From Liolophura sinensis (lineage: Eukaryota; Mollusca; Polyplacophora; Chitonida; Chitonidae): a stretch of 64,000 nucleotides of DNA. A program made the position numbers and the translations under genes. Below, one piece after another: positions 1-64,000 of the stretch (position 1 is its first letter; each line of letters opens with the position of its first letter). The DNA is taken from assembly GCF_032854445.1 (NCBI RefSeq), contig NC_088297.1:2089403-2153402 (forward strand), written 5' to 3'. Under the pieces are notes generated by a model. It was not told the origin of the DNA, ran no database searches, and saw nothing but the letters and a program-made list of their open reading frames with translations.

Positions 1-1678
1 GTCTTTAAGTGCCACCAGGTTTCCTTGCTTGCTGGTTTAAGAGAAGGTGGCTACAAAAACCCCTAATCCAGAGTGTATGTAGGTATATGTCGGTATGCTT
101 GAAGTTTTACGTCGTACTTTACAATGTTTCAGACATATGAGGACGAGGAGTCGTTAGGTTTGTGTACATACTGAAGTACCATGCCGAAGACACCAGATAT
201 GACACCGCCACCCGGTCATATTATACTGACACCGAGCCAACAAGTCCTGTTTTCTTCCTCTAAGCTCTGTGCTGAACGCCAAGCGAAGCAGCGACAAGTA
301 CCATTTTGATAAGTCTTTGTTATGACCCGACCCGGGTTTCATCCCTGAAGCGGTCTTGAATTTCATCATGTTTCCTGGTTTGCTGTAATGGAGAAGGTAA
401 CTACACAAAAGCATATTCAGTGTGTGGCGGATGCACGGATGTACAGGCCTGCAGAAGCAAATCGTCCCAAAACTCCCTGTTCTTATCGATCAGGGAACCG
501 AGAGACGTACAAGTGTTGTTTGTTTTTTCTCTCTCTGGAGTCTTGTAGCTCACAGCCCGTCTTTAGTATATATACGGATAATGTTAACCTCATGCAAAAG
601 TACAGTTGATAAGGTATGTTTTTAAATATTCACCCGTTCACATGGTCTCATTAACAGACAAAACAATTTTGTGTTCAGTCAGCCTATTTGGTCTGAAGTT
701 AATCTGGACCCGTCAAACGTCCGCTAGAGGGACCTTGACACCATTATCTGATTATATTAACGTGAAATCTGATTATATTAACGTGAAATTTTCCTTTTTT
801 ATAACCTTAAAGTTAAGCCAAAACGACAGTAGATTAGAAATTGATAGATTGTAAAACTGTAGACGTTGCATTAAAATCAGTTTTAACGTGAGAAGTGCTC
901 GAGGTCCTGCTTAACACTAGCTCTGACTCACAGGAATAAGAAATATACCGTCTCGCCATTAGACCTTCTCTTTCCGGAATAGGCAAGAGTGAAGATAGTG
1001 AACACAAACACTTCCACACTGCATAAACCAAAACGTAAGAATGTTTATTTTTGTCCTTGAAAACAACTGAATTTTGAAATCAACAGCTGCCATCAGGTTT
1101 ACTGTGCGGTATAAATGGAACCATGGCAGACACGACTAAAGGAGAAGATGTATAAAATATGTTTTCTAACATCTGTCGCATGTTAGAAATGCTCACACAG
1201 GCGCACCCTACACCGGAAATACCTACGAACTAGCTATATAAAGCCAAACATTTTTGCAAGTACATGAATCCATGTCTTGTCTTTTATCGCTGAACATCGT
1301 CAGGCACTTGCGATTTACTGATGAGCAATGTGAATCACAGACCAGTTTCACAAACAGGTCGTACATGTACGATAATCGCACATACTGGACAATGGTGCGG
1401 GGAGAGTGACGTAATAAATATCATACGACAAATGTACGATGAAAAAAAAATGTCGCACGACGCTTTGTGAAGCTGGGCCCTGATACGTGTAGAAAGAAAA
1501 ACAGGTGCATCTTAACTTAGAATCAATCCTGTTGCATTGCTGATACCTCTGACGCCAGAAGCTGGGTATAGTTGTCAAAATGGGTACACTGCTGTGGCAT
1601 TTATGTACATGTACAAACCTCCATATTGTTGTTGTTGTGGTTACCGAGGCTACTGTTTATGTTTGTTTTTCTTCCTTG
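1..1678. other. Left flank, downstream of gene L
   Basis: No convincing gene. It holds a SINE remnant (about 95-345, minus orientation), a two-copy 21-bp direct repeat (about 747-789), and on the minus strand a candidate poly(A) signal for the last L exon (1044-1049). Short open frames here show no domain and no splice context. Confidence 0.5.
95..345 (-). repeat. SINE-like remnant
   Basis: Read on the minus strand this shares phrases with the repeat at 17575-17925 (GGTGTCATATCTGGTGTCTTCGGC, one base different there) and with the SINEs at 24.1, 41.0 and 55.9 kb (cttggcgttcagca, gtacgacgt). It is an old copy without clear target-site duplications. Confidence 0.55.
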
Positions 1679-2148
1679 TCAGCACATTCTATTTTCGCGC
1701 GCGACTCTTTCCCTCCAAGTAAACTGAGATTTTGTGAAGAGTGGAGAAGCCAAAACATTCTTGCAGTAGCCATTGTCTCGTAGATAACGGGAGAGGTTCG
1801 ATCGAATAGACTGGAGCGTTTCCAATTTGTATTCGGCGCCAGAAGGCGCTTTCACGTTGGAGAAGAACTCCGCTAAATATTCATCTAGCAATTTCGGCGG
1901 AATTTCGAAGATCCTGCGTTGATCGTTGTACGGTCGTCCGTGCAGCCAGCGCTCGAACGTCTTCACGGCCACGACGATGTTAGAAATCCTAGCCCTGGAC
2001 ATGAGGTGACCGTTTTGAATACGGCTGCGGATAAACTGGCTATCGTCTTTAGAGCTTTTTGGAGACAGGTACCGACTTCTTTGATGGCCATCACGGCTTT
2101 CGCCCGACGACGGTCCTCCTTCGTTCAAGAACACAGGCACCGAACAGA
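1679..2148 (-). CDS. Gene L alternative terminal exon, Crypton-type core-binding domain
   Basis: Exon of 470 bases (3n+2) from acceptor ttctcttaccag to a stop after ENRMC. Phase 1 matches exon B of gene L. After a linker of about 50 residues comes the domain: SNIVVAVKTFERWLHG, EIPPKLLDEYLAEFF, KAPSGAEYKLETLQSIRSN, LSRYLRDNGY, then a basic end (WRERVAREN). These are hallmarks of the N-terminal SAM-like domain of Crypton/KIAA1958-like tyrosine recombinases. The usual FERWLW is FERWLH here. No catalytic half follows. A TTTATT (AATAAA on this strand) at 1044-1049 could be its poly(A) signal. It lies about 10 kb from exon B, with the basic exon in between. Confidence 0.75.
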
Positions 2149-4212
2149 CTGGTAAGAGAATGACAAACTGTCAGCATCGACATAACAAAAGCTTAAACGA
2201 AACGACAACAAATAATACAGTCTTGGTCGTTTTGGAAGAAATATGGAAACAGGTGTAAACGGCTAAGATGTTCCTCCATACTAGGGAACTCTACAATACA
2301 CACCACGTTTTAATCAAAATTCTAACGAGGCGTCGTCTTGTATACAAGACTATATAACAGGCAAAACAATGTACGAGTGACCTCAGCAGAAACAGCTGCT
2401 TTCTGGGTTATAGACATTACTCGCAACTACTTGGTTAAATTTGATAACATTGCATCTTTTTCTCTGCGTCCGATTTGGCTAATTTTGAACTGCGACGTCT
2501 TTTCTTTCAGGCAAAACACGAAGTAACACTGTCCAACGAGTACTCGTATCTTGGAAACGTGGACTGCAGTCCGTTGCCCACAGACTGGTGCGTCAGCTAC
2601 ATCTACAAATCATGCATTCAACATCGTCCTTTACAAGGACACGCCGGTGCAATTTTAAACGTCATCTACACATTATTCAAACTTCCACATGACTAATGAA
2701 AAATATTTAACATTGAGTACACAACCAAATGTCCAGTTTTATCTGAGGCTTTCCTGGGACCATCTATATATTTAGAAACATGGCAGAGGACTGACTTCTT
2801 TGACTGATTTGCAGGTGCGATCCACAAGCGAAGGTTGCCACTAGCGTTGCCTCATTCGCAATTTATCTCGTTGGTCGGACAGTCTACACCAATGACGGAT
2901 TTCCTCTTGTACTTTTTCCAAATATGATATTTTTCCAAAAATACAGGCCTAGGGTGTTTAGGTAGGAGTCAAATGCAACTCATTTTTGCATTTGGCTGAA
3001 CCAACTCATAAAATCTGAATTTCTTTCGGCAATATGTTAACACGAATTCTGTACATACAAGTGTAACGCATGTGAAACAAGTGTCAACTACGTGTAGAAA
3101 CGCGATAAAACGGAAAGAAAATTACAAGTATATATACGTCAACATAAAATCAGAGATGCAAGGATTACAAAACAAACATATGTCCCAGATGAGATCAAAC
3201 CGATCGAGTTCCAATTATGGTGCAATGTTAAGCGCAATGATTACGCTAGTTTGCTGGCTCCCATGAGCTGGAAGTCTTTAAAGTTATCTAACAAGGGGTA
3301 CATTCGTTCCATTTTGTCAAAACGGGAAGTAATCCATTTGATGTATCGTGTATGGCAGAGGGGAAATCGACGCAACATAATAGCCTTGATGTGGAACATC
3401 AATCGAATAATGAGCGTCAACTGAGTATACGTCCTGCTCTCCAATACACATCGGACTGTTGTATAAAAGAATAAAAAAAAAGATAAATAAATAAACGTTC
3501 GTGTTTGTAGCTTGTCGCAGAACGACTCATTATTTTACCAGGCACAGATAAGACGATATACCAATTAATTGCGCTGACGATGTAAAGCAGCGGCTATATA
3601 TGGCTAAACAATATATCACAATATCTACAGCTTAGTCATTACCTGGTTGTGTTGCTCCATGTAGGAAGCCTTATTCCGTGATACAAACACCAAATAAGGC
3701 GTATTACATGTAAAAGTTGAGCGCGATATCAAAAACCAAGCCATTTGCAGGCGCACAAGTATATTGATACCAACCCTTCTGCCCATGTTTCATGTTCTTA
3801 TCAGTAACCACTTAACATTACAAACAGTCTGGGTAAGAATTGTGTCTTTCTGTGTGCAGATAGGCAGGCAAACAAAGGGCATCCGAGCCATGCTATCTTC
3901 ACAACTACTCCACGTATACAGGATTCGAGTAGCCAGCAGGAAGCTTTATGGAAATATGGCTTGGGGAAGATTTGACGACAGCACACGTACAGATTACAAA
4001 CAACTTAGGAAGACAATATAATCGCAAGATTTCAGTCCTGTATATGCATCCAGAAGAGCAAAGCATACAGGCAGACCACTCTGTAAATGTCCACCATATG
4101 TACATGGAACAAAAGTTACATGTCCAAAGTTCAGACAAAACTAACAAGAAACAAACTTATATTCACCCGACTATCGTTTTCTCGTGGGTAACGGTCGTCA
4201 GTGACTCCCTTA
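2149..4212. other. Intron/3' region of gene L
   Basis: Stretch upstream of the distal Crypton exon on the minus strand. I see no further exon carrying the Crypton or basic domain on either strand. The short open frames at 2338-2696 and 3072-3266 look random. Composition is AT-rich with short A and T runs. Confidence 0.4.
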
Positions 4213-4330
4213 AATTCATTTATTTATGTGATTGGTGTTTTACGCCGTACTCAAGAATATTTCACTTAAACAACAGCAGCCAGCATTATGGTGAGAGGAA
4301 ACCCGGCAAGGCCCGGGGAAACACAACACC
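4213..4330 (+). repeat. Interspersed repeat, family 1 (partial)
   Basis: Contains the family-1 start: gattggtgttttacgccgta, then ctcaagaatatttcactta and a catta-tggtg-aggaaaccc segment. Longer copies lie at 5.2, 6.2, 12.8, 13.6 and 19.5 kb. Confidence 0.6.
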
Positions 4331-4469
4331 ATCCGCAGTAACAGTATATTTCTGTTTCATCATCAAGCTGGTCCCCCAACGGACCACTACTGCGTATATA
4401 TTGCTCCATTAGAGGATAACGCCATAAGCAAAATATACCAGACATGAAGCCCAATCAAGTCACAGTACA

Positions 4470-4845
4470 CCAGACTTGACTCCTAGGTCGTAATATACGG
4501 ACACGGTGCATGATTCCTCACAAAGTCATAATATATAGACACCGCTTATGTCGCCACACTGAATCATAGTGTATGGACGCCCAACTGACTCCTCACAAAG
4601 TCACAGCATACGGACACCGTTTATGACGCCGCACAAAATTATAGTATACGGACACCATATATGATGCCCCAAAAAAGCCAGAATATACGGACACCGCTTA
4701 TGTCGCCCCACAAAATCATAGTATATGGACACCCTTCACGACTCCTCACAAAGTCACAGTATACGGGCACCGTATATGACGACCCACAGTCCCAGTATAT
4801 GCATACCCTACATGACTCTCCACAAAGTCACAGTATTTAATAATT
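4470..4845. repeat. Degenerate tandem repeat, about 40-bp unit
   Basis: Roughly nine diverged units built on cacaaagtcacagtatacgg followed by acacc and a tatgac segment. Unit length varies around 38-41 bases. It lies in the non-coding part of gene L and has no coding character. Confidence 0.7.
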
Positions 4846-5227
4846 ATAAATAGCATTTATAATTTTTTAAATGATTTAGCAATTACCAGCAACAATTCAA
4901 CCAAATGCTGTAGACTGCTGCAGAACGGCCACGTAACCAGCTATGTTAACCGGCTATGTTCAACCTGCCAAGCTTTGGACAGGTTTACTTTCGTGACACA
5001 GCCTAGTCAATTTTTTTCCGTAACCTATTGACGGCAGTCGGCTAAATGATCCTTAGCCCATTAACAGATCTTAGAGGGCTACAGGAGTTTGGCTGTGCTT
5101 CCTACAGGAGTTTGGCTGTGCTTCCTACAGCTTCAACAATGCATCACCCAATTCCAAGGTGTATGTTCACTCAAGAATCTTTGAATATCACCTATTTATG
5201 GGTTTACATGATTAGGTTGCATATTCG

Positions 5228-5510
5228 TATAGGTTTATTTGATTTTTTTGTTGTTTTACGCTTTGTGAAGAATATTTCACTTATACGACGGCGGTCAGCA
5301 TTATGCTAGGAGGAAACAGGACAGAGCCCGGGGGGAATCAAAGACCATCCACAGGTTACAGCCAGATCTTTCCACGTACGGCCGAAGAGGAAGCCAACAT
5401 GAGCTGGATTTAAAATCACAGTGACCGCATTGGTGAGAGGCTCCTGGGTCACTACGCTGCTATAGCGCGCTAACCAAATGAACCACGGAGCCCCCCCCCC
5501 CCCCCCCCCA
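5228..5510 (+). repeat. Interspersed repeat, family 1, ending in poly-C
   Basis: A fairly complete copy: gttttacgctttgtgaagaa start, acgacggcggtcagcattat, aagccaacatgagctggatt, then the tail cgctaaccaaatgaaccacg, which looks tRNA-like. It ends in a run of about 18 C at 5493-5510. A direct 23-bp duplication (ggagtttggctgtgcttcct) sits just upstream near 5085-5130. Confidence 0.65.
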
Positions 5511-6159
5511 ATATTCCAGTGAAGCTATAAACTTGGCTGCTGATCTAGTTAATAATAATTTCTAAGCGTCTCCGTTCTTGCGCTAGCGAATTACTGGCGT
5601 GAGAAACTTTAGAAAGAGAAAGCATTTTCCAACTACTTCAATGCCATCGCTGCTGTGTTTTTTTTCCTCTAACCTTTGATGCAAGACTTCTATTTAGACG
5701 AAGCTTTCGTTGGAGCATTGTCTAACTTCTGAGGTAAAGCTTATTAGGTATACTGACGTTGTCGCAGACTTCAGCACATCCAACAAACGCCACTATCTAC
5801 TTAATACATGCAATCGATCCGTACAATAAAAACATCGTATAAACGACACAAATATCGACTTTCCTTTGTCATAAATGTGACGTGAAAAGAATCATTCGCT
5901 GTTTACGTGTTGATAAAGATTAAAGCAAGTCATCTGGGTTATCTGTAAAATGGTTTAAAGAAGAACAGGAAATTTGAATTACCCATTTCATCGCTTTGGC
6001 TACAGAAAGATTGATTCATAAATCATCTGAGTCATGAATGTGATCTTATCTGTGAAATATTTAAATTTCTCGTTTTTCCTTTAAAATTCAGCATGCACAA
6101 ATGGCCATATTTACACACAACAGTATCTACATGCAAGATTGGTTGCCGTAAACATTTGA

Positions 6160-6395
6160 CTGATTGATTTATATGACGGGTATTTTGCGCCGTATTCAAA
6201 AAAAATTCACTTCTATGACGGCAGACTACATTATGGTGGCAAGAAGACAGGCAGAACCCTTGGGAAAACCAAGAACATCCGCACGTTGCTAGAGGACCTT
6301 GCGATCTGTACGATCGAGACGAGGCCAACATGAGCTGGACTTGAACTCCCAGCGTTCGTATTGAAGACTCGCATGAGTCATTTCGCTGCCCTAAC
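6160..6395 (+). repeat. Interspersed repeat, family 1
   Basis: Recognised by ttttgcgccgtattcaaaaa, acggcagactacattatggt and gccaacatgagctggacttg. The 159-residue open frame on the opposite strand (6032-6511) comes from this repeat and is not a gene. Confidence 0.65.
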
Positions 6396-6854
6396 ATGCT
6401 GTTTTTGTCAAACGGGCTGACAAGGATAAGCTCCAAGCTGAAGTAAAACCCTGACTGCGGTTTGGTGGCAAGAGACCGGATTTCACAGGTGGGGCATGTA
6501 GGCGTGACCATCTCTCACGCTGTCATCACTGCTCTCTCTCTCTCTGCTGCAGCTTTTCAGTACTGTGGAGGTAAAAAAGCAATACTTGGTTTTGACTTTC
6601 AGAACGTTTGAAGCTGTGAAACCAATGAAATTTTGGACATCCCTGATTTTTTTTTTCTGAATGAAGCACTAGTGGCAGAGTGACATATTTGAAAAGCACA
6701 AAGCAATACCGTACTGGCAGTGACTAGCTCTTGACTACCAAAACCGACATGTAATCTCTGAAGGCCTCCCTGGAATGACTGCCTGAACCCTTCTTAAAAA
6801 CATCTACGAACAACCACACATTCTCTCCTTTTCCTCATTGCAACGTTTACTTTA

Positions 6855-6965
6855 TGTATATATTTATTTGATTTGTGTTTTACGTCGTACTCAAGAACAT
6901 TTCACTTATATGACGGCGGCCAGCGTTATAGTGGCAGGAAATCTACCAACAGAGACATCCATGGA
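6855..6965 (+). repeat. Interspersed repeat, family 1 (truncated)
   Basis: Starts tttatttgatttgtgtttta, then cgtcgtactcaagaacattt and gacggcggccagcgttatag, then stops. TTTATT motifs at about 6862-6873 are the nearest candidate minus-strand poly(A) signals downstream of the basic L exon. Confidence 0.6.
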
Positions 6966-7189
6966 TGGAACAGTCCCGCTATTTGCATGTCATTTGTAGA
7001 CCTTTAAGGCAATCCTAGCGTTCCTTCACTTGAAACATTCTGTACGTATTTTTGCAAGACGCTGTAGGTGCTGTGTCTCTCCAACACCTCAGTGTTGACA
7101 TATCTTATTCATGGTCATCCATGACATAAACCTGTCTTGAGTCAACTTGTCTCAACCCAGAAGAACCACAGTTTTCCATCATCTGCATT

Positions 7190-8750
7190 TTGTTAGTCAA
7201 CCAGTCCCATCCAAGAACACCACCTCCAGCAGCTTTCATAAAGTTTGCTCAAGCCAATCAGTATCATACAACAACAACCACCTTTCCACGGCTTTCCATA
7301 ATGTCAATTTTGCTTGAGTCAACCAGTGTCATCCAAGAACAACCACCTTTCCACAGCTTTCCATAATTTAACTTTTGCTTAAGTCAACCAGTTACGGCCA
7401 CGATTCACATTTCCATAGCTTTCCATCTGTACTCTCCTCGAGTCAACCAGTTACAGCCACGTTTCAGATTTCCATAGCTTTCCATCTGTACTCTCCTCCA
7501 GTCAACCAGTTACGGCCACGTTTCAGATTTCCATAGCTTTCCATCTGTACTCTCCTCCAGTCAACCAGTTATGGCCATGTTTCAGATTTCCATAGCTTTC
7601 CATCTGTACTCTCCTCCAGTCAACCAGTTACGGCCATGTTTCAGATCTCCATAGCTTTCCATCTGTACTCTCCTCCAGTCAACCAGTTATGACCATGATT
7701 CAGATTTCCATAACTTTCCATATGTACTCTCCTGCAGTCAACCAGTTATGGCCATGTTTCAGATCTCCATAGCTTTCCATCTGTACTCTCCTCCAGTCAA
7801 CCAGTTATGACCATGATTCAGATTTCCATAACTTTCCATATGTACTCTCCTCCAGTCAACCAGTTACGGCCATGTTTCAGATCTCCATAGCTTTCCATAT
7901 GTACTCTCCTCCAGTCAACCAGTTATGACCATGATTCAGATTTCCATAACTTTCCATATGTACTCTCCTCCAGTCTACCAGTTATGGCCATGTTTCAGAT
8001 CTCCATAGCTTTCCATCTGTACTCTCCTCCAGTCAACCAGTTATGACCATGATTCAGATTTCCATAACTTTCCATATGTACTCTCCTCCAGTCAACCAGT
8101 TACGGCCATGTTTCAGATCTCCATAGCTTTCCATCTGTACTCTCCTCCAGTCAACCAGTTATGACCATGATTCAGATTTCCATAACTTTCCATATGTACT
8201 CTCCTCCAGTCAACCAGTTATGACCATGATTCAGATTTCCATAGCTTTCCATCTGTACTCTCCTCCAGTCAACCAGTTATGACCATGATTCAGATCTCCA
8301 TAGCTTTCCATCTGTACTCTCCTCGAGTCAACCAGTTATGACCATGATTCAGATTTCCATAACTTTCCATATGTACTCTCCTCCAGTCAACCAGTTATGA
8401 CCATGATTCAGATTTCCATAACTTTCCATATGTACTCTCCTCCAGTCAACCAGTTATGACCATGATTCAGATTTCCATAACTTTCCATATGTACTCTCCT
8501 CCAGTCAACCAGTTATGACCATGATTCAGATTTCCATAACTTTCCATATGTACTCTCCTCCAGTCAACCAGTTATGACCATGGTTCAGATTTCCATAACT
8601 TTCCATCTGTACTCTCCTCCAGTCAACCAGTTATGACCATGATTCAGATTTCCATAGCTTTCAATCTGTACTCTCCTCTAGTCAACCAGTTATGACCATG
8701 ATTCAGATTTCCATAACTTTCCATATGTACTCTCCTCCAGTCAACCAGGC
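7190..8750. repeat. 59-bp minisatellite (about 23 units plus degenerate leading units)
   Basis: From about 7387 the sequence repeats with a 59-base period, each unit running from ccagttatgaccatgattca to ctctcctccagtcaa. Two sub-types alternate (tttccataactttccatatg against ctccatagctttccatctg), showing higher-order structure. About 200 bases of more diverged, slightly longer units precede it. It lies immediately 3' of the basic terminal exon of gene L, so it would fall in that isoform's 3' UTR if the transcript extends this far. Confidence 0.92.
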
Positions 8751-8805
8751 TCCTACCAGAACAACCAGATATCCATGATTTTGCACTTTTCGCTCTTGTG
8801 TTGTG

Positions 8806-8975
8806 TCAGCCTGTCTTTTTTGCCAACTTGGCCACATTCCTGGCTCTCCAACGCCTGTATCGTTCCTGGGACATTCGTTTAGCTCGCTCACGCTCCTCAT
8901 CTGTCATAATCAACTTCTTCTTTTCTCTATACAGTTTCTGTTTTTCAGCATTACTCAGTTTCCTCTTGTAGACCA
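8806..8975 (-). CDS. Gene L alternative terminal exon, short basic domain
   Basis: Probable last exon of 170 bases (3n+2). It starts after a good acceptor (ctctgtgatttcag) and ends at TGA. Read in phase 1 from exon B it gives about 56 residues, very rich in Lys, Arg and Glu: KRKLSNAEKQKLYREKKK, then EERERAKRMSQERYRRW, ending AKKTG. This resembles the short basic K/R-E repeat domains (xYRxKxK...RERYRRxRA) common in invertebrate nuclear and transposon-related proteins, and suggests nucleic-acid binding. It is unlike the Crypton-type exons, so gene L would offer two domain classes. No AATAAA lies close downstream; a 59-bp minisatellite begins about 55 bases past the stop. It could be an internal exon used by read-through, but the stop argues for a last exon. 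Confidence 0.65.
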
Positions 8976-9881
8976 CTGAAATCACAGAGGAAAACGGCTC
9001 AAGAGAGACGGGATTTTTTAAATTTTTTTTATAATATGACCTACTCAGAAAAACACTGACTAGTGCTGTTTTATACAATGATACGGATTCTGTCACCAGG
9101 CAGCAGTGTTCATTCACAGATTTGGACACATCTAGTGAAGCAGTTTGTTGGGACCCAGTTTTGTCCCAAATGAAACAAGTTTGTCTCCAAAGAGTGGTGC
9201 TCAGACAGCACTAGCAGGATGAATCATTCCAACTGGGAAAGGGAAAGGATTAACATGTGTTCCATGTATGAGAAATCTGGCAGGTTGATGATTAGTGCAT
9301 CAGTTTAAATGGCAGCCTAATTAAAAACCTGACACAAAATACTTCCAACACAGGAAGTAGAACCACAGCTGCGACAACAGTGTGAAAGTTTGCAAATGGC
9401 TCCTTGTCCCCTGTGAAATATGGCCTTAAGCAAATTTACATTAATCAGGGTTTTATTCTATTAAAGTGTTCACTACCCTGACAGGGACTTATACCTCCCC
9501 TAGCAGCACCGTGGAAGTTTGGAACAGTCAATCGACTGTGTTAATTAACAATTAACAAGGGGTTAATCTTAGGGCAAATGGATTTCCAGTCATTTTTGTC
9601 CGGGATGTGACTGCCATTGTCCAAGTAAATATCCTTCATACAACAGCCATTGTTTGTAGCCACGTTTCGCTGGTTGAAGCATCTTGTAAACTACAAGTAG
9701 ACTTTCAACTGAGGATGAGACTATATTGATCAGCGGCTAGCAACACAAGGCATTTCCGCTGATGTTATGAGCCTAAGGAAGACCACCACAGTTGTTTCTA
9801 AAACTTCCATGAACAAGAAACACACCATTCCTAAAATTCCCCATCTCAGGGCATGTCACGAAGAGGAGTCCAGCCCTCAAA

Positions 9882-10024
9882 CAGAGGGGTTGTACATGAC
9901 ATCATCATCCTCATATACCCAGTCAGCCATGTTGGAGTCCTGACTGCCCTGTTAATATTGATTGGTATAGGCACAGAGCTCCAATATGGCTGCCAGAAGT
10001 ACATGTAGGTCGTACAACCCCTCT
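9882..10024. repeat. Imperfect long inverted repeat (possible MITE or foldback element)
   Basis: The ends are exact inverted copies: agaggggttgtac near 9882 and gtacaacccctct near 10012. Inside, cagccatgttggag and ctccaatatggctg form a second inverted pair at matching depth. The spacing fits a foldback element of about 140 bases. No transposase is encoded. Confidence 0.5.
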
Positions 10025-11849
10025 ATATGGTGGAGACATAAAATACATGTATTAGTGTCAGAGGTCAGCAATTCTTGGTTGAGAGACAATCAAATCTGGA
10101 GGCCATGAAGGCCAGCAAATTTACCATGAAGGCACGTATGTACAATATGATTGACTGTACATGTAGATTGCCTGCAATAAACTCACTCCATATGCTCAAT
10201 GGATTAAACAGAGTGGGTTAGAATTTAGACAGAATGACCTCCTATTCCCTACATACCTACAACTCTCACCCAACTTTATCTCTCATGATGCTCAGCCTTA
10301 GCGAATGCAAAGAACATAATTGCACCAAAAATTAGCTGTTTTTTTTTTTTTTTTTTTTGTTTACTGTAAAAATGGCTGTCACATTTATCGCAGGGATTCA
10401 TAGAAGTGGTCTGGACGAGTGGGTATTCAGTCTGTCGATTGAATAAAATACTCAATGACTGATTATATTTATTCAATGTGAGATTGTTCTGGGAAAGAAA
10501 TATTCCTAATTTTACACAAACTCAATTTGAACATATCCAAAATTCTGCAAGGCATCCTGTTCACATTATGATTTATCTCCCTTTTACGGAAATCTTCCTG
10601 ACCCTACGTGTTGATTAGATATAACAAGGCAATTTTTGGAAGAGGAGGGGTGTATGAAATCGAACGTGACACATTCTAAGCTTGTTTGGTATATAATACC
10701 AAATCGGTCCTCACAAATAAACGGACCTACTTTAGCTTTTGATCCTTCCGTTTTTGATATTAACTAAGCACGGGTGTCTGCATGGGAGCGCACACAGTCT
10801 GACTGGTTTCCTCCCACATTCACTTGAAATCGGTCTGCAAACTCTAATGGTGGATTCGAGGAGATAATAGCCCCAGGTAGGGAAAGGAGTGGAAAAGTTG
10901 GAGGTTGAAGGCTTTGTTTCTTGAATTCCCGAGACATTGTGTGGTGTCGGCCAAAAGCCGTTTCATACCTTTACTTCTTATATTTATGTTTTCTATAAAT
11001 CATTTTTGACATTTCCTTTTACAGAGACTGAGAGTGACAACCACATATAAAATAAGCCACCAAAGTATGACCAATCTGTCATGATTCATGACTACTGAGT
11101 ATTTTTTTAAAAGTGACGTCAAGAAAAATTGCTCAATATACAGTGATGCTCTAGGTTCTAAGCTTTCTGGGCAGATCTAACATTTTATTGGACTGGTATA
11201 CTGAAATATATATAGCAAGAACTGTAAAGTGTGCCGCTTTTCAACTTGCAGTATCAACCAGGAGGTCAGATTGAGTTCATATACAGGCAGCAATAATTAC
11301 TTTAATCGGTGAGGGATTGTAAAATACCAAAATATTAAATTTGAGTACCTCTCACTGAATTTCAACTGAAAGAAATACTCAATTTTACCCAGAAAGTGGA
11401 GGTGGGCACATGGAGAAATGACGTCTATAAACCAATGTATCAATGAAGAAAGGGAGTTAACCCAAGTACCTCTCTGATGTGACACTCAGCTCTTCTCATG
11501 CCTGGTGTATGCCTTATTCAACAAACTTCATCTAACATCACCTAAATGTCCCCTACTGTCAAACCCATGACTACAGGGGAAACACGGTAATTACAAAATA
11601 TCTGTGTTCAAGACAAGTATTGACCCAGTGCCTCAAGTTTTTGAAAGATAAGCATAACATGTATGTTTTTAAGGGACAGAAACTAGACATTGATAGGCTA
11701 ACGGTGGATCACGCTTGAATAATTCTGTCATAGCCAGACGTGTTAAAATACACCTTAGGTCAGGAATTCTATCCACTTGCCTTTCTCTCACAACAGCCAG
11801 AAATTTGTGGTTCTACCTCTACAAGTACATCAGTTTACTGGGAAGGTTT

Positions 11850-12005
11850 TCCAGCAACCTGCGTACGGTTGTGAGGTTTTTGTCTGGGCTCTGCCAGACT
11901 TCCTACCTGCACCAGAATTCTGGCTGCTGTTTGATATAAGTGAAGTATTCCAGAGTGCCACATAAAACTCCAATCATATAAATAAATAAGTAAATAAATA
12001 AATAA
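11850..12005 (-). repeat. Interspersed repeat, family 1, minus orientation
   Basis: Ends with the family signature in reverse: ataagtgaagtattccagag, then ataaaactccaatcatataa and an aaataaataaataaat tail. It lies just downstream of exon B of gene L on that gene's strand. Confidence 0.6.
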
Positions 12006-12086
12006 ATATATCCCTCTAACCATACATAGTAACAACATGCTACTCCATCCTGTACAGACAAATAAATAACATGTAGTTGTACATAC

Positions 12087-12683
12087 CATTTCCACTTCCA
12101 TCAGCATCTGTTAATGTATCTGTCCCTGGCTGGGCAGTCGTAGCTGCTGTAACTTCCGACGATGACTGCATAAGATCAGACAGTTCAACTGGCATGTCAA
12201 TCGTTCTGTCAGGCATTTCACTACTCACACCAGAGTTATCTCCACTGTTATAAGTTTCATCAACCTCATTTTCAAATCCACCAATGACTGACATGAGACT
12301 TTGATGGGAAGGCGATTCAGTGGTTGACATTCGTCTCTGTTTTGGTCCATCTCTGAAGTCAACAGATACACTGTCCGTGGCTGAACGCTTGCGATTTTCA
12401 TGTGGGTGCAAGCTAACTGGATAAACATCGGGTTCCTCTTTAACAACAACAACATCAGGTGAAAGTCGCTCAGCCAGCTCTCCGCTGGGCACAGAGTGAG
12501 ATTGTGAGTGGGGAATGTCTGAATCTGAAGATGAGTGAGCTGGTCTGTGTAATGATGGGCTTCTGTAAGCAGCCGGGCTATGGCTTTGTGTCCGTCTGTC
12601 AGTCTGACTGTTCACTCTGGATGGGGCCTTCTGTTTGCTTAATCCCTTCAGCCATATTGGATCTGGTTCTTCCCCAGAGCAAT
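12087..12683 (-). CDS. Gene L constant exon B, Ser-rich linker with VVVKEEP motif
   Basis: Second exon of gene L: 597 bases, a multiple of 3, phase 1 at both ends (acceptor ...ctcttag, donor aatg|gtatgt). It encodes about 199 residues. They begin DCSGEEPDPIWLKGLSKQK, then a Ser/Arg/His stretch (SPSLHRPAHSSSDSDIP), then ELAERLSPD and VVVKEEPDVYP. Next come small basic patches (ENRKRS, GPKQRRMS) and a conserved ESPSHQSLMSVIGGF block, ending in an acidic Ser/Thr tail. VKEE fits the SUMO-acceptor pattern (hydrophobic-K-x-E), and the basic patches could act in nuclear import; both are inferred from motif only. Low complexity and no catalytic motif suggest a disordered regulatory linker. The first two thirds nearly match the M and R copies; the tail differs. 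Confidence 0.8.
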
Positions 12684-12779
12684 CTAAGAGTAAAAATTGA
12701 AAAGCTCAATTAAATATACATGTACAACATAAAAGGGAGTACAGAAATAATAGGGTTTTAAACTGATAATTATTCATTA

Positions 12780-13050
12780 TTTATTTATTTTTTTCTTTGA
12801 CTGATGTTTTACACTGTACTCAGGAATAGTACACTTATACATGTAGATGTATGCCTATATGGTGGTTGGAAATCAGGAAGACCCCAAGGGAAGCCTAGAT
12901 CCATCTGGAGGTTGCTGACAGATATTCAAACGTATGACTGAAGGGGAAGCCTGCATGAGCTTGTCTTGAACTTACAGCGACCGCTTTGGTGAGAGGTTCC
13001 TGGGTTATTGCACCATGCTGGCACGCTGACAAATTCACCACCTTGGCTAC
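12780..13050 (+). repeat. Interspersed repeat, family 1 (diverged)
   Basis: Lies in the A-B intron of gene L. Recognised by gatgttttacactgtactca, cgaccgctttggtgagaggt and a trailing tRNA-like end. Confidence 0.55.
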
Positions 13051-13134
13051 AGAGGTCCCTAATAATTACATGTATTTAATTTTATGCAAGAACAACATTT
13101 GCATATATCTTACAGTTCTCTATATGATTTGTTT

Positions 13135-13202
13135 ATTATGTATAGGTGAAAAATTTTTTGCTTGCGGCATAAAACACCAATCAAATAAATAAATAAATAA
13201 AT
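13135..13202 (-). repeat. Family 1 tail fragment
   Basis: Contains cggcataaaacaccaatcaa followed by an (AATA)n tail, the signature end of family-1 copies in minus orientation. Confidence 0.55.
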
Positions 13203-13567
13203 ATTTCCTTCATCGTTGTTTAACGCAATACTCAAGAATTTTCCAAAGTGGCGAAATTGAGTGTTATTGGTGGTGGAGTGCCTGGAGTAAGCCACATACC
13301 TTTGGCAAACCACTGACAAACTCTCCACCATATGGCATGTCCTATTTGGTGTAAGACAAGTTGTATTACAGTCTTAAGCAAACTTCAAGCATGTACATGT
13401 ACAGTGTTCTCCCTACAATGAGACCAGGGAACATTTCCAAAATTTCCCATCTGGGAAAGGGACGAACCCATGGCATCTGTGGTGATGGAAATCAATCACC
13501 TGTATATCAACCACTCAAGTACATTCACGTGGCTTTGATTTGTGATGGTATGACACGCCAGGCACAT

Positions 13568-13845
13568 TGTATTTATTTATTCCACTGGAGTTTTCCGCCG
13601 TACTCAAGAATATTTCACTAATACGACAGAGGCCAGCATTATGGTGGGAGGAAACCAGGTAGGGCCAGGCAAAATCTACGACCATTCGCATGTTGCTCCA
13701 AAATCTTCCCATGTGCTGCAGGAGAAGAAGACAGCTTGAGCTGGGCTTGAACCCCCTGCAACCGCATTGGTGAGAGACTCATCTGTCATTACTCTGTGCT
13801 CAGCACGCTGTGTGCTAACCTCCTCGGTTACGGAGGCCCCTAGGC
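13568..13845 (+). repeat. Interspersed repeat, family 1 (near complete)
   Basis: A good copy in the A-B intron of gene L: tccgccgtactcaagaatat, gccagcattatggtgggagg, cgcattggtgagagactcat, and the end ctaacctcctcggttacgga, which resembles a tRNA-like segment. Confidence 0.7.
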
Positions 13846-13928
13846 GCACTCTAAACTGCAGGCCTAAATGAATCTTTCTGACTTCTGTTTAGATTAGATT
13901 ATTGTCCCTTTTTGTCATATCTACTCAC

Positions 13929-14117
13929 CTAGTGATATAGCTCCTTTTAACTTGTACTCTGCCAGCCTGAGGTCTAACCACACTGCGAACTGCGAGAGAA
14001 CATCTGGTTGGCTGCAGAGCTCTCCGATGATGGAGGCAAATCTGAACTGCACCCTCTCCAAAGACACACCCATGATAGTGGATAGCTTATAACACTCTAT
14101 ACAGTGTCTGTTCAGTT
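13929..14117 (-). CDS. Gene L constant exon A (start exon)
   Basis: First coding exon of the minus-strand gene. An acceptor (tctttgttgtag) ends just before 14117 and a strong donor (g|gtgagt) follows 13929. The ATG at 14073-14071 has A at -3 and G at +4. It opens a 48-codon segment beginning MGVSLERVQF and containing DVLSQFAVWLDLRLAEYKLK, a probable amphipathic helical region. The same segment occurs in genes M and R with an identical 145-base coding length and the same phase-1 end. The 44 bases before the ATG are open in frame, so a longer N terminus cannot be excluded; gene M argues against it. I do not recognise a named domain. An interaction or oligomerisation role is only a guess. Confidence 0.8.
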
Positions 14118-17100
14118 CTACAACAAAGAAGATTTAGTTCCCGTATCATCATTGATCATACAGATACTATTTAGGACTGATCTGGCAATGTCAAACTATA
14201 CTGATATTGAAAGCATATCTTACAAAAATCATTTGGGTCAGATCATACACTGAAGCCAGCGTTCATCTATTTTGCTGTATTCCTTTGCTTGACATGTTCA
14301 GGGTTAACAGTAAACATCGCCCTCATCACATATAGTTTTGACAGATGGTCCCAATTGCTAAAGGGAGATAACCAAAAACATCAGTAAACGTGCGGCGATC
14401 AAAATTGTTGAAAAATTGCAGTGGTTGATACAAAATGTTTGTCTGTGCTGTCGTTATTTTAACAGAATGTTGTATGATTGTTACTACGTGGCCAATACCA
14501 ACAACGATTTCAATAGATGTAGAAAGACAACAGCGAAACAAACCTGCCTGGAACGTGCGCTATGTAGAACCCTTGTCCGTGAAGAAGACTGAAGAGTTCC
14601 CGACAGGGAGCAATCAGTAATTTTTGCGAAAGCACCCTTAACCGTTTTCGTTTTAAAGATATCATTAAAAATTACCCGGCTTCAATGTGACAAGGAGGCT
14701 TAAGTGTATTCACCAAAAGTAATATTTTGCTGATTTCTCTCGAATTTGTGGAGATCTTAGACAGCTTTAGTCAGAGAGGCACAGCGTGCTCTTCCCTGTG
14801 GAGGTCAGAAAGTGACTCATCCGCCATTACTGGCTTTCGTTGTTTTGTTCTTGGTGAGTTTTATGAGAATTGATACGGTAATTTGGTTCTTCTGATAAAT
14901 TATATACACCTTAGTCATGAATTCTAGACGCCTGTGTAGAAAATCCTAACGACGGTCGGCGATCGCGTGTAGAAAAAGGATAAATCATCAGTGAAGTACG
15001 ACCGAAATCTGGTGGTTAGTCTTATTGAAAATATTCGCCACAGATTGTGTTACCGTGAACATTTCTGCGACTTCTAGAGTATCCCCAGGGTTTTTCCCCA
15101 GCAATTTGTATCTCGCCTGCAGGTACTGGATTATAGTCATGTTAAGTTATCTTAAAATACGAAATGCGATGTTGGGTTTGTAAAGCCGATCACACTTGAG
15201 CAACAAGAATGACAATGATATAGCATATGTTATACATGTACACATGTTTCTGTCATGTCTGTGGGACTTTATATACAGCGTTGATTAGACTATCAGGGTG
15301 AACACTGTGTGCTGTTTTAAAATCCTGACATTCATTGGGTACTAATTAATGGCATTGCCAAATTCACACTAACACTATGGTCACACTCTACCAAGTAAAC
15401 AGTAAGAACACTGATTGATGATCACTGTTCACTGTCATTAGGCATGATCTGTTCATAGAAGCCATAATAAAGTATCTTCATTTTTGGTAGCCCAAAATAA
15501 CCCTACTCAGAAGTTTTTCTTTCTTTTTTTTATATTTTTCTCCAAGTGTTAATCTCATTAAAATAAAATAAAAGAACTTTCCTATGGACCTAGCCATCTT
15601 TTTCTGGTAGGGTTTGGTTACGCTCATCAAAGAAGTTTTTCAGGGATTGCTTGATGTTAACGGTCACCTTACTAAAGACTGTGAAGCTCTAAAACAAAGA
15701 TTGTGTTTCTATTAAAGCCAAATAAAGAAAATTATGGCCAAGATTTTTTGTTTTTGTTGTTTTTTCATTTTCATTCTTGAAATTTCATTCATATATATTT
15801 TGTCCATATTTTCTGTCAATGGTCGGATACTTTTTTAAATTATGTCGCCGTGGATCTTGTTCAGTGCATGGTGAACCACCTGAAATGCCCCAAGCCAAGT
15901 GAACTATGGTAGATATAGTGGGGACCCCAAGTGTAATTAACTGATCAGTCGGTGTTGTTTTGTTTTTCACTGAGATTTTCTTCCAGCAAACAATGCATTC
16001 ATTCTTTGCTATTTCCCTAGGTTCACGGTTGGTTTGTTGTGCCATTTTTAGCTGTTCTAAAAAGAATGGGATGGTTTCAGTCTTCAGCTTATTCAGATTT
16101 CCAGATGATATGATATTTCGACCGGAATGAACAAGGAAAATCAAACGATCCAACTTTTCCCCCGAATGAACGAATGAGTATGGTCTGAACTTGTCAGTGT
16201 CAAACTCCTCTGTTAAATAGTTGTAGATTTTTGGTTCATTCTGACACTTTTGTGTACTGAATGGCATGTCTGCCATGTATATACAGTGTAAGCATACTGT
16301 CATACTCAGACACTGCATGGGGTAGCCAGCTTAGTGCTCCCTTTGTGCCCCTGCCTCTCCCCCCCCCCCCACTACTCTGTCTGTTTTACACCCCCATGCA
16401 GTCTGTTCCCCCACACAGATCATCTTATATGTCACAACTGCAAGGTATTTAATTTCTGGACTGACCACTGGGGCCTTGTAAAAGCTGTCCTTGGAAGCCA
16501 TTTTTATCCCCTGAAATGAAGATTGAAATTTTTTTATGTAGTGTTGTATGTTATTACATGTCCTAAACTGCACAATAAAAATAAGCCAAAAGGTTTGATG
16601 TATCGTTAAAGCGGATTCCTCGCTCATGGGATTTCTATGTGGGAGCATTTGTGCATACATATACACATATACTCATACACATATTTTGAAAGGTTAGGGA
16701 ATAGCAAATATTTCACAGCCAGGACGTGTCATAGTAGGGCGAACTTAAGTAAAACTGGGTGTGCTTCATGAACCTTCACTTATGAATTGCATGTATGGGT
16801 TTTCTTTGAAGTATTTTGATGCTTCTTATGCCAATAGACATCGGTGTCAATAGTTTGTTTTATAGATCACACAAAGCTTTTGCCATTTGTAAAAGTTCTG
16901 CTATGGTAGTCCCTCAACTTCCTGTATATAATGCATTAAGTTGCAGTGGTGAAAAAAAAAAAAGGAAAAGATAAACTGCTTAAATGATTCAAATAATGGT
17001 TGCATTAAAATGTGATTTTGTTGTGATGTCAGTGTGGACTCGTTAGGTAGCAGGATTCTATAATAGTGGCAAAGCACACAGATGACGACCAGTGAATGGC

Positions 17101-17216
17101 GTGTGGGTCATTAGTGGTCTGCTAATTCTGATAATATTCTTTAAATGCAAACCAGTGTCGTGATAATCACTAAATAACTTAAAACCCCTAATTTTAGTCA
17201 TCTAATATCTCCACAG
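14118..17216. promoter_or_regulatory. Divergent spacer between genes L and M (candidate shared promoter region)
   Basis: Exon A of gene L reads left from 14117 and exon A of gene M reads right from 17217, so both transcription starts should lie in or near this 3.1-kb spacer. Both A exons begin at acceptor-like sites, so at least one non-coding first exon per gene is expected here. A locally CpG-containing stretch (about 14930-15010) is the likeliest core. I cannot place a TATA box or start site. An orphan minus-strand ORF occupies 15785-16276. Confidence 0.35.
15785..16276 (-). CDS. Orphan ORF, unrecognised
   Basis: Open frame of 163 codons from ATG at 16276 (MADMPFSTQKCQ) to a stop after GQNIYE. 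The composition looks protein-like (FDTDKFRPYSFVHSGEKLD, ECIVCWKKISV with a CxxC pair), but I do not recognise a family, and no sibling exists near gene R. A second in-frame ATG lies at 16267. A frame just upstream on the same strand (16331-16666) contains MASKDSFYKAPVVSPEIK and could be a separate exon. It could also be a decayed insertion or an old retrocopy. It reads in the same direction as gene L and ends about 1.7 kb before its exon A. Confidence 0.3.
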   Translation of the reverse strand: MADMPFSTQKCQNEPKIYNYLTEEFDTDKFRPYSFVHSGEKLDRLIFLVHSGRNIISSGNLNKLKTETIPFFLEQLKMAQQTNREPREIAKNECIVCWKKISVKNKTTPTDQLITLGVPTISTIVHLAWGISGGSPCTEQDPRRHNLKKYPTIDRKYGQNIYE

Positions 17217-17414
17217 GTTGACCGGGCAACTTGTGTCTCTTATCCAGTTTAATATACAGCAACGCAAATATGGGGATGTCACTGGAAAGAGTGCAGTTCA
17301 AATTCGCCTCCATCATTGGAGAGCTCTGCAGCCAACCAGATGTTCTCTCCCAGTTTGCAGTGTGGTTAGACCTCAGACTGGCAGAGTACAAGTTAAAAGG
17401 GGCCATATCACTTG
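17217..17414 (+). CDS. Gene M constant exon A (start exon)
   Basis: The counterpart of the L and R start exons. The acceptor tatctccacag precedes 17217 and the donor g|gtgagt follows 17414. The ATG at 17270-17272 has A at -3 and G at +4. It opens MGMSLERVQF, then ASIIGELCSQPDVLSQFAVW and LDLRLAEYKLKGAISL. Coding length is 145 bases, ending in phase 1. A TGA at 17219-17221 is in frame with this ATG, inside the exon. So in this copy translation cannot enter from further upstream, which fixes the conserved Met as the start and suggests the same for L and R. The function of the helical segment is unknown. Confidence 0.82.
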
Positions 17415-17574
17415 GTGAGTACAGACGTGTATATGCTGATATACTGTACATGTATTTTAATATTTGAAAACATGGTTAATGTCCCAGGCTTGCCATTCTC
17501 ATGTAATTTACATGCACCATCATTCATACTTTATGCACTTGTACGTGTAGCTTATAACTGTAAATCCTTGACAG

Positions 17575-17834
17575 CTTCGGTGGCCTTATGGTTAGCGTGT
17601 CTGCCTCAAAGTTGGGAAACTCCTGGATCCAACCTGTGTTGGATCATACCAGTGATCATAAATTGTTACTGCCTTGCTATGTATTCAGCACGCAGAGGTT
17701 AGAAAAAGGAAACATGACTGGTTTGCCTGATTTCATGATAATGTGACAAGGTGTCATGTCTGGTGTCTTCGGCGTGCTACTTTAAAGGTGGCAGCATGTT
17801 GGTGCCATGGACTTGTCTGCCACAACAAGACACA

Positions 17835-17872
<38 letters not shown>

Positions 17873-17925
17873 TCACACCAAATGACTCCTCGTCATCATA
17901 TGGCTGGAAGACTGTTAAGCACAAA
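17575..17925 (+). repeat. tRNA-derived SINE-like repeat with (TA)n tract
   Basis: Begins ggtggccttatggttagcgt, which reads as a tRNA-like A box, with a B-box-like ggatccaacc downstream. It then has ggtgtcatgtctggtgtctt, a (TA)n run at about 17837-17870, and a tcgtcatcatatggctg end. It sits in the A-B intron of gene M and is related to the fragment at 95-345. Confidence 0.6.
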
Positions 17926-18146
17926 ACTAAACTCGTAGTGTACATGCATACACATACTATACAAACTTCAGGTATAATAACAAAAGAAAGTTTAATTGGA
18001 ACACGTTGGCTTCATTTGTGTTATAACATCAAAAGGTTTGACCAAAGCTTGCAGACATTAGCAGCGGAATGAAAAAGTATAAGATCCAGAACCATGTTGT
18101 TCTCAGTTTGTTTTTTGTTTTTTGTTTTTTTTTTTGTCAAATATAG

Positions 18147-18746
18147 ATTGCTCTGGAGAAGAGCCAGATCCAATATGGCTGAAGGGATTAAGCAAACAGA
18201 AGACCCCATCCAGACTAAACAGTCAGACTGACAGACGGACGCAAATTCATAGCCCAGGTGCCTACAGAAGCCCATCATTACACAGACCAGCTCACTCATC
18301 TTCAGATTCAGACATTCCCCAATCACAATCTCACTCTGTGCCCAGCAGAGAGCTGGCTGAGCGACTTTCACCTGATGTTGTTGTTGTTAAAGAGGAACCC
18401 GATGTTTATCCAGTTAGCTTGCACGCACATGAAAATCGCAAGCGTTCAGCCACGGACAGTGTATCTATTGACTTCAGAGATGGACCAAAACAGAGACGAA
18501 TGTCAACCACTGAATCGCCTTCCCATCAAAGTCTCATGTCAGTCATTGGTGGATTTGATAATGACACTATAAAGGATAGTGAAAACAGGGGAGGCAACTC
18601 TGATTTTCCCTCCACCAGTATTGCAGATAATGTGACATTGCCAGACTTGAGTGCTGATGTGTCAGTGGACGATTTGTCTTTTAACAAAACAGCTGCTGAT
18701 TTTGCTGATCAAACAGACTTCGGCCAAGACACCGTCAATACTAGCG
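18147..18746 (+). CDS. Gene M constant exon B, Ser-rich linker with VVVKEEP motif
   Basis: 600 bases, phase 1 at both ends (acceptor after a T-rich tract ending aaatatag, donor agcg|gtaggt). It encodes about 200 residues: DCSGEEPDPIWLKGLSKQK, YRSPSLHRPAHSSSDSDIP, SVPSRELAERLSPD, VVVKEEPDVYP, ENRKRSATDS, PKQRRMSTTES and SLMSVIGGF. An acidic, Asp/Ser-rich tail (VTLPDLSADVSVDDLSF) follows. The tail differs from L and R while the first 130 or so residues are almost the same. It lies 732 bases after exon A and 4.8 kb before the first variable exon. Expected to be a disordered nuclear linker; the SUMO and nuclear-import readings are motif inference only. Confidence 0.82.
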
Positions 18747-19134
18747 GTAGGTACTGACTATTTCCTAAAATCTGCTTGTCTGGTGTTCATAGAGGTTTAT
18801 CATGTCATTGTAAGTTTTCTCCTCCATAATGAAGAGGAGGCACATCTTGAAGCGGTTGATATAGGAATGATATTTAGCATAGATTTAGCCAGAATTTGAA
18901 ATCAGGCCATCTCATTACCAATTTTCTCTTATTTTTCCCTATCTCTCCCATGTTAATTTTGTCAGAATAGGACATCTCAAAAACACTGAGAGACATCCAC
19001 CCCACCCCTGGCTAAACCTACTCTTTGTGATGCCACTTGAGAGAAAAAGGCACACATGCGATCTTGATGCCTTTATCATATCAAATGTCACTTAGATAGT
19101 GGTTTATGTACAGATAGCACTAAAGTTTAGTCAC

Positions 19135-19165
<31 letters not shown>

Positions 19166-19444
19166 TAGGCTATGACTTTCTTGGTACAGTACAGAATCAT
19201 GTGCTGAAATTTTGGCAATACCACTTAGGATTTAAAATGGATGACCTCAGTGTCCGATAATAGCCTACATGTACATGTATATACATTCTATTCTGAGGTC
19301 ATACATTTTTGGTATTTAACTACAAACTGAAATTGTTTCAGGGATAAAAAAATAAAGAAAAGTAACCACCCAGGATTGATCCATGCAAGCATGGGTATTT
19401 GTCTCTTCATGCATCTACATGGAAGTGTTTGAGATAAGAGTGCA

Positions 19445-19680
19445 ATATATTTATTTATTTGAGTGGTGTTTTATGCTGTAGTCAAGAGTATTTCATTTTT
19501 ATAATGGTGGCCACCATTATGGTGGGATGAAATGGAATGCTGGGAGAGCTAACCACGTACATGCATGACCAGGTAGGATGCCAGGATGAGCTGGACTTGA
19601 ACTCACAGCGACCGCATTGGTGAGAAGCTCCTGAATCATTGTGCTGCACTAGCACTTTAAGAGCTTGGCCACAGAACCCT
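19445..19680 (+). repeat. Interspersed repeat, family 1
   Basis: Signature tgagtggtgttttatgctgt, gtcaagagtatttcattttt, gatgagctggacttgaactc and agcgaccgcattggtgagaa. It lies in the long intron of gene M. Confidence 0.65.
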
Positions 19681-20974
19681 CCCCTCCCCTCCGCTCCTTC
19701 CCTCCCCCTTTTCAAAAAAGTGTAAACCTCTATGAATCCCAACATGTGACAAGTGTACCTGTATATCTGTATATATTTCCCTCATCTTACTTCTCTTAAG
19801 GAACTATTCCAGGGTTTGCCCCAGTGGAAAAGTCCAGGTTTACCTGTTCGCACAATTTCCAATATGTCCATTATGTACACCTACATTGTATGCAAATAAT
19901 TCAGCATTTCTGTCCAACCAACAGGGATGTCCTGGCAAGAGTGTTAAGTGTCAATATGGTTAGCTCTGTCTTGCCTGTACCCTTCTCGACTCTTTTATAA
20001 GCATGTTAACACCGTAATGTCGAATCGACCTGATTGGTTAGTTTACCGACAGTCTGTTGTCATGGGAACTCACAATCTAGTTTCTGAAAACGCATGCATC
20101 TAGCCAGTAGGTGGAAGCAAATATAGGACAATCACGGACCGAACGCTGTCAAAACCTTTCAGTTTTACTGGGCTTTCCAGCGCATCTCTTTACATGCTTT
20201 TCTGAAGAAAATTTAATCCTGTGGCATTCTTTAGAAGCTTAAAAGATTTTTCAGGACTCGTAGTGTCATTTCATACATCGTCACTCTCACGATTACAGAC
20301 AGTGTGATAAATACAATTTTGGAACGAGACCGAAACTTGCCTCAATCACTAGAAAGCACTGTGTAGTAGGTTGCAACAGCGCATGGGGAAGTATCAGGTT
20401 TTGTTTAGGAAAGTGAGTGTTGATTATCGGAGATGGTATCCATAAAGCGATGACCTTGAATGTTGTTCATGTATGATAAACGCAGTTAATCACTGTGACA
20501 ACCTGTGTTCAACCATGCATCTCTATGATAAAGGACACACACTGAACGAGTGCAGTGTCAAAATCAGCAAGTGTACACAGACATACAAAATCAGCCATAT
20601 CTTCCTTGAAACAGAACCGGTGTGTAAGATCACAGCTAAAGTTTTTTTTCTACTTGTTTTTTTTTTTTTTTTTTTTTTTTTTTGATATATGTTGCGCATC
20701 ATTTAAACTTTTAGGAGCTTGTCCAGCCATTTACGTGTTTATGCTTGTACATCAAATACATATATGAGATTGTTACTGTGAATATTTATACCCGCCCGCC
20801 ATGAACAAGTACAGGATTGTGCGTGTATACAAGGTTCACTGTACTTGTACTCGTGCATGTATGTTTATCCATGTAGGCCTGGCCTTAGAGCTACATGTAC
20901 ACATAACTTGAGATATTGGGCTGCACCAGTGCAAGTATGTGTACATGTATGTGTGCCTTTGGTTTCCACAAGTA

Positions 20975-21845
20975 CAAGTTGTTGGATGAAATGAATCCCC
21001 AAAGTGATGAATACACAATCTGTCTGTGTCTTATGTAGATCTTCAGTCTTGTGACAAGTACACGGTGTAAGATGAAATGAGTCCCAAGATTGATGAATAC
21101 ACACACGTACTGTCTGTGTCTTATGTAGATCTTCAGTCTTGTGACAAGTACAAGGTGTAAGATGAAATGAGTTCCAAGATTGATGAATACACATACTGTA
21201 TGTGTCTTATGTAGATCTTCAGTCTTGTAACAAGTACAAGGTGTAGGATGAAATAAGTCCCCAAATTGATGAATACACATTCTGTCTGTGTCTTATGTAG
21301 ATCCTCAGTCTTGTGACAAGTACAAGGTGTAAGATGAAATGAATCCCCAAATTGATGAATACACATAATGTGTCTTATGTAGATCTTTAGTCTTGTGACA
21401 AGTACAAGGTGTAAGATGAAATGAGTCCCAAGATTGATGAATACACATACTGTCTGTGTCTTATGTAGATTTTCTGTCTTGTGACAGTTACAAGGTGTAA
21501 GATGAAATGAGTCCCAAGATTGATGAATACACATACTGTCTGTGTCTTATGTAGATCCTCAGTCTTGTGACAAGTACAAGGTGTAAGATGAAATGAATCC
21601 CCAAATTGATGAATACACATAATGTGTCTTATGTAGATCTTTAGTCTTGTGACAAGTACAAGGTGTAAGATGAAATGAGTCCCAAGATTGATGAATACAC
21701 ATACTGTCTGTGTCTTATGTAGATCCTCAGTCTTGTGAAAAGTACAAGGTGTAAGATGAAACGAGTCCCCACATTGATGAATACACATACTGTATGTGTC
21801 TTATGTAGCTCTTCAAGGTGTGAGGTGAAGTACAAGGTGTAGTCT
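20975..21845. repeat. 86-bp minisatellite, about 10 units
   Basis: Period 86 bases (the anchor gatgaataca recurs at 21436 and 21522). Each unit carries gtctgtgtcttatgtagatc, agtcttgtgacaagtacaag and gtgtaagatgaaatgag. It lies in the long intron of gene M. Confidence 0.9.
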
Positions 21846-22099
21846 GAAAATTTTCTCAAAGGTCTGAATGGAATGAATACATGTGCATTGTCTTGTCTTA
21901 TACTGATTCAAGTATATAATCTCAATTAAATCCTTAATTAAATGATTGCTGTGTATCTTTTAATACACATACAGTATGTACACCTCATTTTATATATAAT
22001 GGAAGATGTGTATAAGATGAAACATAAATGAGACAGTTTTCTGATCCAGTCATTGTAAATGGATATGGAATAGTTGTTTTTGTATTTTGCCATCTTGCT

Positions 22100-22800
22100 G
22101 TGGATGTACCTGTAGGATGGACATTTTGTGGACTGGCAATAATATATACGTGGATATGTAGGATGGATATTTTGAGGACCTGTTGTTGAATATACATTGA
22201 TATGTAGGATTGACATTTGTGGACTTGCTGTAGGTTATACATGGATATATGGGATGGACACTCTGTGGACTTGCTGTAGGATATACATGGATATGTGGGA
22301 TGGACATTTTGTGGACTGGCAATAATTTATACATGGATATGTAGGATGGACATTTTGATGACCTGCTGTTGAATATACATTGATATGTAGGATGGACATT
22401 TGTGGACTTGCTGTAGGATATACATGGATATATGGGATGGACACTCTGTGGACTTGCTGTAGGATATACATGGATATGTGGGATGGACACTCTGTGGACT
22501 TGCTGTAGGTTATACATGGATATATGGGATGGACACTCTGTGGACTTGCTGTAGGATATACATGGATATGTGGGATGGACATTTTGAGGACCTGCTGTTG
22601 AATATGCATTGATACGTAGGATGGACATTTGTGTACTTGCTGTAGGTTATACATGGATATATGGGATGGACACTCTGTGGACTTGCCATAGGATATACAT
22701 GGATATGTAGGATGGACATTTTGTGGACCTGTTGTCAAATATACAGTGTACAGCAATATGTAGGATGGACATTTTGTGGACTTGCAGTAGGATATATCTT
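22100..22800. repeat. 46-bp minisatellite, about 15 units
   Basis: Period 46 bases (ctgtaggata at 22411 and 22457). Unit elements are tacatggatatgtgggatgg, acactctgtggacttgct and a variant with acattttgaggacctgctgt. Variants recur in order, indicating higher-order duplication. It lies in the long intron of gene M. Confidence 0.9.
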
Positions 22801-23582
22801 ACATATCCAGTTTGGATATGTACATTTGCATTTGAAAAATGCCATTAGAATGGAAGGGCACTTTGAAATAAAATGCTGTGAAAGAATTTACCAAACAGGC
22901 CTATCCTGCAATATGTTCTTTTGAAATTCTGTATTCTGCTAGTATAAAATTGGAACATATCAGATGGCGTCCAACCAATTTGGACACGTAGTCAGCTAAG
23001 TAGACAGTACATGTGAATGTATATTCATGTATGTTTAGTTTAGTCTGTACTCCCTGTCCGCAGTGAGCACAGGGTTTGTGACATACATGTAGTTTATTAA
23101 GTATGTTCATGTCACCTCACCAATCTGCATAAATTCCCTTTGATTTGACACATAGTGGCAACCAAGCCACGCATTATGTTACCTTGGAATGGCAAATATG
23201 GTGTCTTGAATTAGTTCTCATGTCAATTCAGTGCAGGCAGGGTAGCCAGAAATTTAAAGGAGGTGTCCAAACCTCCCTTTTTGGGGCCATTTTGTTATAG
23301 CCACCAGTGTCCAGATTTCATTTTCTCAAATCTCTCCCATGTTATATATGCTGAGATCAGGGTGTCCCAATAGCACCAGTTGTCTGTTTCTCCCGCCCAC
23401 ATGGACGGATGCACAGGTAGCTAGCTAACCCTATGCTTCACTGTCATTTCTTCTCAATGAAAACGTGTGTGAAATTTCAGCCAGGCATGTTAGGTACATG
23501 TACGATAGGATCCTAAGGGTATACAGAAATCTTCGGATCAGCGAACATGTAGATTCACAGCAGGCTTTGTTTTTCTCTCCAG

Positions 23583-24082
23583 AATGTATGGAAGCATCCA
23601 CTAAGACAACCAGCACAAATTCTGACCAAGAGCAGAGGTGGTGTGGAAGGAGAGACAACTCTTGTGAGCCTCGTTACATGGGAAATGTGCAGAAGTTAGT
23701 ACGCTCAAATCGTATACCCAACAAAATAGGCATGTCTAAGGCTCGGCGAGGAAATATTACAAGCGCTGTGGGTCTCTTTGAGCGTTGGCTGTGGGAAACA
23801 CACACAGGGGAAAAGAGAGGAATGCATGAAATCCAACCAGAACAACTGGACAAGTACCTCTGTGATTTCTTTGAACAAGTCAGACTCTCGAATGGCTCCA
23901 ATTATTCTCTTAGTTCCTTCAAATCGTTGCGCTCCAACTTGGATTTTTACCTGAAGTGCACAAATTACCCTGCGTCGGTGACATCATCGGATGTCTTCAG
24001 ACAAAGTCAAGCAGCTTTCAGAAAGAAAATGAACAATATCAAAGCTCTGAGCGCTCAAAGTGTGACCTTTTGTGTTGAATAA
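23583..24082 (+). CDS. Gene M variable terminal exon 1, Crypton-type domain (subgroup A)
   Basis: 500 bases (3n+2). The acceptor tttgtttttctctccag fits exon B in phase 1 and the exon ends at a stop after VTFCVE. A linker of about 60 residues (STKTTSTNSDQEQRW) leads into the domain: RIPNKIGMSKARRGNITSAV, LFERWLWETHT, EIQPEQLDKYLCDFFEQV, NGSNYSLSSFKSLRSNLDF and YLKCTNYPASV, then SQAAFRKKMN. It is the SAM-like core-binding domain of Crypton/KIAA1958-like recombinases, without the catalytic domain. It is closest to the next exon, the two being a recent tandem duplicate. No start codon or promoter of its own is evident. The nearest AATAAA downstream is at 24939-24944, past a SINE. Confidence 0.82.
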
Positions 24083-24124
24083 TAGCCCAAATGACTCCTG
24101 TGTTCCTTCTTCACACTTCAACTG

Positions 24125-24475
24125 ATGGCTCAGTTGGTAGGGCATCCACTTTGGTGGCGTGAGATCCAGGGTCAATCCTGGGTCGGGTCGCACCTAAGAC
24201 CTTAAAAGAGGAAGCTGTACCCTCCTTGCTTGCCATTCTGCATTAAGGGGATTGTGCAACGACTGGTTGATCTGTATCAGTATATTGGCTCAGGTAGGGC
24301 GGCATCCTTGCCTTCTGTGTGTCATCTCAGTGAAGCGGCACTAGATAAAAGAGTAATTGAAATTAGCTTGCAACAAAGTAGCAGATTACATGCACTCTAA
24401 GGACTCCTTCATTGTCATATGAAAAATTGTCAAGTACGGGGTTAAACCCTAAGCACTCACTCACTCACTCACACC
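24125..24475 (+). repeat. tRNA-derived SINE, family 2
   Basis: Starts with a tRNA-like head (tggctcagttggtagggcat as A box, gggtcaatcc as B box). The body is cctaagaccttaaaagagga, ttggctcaggtagggcggca, and the end gttaaaccctaagcactcac followed by a (TCAC)n tail. Full relatives lie at 41.0 and 55.9 kb. It is inserted just 3' of variable exon 1. Confidence 0.75.
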
Positions 24476-24533
24476 TCAGCTACATGTAAATGTCACAGCA
24501 AGCCACAGGAGGTGGTGTGATGGGAGTTCAGAT

Positions 24534-24626
24534 TGATTCTAGGCATGCATAGAAATGGTGGGTCGATTCTAGGCATGCATAGAAAAGGTGGGTCGATTCT
24601 AGGCATGCATAGAAATGGTGGGTCGA
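24534..24626. repeat. 30-bp tandem repeat, 3 units
   Basis: Three nearly identical 30-base units containing gattctaggcatgcatagaa followed by atggtgggtc. Confidence 0.85.
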
Positions 24627-25915
24627 TCTGTGATAATAAGTTTTGAAAATTTAAGATCAAGTATGTAAGGGATCTGGGCTGTCAACACTATCGGGTCAGT
24701 GCAGCTGGACCACCCTAAATTACCTGCCTTGGGGTCAAAGGTGGTTTTAGGAGTAAGCTGAAAGTGGTTTCTGAAAAGCTGAAAAAAGTTTTGAAGATAT
24801 AGCACATATTTTAATTAAAAACCTACCTTAAAGATGGATTTTAAATTTGTACATGAATTTGAAATGTTTAGCTTAAATGCTACAGATAATAGTCTTCTGT
24901 TTTTCATATACCATTTAGACGAAGTTGGAAAGTCACCTAATAAAATTACATATACTGCATTGTACCTGCTGGGTCAAATATGTATATTCTGCCAAGGTTG
25001 AAAAACATACATATTTGAGTAAGGTGTAAAACACCAATCAAATAAGTACCGCTTTGATCTTAATGTACTGTTATGATTACTATCAATCATTGGTTTGGTA
25101 CTATTTGCTACACCAATGTGTCTATATTAAAGGAAACCGTTCTATGAAACATGGACAATTCATGGTCGGGGAGGTTATTTTTGGGTCTTTTCCAGGGTGT
25201 TGATGTTTTAATTTAATTGATGAAATGTGTTAACCTGAGGGTAGGTAGTTGGATGGTTGAAGATAATATGACTGACGCCCTACTGATGGAGCGTATTTAG
25301 GTGTGTCAACCGTGTTGTAAAAGTTGCTTGAAGATGACATGGTTGTGAATGAGCGAGATCTTGCTGATCTTGACAGAGGATATTCAGTATAAACTGTCAT
25401 GTAGAAGTTGTCAAAATGTTGGATTATTTTCACTGATGTCCTAACTCGGCTTGTGGATGTAGCATCAGCATACAGGTTTTCAAAGTTCAGAACACCGTGG
25501 GTTTAGGCTACAACAGTTGTGCTCATTCACAATTTTGCTCTGACCATTTTTTGGTCATGTTTGATTCAGAAAAAATGTTCACAATGGGTTCCAGAAACAA
25601 AGTTTCTGTTTGAGGTTTGGAAGTTCAAGGCATAAAAAGTACATCGGCAAGATTCTTTCAGAACATTTTCACATCCTATGTGTATATATCCATGTGTATT
25701 ACTGTAACCAGATGCACCTGTTCAGGGGTTTGAAGACTATTTTAGTTTTTTTCTGAGTGAAAACACTTGTTTGTTGCCTGAAAGATGTGTGATTTACCTG
25801 ACATTTAAGCCGCATATCTTTACTTTCGGAGAGTAAAGCTTGAGTGTTAAAAGGCTGAAAGCTTTGCCATGAGGTAAAACCTCTGATTTACCGCAGGCTT
25901 TGTTTTTCTCACCAG

Positions 25916-26457
25916 ACTATGTGGGAGCATCACCAAAGACAACCAGCCAAAATACTGACCATTATGATCAACGACAAAGATGGGATGGAAGGGCAGACGA
26001 CTCTCGTCACAAAGAAAGCACGTTGAAGTTAAAACGCTTAAGTCGTATACCAAACAAGCTAGTTATGTCTAAGGCACGGTTAAGAAATATTACCAGTGCT
26101 GTGGGTGTGTTTGAACATTGGCTGTGGGAAACGCACACAGAGGAGACGAGAGGAATACATGAAATCCAACCAGAACAGCTGGACACGTACCTGTGTGATT
26201 TCTTTGTACATGTCAGACTCCCGAATGGTTACAACTATTCTCTTAGTTCCTTCAAATCATTGCGCTCCAACCTGGATTTTTACCTGAAGTGCACAAATTA
26301 CCCTGCGTCGGTGACAACATCGGATGTCTTCAGACAAAGTCAAGCAGCTTTCAGAACGAAATACAATGAACTCAAGGCTCAAAGTGCTCAAAATATTGCT
26401 GTGAATGATGACACTTCTGACAGGACAAATGCAGTCCCGCAGATGGTATCAAAATAA
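25916..26457 (+). CDS. Gene M variable terminal exon 2, Crypton-type domain (subgroup A)
   Basis: 542 bases (3n+2), acceptor gctttgtttttctcaccag, phase 1, stop TAA at 26455-26457. The domain reads RIPNKLVMSKARLRNITSAV, GVFEHWLWETHT, EIQPEQLDTYLCDFFVHV, PNGYNYSLSSFKSLRSNLDF and YLKCTNYPASVTTSDVF. It is nearly the same as exon 1 from mid-domain on, but its linker and C-terminal tail (NDDTSDRTNAVPQMVSK) differ. The usual FERWLW is FEHWLW. AATAAA at 26453-26458 overlaps the stop codon; a second at 26552-26557 is the likelier poly(A) signal. The intron end (ccgcaggctttgtttttctc) is shared with exon 1. Confidence 0.82.
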
Positions 26458-26551
26458 AGTTTAATACCGGATCAGCGATTGTGAATATTTATCAGATGTC
26501 GTAGAAAATGTCGTGTGTGTGTGTTTTTTTTTTCAAGACAGAATCTTGTGA

Positions 26552-26557
26552 AATAAA
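26552..26557 (+). terminator. Candidate poly(A) signal, gene M variable exon 2
   Basis: Canonical AATAAA about 95 bases past the stop of the 25.9-kb exon. Supports that exon being a true last exon. Confidence 0.5.
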
Positions 26558-26814
26558 ATACCATTTTCAGTCATACTTTACAATACATTTTGCATTACGG
26601 ATGTAGTTGTACATTTAGTTCCCGTGTTGTACTTGCACTTCACGGTACTCCCTGATTTGAGGTATTTCTACCTGAAAACTTACCCGGAAAGAATTTATGC
26701 CAACACTGTCTAACCAATAAATTGCTGGAAATCATATTGTCAAGCACAAGTGTATTGTTCTTGTATTGTACAATTAAATTGAACAATGTATGCATTATTG
26801 GAGTCAATTTACCC

Positions 26815-26947
26815 CTCAGTAAATTGACAAGAGGCGGGCGGTCGTAATTCACTGGTTACATGTGACCATTTGCCAATTATGACTCTGTCGTTGCTGCTCT
26901 GGTTTTATTCACTCTGCTGTAAATGTTTTATTCTAGTCTATATTTCA
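26815..26947 (+). repeat. Shared non-coding element 1, copy a
   Basis: About 130 bases with phrases taaattgacaagaggc, gtgaccatttgccaattatg, gtcgttgctgctctggtttt and tctatatttcag. Related copies lie at about 31280-31421, 35565-35668 and 62164-62320. Three copies follow a variable exon by roughly 360-580 bases. Confidence 0.65.
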
Positions 26948-26984
26948 GTTTTGTTCCTCCTTGTACACGTTGTATTTGCAAGGC

Positions 26985-27165
26985 GATGTTTTTATCCAAG
27001 CTCCTCCAACTGTCTTCATTCTGGCTTCCTCTCCGGTCTTATGTGAGAATGTGTGGCAGCAACCCGAGCGTCTGTTGCCCGATTTCTTCCCACCATAATG
27101 CTGACCACCTTCGTATAAGTGAAATATACTTGAGTACAGCGTAACACACCAATCACATGTAATAA
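26985..27165 (-). repeat. Interspersed repeat, family 1, minus orientation
   Basis: Contains tcttcccaccataatgctga, cgtataagtgaaatatactt, gagtacagcgtaacacacca and an aataaataaa tail. Confidence 0.65.
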
Positions 27166-27269
27166 ATAAATCCAAGTTGCTTTCTTGTATACGCCCGATT
27201 CTCATCATGTCTATGGCATATAGGTTTAAGTTCAGCATTTATCATTTAGCATCTGAAATCATATTACAG

Positions 27270-27365
27270 TATTTCCTCCCACCATAATGCCGGCCGCCGT
27301 CGTATAAACGAAATATTCCTGAGTACGGCGTAAAACACCAATCAAATAAATCAGTAAATAAATAA
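27270..27365 (-). repeat. Interspersed repeat, family 1 (3' part), minus orientation
   Basis: Contains ctcccaccataatgccggcc, gccgtcgtataaacgaaata, gagtacggcgtaaaacacca and an (AATA)n tail. Confidence 0.65.
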
Positions 27366-27604
27366 ATAAATTATATTACATGTATTGTGATACCAAACGT
27401 CAAGAATATTCTACCATCTGATCAAATGTCGGCATGATGGTTTCACAGTAATTCACTCTTTAGACATCTGAAGGCCACATATGAAGTCATTGTGTGTGAT
27501 CAACAGGTACGTGATCTTGTTGTAGGTCTGGGTTTGGGTGTTATGCGAGCATTCTGTTATGCCAGCCACACAATCGTTCCCTACATCAAATAACATGGAT
27601 GTAC

Positions 27605-27760
27605 GTACTTTATATACTTTCTTAGTTCTTTTGGTGGTTTGTGTTATAGGTCCTTTTTGGGAATTGGCCTTGGGATTATTGACGTGGAGAGTCCTTATTG
27701 GTTGAAGGCTGGTACACGAATGTGTGTTTCGATATGATATATTTATAATCTTGCCTTCGT
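27605..27760 (+). repeat. Shared non-coding element 2, copy a
   Basis: Related to 62505-62650 in gene R (agttctttnggnnntttgtg, tttttgggaattggcnttg, ttattgacg, ccttnattggttgaaggctg, acgaatgnntgtttcga). In both places it lies between element 1 and a Crypton exon. Confidence 0.6.
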
Positions 27761-27764
27761 CGTA

Positions 27765-27848
27765 AGTTAAGGATTCCTTCGTCGTTATATGACTGAAAAA
27801 TTGTTAAATACGACGTTAAACCCCAAGCACTCACTCACTCACTCGTCA
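27765..27848 (+). repeat. SINE family 2, 3' fragment
   Basis: Only the tail is present: attccttcgtcgttatatga, then ctgaaaaattgttaaatacg, acgttaaaccccaagcactc and a (TCAC)n end. Confidence 0.7.
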
Positions 27849-28741
27849 TAAATTTACAACTTGTACTCAGTGATGTACATGGATATATGTCTTACAGCTG
27901 TGAAGCCAGTGGTGTCACACTGTCATATTAAATGCGTGAGGGGCATTTGGCCTTCTTCTATAAAGCTATAAAGTTGGTAGCAAATATAGACAGCTGATGA
28001 TTTGATGTTTTGAGTCATGTAGGTGATTGCATCCTTGTGTGAAGGGACAAGATTGCACGATTAGGAGATATTCCCAGAGCTTGGCTGATCGCTTGACATG
28101 TTGAACTTGCCAAGTCTTTCTGCTCTGAGCATGTGTCTTACTTGTAGCAGTGGAGGGAGTATTGGATAAGGCTGATTAAACTTCTTATTGGGTGGTTGTG
28201 AAGTGGCGGTTAATTGTAGCTTGTGTTCTGGGAAGGCAGAGGCCAAGTAGATCTTTTTGTCCATTGACTTGATTGTTATTTGTTTTGTTTTTTTTAATGA
28301 ACAATGATACCATTCCCTTGACCATCTCTACCGGTGTTGAGTTTGCTATTGCAGTAGTTTTACTTTTGATCGCTTTTTATTTGTGAAATACTGATTTGAT
28401 TAGAGATTATCAAACACATAATAGTACATTAAGTATACCATTCAGAAATTGTAGATTTGGCTTATTCTCGAGCAGTTGATCGCTTTTGAATGACGCATAC
28501 CCTCAACAATACAGGTAGCCAAGACGAACCCTTGATGACTTTATCTGAATCGATACCTGACTGCTGTTCTGTTCATGCTTTGACCAAAGCTCCGAAGTGG
28601 AGACATGATGACTGCAGGCACAACATCGGCGATGTGTATAAAGCGCAACAGTTACAAAGGCAGCCTTTTTTGCCTCCAGGAGTGCCCGAGCTGTCTACGC
28701 TAAAAAGTTCTATCTGACAGTTGGTTTCTTTTTGTCACCAG

Positions 28742-29220
28742 AGACTTCAGGAGTAATGGTTCAGGCTGAGAGGTTGAGAACATCCGGCTCCTACACTAGA
28801 GCCAAGGAGGAAGACGAACAACTCCGGCGGGAACGCATGAGTCGAATACCAAACAGGGAGAACATGTCCAAATCACGATTGGCAAACATCACCAGTACTG
28901 TGGCCCTGTTCGAGAGATGGCTATGGGTCTCACACGAACAAGAGAAGCGAGGCATTCACGACATATATCCTGAGGAACTTGACGGGTACCTGACAGAGTT
29001 TTTCTCCACCATTAAACAACCAAACGGCAATAATTACTCTCCAGGTTCTCTTTCGTCATTGCGAGGTTATTTGGAGTTCTACTTGCGGTGTACAAACTAC
29101 CCAGCATCTATCACCGGCAACTCTGGAGTGTTTCAACAGAGTCAGGCAGCATTTAGACGGAAAATCAATGAAATAAGACAGGAAATGGCTACCTCGACGT
29201 TGCCTGCTGAGCACACTTGA
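28742..29220 (+). CDS. Gene M variable terminal exon 3, Crypton-type domain (subgroup B)
   Basis: 479 bases (3n+2), acceptor gtttctttttgtcaccag, phase 1, 159 residues to the stop after PAEHT. FERWLW sits at about residues 57-62, preceded by a basic helix-like stretch (RRERMSRIPNRENMSKSR). Then come IYPEELDGYLTEFF (75-88), KQPNGNNYSPGSLSSLRGYL (92-111), YLRCTNYPASIT and a final QSQAAFRRKINEIRQEM helix. It is closest to exons 4 and 5. A CTGAC likely branch point lies about 24 bases before the acceptor, in a block shared with exons 4-6. No catalytic domain follows. The product would act as a DNA-binding C terminus joined to exons A and B. Confidence 0.83.
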
Positions 29221-30449
29221 GTTGCCCTTGTAATATTGTCTCAGCCTAGCTTCCGAAGAAGTAATCCGTTTTTAAACTGATCTTCACAGGACGTAAAACT
29301 TCTTCGGAAGAGCACGATCACACATATGTTTGTGTTGTTTTGGAAGCCTGATGAAGAAATCTTGAATAGTATGCAGTTGAAAAGAATCTCTTGGGTGTTC
29401 AGGAATAAGTTACATTCAGGTTTTGTACTGCGAGAACTATTATTGCCCTCTTTATAGATGCTAATGTTGTATTTGATACTTAGGGTTCATGTGATGGAGG
29501 CATATATACGGTTAATTTTCGCCAACATTACTTGCACTATTAGGGAATATAATGTAATAATTATTCATTTTCATGCGGCAACGTGTGCAAAGTCCAACAA
29601 TGACGACGACGTCACTAAAACGTTCTTAAAGACCGTCGCTGTGAACAATTTTCATTGGATATCCTGAAATCCCAGGCGACACTTTAACGCTCGATTGGTT
29701 CCATCCAACAACCTTTGGAGTGTGAAATTAAGATGATTTTGGTGATCACAGAGAACAGCAACACGCATCTTTTGTATGAGTTTGAAACAGACTTTATTAT
29801 ATTATATTTTTCATGCATTACTTGAGTTCTTTTTATCCTTGAAATTAGAGGTGTTACAATGCAGGTATGGAGATGGGCTGTATTCCTAATTTATTCCGCC
29901 CATAGGTGTAAGGTGTCTGGACGTTTTGCTGTAGGAAGTTAGCTGAAATTTATTATGAAGCTTTCTGGATTCTAGCTCATAACTAACTGGTTGTATTACC
30001 GTTACCTCGTGTTGTATGGTTGATATCGGAGGGACTCACACACACGCACACATACACACATATATATTCTCTCCATCTTCTTTTACTCCTTCTGCAGTGT
30101 GGTTTTCCTGGTTGTAAAATATTACTTTAGTAGGAAGGGTAAGGTTAATAACAAGAGGGGTAAATTGTCATGGTTTGATGATTTATTGATTGTTTATAGT
30201 AGTTTTATTTACTGATGATACCATTTTTCATATTCTTTTCTCTGTGCTTGCCATTTGGCGCTATTGTAGAATAAATATCGTTTTACATAGATTTTGCATT
30301 GAGGCATTCTTTAACAAAGATCACCATGCCAAAAAAAAAAAATAAAATAAAAACAACAACAATACTTTGTCACTGCCTTGGACATGACAACGTAGCCACA
30401 TTTTCATTCCTAGCGTTCTGTCTGACGACTGGTTTCTTTCTCTCACCAG
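29221..30449. other. Inter-exon intron, gene M
   Basis: No gene seen. A candidate poly(A) signal AATAAA lies at 30270-30275. A (CA)n-like stretch sits near 30037-30062. An open frame at 29458-29667 has no domain or splice context. Confidence 0.45.
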
Positions 30450-30907
30450 AGATTTCGTCAGATGGAATGGCTCCAGAAGAGATGCCGAGGACGAGCAACT
30501 TCTATAGTAGAACAAAGCAAAAGGCCGATCGCCTCAAGAACGAACGAATGAATCGAATACCGAACAGGGAGAACATGTCTAAATCGCGAGTTGCAAACAT
30601 CACCAGTACTGTGGCTTTATTTGAGCGTTGGCTGTGGGACACCCACGAAACCGAATCGCGGGGCATACATGATATCCCACCGGGCGAGCTTGACGTATAT
30701 CTAGCCGAATTTTTCGGCACCATCAAACAGCCGAACGGAAACAATTATTCGCCGGGTTCGTTGAAGTCTTTAAGAGGCTACTTGGATTTCTACTTGCGAT
30801 GTACAAACTACCCAGTCTCCATCACAAGTATCTCGGGGATATTTTGGAAAAGCCAAGAGGCCTACAAACGTAAAATCAATGAAATTAGAAAGGAAATGGC
30901 TTCCTAG
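30450..30907 (+). CDS. Gene M variable terminal exon 4, Crypton-type domain (subgroup B)
   Basis: 458 bases (3n+2), acceptor ggtttctttctctcaccag, phase 1, stop after KEMAS. The linker is short (SDGMAPEEMPRTSNFYSRTK). The domain follows: RIPNRENMSKSRVANITSTV, ALFERWLWDTHETESRGIHD, IPPGELDVYLAEFFGTI, KQPNGNNYSPGSLKSLRGYL, DFYLRCTNYPVSITSISGIF and a KRKINEIRKEM end helix. An AATAAA at 31050-31055, about 145 bases past the stop, is a plausible poly(A) signal. An ATG upstream at 30299 is open in frame through the acceptor, but that segment includes an AT-rich AAAAAAAAATAAAATAAAA stretch and is intron-like. Confidence 0.83.
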
Positions 30908-31049
30908 ATAAATTAATTGTGTGCCCGTGGGATTGTCTTTTTTGTCTTGCTGAAAAACGTGTAGTGTTTGACGTTTTAATCTCACGAGTGAGTCTCCACA
31001 GAACTTCAAGTGGTGGACAGAGCTGACGTGAAACGACTCAAGCAGGTAA

Positions 31050-31055
31050 AATAAA
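31050..31055 (+). terminator. Candidate poly(A) signal, gene M variable exon 4
   Basis: Canonical AATAAA about 143 bases past the stop of the 30.5-kb exon. Confidence 0.45.
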
Positions 31056-31279
31056 GTTACCGTGATATGCCGTTCTGTTGGACGAGAGAGGGAAATTAAA
31101 CTTCCACGATATTATCATCTTATTGGAAAATCAAGAGCATTCAAGTTAACAACTAGATTATCTGACATCAGTTTGGATGAGCGTGAATGTCGTGCGGGAG
31201 ACATTCTTTGTGGGACCAAGAAGACTTTTAAGAAAGTCGAGCGTGTAAATTGTTTCTATTTATGCGTTTACATGAACAA

Positions 31280-31421
31280 TTAGAATAAAAGTCTGACTGG
31301 GGTAAATTGACAGGAGGGCGTAATTTACCAGTAAAGTGTGACGATTTGCCAGCTATCACCATCGTCGCTCCTCTTGTTGTACTCTCTATGCTGTACGTAT
31401 TTAATGATATTTTAGTATGAT
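31280..31421 (+). repeat. Shared non-coding element 1, copy b
   Basis: Phrases: ttagaataaaagtctgactg, ggtaaattgacaggagggcg, gatttgccagctatcaccat, gtactctctatgctgtacgt. It closely follows the pattern of the 62164-62320 copy. Confidence 0.65.
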
Positions 31422-31501
31422 CACATTGCTTTTTTTTTTTTGATTTGATATCTTGTAGCTAAATCGATTGGTTGAACTTCTATCTTTTACCGTGGGCCAC
31501 C

Positions 31502-31502
31502 A

Positions 31503-31529
<27 letters not shown>
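31502..31529. repeat. Poly-T run
   Basis: A run of about 26 T between two TE-free segments, near 31504-31529. It could be the reverse of a retroposon poly-A tail, but I see no body to match. Confidence 0.8.
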
Positions 31530-31533
<4 letters not shown>

Positions 31534-31900
31534 CGGGCCAGGAATTTAACGAACGACCTGGTATCAAGGCAACACGATGCCCTTTAATTAAGTACGACAT
31601 TGGCTGAGCAGCGCGTCACATAAGGAAGTATTGTGAACATGTGTTTCTTATTTAGACCTTGCACTTCCGTTGCGTATAACGTAACCTGAGGAGCTAAATA
31701 GATAGCCAGGACGTATTTTCAAAAAGGAGTATTTTTGTATAATGAGGATGGGTTTCTAGTCTTGTTCAAGATTTCCAGACACTGTCTACGATATTTTCAT
31801 CACAGCTGCACATGTAAAGTGCTGGGACACCTTTGTTGACGTTGCAAGAGTTACTCTCATTTAGCGTTCTTTCTGACGCTTAGCTTCTTTTTGTCACCAG

Positions 31901-32355
31901 AAATTTGGTCAGGAAATATGGCTCAGGCCGAGAGAGGGAAAGCAGGGTCCTACACAAGAGCCAAGAAGGAGGCTGAACGGCTGAAGAACGAGCGTATGAG
32001 CCGAATACGGAACAGAGAGACGATGTCCAAATCAAGAGTGGCAAACATCACGAGTACTGTGGCTTTGTTCGAGAGGTGGCTCTGGGACTTCCACGATCAA
32101 GAAAAGCGAGGCATGCATGATATTCCACCCGAGGAACTCGACGTGTACCTGGAGGAATTTTTCTCGACCATCAAACAACCCAACGGCAAGAACTATTCGG
32201 CTGGTTCTCTCAGGTCGTTACGGGGTTATCTGGATTTCTATCTGCGGTGCACTGACTACCCGCTGTCTATCACAACCGGTTCTGGTGCGTTTTCGCGAAG
32301 CTATGAGGCATACAGACGCAAAGTAATGGAAATAAGGATGGACATGGCAACATAG
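31901..32355 (+). CDS. Gene M variable terminal exon 5, Crypton-type domain (subgroup B)
   Basis: 455 bases (3n+2), acceptor agcttctttttgtcaccag, phase 1, stop after MDMAT. After an opening of about 35 residues rich in Ala, Lys and Glu (SYTRAKKEAERLKNERM) come RIRNRETMSKSRVANITSTV, ALFERWLWDFHDQEKRGMHD, IPPEELDVYLEEFFSTI, KQPNGKNYSAGSLRSLRGYL, DFYLRCTDYPLSIT and RRKVMEIRMDM. It shares with exon 4 an upstream intron block containing agcgttct and tctgacg. It lies only about 1 kb after exon 4, a recent tandem duplicate. The nearest poly(A)-like hexamer is ATTAAA at 32611-32616. Confidence 0.83.
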
Positions 32356-34501
32356 ACAGGCATATGTGAAACTGTTGGAGACCTCTAGTTGTGATATGCC
32401 CAGTGGGTAACGTCTCAGTCTTGAGCATACAAATGTTAAGAATTGCATTGAATTTTTGAGACACATATATGCATGTATTAGTTTGCATGTTCTGGGAGTG
32501 AGTGGTGTGCATCGTTTTTTTCGCAAAAGAATGGATGCTTTGTATCATTTTTTGACACTTAGGTTTTCTGGCAGTTTGTCTTTTGGTGAGCATTCCCAGG
32601 CAGGCCGTTTATTAAAATGTACTTTGCCTCATCTCATTGCATTTTTAAAACATTTTTTTCTTTTTTTTCAAAACACAAATGATAATGAATTTTTATATTC
32701 TCAGCTAATACGTTCGATATCTTCCTATAGCTTATCCTGAGTGCTGGAGATTTTTAAGGTTGATGTATCTGTTACTGAATGGTGATTCAGACGGCCATTG
32801 TTGGGAGCCGTAAAGTGATTTATTGTAGCAGTTGAAACATTGGTAGGATGACCGCTGAGTGGGGTGGTACTTTTGTTTGGCATTAAGTCGCACGATAAAC
32901 TCTGACAGGCGTAAATGAGAACCCCAACGGCTATATTTTTGTACTAAATGTTCCCTAGACACAATATTTTTGCTGTGTAAGTAGGTAAACTGCATTTGAA
33001 AAAATATAATTTCAACTAGTTCCACTTAAAAAATTCCATTTAAGTTGGACGTTCTACCTATCTTGGCCCTGGAGCCTTGGTCGAGTGACGTCATGCTGTG
33101 AAGACGTGCTGGGATTACGTATTGAAAAGCCCTGCAAAGCATTGGCAATTTCAGGGATTGGGCCCTCCGATGTTCTTTTCTTGAAGCTATCGTATGGCTG
33201 AATGTGTAATTACCCCTACCTCTACACTTCTAAAATAGCACCTTCAAAATCCTATACGTGTAAGTGATAGAGTTTTACAACAAATATTTTGAAAGACACC
33301 GGAGTTGTATTAGATCACGGAAAAGCGTGCACAGCATAGCGACTGGGCGATACGATGGGCGATTTTTGCTCACATACCGGCCACCGTAGATTACGCAAAC
33401 GCGTTTTCGTCGTTTTTGTCTGACACGATTTGGGCATCCATGGAATTATGGTAATGCCCTCGAAGAATTTGGCGCGGTTTCGCAGCCCACAGATTATAAT
33501 TCGTTAGCCCCACCGGGTTGCGACACGATGATCCATGCAGTCGGGCCAGCAGATTGTGATTTACAGTGACGAGAACAGTCTGCCACTCAACACCGGTAAA
33601 AGTAACAATCGAGCTTATCTTTTATGTTTAAAAAAGTATCACCGCAAAAAATAAATAAAGCTTGTATGATATTGAATGGAAATTGCGATTGGTTGCACAC
33701 AGAAACGCCAATTAAAATTTGTCCGAGTTCCCGTTACGGGCTTCAAGGTACGGCCTGCTGTAAGGCATCGCGCGCACAGCCAGGCCTGTTGCCGAGGTGT
33801 GACTTGAGCTGAAGGGCCATTGTAGCGCAAAAGCTAGCTACCACTCGTGTCACAACCTAATGTTTCAAACAAGCAAGTGACTGAACGTCTGCATTCCGGG
33901 AGTGAAAATCTGGACTTCTTTTCTTTTTCGTTTGGCTTTCTTAAGGGGGATATAAGCCTCGTCCATCAGCCTTTTATTTTAGTAAGCATGGTTGAATTAG
34001 CAAGTCTCTTACGAATACGATCGAGTCCTCCGTAATGAAATGGTGTTTTTGATGAGATTTTTTTTCTCAATGTGTGGCATTTTTAGACCATGTGTGTAAA
34101 TTTGAAGTACCGTGCGCTGTGTTACTGCAATAACAAAGCCATGTTTGGGCAAGGAATAGTGTCAAGATTAGTTGCAAAAGTATAGCGATTGTCTCCTGTG
34201 GTCTGTGTTGTAAACATAGAGAAGCCTCACATGCCTGCAGGGGATGTACCCCTCTGATGTCACAAGGTCAACGGTGGCGCGATCGTAGTGGAGTAGATAT
34301 TCTAATGTTTGTCTTACGTTTTTTTTTCAGTTTTCGACGTTTTAAACGATCGGAAGTGATTCAGGGCCAGCGCTAGGGTTCTACATCAAATGCAAACAAT
34401 GTGTGAATTTGCACGCGTCCAAAAAAGTCACACAACGAAACTGTTTCTTGCAAGACAACTAGTTGACAACTGTCTGACATCTGGTTTCTTTTTCTCACCA
34501 G
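32356..34501. other. Inter-exon intron, gene M
   Basis: No gene seen. The 33310-33560 stretch has more CpG and GC than its surroundings (acgcaaacgcgttttcgtcg) and could be a small regulatory region; nothing firmer can be said. Confidence 0.4.
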
Positions 34502-34992
34502 ACCTCGAGCGTGTCAGAACAGAATCATTCACAACTGGACTCAGTTTTGGCCTTAGGATGGATGTTAACGCAGCTGTGAGGGACAATCACTCAAGGATGA
34601 AAAGTAAGCGACTGAGAGCTGAGCGTCTAAAGCGTATTCCAAATCGTGAGGAGATGTCCAAATCTCGACTGGTGAACATAACCAGTACAGTTGGCCTGTT
34701 CGAAGGTTGGCTGTGGTCAAGGCATGAACAAGAACAACGGGGAATTCATGAAATCGCCCCACAAGAGCTTGATTTGTATCTGGCTGAATTTTTCTCTACT
34801 ATCAGGCTACCCAACGGCAGTAATTATTCTCCGGGATCTTTGAAATCGTTGCGATCATATCTGGATTTCTACTTAAAATGCACAGGCTATCCAGTATCAA
34901 TCACGTGTGCAACCTCAAATACTTTTCGCGAAAGCCATCTCGCTTACAGACAGAAATTGAGAGAAATCAAGATTGAAATGAGTTTGACTTAG
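34502..34992 (+). CDS. Gene M variable terminal exon 6, Crypton-type domain (subgroup B, FEGWLW variant)
   Basis: 491 bases (3n+2), acceptor ggtttctttttctcaccag, phase 1, stop after EMSLT. The linker is longer than in exons 4 and 5, about 45 residues. The domain follows: RIPNREEMSKSRLVNITSTV, GLFEGWLWSRHEQEQRGIHE, IAPQELDLYLAEFFSTI, RLPNGSNYSPGSLKSLRSYL, DFYLKCTGYPVSIT, and an end helix YRQKLREIKIEM. The conserved Arg of FERWLW is Gly here. If that Arg contacts DNA or packs the fold, this variant should behave differently. Element-1 copy c lies about 570 bases downstream; AATAAA is at 35870-35875. Confidence 0.82.
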
Positions 34993-35564
34993 AGATTTCC
35001 AACAGGCGTAGTTTTAGCTTCTGTTTATTTTTGACGGCCTTCTCTGAAAAACCTGAGCATAGGTGGGGATGCCTAGGCTCTTGACTGATGCACGATCGAG
35101 AATACTCCTTTTACATTTAAATTTAAATTCTTTTCAACTTGTTTTCGATCTTAAATTCGGAATTTGTGATGAATATTGGGAAAGTGAAAGAACTATTCCA
35201 TGAAATCATTAATTTGCCATCAAGCTGCACGATGTGTTAAATTGACAAATAGGATTCTGTTAGTAGGATGAAAATGTGCTGATCAAATTTATCTACGTAT
35301 GATTTGCTATTTAAATATGTTCTGGTGTGATTAAATTCCATTTAATGACATTCAGTATTGATTATTTACGTAGCTTGTACGTGCACATTGTTGTAAACAT
35401 TTCATTTCGGCGTACATTTGATATAGAGGAAACCATACAATTCGTGGACAGTACATAATATTGCTGTTTGTCCTCGGGTTTGTTGAATCTTATCCTTATA
35501 GAGCTAAAACATTAAATTGCCTCACCATCAAAGTACATATGTGTAAATTCACACTTTTTTGGCA

Positions 35565-35668
35565 TGTGTTATTGCCAGCTATTACACTGTCGTCGCTGCT
35601 CTGGTTTTACTCTTTATGCTGTACGTCTTCAATTATATTTATACTTACAGCTACATATATTTCAGTGA
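35565..35668 (+). repeat. Shared non-coding element 1, copy c
   Basis: Phrases: ttgccagctattacactgtc, gtcgctgctctggttttact, tatgctgtacgtcttcaatt, tatatttcag. The 5' part seen in copies b and d is missing. Confidence 0.6.
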
Positions 35669-36630
35669 TGTGAGTCTCTCAGTAGCTTACCAGAAACGGG
35701 AAAGTGGCTGAAAGTTGAACAAAGATAGTGCGAAACTCTCACGTTTAGAGATGTTGATTCGCATGAACACAGCGTCTGTCATATGTTCAGCGGATATTGA
35801 CACTGAAGCCGTATACGATAAGTATGACACCTAGATGTAGAGTCAACTTCCACCTTTTTCCAACTGTAAAATAAAAATATACCGAATTTACAGTGTGCAA
35901 GTGCAATGTTATTTTTTTTTTTTTCATTAGCTTGGCGCATGTACCCGCAGTCGTGGAGAATGACTACTGTAATATTTGTATTTGTAACATTCTCTATTAT
36001 TTGCCATGACGAAGATGTAGCAAGAGCTAAAAAAATGGTCTTTTGGGTTATTTTCAGTTCTGGTACTGTAATGCATTACATCGTCCTAATATCGCTCCCA
36101 GTGTATGGTTTTTAATTCCACACCGATCGTCAGTTATTTGTGCTGTGTTAAAGTGTTATCCAGGGTCCATTTCCCAACGTGTACATGTATAGGTGAGTTC
36201 TGAAGAGAGAAGCTAATGCAATGAAATACAAACGATCACGAAAACAGCTGGTGTTCAGAAACACTTTAAATTTATACAATATACTGCCAATGAATAAAGC
36301 GCGAATAATTTATTGTCTTTTAATGTGGGCGTAAATCTGCATTTAGCATGACAAGCGTATTATATTTTGATCCCAGTTGTCCGTTTTTACAGTAACGTTT
36401 CAACAGGTAAAAATAAAGTACCAGTCGCATTAGGCAAGTTACCAAAGAATGAAATAATACTGCAGCCTCTGCTGTCAAAACAAAATGAAAAGGTAAAGTA
36501 TTGGAAAAAACCCAGCATGCATAGACATGTATGCACGTGTATGTCTTTCGATTTTCTCAACTCCCTTCACTGTCAACTTCTCAGTTTCCAGGTGTATTAT
36601 TCGGAACCCAAAATAATGTTGAATATTTTC

Positions 36631-36695
36631 AATAAATGTGTGGTGCGGTAAGCTTACCCAGTACTCCCCCTTTTGGAAAAGTGGGGAGTACCGCA
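36631..36695 (+). other. AATAAA followed by a hairpin
   Basis: AATAAA at 36631-36636 is followed by a perfect 9-base stem (gtactcccc at 36661-36669, ggggagtac at 36683-36691). An overlapping alternative pairing uses tgcggta (36644-36650) and taccgca (36689-36695). It may be chance or a 3'-end structure; it lies about 1.6 kb past exon 6. Confidence 0.35.
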
Positions 36696-37500
36696 CTTCC
36701 TCTGAAAATTATCTGTAGTACTGCTTGACCCCTTGGATTACTGCCCAATAGCTGATCTTCCTAATTGCGTGAATGCCAACAAACTTATTACACAAAGTTT
36801 TTCATGGTCTGTTGAAGAAGCTATCAGTTAAATTGTGGAATGAGCTGTTAATTACGTTTGCTACAGGTATATGTGATGAACATTTGGATATAATCTTGAA
36901 AGACCGGAAAAATAGTTGACAGATTGTACATACTGTCGAGATACAACTATACAATGTAAGGACCAAAACATGTATCACGGTATGTTTTCTTGGTCTGTTG
37001 CCACACGCCGTAACGTTACAAATAAGGAAGATGCTCATGCACTGACCGAAAAAATAGAAATTGTAACGATTTCGTTGCAAATAAATTTCGGGAAAATGTC
37101 TACAATCTTACAGTATATTATAGTATGACGTTCTGGTGCAGTGCATTCTCTTTAAGGCCATGTCATAATGAGGTGGGGCTGGGTCCTCCATTACACACAG
37201 AATTGCTGATAGGCTCTTGAATGAATTGTACTAGTTGACAATTGGTCATTAGATACGATAAAAATAGAAGAAGAGCAATAGACCCATTTCAAAGCCCTTG
37301 GGCTCTAGTATAGAACATAGTGTGATTCAAATGTTGTTTATCGCTCACGGATGAATGTCGTTAACTTAACCTCCATCCATTGCACCATTGTTCGATCAAA
37401 ATATTAATTCTGAAGGTGTTTGGATGAGTTTCATCTTACATCGTTGCTTGTGGATGATTCTCTTTGCCAGACTGACCAGGGTTCGCTTTCTCTTTGCCAG

Positions 37501-38000
37501 CTGTTATGACAAGGGACGGAAGTCGGGACAACTCGCGTATTGCTGCTGTGCAACGCGATGAAATCCTCGGCTCGAAGCTCCCTGACCACCGTTCGCCAAA
37601 TTCTTACAGATGGCAGATGATCAGGCGCCAAAAGCTCGGAGATATCTCGTCCATCCCACGCCAGTCTGTCATCAGCATGGTGGGAGCAGTGGGGTGTTTT
37701 GAACGGTGGTTATGGACCGGTGATCACAGCCTGGGCAAGGATATGCGGAGCATGACGGACATCCCGCCAGAGCAACTGGATGTCTACCTGGCCGAGTTTT
37801 TCACCAAGGTCAAACGGCCGAACGGAGCCGAGTACAACTTTAACTCGTTCGTGACTTTCCGGACCTACCTGAGTAGATATCTCCGGCAATGTAACTACCC
37901 GGAGTCTATCTCCAGCTCCCCGAGGTTTGCGAAGAGTCAGCTGGCGTTCATGAAAAAGAAGGACTATTTGCAAAAACTGCAGACTGAGACGACGATGTAG
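37501..38000 (+). CDS. Gene M variable terminal exon 7, Crypton-type domain (subgroup C)
   Basis: 500 bases (3n+2), acceptor gctttctctttgccag, phase 1, stop TAG after TETTM. The linker (TRDGSRDNSRIAAVQRDEI) is unlike subgroups A and B. The domain reads IPRQSVISMVGAVGCFERWL, DIPPEQLDVYLAEFFTKV, KRPNGAEYNFNSFVTFRTYL, SRYLRQCNYPESISSSPRF, AKSQLAFMKKKDYL. A few residues are inserted after FERWLW (TGDHSLGKDMRS). A duplicate acceptor, tctctttgccag, sits 30 bases upstream (ending 37470). Using it would read GAC then TGA, an immediate stop. Codons here are more GC-rich than in exons 1-6. Confidence 0.82.
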
Positions 38001-39980
38001 TGTAGTTGAAAACGCTTCAGAATAATGCCTCGGTCTTGGAGATTAGTCTGTATCATCTAAAATAGGATGTGTTCAGTACCTATTTCCACGTTCATGTTCG
38101 GCTCCAACAAACACGGTATTATTTGATGTGATAATGATCAGGTGATATCACTTTGCAACATGCCAAGCACCTTTGTCATCTTACTATCACCGGTATAGAT
38201 ACCGTTTTATAGTACGTTACGCTTAGATTTACATGCCCTTGGTTGCTTTTTTGTGCTTGTTGCTGCCGTAGACGTGTACAAATCTCAAAATAGCATCCCT
38301 GATGGTGGTAATTTTCATCATAGTTGGTGGTTCATTTGTATTTAACGGACTGAGCAGGTTGCTTCCTAACGTTTCTGTCTTTGTCGTTCCGCAATGTTCA
38401 TACATCGAGGAGTATTCATCGAGGAGTATTGTACTGTTCAACAAGTTCAACGTCCACATAGCTATACATGCATAGATACTATTTCTTCTTGCATGGCGTC
38501 ATTGAATGGACACGAATGTTATATCATAGCGTTACTCACTAAAACCTAAACTTTACGAGATCTCTCTTCATTTAATATATTAATTAGTCAAATGACCTGT
38601 AGAGGAAAGGAAGTCGACAAGGTACGTGGGATTTACAAATAGATATCCAGTTGCTAGGTTAGTTTTGTTCGTCATTGTGAGTTTCTCAATTCTCAGTCAA
38701 ATCAATCAGTATTTCTGAATATCATGTCTCTTTACGACGTTCTGTTACGTTGTTTTGCTCATTTTTCTACTTGATATTTGCACAGGTAAAGGTGCATCCT
38801 GTTGAGTGTTTCTGTTTGTACAGACTGAACTTCCTAAAGTTCCGGTTTACTGATGGACAGTGCAGAAGCCCCGGTCTCGACACAATGTTGAATAGAACGG
38901 AAAATGGCCCTGAAACCAAATGTTCTTGTAGCACCGTAGGATTGCGCTGCTTCGCCAAGGTGGCGACGTTATCGGAAAATAATTTCGCAAGTCGCAAATT
39001 ATGTTCGCAATATGCGCAAAATGACGATTGGTAGCGCTAGTACAGCATTCAAGCTTACTACGGTGCATTGCTCGCCCAGTCGAAATTTTCCTTAGATATT
39101 TAGGGATATGAAATCTATCGACCTATCTATACTTATAGTCTTGATTGAATTTGCGTGACATTTTGTAGGCATACCAAAAAATACCAAAAGCGCATGTGCT
39201 ATTTAGCGCCGCATCAATTATGTCCGGAGTGTTTACACTTTGAATATGGAATAGGGGCATGCAGATAGTGGGTGAATCTCCTACAACTATGGTTATGATT
39301 GGATTTCCATAGAGATGTGTAAGGATTGCAGAAATCATGTGAGCATGTGCCATTTGAACTGCGCCACGTCAGTTATTTCTAGAGTGATTACTCTTTGAAC
39401 ATCAAATTGGAACTTGTTGATAGTGAATGGTTGTTCGAGTCTCTCAATACTGATGTAGTATGTCCAGTGCCTGGTCTCCACTCCACTGGTTTATAAATGC
39501 AAAACGTGCGTGTCGAACTCTGTTACCATTCCCCATCCTAATTTGATACATAGCACATGTGTATACTGAATGTATACAAATGTATACTGAATGTAGTATA
39601 ATACCAGTCCTTTAAATAAATGTTGCCCTGTGTTAAGCTGACAGCGTGTATTGCGTGCAGGACATAACGTCATTAATGAACGGAACTGTTGAGTGTGGCC
39701 CGGAAGACTAAGCGTCTTGCGACGGATCTTGTTTAAGTGAAGTGAGGATTGTGTGAAGTACTGGAGTGTAATCTGTCTAGCTAAAGAAAGGTCCTAGGAC
39801 AGACTTGACGTAGTTTAATTCAACTAAGTGACATTTCAGCATAGTTATGGCTGCTTTTAGATCTGATTGCATGTATATAAATGATGCACTTCACGCGTCA
39901 AGAGAATCTGATTCCTCTGCCCTTCCACGAAGGCCCTGAACACATAAAGGTTACTCCCGTCCTCCTGGCTGTTTCGTTCT
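38001..39980. other. Inter-exon intron, gene M, 5' part
   Basis: No gene seen. Open frames of 60-94 codons (for example 38750-39034) carry no recognisable domain. A (TATACTGAATG)-type short duplication lies near 39560-39595. Confidence 0.4.
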
Positions 39981-39989
39981 AGTATGGAG

Positions 39990-41830
39990 GCTATCTCCTT
40001 TCCCTTGACGACTTCTTACTCGTGCGTTTGTTTGTTCTGCCTGGTCTCCTCTACACATCAACGTTGCATTCGTCTTGACGAACTCTTCCACATATAGGCT
40101 GTCTCTGTCTTATTAATAGGCTTGTATACACATATAAGGGTAGCCGTAACCTTCGCCATCTTGGTGGTCTCTTCTACACCAAAATGTTATCTCCTTTCTC
40201 ATGACGATCTCAAAGAAGCGATCTCAAACTTAGATGCGACCTTCTTCGTGCATGGCGTCTTGACGTCTTGAAGATGCCCTTCACACAAGATATAACTCCA
40301 TCTTCTCAGTGCTAGAGATCATGCTCGTTGTCTAGGTCGTTCTCTCCACATATAAAAGCTACCTCCGTCATTTTATTACCCCTGCCACATATGAACGTAC
40401 AGATCACCTTCCGCATGGCCGTTCTCTCCACATATAGAAGCTACCTCCTTCTTTTTATTACCCCTGCCACATATGAACGTACAGATCACCTTCCTCATGG
40501 CGTTCTCTCCACATATAAAAGCTACCTCCTTCTTTTTATTACCCCTCCGCATGCGCACGTACATATCATCGTCCTCTTCGCCCTTCTCTCCACATATAAA
40601 AGCGACCTCCATCTTTTTATTACCCCTCTCACATATGCACGTACAGCTCACCTTCCTCTTGGCCGTTTTGTCCGTATATGAAAGCTACTTCCGTCTTTTT
40701 ATTACCCCTCCCACATGTGCACGTACAGATGACCTTCCTCTTGGCCGCTCTCTCCACATATAAAAGCTACCTCGATCTTTGTACGGCCTCTCCCACATGT
40801 ACACGTACAGTTCACCTTCCTCTTGGCCGTTCTCTGCACATATAAAAGCTACTGCCGTCTTTGTTTGACTCCTCCCACATATTCATGTGCAGATCATCTC
40901 CTTTCTCCTGACTCTTTTCTCCGCATATAAACGCTACCTCCCACAAGTATAGATCATCTCCATTCTCGTGGCAGTTCTGACCACATATAGAATCAACCTC
41001 CGTATTTTTTACGTTCTCTTCCACACATACAGACCTGCGCCGATAGCACAGTTGGTAGAGTGTCCCCTTCGGGAGCAGTAGATCCAGGGTCAATCCTGGG
41101 TCGAGTCATACCTAAGACCTTAAAAGAGGAATTTGTATCTTCCTCGCTTGGCGTTCAGCATGAAGTGGATAGTGCAACGGCTGGTATTATGGCTTGGGCG
41201 GGGCGAATTACTTGCCTTCGGCAAGGCGTCTCAGTGAAAAGAACTAGATAAAAGAGCGGTGGAAATCCGTCCTGCAACAAGGAGGTACATACCAATACAT
41301 GCACCTTAAGGGTTCATTTGTGGTCATATGAGTGAAAAATTGTTAAGTACGACGTTAAACCCCAAGCACTCACTCACTCACTCATTCACTCCACACATAC
41401 AGATTATCTCGTATCTCTTGACCGTTCATTTCACATATACAGGCTACTTCTCTGTTTTTATGACCCCTCCCACATGTTCTTGTAAGTTTACAGTTCATCT
41501 CATTTCTGTTGACAGTTCTCTCCGTCTTTAGGGAGACCTCTATCACACTTATTGATTATCTTCCTTCTGGTGGCACTACTCTTCACATATAAAGGCTATC
41601 TCCGTCTTTAGGGAGACCTCTATCACACTTATTGATTGTCTTCCTTCTGGTGGCACTACTCTTCACATATAAAGGCTACCTCCGTCTTTTTGACGACCCC
41701 TGTCATACGTAGAGGTTACCGTTTTTGGCAGTTCTCTCTTCATACAAAGGCCATCCCCGTCTTTTTGGCGCTCCTCCCCAACACGCAGATTTTGGCTTGT
41801 CTCTTGCCCGTTTCCTCCAGACATCCCTCC
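39990..41830. repeat. Tandem array, about 81-bp unit, interrupted by a SINE
   Basis: The best units are at about 40335-41019: ctctccacatataaaagcta, cctccttctttttattaccc and a tacagatcaccttcctc segment, repeating at about 81-83 bases, at least eight times. Diverged units lie on both sides (39990-40335, 41390-41830). The right side includes a 76-base duplication around 41520-41670 (gggagacctctatcacactt). Open frames here on both strands (40328-40763, 40376-40651) are repeat artefacts. Confidence 0.85.
41034..41389 (+). repeat. tRNA-derived SINE, family 2, full-length candidate
   Basis: The 5' head has a tRNA A-box-like stretch (gatagcacagttggtagagt) and B-box-like gggtcaatcc. The body has cctaagaccttaaaagagga and aagagcggtggaaatccgtc. 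The 3' end is acgttaaaccccaagcactc plus (TCAC)n. A 14-base direct repeat, tccacacatacaga, flanks it (41020-41033 and 41390-41403), as expected for a target-site duplication, although the host tandem array contains similar words. Confidence 0.75.
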
Positions 41831-42111
41831 CTTGTGTAAGTTCGGAGCTCTTGAGTACAGCGTACGATACCAGTTGCGCTGAAATACACGTACATCGTTC
41901 CTTAGATTATGATGTAAGACACCATAATGACAGTGGAGGTGACGACTGCTACTGGTGATGGGAGAGTAGAGGGTAGTGTTAAATACTTGGTTCATAAATA
42001 TATATCAGAGGACTTCCCATTTTGTGCAGGCCTTTTCACCAGTTGCCATATGTGAAAACATAATCAGATGAGAAGTGCGTGGACTAAAATGTTTCATGTG
42101 ACCTTGATTAG

Positions 42112-42290
42112 GTAAAATCCAACATTTCCGCTGTGGCGGAGGAGGGGAAGAATTTGTAAAATCCTACATTTCCGCTGTGGTGGAGGAGGGGAAGAATTTG
42201 TAAAATCCTACATTTCCGCTGTGGTGGAGGAGGGGAAGAATTTGTAAAATCCTACATTTCCGCTGTGGTGGAGGAGGGGAAGAATTTGTA
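42112..42290. repeat. 44-bp tandem repeat, 4 units
   Basis: Four near-perfect 44-base units: gtaaaatcctacatttccgc and tgtggtggaggaggggaaga plus attt. It ends about 240 bases before variable exon 8. Confidence 0.92.
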
Positions 42291-42527
42291 GTGTTAGAGT
42301 AACGCTTTCCAAAGTGTAACAGACATTCAACTGTATACAAAATGCGAAAAGATACTACTATATATTAACACGTTGAGGTGGTGTTCTCGCATGTCCATGA
42401 CGAGTTTCATGTTATAAATGTTCACAAGTCTTGTAGTATAAATTTCGTTGTTTTCATCATCATCATAAAAAAGAGTGGTGTTTTCTGGCCTGCTCAAGAA
42501 TTTCGTCTGTGTTGTTGTTGTTGGTAG

Positions 42528-43021
42528 GGACTATGGTGGAAGGATCTTCTCTTGGTGGCGACGGGTTTATCACTCCATCCAGTGAACTAATGCTTATATC
42601 TGCCGACTCCGATCGTCCTTTGGGGGTGCGAGGATCCACGGAGGCGAACGTCGCCCGGAGGATGCGGATAGCCCATCCGGAACGGCTTCCTAAGCGAACT
42701 GTGATCAACATGGTGGCTGGAGTAGGGGCCTTCGAGCGCTGGCTGTGGGAGACCTCGGTTACGGACCGGCGTAGCATCGTAGACATTCCCCCTCGTGAAC
42801 TGGACGCTTACCTCTCCGACTTCTTCTCCACCGTGAAAACTCCGTCAGGACAGAATTACAAACTGGAATCTTTCCAGGCGCTGAAAGTCAGTATTTTTCG
42901 GTACCTCAAAGAAGCGAACTATCCTGAATGCCCGAAGACCTCCTCCATATTCGTAGGGTGCTACAGCGCTTATAGGCACAGGAGGAACCTGCTTCGAGAG
43001 GAAACGCTCCCTCCTAAGTAG
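42528..43021 (+). CDS. Gene M variable terminal exon 8, Crypton-type domain (subgroup D)
   Basis: 494 bases (3n+2), phase 1, stop after LPPK. The acceptor is unusual, a GTT repeat ending ttgttggtag, with a weak pyrimidine tract. The domain: RIAHPERLPKRTVINMVAGV, GAFERWLWETSVTDRRSIVD, IPPRELDAYLSDFFSTV, KTPSGQNYKLESFQALKVSI, FRYLKEANYPECPKTSSIF, YRHRRNLLREE. The KLESFQALK and NYPECPK signatures group it with exons at 60.4 and 62.9 kb in gene R, not with its neighbours in M. It is GC-rich relative to exons 1-6. Either the array was shuffled between genes or this subgroup predates the M/R split. Confidence 0.8.
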
Positions 43022-44991
43022 GCGGTCATCACGATCAATTGCGTGTAGGCATATTTTAGGTTTGTATACGCTGGAAAGAACTTTGTGTGATGTATTTCAT
43101 TCACAAATTCAAGTGCATGAAGATGTTTGATCCAGCTATTTGTATTCCGATGTTCAAAGCCATTATTTTGTAACAGAGAAACGCCCCTAATAGTGCAGAA
43201 GGTACAGTCCAGTGAGGGGTGCTTGTATCCGGGCCCTTTACATGAGGGTGCGTTTCGCAATTCATTTGAAAAGAAGTTAAAAAACCATTGCTTTTTCTTA
43301 AAGAACTTTTTGCGTTCGTCACTATGTTGTAAAGTCATCTCAAGATCGTACTACAATGTGATTTGTTCTAGAAAAACTAGAATTAGTGATTACAGATCTG
43401 AATTTGACCTAATGTAAAGTCATATTTGCGAGATAATTTGCTCCAACTTCACATATTATTTTGTTCCCACTTACGCCGCTAAAGCCTCCCCTTCACTGCA
43501 GATACAACATTGACTGGAGATGTCGCATGCTCGACACCATCTCCCACAGATTCTGCCGCGCATTTAATCCATGATGGGAAGGAGGTCGTAGTGTAGTGAT
43601 TAAAGGCGCTTGCTTTCAAGCACTAGGGCTCACGAGGTGCAGGTTTCAACCTAGAGAATTTTTGTTGACCAACAATCATTGTTAGTGGCGCCTTCGTGAC
43701 GATAAAGCGTCGATGATGATGATGTGGATTAGATGAGGTTTCCATGCATCTGTTATTTATATAATTATTACGCGTTTACTATATGGCTGGGATTTAAGGC
43801 GATGAATTCCTTGTTTTGTTTGATGAATGCCACTGCTTTTATTTTTGTCGTCATCCCTTTTTCTTAATACTTGACTGATGCGTTGGGAACAATATGTTTA
43901 TGGGCATGAGCTCTGTTAGATCCCTTCCGGGAATTATTTCTAATGTCATCGCTGTTTGAAGATGTTTGAATTTGGGCTTCAATGAAATGAGACCTTGTTA
44001 GTGCAACTCCACCTGTCAAGTTCGTCCTGCTAAACAGGGGTGGATGGAAATTTTCACACACACAGCCCTCACCCCCCCCCCTCCCCACCACCCACCCCCC
44101 GACCCCCCCATCTTCCGAAAAACCACATCATTCGCACTTGGCTCTCAGCAATGCATACTTTCCCTTTCTTTGGCCCAGAAATACCAGAAGGACCCCTTGC
44201 TTTTCAATATAAATTAACACAAGTGGTCCTGTATGTGGTGGGCCTGCTATATCTGATATGGCGTGCATATCGGGTGTTATGCCCCTGATTGTATCCCCAG
44301 AAACTCCAAAACATGGACTTGTACACGTGACTGGTTTCGGAGGATGGGCCGGATTTTGGCAAGCGCCATCAATCTATAGCCTTTATGTCAGGATACCGCA
44401 CTTGTTACCAAAACAACCGAACTAAATTCAGTGAACACGTTAACCCATTTGTGGGGTACATCACAACTGAGCAGGTATTCAGCAGAGCGACTAACCTTTT
44501 GCCTACTTTTTCAATTCTTGGTGCATAGATGACTTGTTTATTGTTTCAGCTATGGTATATTTTGATCCAAATTTCTGGGCCAGGTTAATCTTCTTGTGTA
44601 TAGTAAACTAATAGCTTCGGTCGGTTGTTTCTTGGTAAGATGTACATGATAGAAGAACAGCTGATGTACTCAAGCTTGAGGCAAAATGTGGATTCTGTGA
44701 CAATTTTAGCTAATAGTCAAATGTTTTCTTGTGGAGCAGCTAAGAGTTTGTTTCATTTGTTGGATTGGAGTTGTACGCTTTTTTTCGATAATTTGCAGAT
44801 ATTGTGACTCACTGTCACCACAACGAACTGCCATTTATGCAGACGCTGTAGTAATAATAAATTGTGTTTAGTTATCCATGACACGTGAAACAGAAAAACC
44901 TTAACTATTAAACTGCTGTGTATTTGAATAATTATGATTGTATCAATCACTTTCAGCACTGAGAATGAAATATTTGTCACTCTATTTCCAG
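43022..44991. other. Inter-exon intron, gene M
   Basis: No gene seen. It holds a tRNA-like SINE head (43585-43735) and a C-rich low-complexity stretch (44066-44110). Other open frames (43127-43417, 44040-44288) look random. Confidence 0.4.
43585..43735 (+). repeat. tRNA-like SINE fragment, family 3
   Basis: Contains gtagtgtagtgattaaaggc and gcttgctttcaagcactagg, with a B-box-like ggtttcaacct, then a (GAT)n run. It looks like a tRNA-derived SINE head; no second copy is clear in the window. Confidence 0.45.
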
Positions 44992-45485
44992 ATGTACACG
45001 TACGGGAAAGTCAACACATGCAGATGTTGACGCCATCTGGTGGCAATCACACGACTTCAGTAGGTGACGTCCCCTGGCCGGAAAATGTATCGTTGGTGAA
45101 TATTGCCTCGATGACGCCTCGCGAGTTGAACCGTATTCGTCGTGGAAAGATTAAGGACATCGAAAGCATCCCCAAGCCCAGCGTGAGTAACATGGTGGTA
45201 TCTGTGAGCATCTTCGAGCGATGGCTGTGGGAGAGACAAACCTGTCATGACAGACGATTCATCAACGACATCCCACCGGCGATGCTGGCACCGTACATGG
45301 TTGATTTCTTCCGATCTATCACGACGCCGTCAGGCTCTAACTACAAGAGTGAGTCCTTCCTGAGCCTGCGCTGTAGCCTTTTTAAATTCCTCCGGGTCAC
45401 CGGATATCCTGTTAGCCCAAACACCTCTCCGGAGTTTACCGAAGCCAGAGCGGCCTTCGCCGAGAGAAGGCGCACACTTCTGTAA
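44992..45485 (+). CDS. Gene M variable terminal exon 9, Crypton-type domain (subgroup E)
   Basis: 494 bases (3n+2), acceptor tcactctatttccag, phase 1, stop TAA after RRRTLL. The linker is about 65 residues (MLTPSGGNHTTSVGDV). The domain: IPKPSVSNMVVSVSIFERWL, INDIPPAMLAPYMVDFF, TTPSGSNYKSESFLSLRCSL, FKFLRVTGYPVSPNTSPEF, ARAAFAERRRTLL. The usual ELDxYL is MLAPYM, so the helix is conserved in pattern but the acidic pair is lost. It is the last variable exon found before gene R, 6.1 kb upstream of R exon A. No close AATAAA; the first good one is at 46944-46949. Confidence 0.8.
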
Positions 45486-48174
45486 GAGAAATGCTAACTG
45501 ATACGGAGGGTGGAAACTTTCAAGTAATACGTAATTCCTCTCTATGTAGTTTATCAGCGAAGATTGCGCGGACACGCGATGTATTTCACAGCCTGCTTAC
45601 CATAACATATTTTGAGGCGCTTTCCCTTTCCTGTAAACGAGAACATCTGCAAAGTAACATCTTGGCGCCGACAAAACATTTGTGGAGAAATCTGTAAAAT
45701 ACAAAGAACTTTCTTTTTTTTTCTGTGGGATGCCCTTGCAAAATACCTAAAATGGACATGATAAACAAATGGTTCGAAGCGTTCTGTTGTATTCCCCATG
45801 AACAAGGACATTTTTATTATATTGCTCAATTTCTTTTTTTCAAGTAAATAATTTCCTCAAATTTTCAACGCCAAAGAAGTTTCCCTGGTTTCAGGTTGAC
45901 GACATTGTGGAAGCTGGTTTCCATAGGCTATAGTCTGCATGACGACACCCTCGTACCCATATTATTTTGAAGTCACTATATAGCGTAGTCATGCATTCTT
46001 ATATTTACTTTTCTTTTAGTGGTGTCAGAGTTCAACCACACCGTACCTTTATAAGCACTTACAGTATGTCTCCTGTGAGAGTACAGGACTCCCCAAATAT
46101 TCCCGATACTATGTCGGTGGCCTCAGCTTTATTCATTAGCGGTCTGTCGGTCTCAAAAATCATCGTCCCATGTTAAATCGAATCTTATCACTCGCGGTGG
46201 CCGCTGTGAGTGTAGATTATGTAGCATTCAGTATCAGGAGAGTTTCCATCGGATCCGCACTTCTGCCACCACAACATCGCTCATTTTGAAGCGTAAAACT
46301 ACTGCAATTTTCCACCGACAAATGTGTGAACTATTCAAAAACCTGCTACGTCTGTTTGATAAAAGCACACTGGTTATTTTTTGCAAAAGTTTAAACGGAG
46401 CCGAACACTATGAAAGTCATGGCTCAAATACCTACCGCGGTCGCCGTTATACGGGTTAGCTTCGTTTTATACATGTAACGTGGGAAGATGATCTTCGAGA
46501 ACGAGAGGCTGCTAATAAATGAAGGTGAGACCATCGAAATTTGAGTGTGTCTATTTGTGGAAGTGTGTGCTTTCATAGCAGACTCACTCTAACTTTTAAC
46601 GGCCTGAGGTACGAGACGACAGAAGTATGGCACTACTCCGAGAAAACACAAAGATGTATGACTGCATTAGTGACTTCACCAAAAATACCGGAACGAAGGT
46701 ACCGTCATGCATTACTAGCTTACATAATACTTACATGTAGTATTAACTTCAAAACTCTTCACTAACAATACTAAAATTATGACTCTTTTTTTTCATACAA
46801 AAAGTTGCCTTTGAGACAAAATGTAAAATTATCGTACAATGTCAAACCAAAGTGAAGATTTAAGCTCATCACAGTTTCTTGATCCTTGGAAGTGTACAAT
46901 GGAACTTTATCCGGAGCAAAGGATGTATGATGACAGCTTCGTAAATAAAATAAAGTTCTGAAAAAACTTTGTGCACACTTCTGTGTCTTCTTCATGGGTC
47001 TTCTATGTTTGCATGGTTACAAATTGCTTAGTTACAAATGGCTAAATCGCTTCTATGAACCTGCTTTTTTTGCTCTCAATTCAAAACAATGTCTTAGTTC
47101 AGTGATTTTTTCTTATTATTATCATGTTATTATAATAACGGGATAAGGAGATGTTGGGAGTTCGAATCCACGCAGTGTCGATTTAGCTTCGCTGTGTTAG
47201 ATTGTTAGGCTATGAAGTACGTGGCTATAGGTTGTCGACTCGACAAAACCAACCTGTTATAAGGAGATCTCGTCGTAATATGACCAAAGCAATTTCGCGA
47301 TTCAAGCCCCACCCCAGTCAAACAAGAACACTTCGATCCATACATATCCCCTCACTGTTAATTACAATCCTGTCAACACAGATGAGCTCTCTGTCATTCA
47401 TTTAAGTAGAAGAAAATTTAAAAGAAATGTCAAAACCAGATGGAGTGTGAAATCTTATTCACGCAAAAACGGCCTTTAATATTTTTTTTTCGATTTTTTC
47501 TATCGGAAGAAAAGGTATTTGAAAAAAAAAATGTATGGTGAATAGTTCCGACCATAATTTGATACATGTCATCCTTGATCAATAATTGTCTTAATTAGGA
47601 TGTGATGCTTGTCTGACAAATTGATTTGAATATTAATTCGTTGTGTATATCCAAGCTCCTGAATTTAATCTGAATTACATGGTTATGAATACATTGAATG
47701 TATAAATATATTCGAAATCTAGGTTGAACACATTTTAGCAGTGAAGACCATATTCTAGTGCAAATATATTTATTAAAGACGCGTTACATCTTCATTGATA
47801 ACATTCTTATACAAAGACAATATATACCAAAAGGTGGTCCCAAATACCCACCATACAAAATTAACTCAAAGTGTCTTTTTTTTCTTTAAAGAAATATCAA
47901 AAAAATATAGAAGACCACATTTACAAGTACCTTTTTGCACTCTTTCATCTGAACTTCATGTAATTTTTCAGTTTACTCCACCTTTTATATCTTGGAGACC
48001 GTTGCCTTGCACTTGTCAGATTCCAGCCGGAGAATTTGGCGATTTCCTTGCCTTTAATGTTGTCGAAATATTTGTAACATTTTGAAAAAGGGATTTTTCC
48101 ATTTAGGGGCCAACCTAGGTGTCATAAACTTCGATGTCACGTTTCAGGTGAACATCTGTCAAGGTGGGAGTGAG

Positions 48175-48370
48175 TGAGTCCTTGGGGTTCAACATCGTAT
48201 TTAACAATTTTTCAGTCATATGACGACGAAGGAATCCTTAGAGTGCATGTAATCTGCCTCCTTGTTGCGGGACGGATTTCCACCATTCTTCTATCTAGTG
48301 CTGCTTCACTAAGACGCCTTACCGACCCGCCCAAGCCATTATACTGATACGGGTCAACCAGTCGTTGCAC
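48175..48370 (-). repeat. SINE family 2, minus orientation (3' part)
   Basis: Reverse complement of the family tail: gggttcaacatcgtatttaa, caatttttcagtcatatgac, then cgggacggatttccaccatt and cgggtcaaccagtcgttgca. Confidence 0.7.
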
Positions 48371-48504
48371 TATGTCAGGGTGGGATAATTCGTCAGGTAC
48401 TTGCCGAATGTCTATGGTTTACTCCTTGAAATTGGTTTGCTCCATCCATGTAACTCTATGCAAGCTGTTATATTGTAGCTGTCTAACGCGTTGAACACAA
48501 ATCA

Positions 48505-48745
48505 GGTAAAGGGGCCTCCGTGCTTAGCGTACCAACGCGGTGCAATAAGCAAGGATTCTTTCCCCAGTGCGGTTGCTGTGAGTTCAACTCCAGCTCGTGC
48601 TCCGGCCACACGTGTGGAGGCGTGGTAACAATTTGCAAAGGATCGTGAGTTTCCCCGAACCCTGCTCAGTTTCCCCTCGCCATAGTCCAGTCCACCAGGG
48701 TATAAGTGAAATATTCTTGAGTACAGCGAAGTATAATAATCAAAT
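48505..48745 (-). repeat. Interspersed repeat, family 1, minus orientation
   Basis: Contains gcctccgtgcttagcgtacc, gcggttgctgtgagttcaac, tccagctcgtgctccggcca and ataagtgaaatattcttgag. Confidence 0.65.
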
Positions 48746-49324
48746 GAATCCAAAAACAAATCCTTTATGATGTGCCCTAAACAGCAAAGGATCAAGGATC
48801 TGTGTAACCTGGCTTTCTACTGAATGAACTCAGGCACTTTTGCATATAGCTGAAACCACCATTTGGGAGCATTTGGAATAAATCATGTTCAATAACTAAA
48901 CGATAATTTACGTTCTACACTGTAAGCTATTTACTCTAAATTTACATTAAAAATATTGTAAATTCTACAGTGGAAACGTACTGTACACATTTATAGCAAG
49001 TTACTGGTAACTTTGCTGCCAGTATTTTACCGTTAATCATACAGTGTATATTTGCCATTGGTCTTAATTATAATATTATAACCTGCTGGAATAGTATATC
49101 GCCGGGATGACTTTAAATCCCCCAAAGACAACAGATTCACTGCCCCAGTTGATCTCCAGACGGCCGGCTGGTACGCCTCTTCCCAACCCCTGTCTACCTA
49201 GAGAAATGCTTACATGAGTGCCAAAAAAAAAAAAAGATGCTCACATACAGAGATAATAAATGTCTTAAAAACCTCTAAACCGACACAGGCAATCAGGTAT
49301 ACAGTTTCATAAAAAAGTCTATTT

Positions 49325-49535
49325 GATTTATATATTTATTTATTTATGTATTTATTTATTTCATTGGTGTTTTACGCTGCACTCAAAAATATTTCACTTA
49401 TACGACGGCGGCCAGCATTATGGTGAAAGGAAACCAGGGGAAGCCAACGACCATTCGCAGGCTGTTGGTAGTCCTTCTCAGGCACGGGTGGAAAGGAAGC
49501 CAGCATGGACGGGACTTGAACTCACGGCGGGAAAG
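49325..49535 (+). repeat. Interspersed repeat, family 1
   Basis: Contains cattggtgttttacgctgca, ttcacttatacgacggcggc and cagcattatggtgaaaggaa, ending near gggacttgaactcacggcgg. Confidence 0.7.
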
Positions 49536-50824
49536 TCTATTTGAATACACAGAATCCATTTACTCAAAATTATAATTCAAAATGTTTTATTAAATTACCA
49601 TTTATTTAAAGTATTGAAACATAATTTATATATTTATTTTATTTTTTTTTTTGTATCTTTTTTTCATTCATTCTTCTGAGTGTTGTCTAACGCCGTACGT
49701 GTCCATGCAGTAGCTGATGCCTGACATCCTAAACATATACATGCACATTGGCCTGGAAAGAGATCTACACGTATCGTATATTGTGATCATGCTATGCAAT
49801 TTTAAGGGGTGGGAATATTCTATGGTAACGGAATGTAGGTCTCTAACTTACGTCAGGTATAAGGTATAGTTAGTTACACGGGAATAACAGATGACTGGTA
49901 GATCTATATATTCACAATACAAGTTTCTGAACCAGCTTTTAGCCTACTGTGGAAGTCTTGCTATAATTCGCTTTCAACTTCTTTTAAGTCCCTGTGCAAA
50001 TTGATTGCGGAAGCGACTCACAGTTTATACCTGGCCATTTAATCTATATCCGGTATGTGGCTTTCAGGAAAATAGGAATCAGAATTTAGAACAGTTTTTC
50101 GTCTCAGAGCTGATTGCTTGAAAATTAACTGCAATGTAATTGTTGCAAGCCTTGAGGTACGATTGTAGCTGCTAAAGGTACGAGTCACATGTTCCTTTGT
50201 ACGATATCCGGTCTGTACAAGAACGTTTGGAGCGTTAAAATTTTACAAATCCGACTCGAACAAAGGCACTCGTCCACTAAAAGGAACTAAGGTAGGCACA
50301 TATCATCGTTCGGTTATGACTCGTTTGTTTAATCTTTCAGTATGCCTTGAAGCATAATTCAATACGAAACGACGTCAGGAAAGATTGCGGCGAAAGTGTA
50401 AAGCATAACAATGCGTTATATGTGCACTCCCACATGCGCCATTGGGGTCATCATTATGGACGCCATTTTTTACGCTGGGGATGGAGCCAATTTCTGGATG
50501 AAATCTGTTAAAAACCAGTTTTGATTCAAAATGATTGTGATGTAATTGGTTCGTAGCTGTATTACTGTTTGCCCTGTTACTTAGTACCTAGCGTTCACTT
50601 ATGCTTTTCCTGCTGTGATCAATAGTTTTGATGTAAACAGAATCATTCAACTCGTCAGCACCTGTCAGCCTGTTAGAAACAACAACAACAACGCCATGTT
50701 GTCAACCGCGCGGCGTATGTTCACTAGAGAGTAATAAAATGCCTTAATTTGCAAATATTTTGATGGTGAATTGGATGAGGAAAAACTTAACACCTACATA
50801 CCTCAAACCTTTACTTGTACAATA

Positions 50825-50990
50825 TTGCTTTCGCTCATGCTGGCTTCCTCTCCGGCCGTACTTAGGAAGGTCTGGCAACAGCCTGCCGATTGTAGAGGGT
50901 TTTGGTTTCCTCCCACCAGGATGCTGGCTGCCATCGTATAAGGGAAATATTCCTGAATACGGCGTAATGCCCCAATCAAATAAATAAACA
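50825..50990 (-). repeat. Interspersed repeat, family 1, minus orientation
   Basis: Contains catgctggcttcctctccgg, tttcctcccaccaggatgct, aagggaaatattcctgaata and an aataaataaa tail. Confidence 0.65.
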
Positions 50991-51559
50991 TTGTTTTATA
51001 GTTGTAGTGACAACTAGAGCAAGCTGGAAATATCCCAAAGGATTTTATTCCTACACTATTGTCACTCTTTAAAAAAGTTGTGTCCAAGGACAAAAAAAGC
51101 TGTAAATATTTCTATTTGATGTTGGCTCAAAACCCCCAATGTGCGCTATGTTTTGAATTTGAACTTTCACCAATTACAGGAAAGGTGTGTGCTGGCTGTT
51201 AGAAAGATGAACTGTTCACAATGAAATCAACAAATTCTAGAGTACCATGTATTTGGCGGCAATGAAAAAAGGCAAAACATAGATAAATTGACAACGAGAA
51301 TTTACCTAGGAAGAAATTTTCGAACAGGCAGCAGGTACCTTGTGGAGAGTTGGCAACATGCATTTAGCATGGCGAACATTGAGTCGTCGTGTTTTAAAAA
51401 GTTTAAACCGCTTGGATTGCTGTTGAAATATTGTTTATTGATGCTGACTCAAGGAATCAGTGCATACAAGATCTAAGATTGGGTCTGAGCTGTTATTTTT
51501 AGTGACATTGTCCAGGTGGAAGTCTGTATGGGGGGATTTTTCTGAATTTTGTTTTACAG

Positions 51560-51787
51560 ACCTTACGTTGGACAGCAGGGCGTCATTAATTCCCTTGAAG
51601 GATACTGTTTGCATCACAGTGCACATTACAAAATACCTGAAGATGGGCGTCTCACTGGAGAGAGTGCAGTTCAAATTTGCCTCGATTGTTGGAGAGCTCT
51701 GCAGTGAACCAGATGTTCTCTCCCAGTTCGCAGTGTGGTTAGACCTCAGGCTGGCAGAGTACAAGTTAAAAGGGGCCATATCATTGG
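51560..51787 (+). CDS. Gene R constant exon A (start exon)
   Basis: The acceptor ttttgttttacag precedes 51560 and the donor g|gtgagt follows 51787. The ATG at 51643-51645 (A at -3, G at +4) opens MGVSLERVQF, ASIVGELCSEPDVLSQFAVW, LDLRLAEYKLKGAISL. Coding length from the ATG is 145 bases, as in L and M. The 83 bases before the ATG are open in frame, so an N-terminal extension is possible in this copy. The in-frame TGA in gene M makes initiation at the conserved Met more likely. No family recognised. Confidence 0.8.
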
Positions 51788-52185
51788 GTGAGTTGGATGG
51801 ATGGACAATATCTTAACATTTCTGAGCGGTATAGTTTGTTACTAATTTAGTATTTTGATAGGTACATTATGTAGTGCAAGTGGTAGTTGTACGTGGGTTT
51901 CCCCCGGGCTCTGCATATAGTGTATTTATTTGCATTAAAAATTTATTTTAATGTAAATAAATACATCGTTAAAGAAGGTAGGATAAGGCCTAAATCTCTT
52001 ATCTGATTTTATGTATGTAAATATAATTGACATGTACATGCTGTGGACAAATTAATAAGACTAGAAAACAAGGCGATATATATGAGCTGATATTTTTATG
52101 TGGCTTAGCTTCAAGTTGCATGTACTATGTAAGAATATAAGTGTTTTTATTTTCTGATTTTATTTTTTTTTTTCTGTGTGTTCAG

Positions 52186-52872
52186 ATTGTTCTGGAGAAG
52201 AGCCAGATCCAACTTGGCTGAAGGGATTAAGCAAACAGAAGACCCCACTCAGAGTGAACAGTCAGACCGACAGACGGGCACAAGGTCATAGCCCGGCTGC
52301 TTACAGAAGCCCATCATTACACAGACCAGCTCACTCATCCTCAGATTCAGACATTCCCCTCTCACAATCTCACTCTGTGCCCAGCGGAGAGCTGGCTGAG
52401 CGACTTTCACCAGATATTGTTGTTGTTAAAGAGGAACCCCAGGACATTTTTCCCATTGCTCTTCACGAAAACGCCAGCGGTGTGACGAGCACTGGCCACA
52501 AACGTTCAGCAGCAGAATCATCTCTTGGAAGCCATTGGTCCAAATCCTCCTCACCATCACAATCCAAAATGAGGCGATTATCATCTAAAGAATCCAGCTC
52601 GAATCAAAGTTTAATGACAGTTATCGGTGATTATAGTGCTAATGACCATGATGTACAGGAGAGTGACACCATGGGAGACAACTCACTCAGTGGTCCCAGC
52701 TCAAGTGGCCATAATATGTCGGCTCCATTGAGCAAATCTGCAGACTATTCAGCTGACCAATCCACAGACTTAAGCGACTCCGCTCTGTCAAATGATCAGT
52801 TCCTACAAGAAATGAGGTGGTCAGGTCATTCTAGCTCAACAGGTGGAGAGACAGGCCCTTCAAACAGCAATG
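52186..52872 (+). CDS. Gene R constant exon B, Ser-rich linker with VVVKEEP motif
   Basis: 687 bases (229 codons), phase 1 both ends (acceptor ctgtgtgttcag, donor aatg|gtaggt). It shares the opening DCSGEEPDPTWLKGLSKQK, then AYRSPSLHRPAHSSSDSDIP, then ELAERLSPDIVVVKEEP. After that it diverges from L and M: PQDIFPIALHENASG, GHKRSAAESS, SQSKMRRLSSKES. It then regains the conserved SNQSLMTVIGDY block and ends in a long Ser/Asp-rich tail (STDLSDSALSNDQF). The VKEEP SUMO-type site and the basic patches survive in all three genes despite the divergence, so they are probably functional. It lies 398 bases after exon A. Confidence 0.82.
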
Positions 52873-55800
52873 GTAGGTTCATTGTTTTTTTGTTTACATT
52901 TATATCACATGTGAGCTGAGCCTGGGAATGATATTGCCTTCTCAGAGAAAGTGGCTAGATCGGTCAGATTTATATTTTTCGTGCTGGCTAATGAAAAAGA
53001 GTAGTTAACACTGACAGAAGAACACAAATAATCCATCAAATGCCCAACAGTCTATAAAAGTAGGTTTTTTTTTTTTTTTGTTTTTTGGAAGGTTGCTTGG
53101 GTTACTCAGAATGAACATATTTTTAATGCTGATGGCCTCAGCAGTATTGAAACACATATAGGAGGAATGTATATGTTTGTTTTATTTTCTGCCAAAACGT
53201 TTTGCCAGTGGACCCCAAATAGAAAATGCACCAAGTCTTTGAGAGATGTCTGTCATTTGTTGAAGCTTTCTCATGGATAATTACAGATTCTCCGATTATA
53301 ATTACACATTTGCACACAATGGCAATAACTTGCACCAGAATAGTTTGTCAACATGGCAACTTTATACTGTCATGTTCCTCACTGTCAGTTTGTGGGATGA
53401 ATATTTTGAATACCAAGGCTAGTAACTCTGAGTCAGTAGTCATGGTTATCTTCCCTTGCTTGAAAATGTTTATTCAATGAACTTTCAAGTGCTTCACACT
53501 GTATATTAGGTGTTGAAAATGGCTTTAAAATATAGGCTGTATCACGTGTCAACATTCAGCACGATGGTTAATGAGGTAGATGAACAGCATAGATCATTGT
53601 CAAAACCGCCGTTAGTGAAAAACAGTGGGAGGGGAGAGACTAATTCAGTGCGTTAGAGTCTACACCTGTCGTGTTGCTATGCAAAAATTTGATTCACCTC
53701 AGACGTCTCTCACTCTGCTGATGGATACATGCGTCAAGGAGCATTGCAATCGTAAGATATATGTAGCGAATATGCCCAATAAATGTAAAAATAATTTTGG
53801 TAAAGGTCCCAAAATTTCATCCCATGACTTACATTGCACAATTTGCAAGAATTTGAGAGATCTTTTGATGTTACAAAGGTGTTTTTAGGTTTGTTTGATA
53901 GCTACATGTAGGGTGATATCCCACTGGAAATATGCACCAGTAAGAGTTGTAATATTTTATGACAACTATTGGCATCTCAAAAGGCAATATTTTTGAGGTG
54001 AAATTGTGGGCCCTTCTATTTATTTTCAACTAAACCTATGCAACAACGATAAATACCAAACAACTGGTCCCAAATACCCAGCATACAACAAAGTAACCTC
54101 TTTGTTATTAGCTTAGACACTCAACATTTACAATCACAATTGAACAGGCCCATATTTATCTTTTTAGCAGTTTTTTCTTTCTTGTTTCCCAGAAAAGTGA
54201 ACATGCATTGGTGTAATATCAAACCATTCTTGTCACCAGTGTAGTGCCAGAGTAAACAGTATCGTCCTATCCCAGGCTCGGCCATGTGTAAATGTAGGCC
54301 ATGTTGGCCATGGGCCAGTTGTTCACAAGTATATTACGATACCTGTAGAAACCCGGTTTAATATTTCATGCTTAGATTTAGTCCGATTTTGAAATCAAGG
54401 TGTCTCATTTACGATTTTTCTGATTTTGTCAGATTCAAATGTTTCACTGACACTTGAAGAGGCCCTGAGCTAAAGTTATGTGTGAACTAAATTTCCACTT
54501 GCCCTGCATAATACAGTGAGACTGATAGTAACCTTTAAAGTGCTTATCCAGGTGCAAGAGAAACTGGGCGTATGCTTTAATCTTGTGTCCTGTGGAATAT
54601 ACATGAAGCAAATGTCATCATTCGAAACTTGTAAATGTTAAAGTACACCATTTGATTTTATGTGTACATTATTTTCATTTAGAACTGAAAATCTTCTCAA
54701 ACAGCAAATCTGTATTTCCAAGCAATTTGCCCGATGTTCAGAAAGAAATATTCCTTGTGTGACGTTGAGAGAACGAATGTAATTTTCCTAGAAAGAGGTG
54801 AAAAGTTTTTGAAAGTGGGCTGTGTTGTCTGGCTATACAACCACGGAGCTTGACGTCACCTGGTCATGGCATGCTTGGTGTACGGTCAGGAGGAAGGAAA
54901 TGAAGTTAGTAATGGGAAGTCTCGCATAAGAACATTTTATACACTTTTGAACAACTGGCCCCGGTTTGTGTGAATGTACTCTATTGAATTCCTCATCTTT
55001 TGTTGTTTTGCATATTGACATGCACGTTATTATTTAGTTATCTTTATACATTTGTTAGAAGACCATTTTGCTGTACATGTATAATCATAGGTTTGGCCAG
55101 ACTTTGAAATTAGTGTGGCACATTTGCAAATTTTCTAATTTCCCCCCAAATGTCTCCCATGTTTATTTCCTCAGAGTAAAGTGTCTCAGAGACATTGAGA
55201 CACATCAAAGCTTACATGCACATGTATGTGTGTGAATAGGCGTTTGAATTTGTTCAGATAAGTTTTGTAATTATTAGATATTAGCTCAACGGACATATCT
55301 GATTTGTACGAGGTTGAAGCATTTAATGTTTTGTCAGGTTAATTATATAATTTAAAAATTAATGAAATACTTTATTTAGGTTACGATTATATTTTAGGCT
55401 CATCATCCTTTTTAAGTTGTGAACTACATATATATGTAGCTTAAGTCTGGATGAAATCTCGTGGGTTTAAGGTCAAGAACTTTACCGACAGTATGTGAAT
55501 GTATTACTTAAAACGTTTGTTTGTGATCTGTCCCAACCATGCCTACGTGGGGTTTATGTGTCATTTTACTGTTACTTTGTACTCAGTCAACATCCTTGTA
55601 TTTAAAGAAAAGAATACATTTAGACAAACTATACCTTAATGGAAGAGCCATACAAACTGTGTGGAACTCTATTTTTTATTTTTTTATTAATTTTTTAAAG
55701 TTTTTGTAAGAAAGCAAACCGGTTTTAAACATCGTCATTTTCTACAAAATCCACTGATCCGAGGCACATTGATAGCCCCGCCATGTTTTAGGCTTGTCCA

Positions 55801-58321
55801 GTGAAAAGCTTCATTACTTCCTCTTGAATGTTCAATGCGACCTCACAGTCCTTAAGGTTTTACTAATGCCATGGTCCGCTTCGGGACCGGTAGATCCAGG
55901 ATCAATCCTTGATCGAGTCACACCTAAGACTTTAAAAGAGGAAGTTGTAACTTCCTCGCTTGGCGTTCAGCATGAAGGGGATAGTGCAAGGACTGGTTGA
56001 CCCGTATCAGTATAATGGCTCGGGCGGGGCGGCTTACTTGCCTTCGGTAAGTCGTCTCAGTGAAGCAGCACTAAATAAAAGAGCGGTGGAAATCCGTCCT
56101 GCTACAAGGAGGCACATTACACGTACATGCACCCTAAAGATTCCTTCGTCGCAATATGACTGAAAAATTGTTGAGTACGACGTTAAACCCCAAGCACTCA
56201 CTCACTAATGCCATGTGATCAACATGCATTTCCAGTCTTCGCTAAATACATATGTATATCGTGATAATCGTGGATTTTAGGGTCTGTGAAAGCCAAACCT
56301 AGAAATTAAGAGTTTGAGATGTGCCAGAGGGCCACATCATGTCAACATGCATGGCTGTTGTCTATCAAACTGTGTCTGGAATGCCATGCCTTGAGGCGCT
56401 GCTAGGCAAAGCCAAGCAGGAGGACATATTTGTAATGTGTTCAAATGGCGGCGTAAAGGAGATTTCTAGGCCTTTGATATTCAGCTATTAAATACTCAAA
56501 CAACAAGTGTTGCTGACAGAAAATTTATATATTTTATGTAACTGTAAGTATAGCTCTTTCAATTAAGGTATAGGTTGTATAAATGTGTTCTTTTCGTTAA
56601 AGCTTGGTACAGTTTCCACAATGTCTTTTAGTCAATTTTGGCCCAAATTAAAAGGATATGTTTGACCCTGACCTTTGTTTGGCGATCTGAGGGGACCGGA
56701 CTTCATTCTTTCCTATTACTTTTACCTTAAAATGATAAAAGTAGTGTGTCCATGTATAATGTGGACTTAAGAGTGGTTAAATTGCTATTCCCATAGTACG
56801 GTAGCACATGTATATATAGTTGACATTTCCATATTGGTTAGTTTCCAATGATAAGGTTATGTACATGTATATACATGTACTGTGCAGTAGATATCCCTTG
56901 TGTGTTTCCTTTTATTTTACAGTTATTTAACTTTGTTTTTTTTTTAATTGAAAAAAATTGGAAAAACAAAATGTGTTCCCAGCTAGTGAGCCCACTCTAC
57001 TGCTGGGTGGATAGATACAGCATCGTGATTATAGGCCTGTGTATTTTAACTTGGGAGAAGGTGCTCCAAGAGATGAACAAAATCCCCAAAATGGAAATCT
57101 TGTATTACTTTGAAAACAAACGAATGTACACATCATGGCGTTCTCTTTCATTGAGCTACATGTTGAAGATCACTTCAAATGTTCATTAGATGACAAACTA
57201 ATGACATGATTTTCCTCGACATGGATTTACCTGGACCTGTGCATTAAATAACAAACGGATTTACACATCATGATTTTCACTTTATTGATTTATATGCGGA
57301 AGAGAAATGTACATTAGATGACAAACTGGTGTTTCCTGTGTGGTTTTAATCACAATTCCTGGAGTCAGAGGTGTTAAAAGTTGGTGGGAATGCTAACTGT
57401 GAAAGCCTCATTGTTAGAGAAACGTGTACTTTTATTATTTTTTGGTTTTTGTACACTGACCTGTCAGGCAAAATGTCCCACCACAATATGAACATAGCAA
57501 TTATCACTCGTGTGTACAGATAAGTTGTACAGATTTGATAAGACTGTGGACTGTTTGGTTACACATTGAACTTCTCCATCATGGTTAGGGTGACGTAATA
57601 ATTTGATATAAAATTCAGATGTACATGTAGAAAAGGCCTTTACACTATGATATTTCACATGTGTAACTAAATACAAAAGGCAAGTCGTGTATCGGCGTAT
57701 GTATGATACAATAATTTCCTAAGAGTATAACGACTCCCGTATTTCACCTGTAAAGCCATGGCCACGCATGTACATGTGAAGATATGGCTATGCGTTGTGA
57801 ATCACAATCACTCTAATTATGCAGTACTTCTAGAGGCTCAGGAGGCCAAATGTTTGCTTTCTGTATGGTATCTTGGCACAAGGATCAAGGTGCAGTTGAA
57901 TTACATTTTGTTCGCCACTTTCAAGAGGACAGAAATCTTTCGATCTTGTTTGAAAAGTTGAAGAACTCAAGAATAGAATTCTGCTTTAAGTCTCTGAAAA
58001 TTAATGCAAGAATGATTTTTTTGAGATCCTAATTACATATGGAAAGCCCATGTATGGTAGAGAGAAGAATTGTTAAATCCACCGGACATGTACAGTGTGT
58101 ACTCAGTCAAGCCTGTATGCCGTCATTAAAGCCAAAATGATGACGTAAGCGAAGTGTCCGTTCCAAATCACAGTTTAGGTCATCAACTGGTAATACTGTA
58201 TCCATGGTCATATTCCCCAAATCCAGTTTCAGTATTAACATCTACAGTATCTACCAGTGTTTGTGCTATTGACCAGCATTCCAGACATTCTGTTCAGCTT
58301 GGACTTTATTTTTCTTGGCAG
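52873..58321. other. Gene R long intron, exon B to first variable exon found
   Basis: Non-coding, about 5.4 kb. It contains a family-2 SINE (55874-56203). No basic-domain exon like 8806-8975 was found by eye on the plus strand. The open frame at 56848-57189 is long but hydrophobic and Cys-rich, without a motif, and looks random. Confidence 0.5.
55874..56203 (+). repeat. SINE family 2 with 12-bp target-site duplication
   Basis: Body cctaagactttaaaagagga, ttggcgttcagcatgaaggg, gagcggtggaaatccgtcct, tail acgttaaaccccaagcactc. The 12 bases actaatgccatg occur at 55862-55873 and again at 56204-56215, directly flanking the element. The 5' tRNA-like head is truncated. Confidence 0.85.
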
Positions 58322-58821
58322 TTTTGCCAGGGATTGCAAACCAGCGGACCTTTGCACAAGCCGTCCAGAGTGGTGAGATGCTGAAAGATGTGGAGTCGAG
58401 GCGACAAGAAAACCAGATAAGGAAACTGCGGATCAGCAGTGAACGGCTGGCGTTGATTCCTCGACAGACTGTCACGAGCATGGCGGCGTCGGTTGGGACG
58501 TTTGAGCGCTGGTTGTGGAGTAACTATAAGCATGAGACAAGGACGATCACAGATATACCGCCCGTGGAACTGGACGAGTACCTGGCAGAGTTCATGCTGA
58601 AAGTAGTGACCCCGAGTGGGGCAGACTACAAACCCAGATCTTTTGCCATGTTGCGATCATGTCTAGGACGATATTTGAAGGAGACAAATTACCCGGAAAC
58701 GATCCTGATATCGCCGTTGTTCGTGAAATCACGAGAGGCATATTTCACGAGAAAACGCGACATTGAGTACAGAGAATCATTAGCATTGATGTCAGAACAG
58801 AAAGGGAGGGAGACGTGTTGA
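58322..58821 (+). CDS. Gene R variable terminal exon 1, Crypton-type domain (subgroup F)
   Basis: 500 bases from the first acceptor (tttttcttggcag, ends 58321) or 491 from a second 9 bases later (ttttgccag, ends 58330). Both are in phase 1 and differ by three residues (VLP). The linker is short. The domain: RISSERLALIPRQTVTSM, SVGTFERWLWSNYKHETRT, DIPPVELDEYLAEFMLKV, TPSGADYKPRSFAMLRSCL, GRYLKETNYPETILISPLF. A charged tail (KRDIEYRESLALMSEQKG) precedes the stop after ETC. The usual EFF is EFM. AATAAA at 59452-59457. No catalytic half follows. Confidence 0.82.
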
Positions 58822-60390
58822 AAAAAAATCTGGGTTGCAAGTAACATTTGCGGATTGTACACTTTGTAACAGTTTATTCAATCTTCTCTTGATCGTTAAA
58901 CGGAAATGCCAACTGTCCGGGGGAGGGGGAAGCATTTCAACTCTGGTTAAACATGTTCAATATCTCCATCGCTCAGGATATCCACGAAAATTTGCAAACC
59001 TTATCATTTTTTTTTTATATTTTCAGTTAACACGGCTTTGCACATGTGTATCCTTTCCTAATTGTCGCATGTGGGTATTAATCATTGTCAGCGTCTTAGC
59101 AAACCTAGCCAAACGTTTCGGCTTGGTCTCGGCACCAGCATATAGATGTACATAGTTCATGTTTGATGTTTTGTGGTCTAAAGGAGTAATTTCTGAACTT
59201 ATACATCTGTGTTTGCAATATGTACAGATATCATTTAATATCGGTCTCAAGGCCTATTCACACAGGCACACAAACTGAATGGTGACTGCATTGAAAGCAT
59301 ATAGCTTGTTATGTTTTGTAAAATCTAACCCCCATATTAGCACGTTTTTGAGCGCTGATAAGTTTACCAGTAGTTGCAATCTTCCCGTGAATAGTCGTGG
59401 GGGAGAAAGGAGAGCGGGGCTATCATCTCCTGTAAGCATGGATTAGATTCGAATAAATACAAGATAAATCAATGCCGTTAAAATATTCTTGGCAGGAATA
59501 ATGCCTCTTACTCGGAAGACACTTTGATCGGTTGTTGCATTGTGCATATCTATCATTTTATTGCGGAAAGGATTTTCTTTGTTTCAAGGCTTCAAGACTT
59601 GCCGAGGTTATTTTAATGGAACTGTATATGGTAAGACAGGAATGATATAATAGTAAGAAAAACTTTTTTTTAGTGAACAATCGTTATTCGCATTTTTCCT
59701 TCCGCAGTCGTAGAAATTAAGAAAGTGCTGATAAGCTCCATGTAGGTTGGACAAATGAATTGCCAAGAGTGGACGTTCATTACCAGTTATGTCCTCATCT
59801 CCAAAGAACTTTCGTACATTGTCTAGGACAACATGTGTAAACTGAAGAGCTGATCTCACTTGTCTGGTTTGTCGACTGTTGTTTTTAGACATGCGGTTTT
59901 AGAATTCCAGTGCAGAACACGCCTGGCCAAACCTTCAAAGCTATTCTTGCAAAGTCATGGATATCAGAGCTGTGGATATAATGAAATGAAGTGTGGGACC
60001 ACTGTTTTACGACACAAATTGCGCCTGAGGAAACTTTGGTGACAAGGTATAGCGAAAAGATACGTCACCTGGCATAGTAAATGCGTTTGGGCGAAGTATT
60101 GGGTGTATGTAAAACCGGCTTCACGTGGAATTCGGGCACAGACGAACAGGGATCTACAACAGCGACATACATATACTGTTCTCGTAGTCTTGGTAACTAC
60201 CAACACTCTCACTAAAATAACTATAGTTTAAAGCAGTGTGATTTTTGATTAGCAAGTGCTTATTCTCTTGTCGAAATCTGGAAGTGTATAGATGTAAAGC
60301 TATGCTCTTGTTATAGGTTTAGTATTCTCTTACAAGTGCAAATCTAGAGGAGTGTAGATGTGAGGCTGACCTCTGGTTTTTCGTTGCCAG
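58822..60390. other. Inter-exon intron, gene R
   Basis: No gene seen; short open frames only. It contains the AATAAA at 59452-59457. Confidence 0.45.
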
Positions 60391-60914
60391 TGCCGGGCCT
60401 GGAAACATTGCCAGAGGAGGGTGACGGGGTCAGTGACTGGCTGGCCGGCCACCGCGGGCCGCAGGACAACATCTACAAGACGCGCAAATCACGTATCCTC
60501 AACGCCGAGCGCATGCCGAGACAGACGGTGACAAATATGATATCTGGTGCAGGAACCTTTGAGCGGTGGCTCTGGAGCCAGAACGGCGGGTCAAGAGAGA
60601 GCATCGCAGACATCCCACCTCAACAACTTGACCTGTATCTGGCTGACTTTTACTCCACCATTACCCGTTCTCCTGGGGTAGATTACAAAGTGGAGTCTTT
60701 CCAGGCCCTGAAAGGGAACATCAATCGCTACCTGCAGGCTGCTAACTATCCCGAGTGCCCCAAGTCATCGCAGATGTTTGCCAAGAGCAGGGATGCTTAC
60801 CACTATCGTAGAAAAAGACTAGCGGCAAGCCAGAGCTGTCGCAATCCTCACACATTCAGGCCATCAAACGTGACAAATATCTTAAGTGCTACGCCTCCTG
60901 ACCAACCTCTATGA
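60391..60914 (+). CDS. Gene R variable terminal exon 2, Crypton-type domain (subgroup D)
   Basis: 524 bases (3n+2), acceptor tctggtttttcgttgccag with a CTGAC likely branch point about 26 bases upstream, phase 1. Linker PGLETLPEEGDGVSDWLAG. The domain: RILNAERMPRQTVTNMISGA, GTFERWLWSQNGGSRESIAD, IPPQQLDLYLADFYSTI, SPGVDYKVESFQALKGNI, NRYLQAANYPECPKSSQMF, AYHYRRKRLA. A 30-residue tail ends PPDQPL before the stop. It is closest to the next exon and to 42528-43021 in gene M. It is GC-rich compared with the surrounding intron, as are the other subgroup D exons. Confidence 0.83.
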
Positions 60915-62163
60915 CAGTAAGGTACTCGTAGTTCAGTTGTTTAGAACATCCTCTCGAATTAACATGAACGAAGTGCATGCTGTTTGCTGGGATATTCGGA
61001 ATTGTCAGGTCAAGAGAAATGATCTTCAACAAGTGTGGAAGCTGCACCACATGTTTCAAATGCCCCGGTTTTGTACGTCAATTGCGGGGCTTTAGCTGTC
61101 GTCCGGTTGTCCGGTATTTCGGTTGGATACTAGGATTAGCTCTAGATCATTTCCTATTGCCTTGTGAACATGGTGTATTATTTCAAGCGTGACATTACTT
61201 TGCTTGAGTTGGTAATCGTTGTGCATCACTCTGTGATGTACAACAGTAGACGTTGTACATTTGGAGAAAGCAGCCAGCCATTAATTACAATAATAGCTTA
61301 TATCACAATCTGGATATTTTGTTCCTTTTTTGGTTACATGTACTCTGGTAAACAGCTGTGATGGATCCGTTGTCACGAAGGTTCCGAAGATCAGGAAATT
61401 GCTGAAGTCGATAGTTTATGCTTTAGCCAAATTAACTTGAAGTCCCTTGAAACCGGGCGTTAATCTTCACCAGGTTTACTTGATCTGCGAAACAATTACA
61501 TGTTGCTGTGTTTTGATCATATCGCTTTGTATTCGTTTCTTTAAAAAAGCGACGCTGGTCACGGATAAATTGATTATGTGCATTTGCTAGCTTGTTTAGA
61601 ATCTCAAAATTAGTTTCCTCCATGCCACACTTGCCACTGCCTGTACTTGTAGCAGACCATAATCAACAGTTGACTCACTGGAGCGTTAATTGGTGGTATT
61701 CACTAGATATATGTGTGCTCCGTGGGCTCATCGATGAATCGGACTATACTGACTGTGCGCTGTACCATTGGGAAACGTTGGTGTGGGCGTCGACGTTCAA
61801 TTCCACCAAAATGCAAAAAAAAAAAAAAAATAGATAAATCAACAAATCAGTTAAAAAAATAAAAAGCTGACAGTGCAAGTGAATTTAATATTCCGGTGAA
61901 AACGGGAAAGGGCGATGAATAATGGAATCTGTTTTGTATGGGTTTTGGGTACGTATATGCTAAGCATTTCCATTCACCCGTTTAGTGGAAATCTGCATGT
62001 GCCTTAAAGGACACATGTGACGGACGTGTTGACGTCATGTTTAACTTAATTCCCTTTCCATGGAATGAAGAACGTGTAGAATAATGGAAAACACACAGAT
62101 AAAAACATTGAATGCATGTTTAAATATAGTTAAATATCCCAATCATGAAAATATCATGAACAG

Positions 62164-62320
62164 TTAGAATTAAACCCTGACTGAGGTAAATTGACAAGAG
62201 GCTGTATTTCACGGGTTAAGTGTGGCCATTTGCCAGCTATCGCACTGTTTTCGCTGCTCTCTGATAGAGAGGTCTTACTCTCTGTGCTGTACGTCTTCAA
62301 TTATATTCTATTCCGGCATA
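62164..62320 (+). repeat. Shared non-coding element 1, copy d
   Basis: Phrases: ttagaattaaaccctgactg, aggtaaattgacaagaggct, tggccatttgccagctatcg, actctctgtgctgtacgtct, tcaattatattctat. It is very like copy b at 31280-31421 in gene M. Confidence 0.65.
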
Positions 62321-62504
62321 ATGAAAGGCCATCGGTTGCAGTCAAAGCATAACTGAGATACATATTTATTTATCGACCACTGATATTCTAGCATGATACA
62401 CGATTTGAATACCGATTTCACTCATTCGCCAGGAACATGCTTTGCGTCTTTCCTACATCCCTTTGTATGATTCCGCCCTAGTTTCGTATATCACATGTAT
62501 GTGC

Positions 62505-62650
62505 TTTTGTAGTTCTTTAGTAATTTGTGTTTAACGTCGTTTTTGGAATTGGCGTTGCGATTATTGACCCGAAACGCCTTCATTGGTTGACGGCTGATAT
62601 ACGAATGCCTGTTTCGACGCATGGATTCTATGTCTTTATTATGTATGTTT
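62505..62650 (+). repeat. Shared non-coding element 2, copy b
   Basis: Phrases: agttctttagtaatttgtgt, gtttttggaattggcgttgc, ttcattggttgacggctgat, tgcctgtttcgacg. The partner is at 27605-27760; in both places the order is element 1, element 2, Crypton exon. Confidence 0.6.
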
Positions 62651-62899
62651 GATAGTGAATCATCAAACTGTTCTACGGGAATAATGGAATATACCCATGT
62701 TCAGATCTGAGACCTGAATTGTCAGATTTGATCATGAAAAGTCATGAGTGTTTATTTTGAAATAGCAGCGGTAAGCTTGTAGAAACATACCCGGACCGTG
62801 ATAAAGCACCTTCGTACGGACTCCTGATTATTTGTAATAGGAGAGCGTTTTTCTTTTCCGCCATGTCCACAGCTAACTCTCGGTATTTCTCGTTGCCAG

Positions 62900-63441
62900 T
62901 GTCGAGTGTGGAACCTATCAAGGGAAGAGCCGAGAGTTGCGTGGACTACAATGTTGTGCTAGTGCATTCTTCTCCAGGGGACCATGCGCGGAGGAAGTCT
63001 CGGATTGTCAGCGCGGACAGGCTTCCCAAGCAGACCCTCAGTAATATGCTGTCCGGAGCAGGGACGTTTGAGAGATGGTTGTGGAACCAGCCGGGCACTG
63101 AACGTCAAAATATTGTGGATATGTCCCCTGACCAGCTGGATCAGTACCTCGCGGACTTTTTCACTACCGTCACCAGAACCCCAGGACTTGACTACAAGGT
63201 CGAGTCTTTCCAGGCCCTCAAGGTCAATATAGACCGGTACTTCAAGGAGGCCCACTATCCGGAGTCCCTGAAGACTTCACCGCTGTTCGCGCGAAGTCGA
63301 GCGGCATACTCGCGCCGCAGACGGCATCTTGCACTCAGTCAGTCAAACCAGGCTGCTCTACACTACTCTGTCAGCATGCCGCCAGGACTAGGACAGGTTA
63401 ACGTTTTACTAGGGCCACAAGGAACTGACAATCTGAATTGA
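62900..63441 (+). CDS. Gene R variable terminal exon 3, Crypton-type domain (subgroup D)
   Basis: 542 bases (3n+2), acceptor ggtatttctcgttgccag, phase 1. The linker is about 45 residues. The domain: RIVSADRLPKQTLSNMLSGA, GTFERWLWNQPGTERQNIVD, MSPDQLDQYLADFFTTV, RTPGLDYKVESFQALKVNI, DRYFKEAHYPESLKTSPLF, AYSRRRRHLALSQS. The tail ends LGPQGTDNLN before the stop. ATTAAA at 63500-63505, about 60 bases past the stop, is a plausible poly(A) signal. A linker opening of SSVEPIKGRAES differs from its sister at 60.4 kb. It is the last variable exon in the window, and more may lie to the right. Confidence 0.83.
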
Positions 63442-64000
63442 AGTTAGGTGTTGTAATAATGTGTGGCGGTTCGTGGTGAAGCGCTCATGGACGTTCTGGA
63501 TTAAAGTCAGATGGTTGCGGAGCCCCAAGGGAGTTTGAATGGGTGAATGTGTGAAAGGGTTATACAGAGGAACAAGGACGCACAACTCACACGGACAGCA
63601 ACGTGAATAGCTCAGTTTGCTGGATCTACAATTAGAGGTAGCCATATGCATCTGGCATAGAGGCTCTGTTAAACAAGGAAAGACAAAACTAGACCGAAAT
63701 GTCCATATGTATCGAATAAGTAGCCAGTACAAAGTTTAGAAAGGATACGTTTTTATTGATTTTTTTTTTTTGATTTATTTATTTTTTTGATGGCTGTCGT
63801 CTGACTGAAAAATTGACGTTATACATACATATACATATTTTTGTGAGGGTGTATAACGGAACTAACGCAGTCCAAAGTGTACAGTGTAAAAGCGCACTCT
63901 GCGAAGATCGAAAGGCAGCCATCTTATCAATTTTAACCAATTAGCTGCGAGTTATTTCTATAACGCCAGGACGCATCTGTTTTCACTTACGTCGCCTGAA
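63442..64000. other. Right flank
   Basis: No further exon is seen. It contains the ATTAAA noted for the last exon, a T-rich run (63750-63790) and unremarkable sequence to the window edge. Confidence 0.5.

Follow-up and report, generated by a model that had tools for sequence, protein, structure and literature searches.

Genes in which a constant N-terminal part is followed by many alternative DNA-binding C termini are known from Drosophila, where at least 20 isoforms of lola and more than 30 of mod(mdg4) are reported (PMC4528330). Host genes with a recombinase domain are known from the Crypton-derived (DUF3504) genes KCTD1, KIAA1958, QRICH1, ZMYM2/3/4 and WOC; such genes align over 274-347 residues (Table 4 of that paper), six are found in the human genome, and KIAA1958 has two isoforms with a tyrosine recombinase-derived domain in each (PMC3212892). 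Here we describe a gene of the chiton Liolophura sinensis, whose genome first appeared under the name L. japonica (correction, PMC12441733), within a 64-kb stretch of contig NC_088297.1 (positions 2089403-2153402) that was analysed as a whole (the window). It is very probably one gene, the constant front of which is spliced to one of many recombinase-domain last exons, and its products would be DNA-binding regulators.

The original prediction knew of no described gene of this make-up, and no description was found in the literature searched. Four gene identifiers of the family were named in no paper in a search from which subscription journals are largely missing, and queries combining Crypton with molluscs, chitons or isoforms gave no sign of such genes in the titles and abstract beginnings of the matches listed. 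The words 'crypton' and 'isoform' are absent from the main text of the genome paper (PMC11068029).

The nine-exon array and its constant part

The array is annotated in RefSeq as LOC135463739 and consists of two constant exons, A and B, and nine alternative last exons (unit 1):

17270..17414, plus strand: constant exon A; start codon, 48 aa, donor G/GTGAGT, phase 1; placed by alignment with the two other copies in the window, and opening the RefSeq LOC135463739 isoforms
18147..18746, plus strand: constant exon B; about 200 aa of low complexity with VVVKEEP, RKR and QSLMS-type motifs
23583..24082, plus strand: alternative last exon 1; entered by RefSeq X8, which exits near 23698
25916..26457, plus strand: alternative last exon 2; protein joined to A and B identical to RefSeq X1
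28742..29220, plus strand: alternative last exon 3; joined protein identical to RefSeq X6
30450..30907, plus strand: alternative last exon 4; open joined frame with A and B, read-derived counterpart P0001 (91%)
31901..32355, plus strand: alternative last exon 5; joined protein identical to RefSeq X7
34502..34992, plus strand: alternative last exon 6; joined protein identical to RefSeq X5
37501..38000, plus strand: alternative last exon 7; open joined frame with A and B
42528..43021, plus strand: alternative last exon 8; acceptor ...TTGTTGGTAG; joined protein identical to RefSeq X4
44992..45485, plus strand: alternative last exon 9; joined protein identical to RefSeq X3

All nine domain exons were as originally predicted, each being preceded by AG, 3n+2 in length and equipped with its own stop and one domain. 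Exon B, which had been taken for the only constant exon, is real and shared, but the start-bearing exon A precedes it, so that the constant part comprises two exons. Exon A ends in phase 1, and exon B keeps the reading frame at both its start and its end. The layout found is that of lola and mod(mdg4), with one start-bearing constant part and many same-phase last exons carrying their own stops. The expected union of one N-terminal region with many C termini was borne out by the RefSeq models, as six of the nine joined proteins are letter-identical to LOC135463739 X1 and X3-X7, and X8 enters exon 23583. The latter isoform (P0019) exits near position 23698, continues into exon 25916 in a different frame, and looks like a splicing by-product. 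No protein identical to the full-length form of exon 23583 was present among the RefSeq isoforms listed; the acceptors 30450 and 37501 and isoform X2 were not seen among the best 120 of 126 matches. Just 5' of the acceptor, TCTGAC with a pyrimidine tract occurs in four of the nine exons, with variants at other exons, and is a candidate branch point.

Neither exon A nor exon B matched a Pfam family up to an E-value of 1. When 91 of the 115 named proteins were aligned, exon A varied hardly at all, and exon B showed three nearly invariant features: a VKxE site, an RKR stretch and a QSLMS-type motif. This conservation is that of selected rows, the 24 proteins outside the alignment including domain-less ones and several with other N termini. 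A structure model gave two helices for exon A (moderate confidence), a disordered exon B and a well-folded end domain.

Three A+B units with 13 domain exons in total lie in the window, in which tblastn found three copies each of exon A and exon B. The other two units are termed unit 2 and unit m:

51643..51787, plus strand: unit 2 constant exon A (RefSeq LOC135463662)
52186..52872, plus strand: unit 2 constant exon B (RefSeq LOC135463662)
58322..58821, plus strand: unit 2 alternative last exon; joined protein identical to LOC135463662 X3
60391..60914, plus strand: unit 2 alternative last exon; joined protein identical to LOC135463662 X2
62900..63441, plus strand: unit 2 alternative last exon; joined protein identical to LOC135463662 X1, with further last exons of the unit following beyond the window
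13929..14073, minus strand: unit m constant exon A (RefSeq LOC135464147)
12087..12683, minus strand: unit m constant exon B (RefSeq LOC135464147)
8806..8976 (start approximate), minus strand: unit m last exon of another kind; short basic coding stretch and stop
1679..2148, minus strand: unit m domain last exon; open joined frame with A and B

The exon at 8806..8976 belongs to LOC135464147 X2 (P0018) and was placed by exact translation; P0018 had no Pfam match up to an E-value of 0.05. For 1679..2148, no identical isoform was present among the RefSeq proteins listed.

Recombinase-type domains and other variable ends

The variable domain has the helical core-binding fold of tyrosine recombinases (VIA-align run), which supports a recombinase origin of the module. 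It had been predicted to be of Crypton type; the recombinase part of this assignment stands by fold, and derivation from Cryptons in particular is likely rather than established, resting on QRICH1 (PF25561) matches below the cut-off and on one longer member read by eye. These matches were obtained in 11 of the 13 window domain exons (E-values up to 1) and in two exons there were none; the best window score was 24 bits (E 4.3e-5) against a cut-off of 30.8, which places the domain outside the Pfam family, and the family proteins P0116 and P0050 scored 27.2 and 27.9 bits, respectively. P0116 is the sole longer exception noticed; elsewhere the N-terminal half of the recombinase stands alone. Searching the PDB by sequence returned nothing for exon 30450 (E up to 1) or for P0116 (E up to 10).

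Judged by their composition, the domains probably bind DNA, having basic ends with a pI of 8.8-9.9. Alternatively, the layout may be as described with the recombinase-derived module now serving protein-protein contact, which Kojima and Jurka name as one of two possible roles of domesticated recombinase domains (PMC3212892). It would agree with this that variation among the domains shows no concentration in those helices that are equated with groove-binding ones. Against it stand the basic ends and the fact that some other ends on the same kind of front are known DNA-binding domains, so that we hold a change to protein contact to be unlikely. Among the retrieved proteins, the recombinase-type domain was present in 111 of 121 and absent in 10. 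C2H2 zinc fingers form the end of P0117, and Tc5/CENP-B helix-turn-helix domains that of P0110; P0112 and P0119 carry C2H2 accessions in their database record, P0111 and P0120 have BEN matches below the cut-off, and P0118 and P0121 had no Pfam match up to an E-value of 0.05. The kinds of end are mixed among the isoforms of LOC135463852, X1 and X4 being of the recombinase and X3 of the CENP-B kind.

Genome-wide extent, reading frame and selection

In the L. sinensis genome (609 Mb), 45 copies of exon A were found. Its domain loci number 180 or more, and in some of them the match is interrupted by a stop. The 180 loci were obtained by merging two domain searches (the best 150 of 274 and of 262 candidates) with the ORFs of two regions. 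Every one of them lies downstream of an exon A on the same strand, at a distance of at most 94 kb, and no other exon A was found in between on either strand. When strands were shuffled 2000 times, this arrangement was reached by a mean of 126.5 and a maximum of 144 loci, as against the 180 observed. The loci form 35 units, each with between 1 and 26 of them, and ten exon-A copies are without any listed domain locus. The largest number is found in a minus-strand unit near 19.6 Mb of the same contig, where an 80-kb region holds one A, one B and 26 domain loci (27 domain ORFs, one locus being split in two), and in which 16 RefSeq isoforms were placed. This distribution bears on whether A+B and the domain exons are transcribed apart and joined in part by trans-splicing, in the manner of many mod(mdg4) isoforms. 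Trans-splicing does produce some isoforms of mod(mdg4) and lola, the genes closest in layout (PMC4528330), but with all 180 loci in cis it is unnecessary to explain the maps, and we regard it as very improbable here.

Of the proteins P0005-P0121 (117 in all, 115 with NCBI names), 30 could be placed in the two regions over 97% or more of their length; 28 of these have one piece after exon B, and two pieces occur in P0019 and P0116. All named matches among the best 120 of 126 listed are from L. sinensis, which fills the lists. A protein search scored only on divergent exon A gave four candidates and no match, and known family members were likewise not returned by it.

Joining A and B to each domain exon gave a single open frame for all 13 window exons, and nine of the joined proteins (six of LOC135463739, three of LOC135463662) are identical to RefSeq isoforms. 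Models of this type are usually based on transcript data. RNA reads from five L. sinensis tissues are reported in the genome paper (PMC11068029). Acceptor phase was assessed on 52 domain ORFs of two genomic regions, of which four scoring below 60 bits were dropped. The best-scoring AG fell in the expected phase in 45 of the remaining 48 (three of the 45 being ties), where chance would give about one third. In some exons, e.g. 62900, the best-scoring AG differs from the RefSeq acceptor with the phase unchanged; in exon 42528 the highest-scoring AG falls in another phase than the joined frame. Poly(A) hexamers were considered as further support and lie within 1.5 kb 3' of 12 of the 13 exons, yet the plus strand has 1.5 hexamers per kb; they were not used, because chance alone predicts such a frequency.

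If the array were instead a tandem family, each domain exon would close a small gene of its own, with a separate promoter and a non-coding first exon. The original prediction denied both an upstream start and a constant exon to the individual domain exons. The first point holds in part: the RefSeq isoforms start in exon A, but in eight of the nine exons an in-frame ATG lies among the 19 codons that follow the acceptor, as separate genes could use, and for two of the nine acceptors no junction with A and B appears among the RefSeq proteins listed. The second was confirmed, as tblastn found no copy of A or B between 18746 and 45485. Separate genes are further opposed by the low number of constant exons (three of each per 64 kb, and one of each in the 80-kb region with 26 domain loci), by the phase of all 13 window exons, which agrees with exon B, and by the annotation of six of the nine as isoforms of one gene. 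We give a tandem family very little credence, and a single gene with alternative last exons is the preferred reading.

The domain exons are under purifying selection. Nonsynonymous divergence was below synonymous divergence (pN < pS) in the domain core in all 78 pairs among the 13 window exons and in the linker in 73 of 78, with synonymous sites at or near saturation in most of the pairs shown. In another sequence set, read-derived proteins best match exons 28742 (P0002, 82%), 30450 (P0001, 91%), 31901 (P0003, 84%) and 34502 (P0004, 83%); for three of these four counterparts the longest contig listed has 5583 bases, a shared figure that would fit the order of the array. It is thus barely credible that most domain exons are decaying duplicates of which few are in use, even if two loci are split over two frames (2158882-2159393, beyond the window, and 19655675-19656363, in the second region), some genome matches have a stop inside and P0019 resembles a splicing by-product, since the core is constrained in every pair, the frames are open in 13 of 13 window exons and four of the nine unit 1 exons have counterparts in the other set.

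Proposed mechanism and relation to known systems

We propose that a single promoter drives A and B of each unit. Exon A is predicted to form a short helical hairpin and exon B a disordered linker; the linker carries basic stretches together with a QSLMS-type motif and a VKxE site of the SUMO type. The sole donor of exon B would pair with one acceptor, and cleavage after the chosen exon would end the transcript; the choice would be made in cis, with one terminal exon per transcript. The last exon would supply the stop and, mostly, a variant of the core-binding domain of tyrosine recombinases, the catalytic half being absent. In this way a single promoter could give many proteins with identical fronts and different, probably DNA-binding, ends. 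Exon A may oligomerise or recruit a common partner, A and B would engage shared partners while the different domains reach different DNA sites, and the proteins may act as transcription or chromatin regulators.

A bolder reading, which we consider doubtful, is that the at least 180 interchangeable DNA-binding ends are picked per cell or tissue as a combinatorial code, for cell identity or for the recognition of foreign or mobile DNA. Dscam and the clustered protocadherins, which are not DNA-binding proteins, offer a comparison of scale for such a code.

If the proposed gene structure is correct, the design of a constant front and a variable DNA-binding end exists beyond a few Drosophila genes, with other parts and on a larger scale, and a recombinase domain has been recruited into it. 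The units would then be a concrete system for studying how a single splice donor comes to use one terminal exon out of many, and how the targets of a recombinase core-binding domain become diverse.

Among known systems, plant ALOG domain proteins differ from the chiton family in the zinc ribbon inserted in their domain, and no alternative last exons are described for them in the accessible text on these proteins. The Crypton-derived genes resemble it as host genes with a tyrosine recombinase-derived domain, but they have a longer recombinase region, whereas in the chiton the N-terminal half only (P0116 excepted) is multiplied as alternative last exons. The layout is known from lola and mod(mdg4), with DNA binding of the chiton ends being predicted; the parts and the scale differ. 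Those genes have a constant BTB/POZ domain and zinc-finger ends, whereas no BTB/POZ domain was found in the chiton exons A or B (Pfam, E up to 1), exon A belongs to no Pfam family and the ends are mostly of the recombinase type, and the chiton design is repeated across a single genome.

Repeats within the window

Long open frames built of repeated short peptides lie on the minus strand at 20865-22798, where the repeats occupy the intron ahead of the first domain exon. Repetitive open frames are also contained in the interval 40001-42000, which has an AT skew of -0.158 and a GC skew of -0.238.

Domain exons of units 1 and 2

RefSeq isoform X8 of unit 1 leaves the domain exon 23583-24082 at about 23698 and then joins exon 25916-26457 out of its usual frame, with a stop shortly downstream; this joining of the two exons is possibly a splicing by-product. 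The unit 2 domain exons C3:2176011-2176526 and C3:2235006-2235521 are separated by 59 kb, their best-scoring AGs are preceded by an identical 20 bases, and the pair is perhaps a recent copy.

The large unit and distant exon-A copies

The 5'-most of the ends found in the large minus-strand unit on contig C3 is that of protein P0116:

C3:19665387-19666873, minus strand: P0116 end, two exons (L048, L049)

Its recombinase-like region, read by eye, is longer and extends past the core-binding half, and this end may resemble the ancestral form. Two exon-A copies on contig C1 (L050, L051) are divergent, being 55 and 57% identical, and had no domain locus beside them among the matches listed; they are possible outgroup genes.

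A last exon of unit m of another kind

8806-8976, minus strand: RefSeq last exon of unit m, a short basic coding stretch

No Pfam match was obtained for this stretch, an end that differs from the recombinase-type ends.
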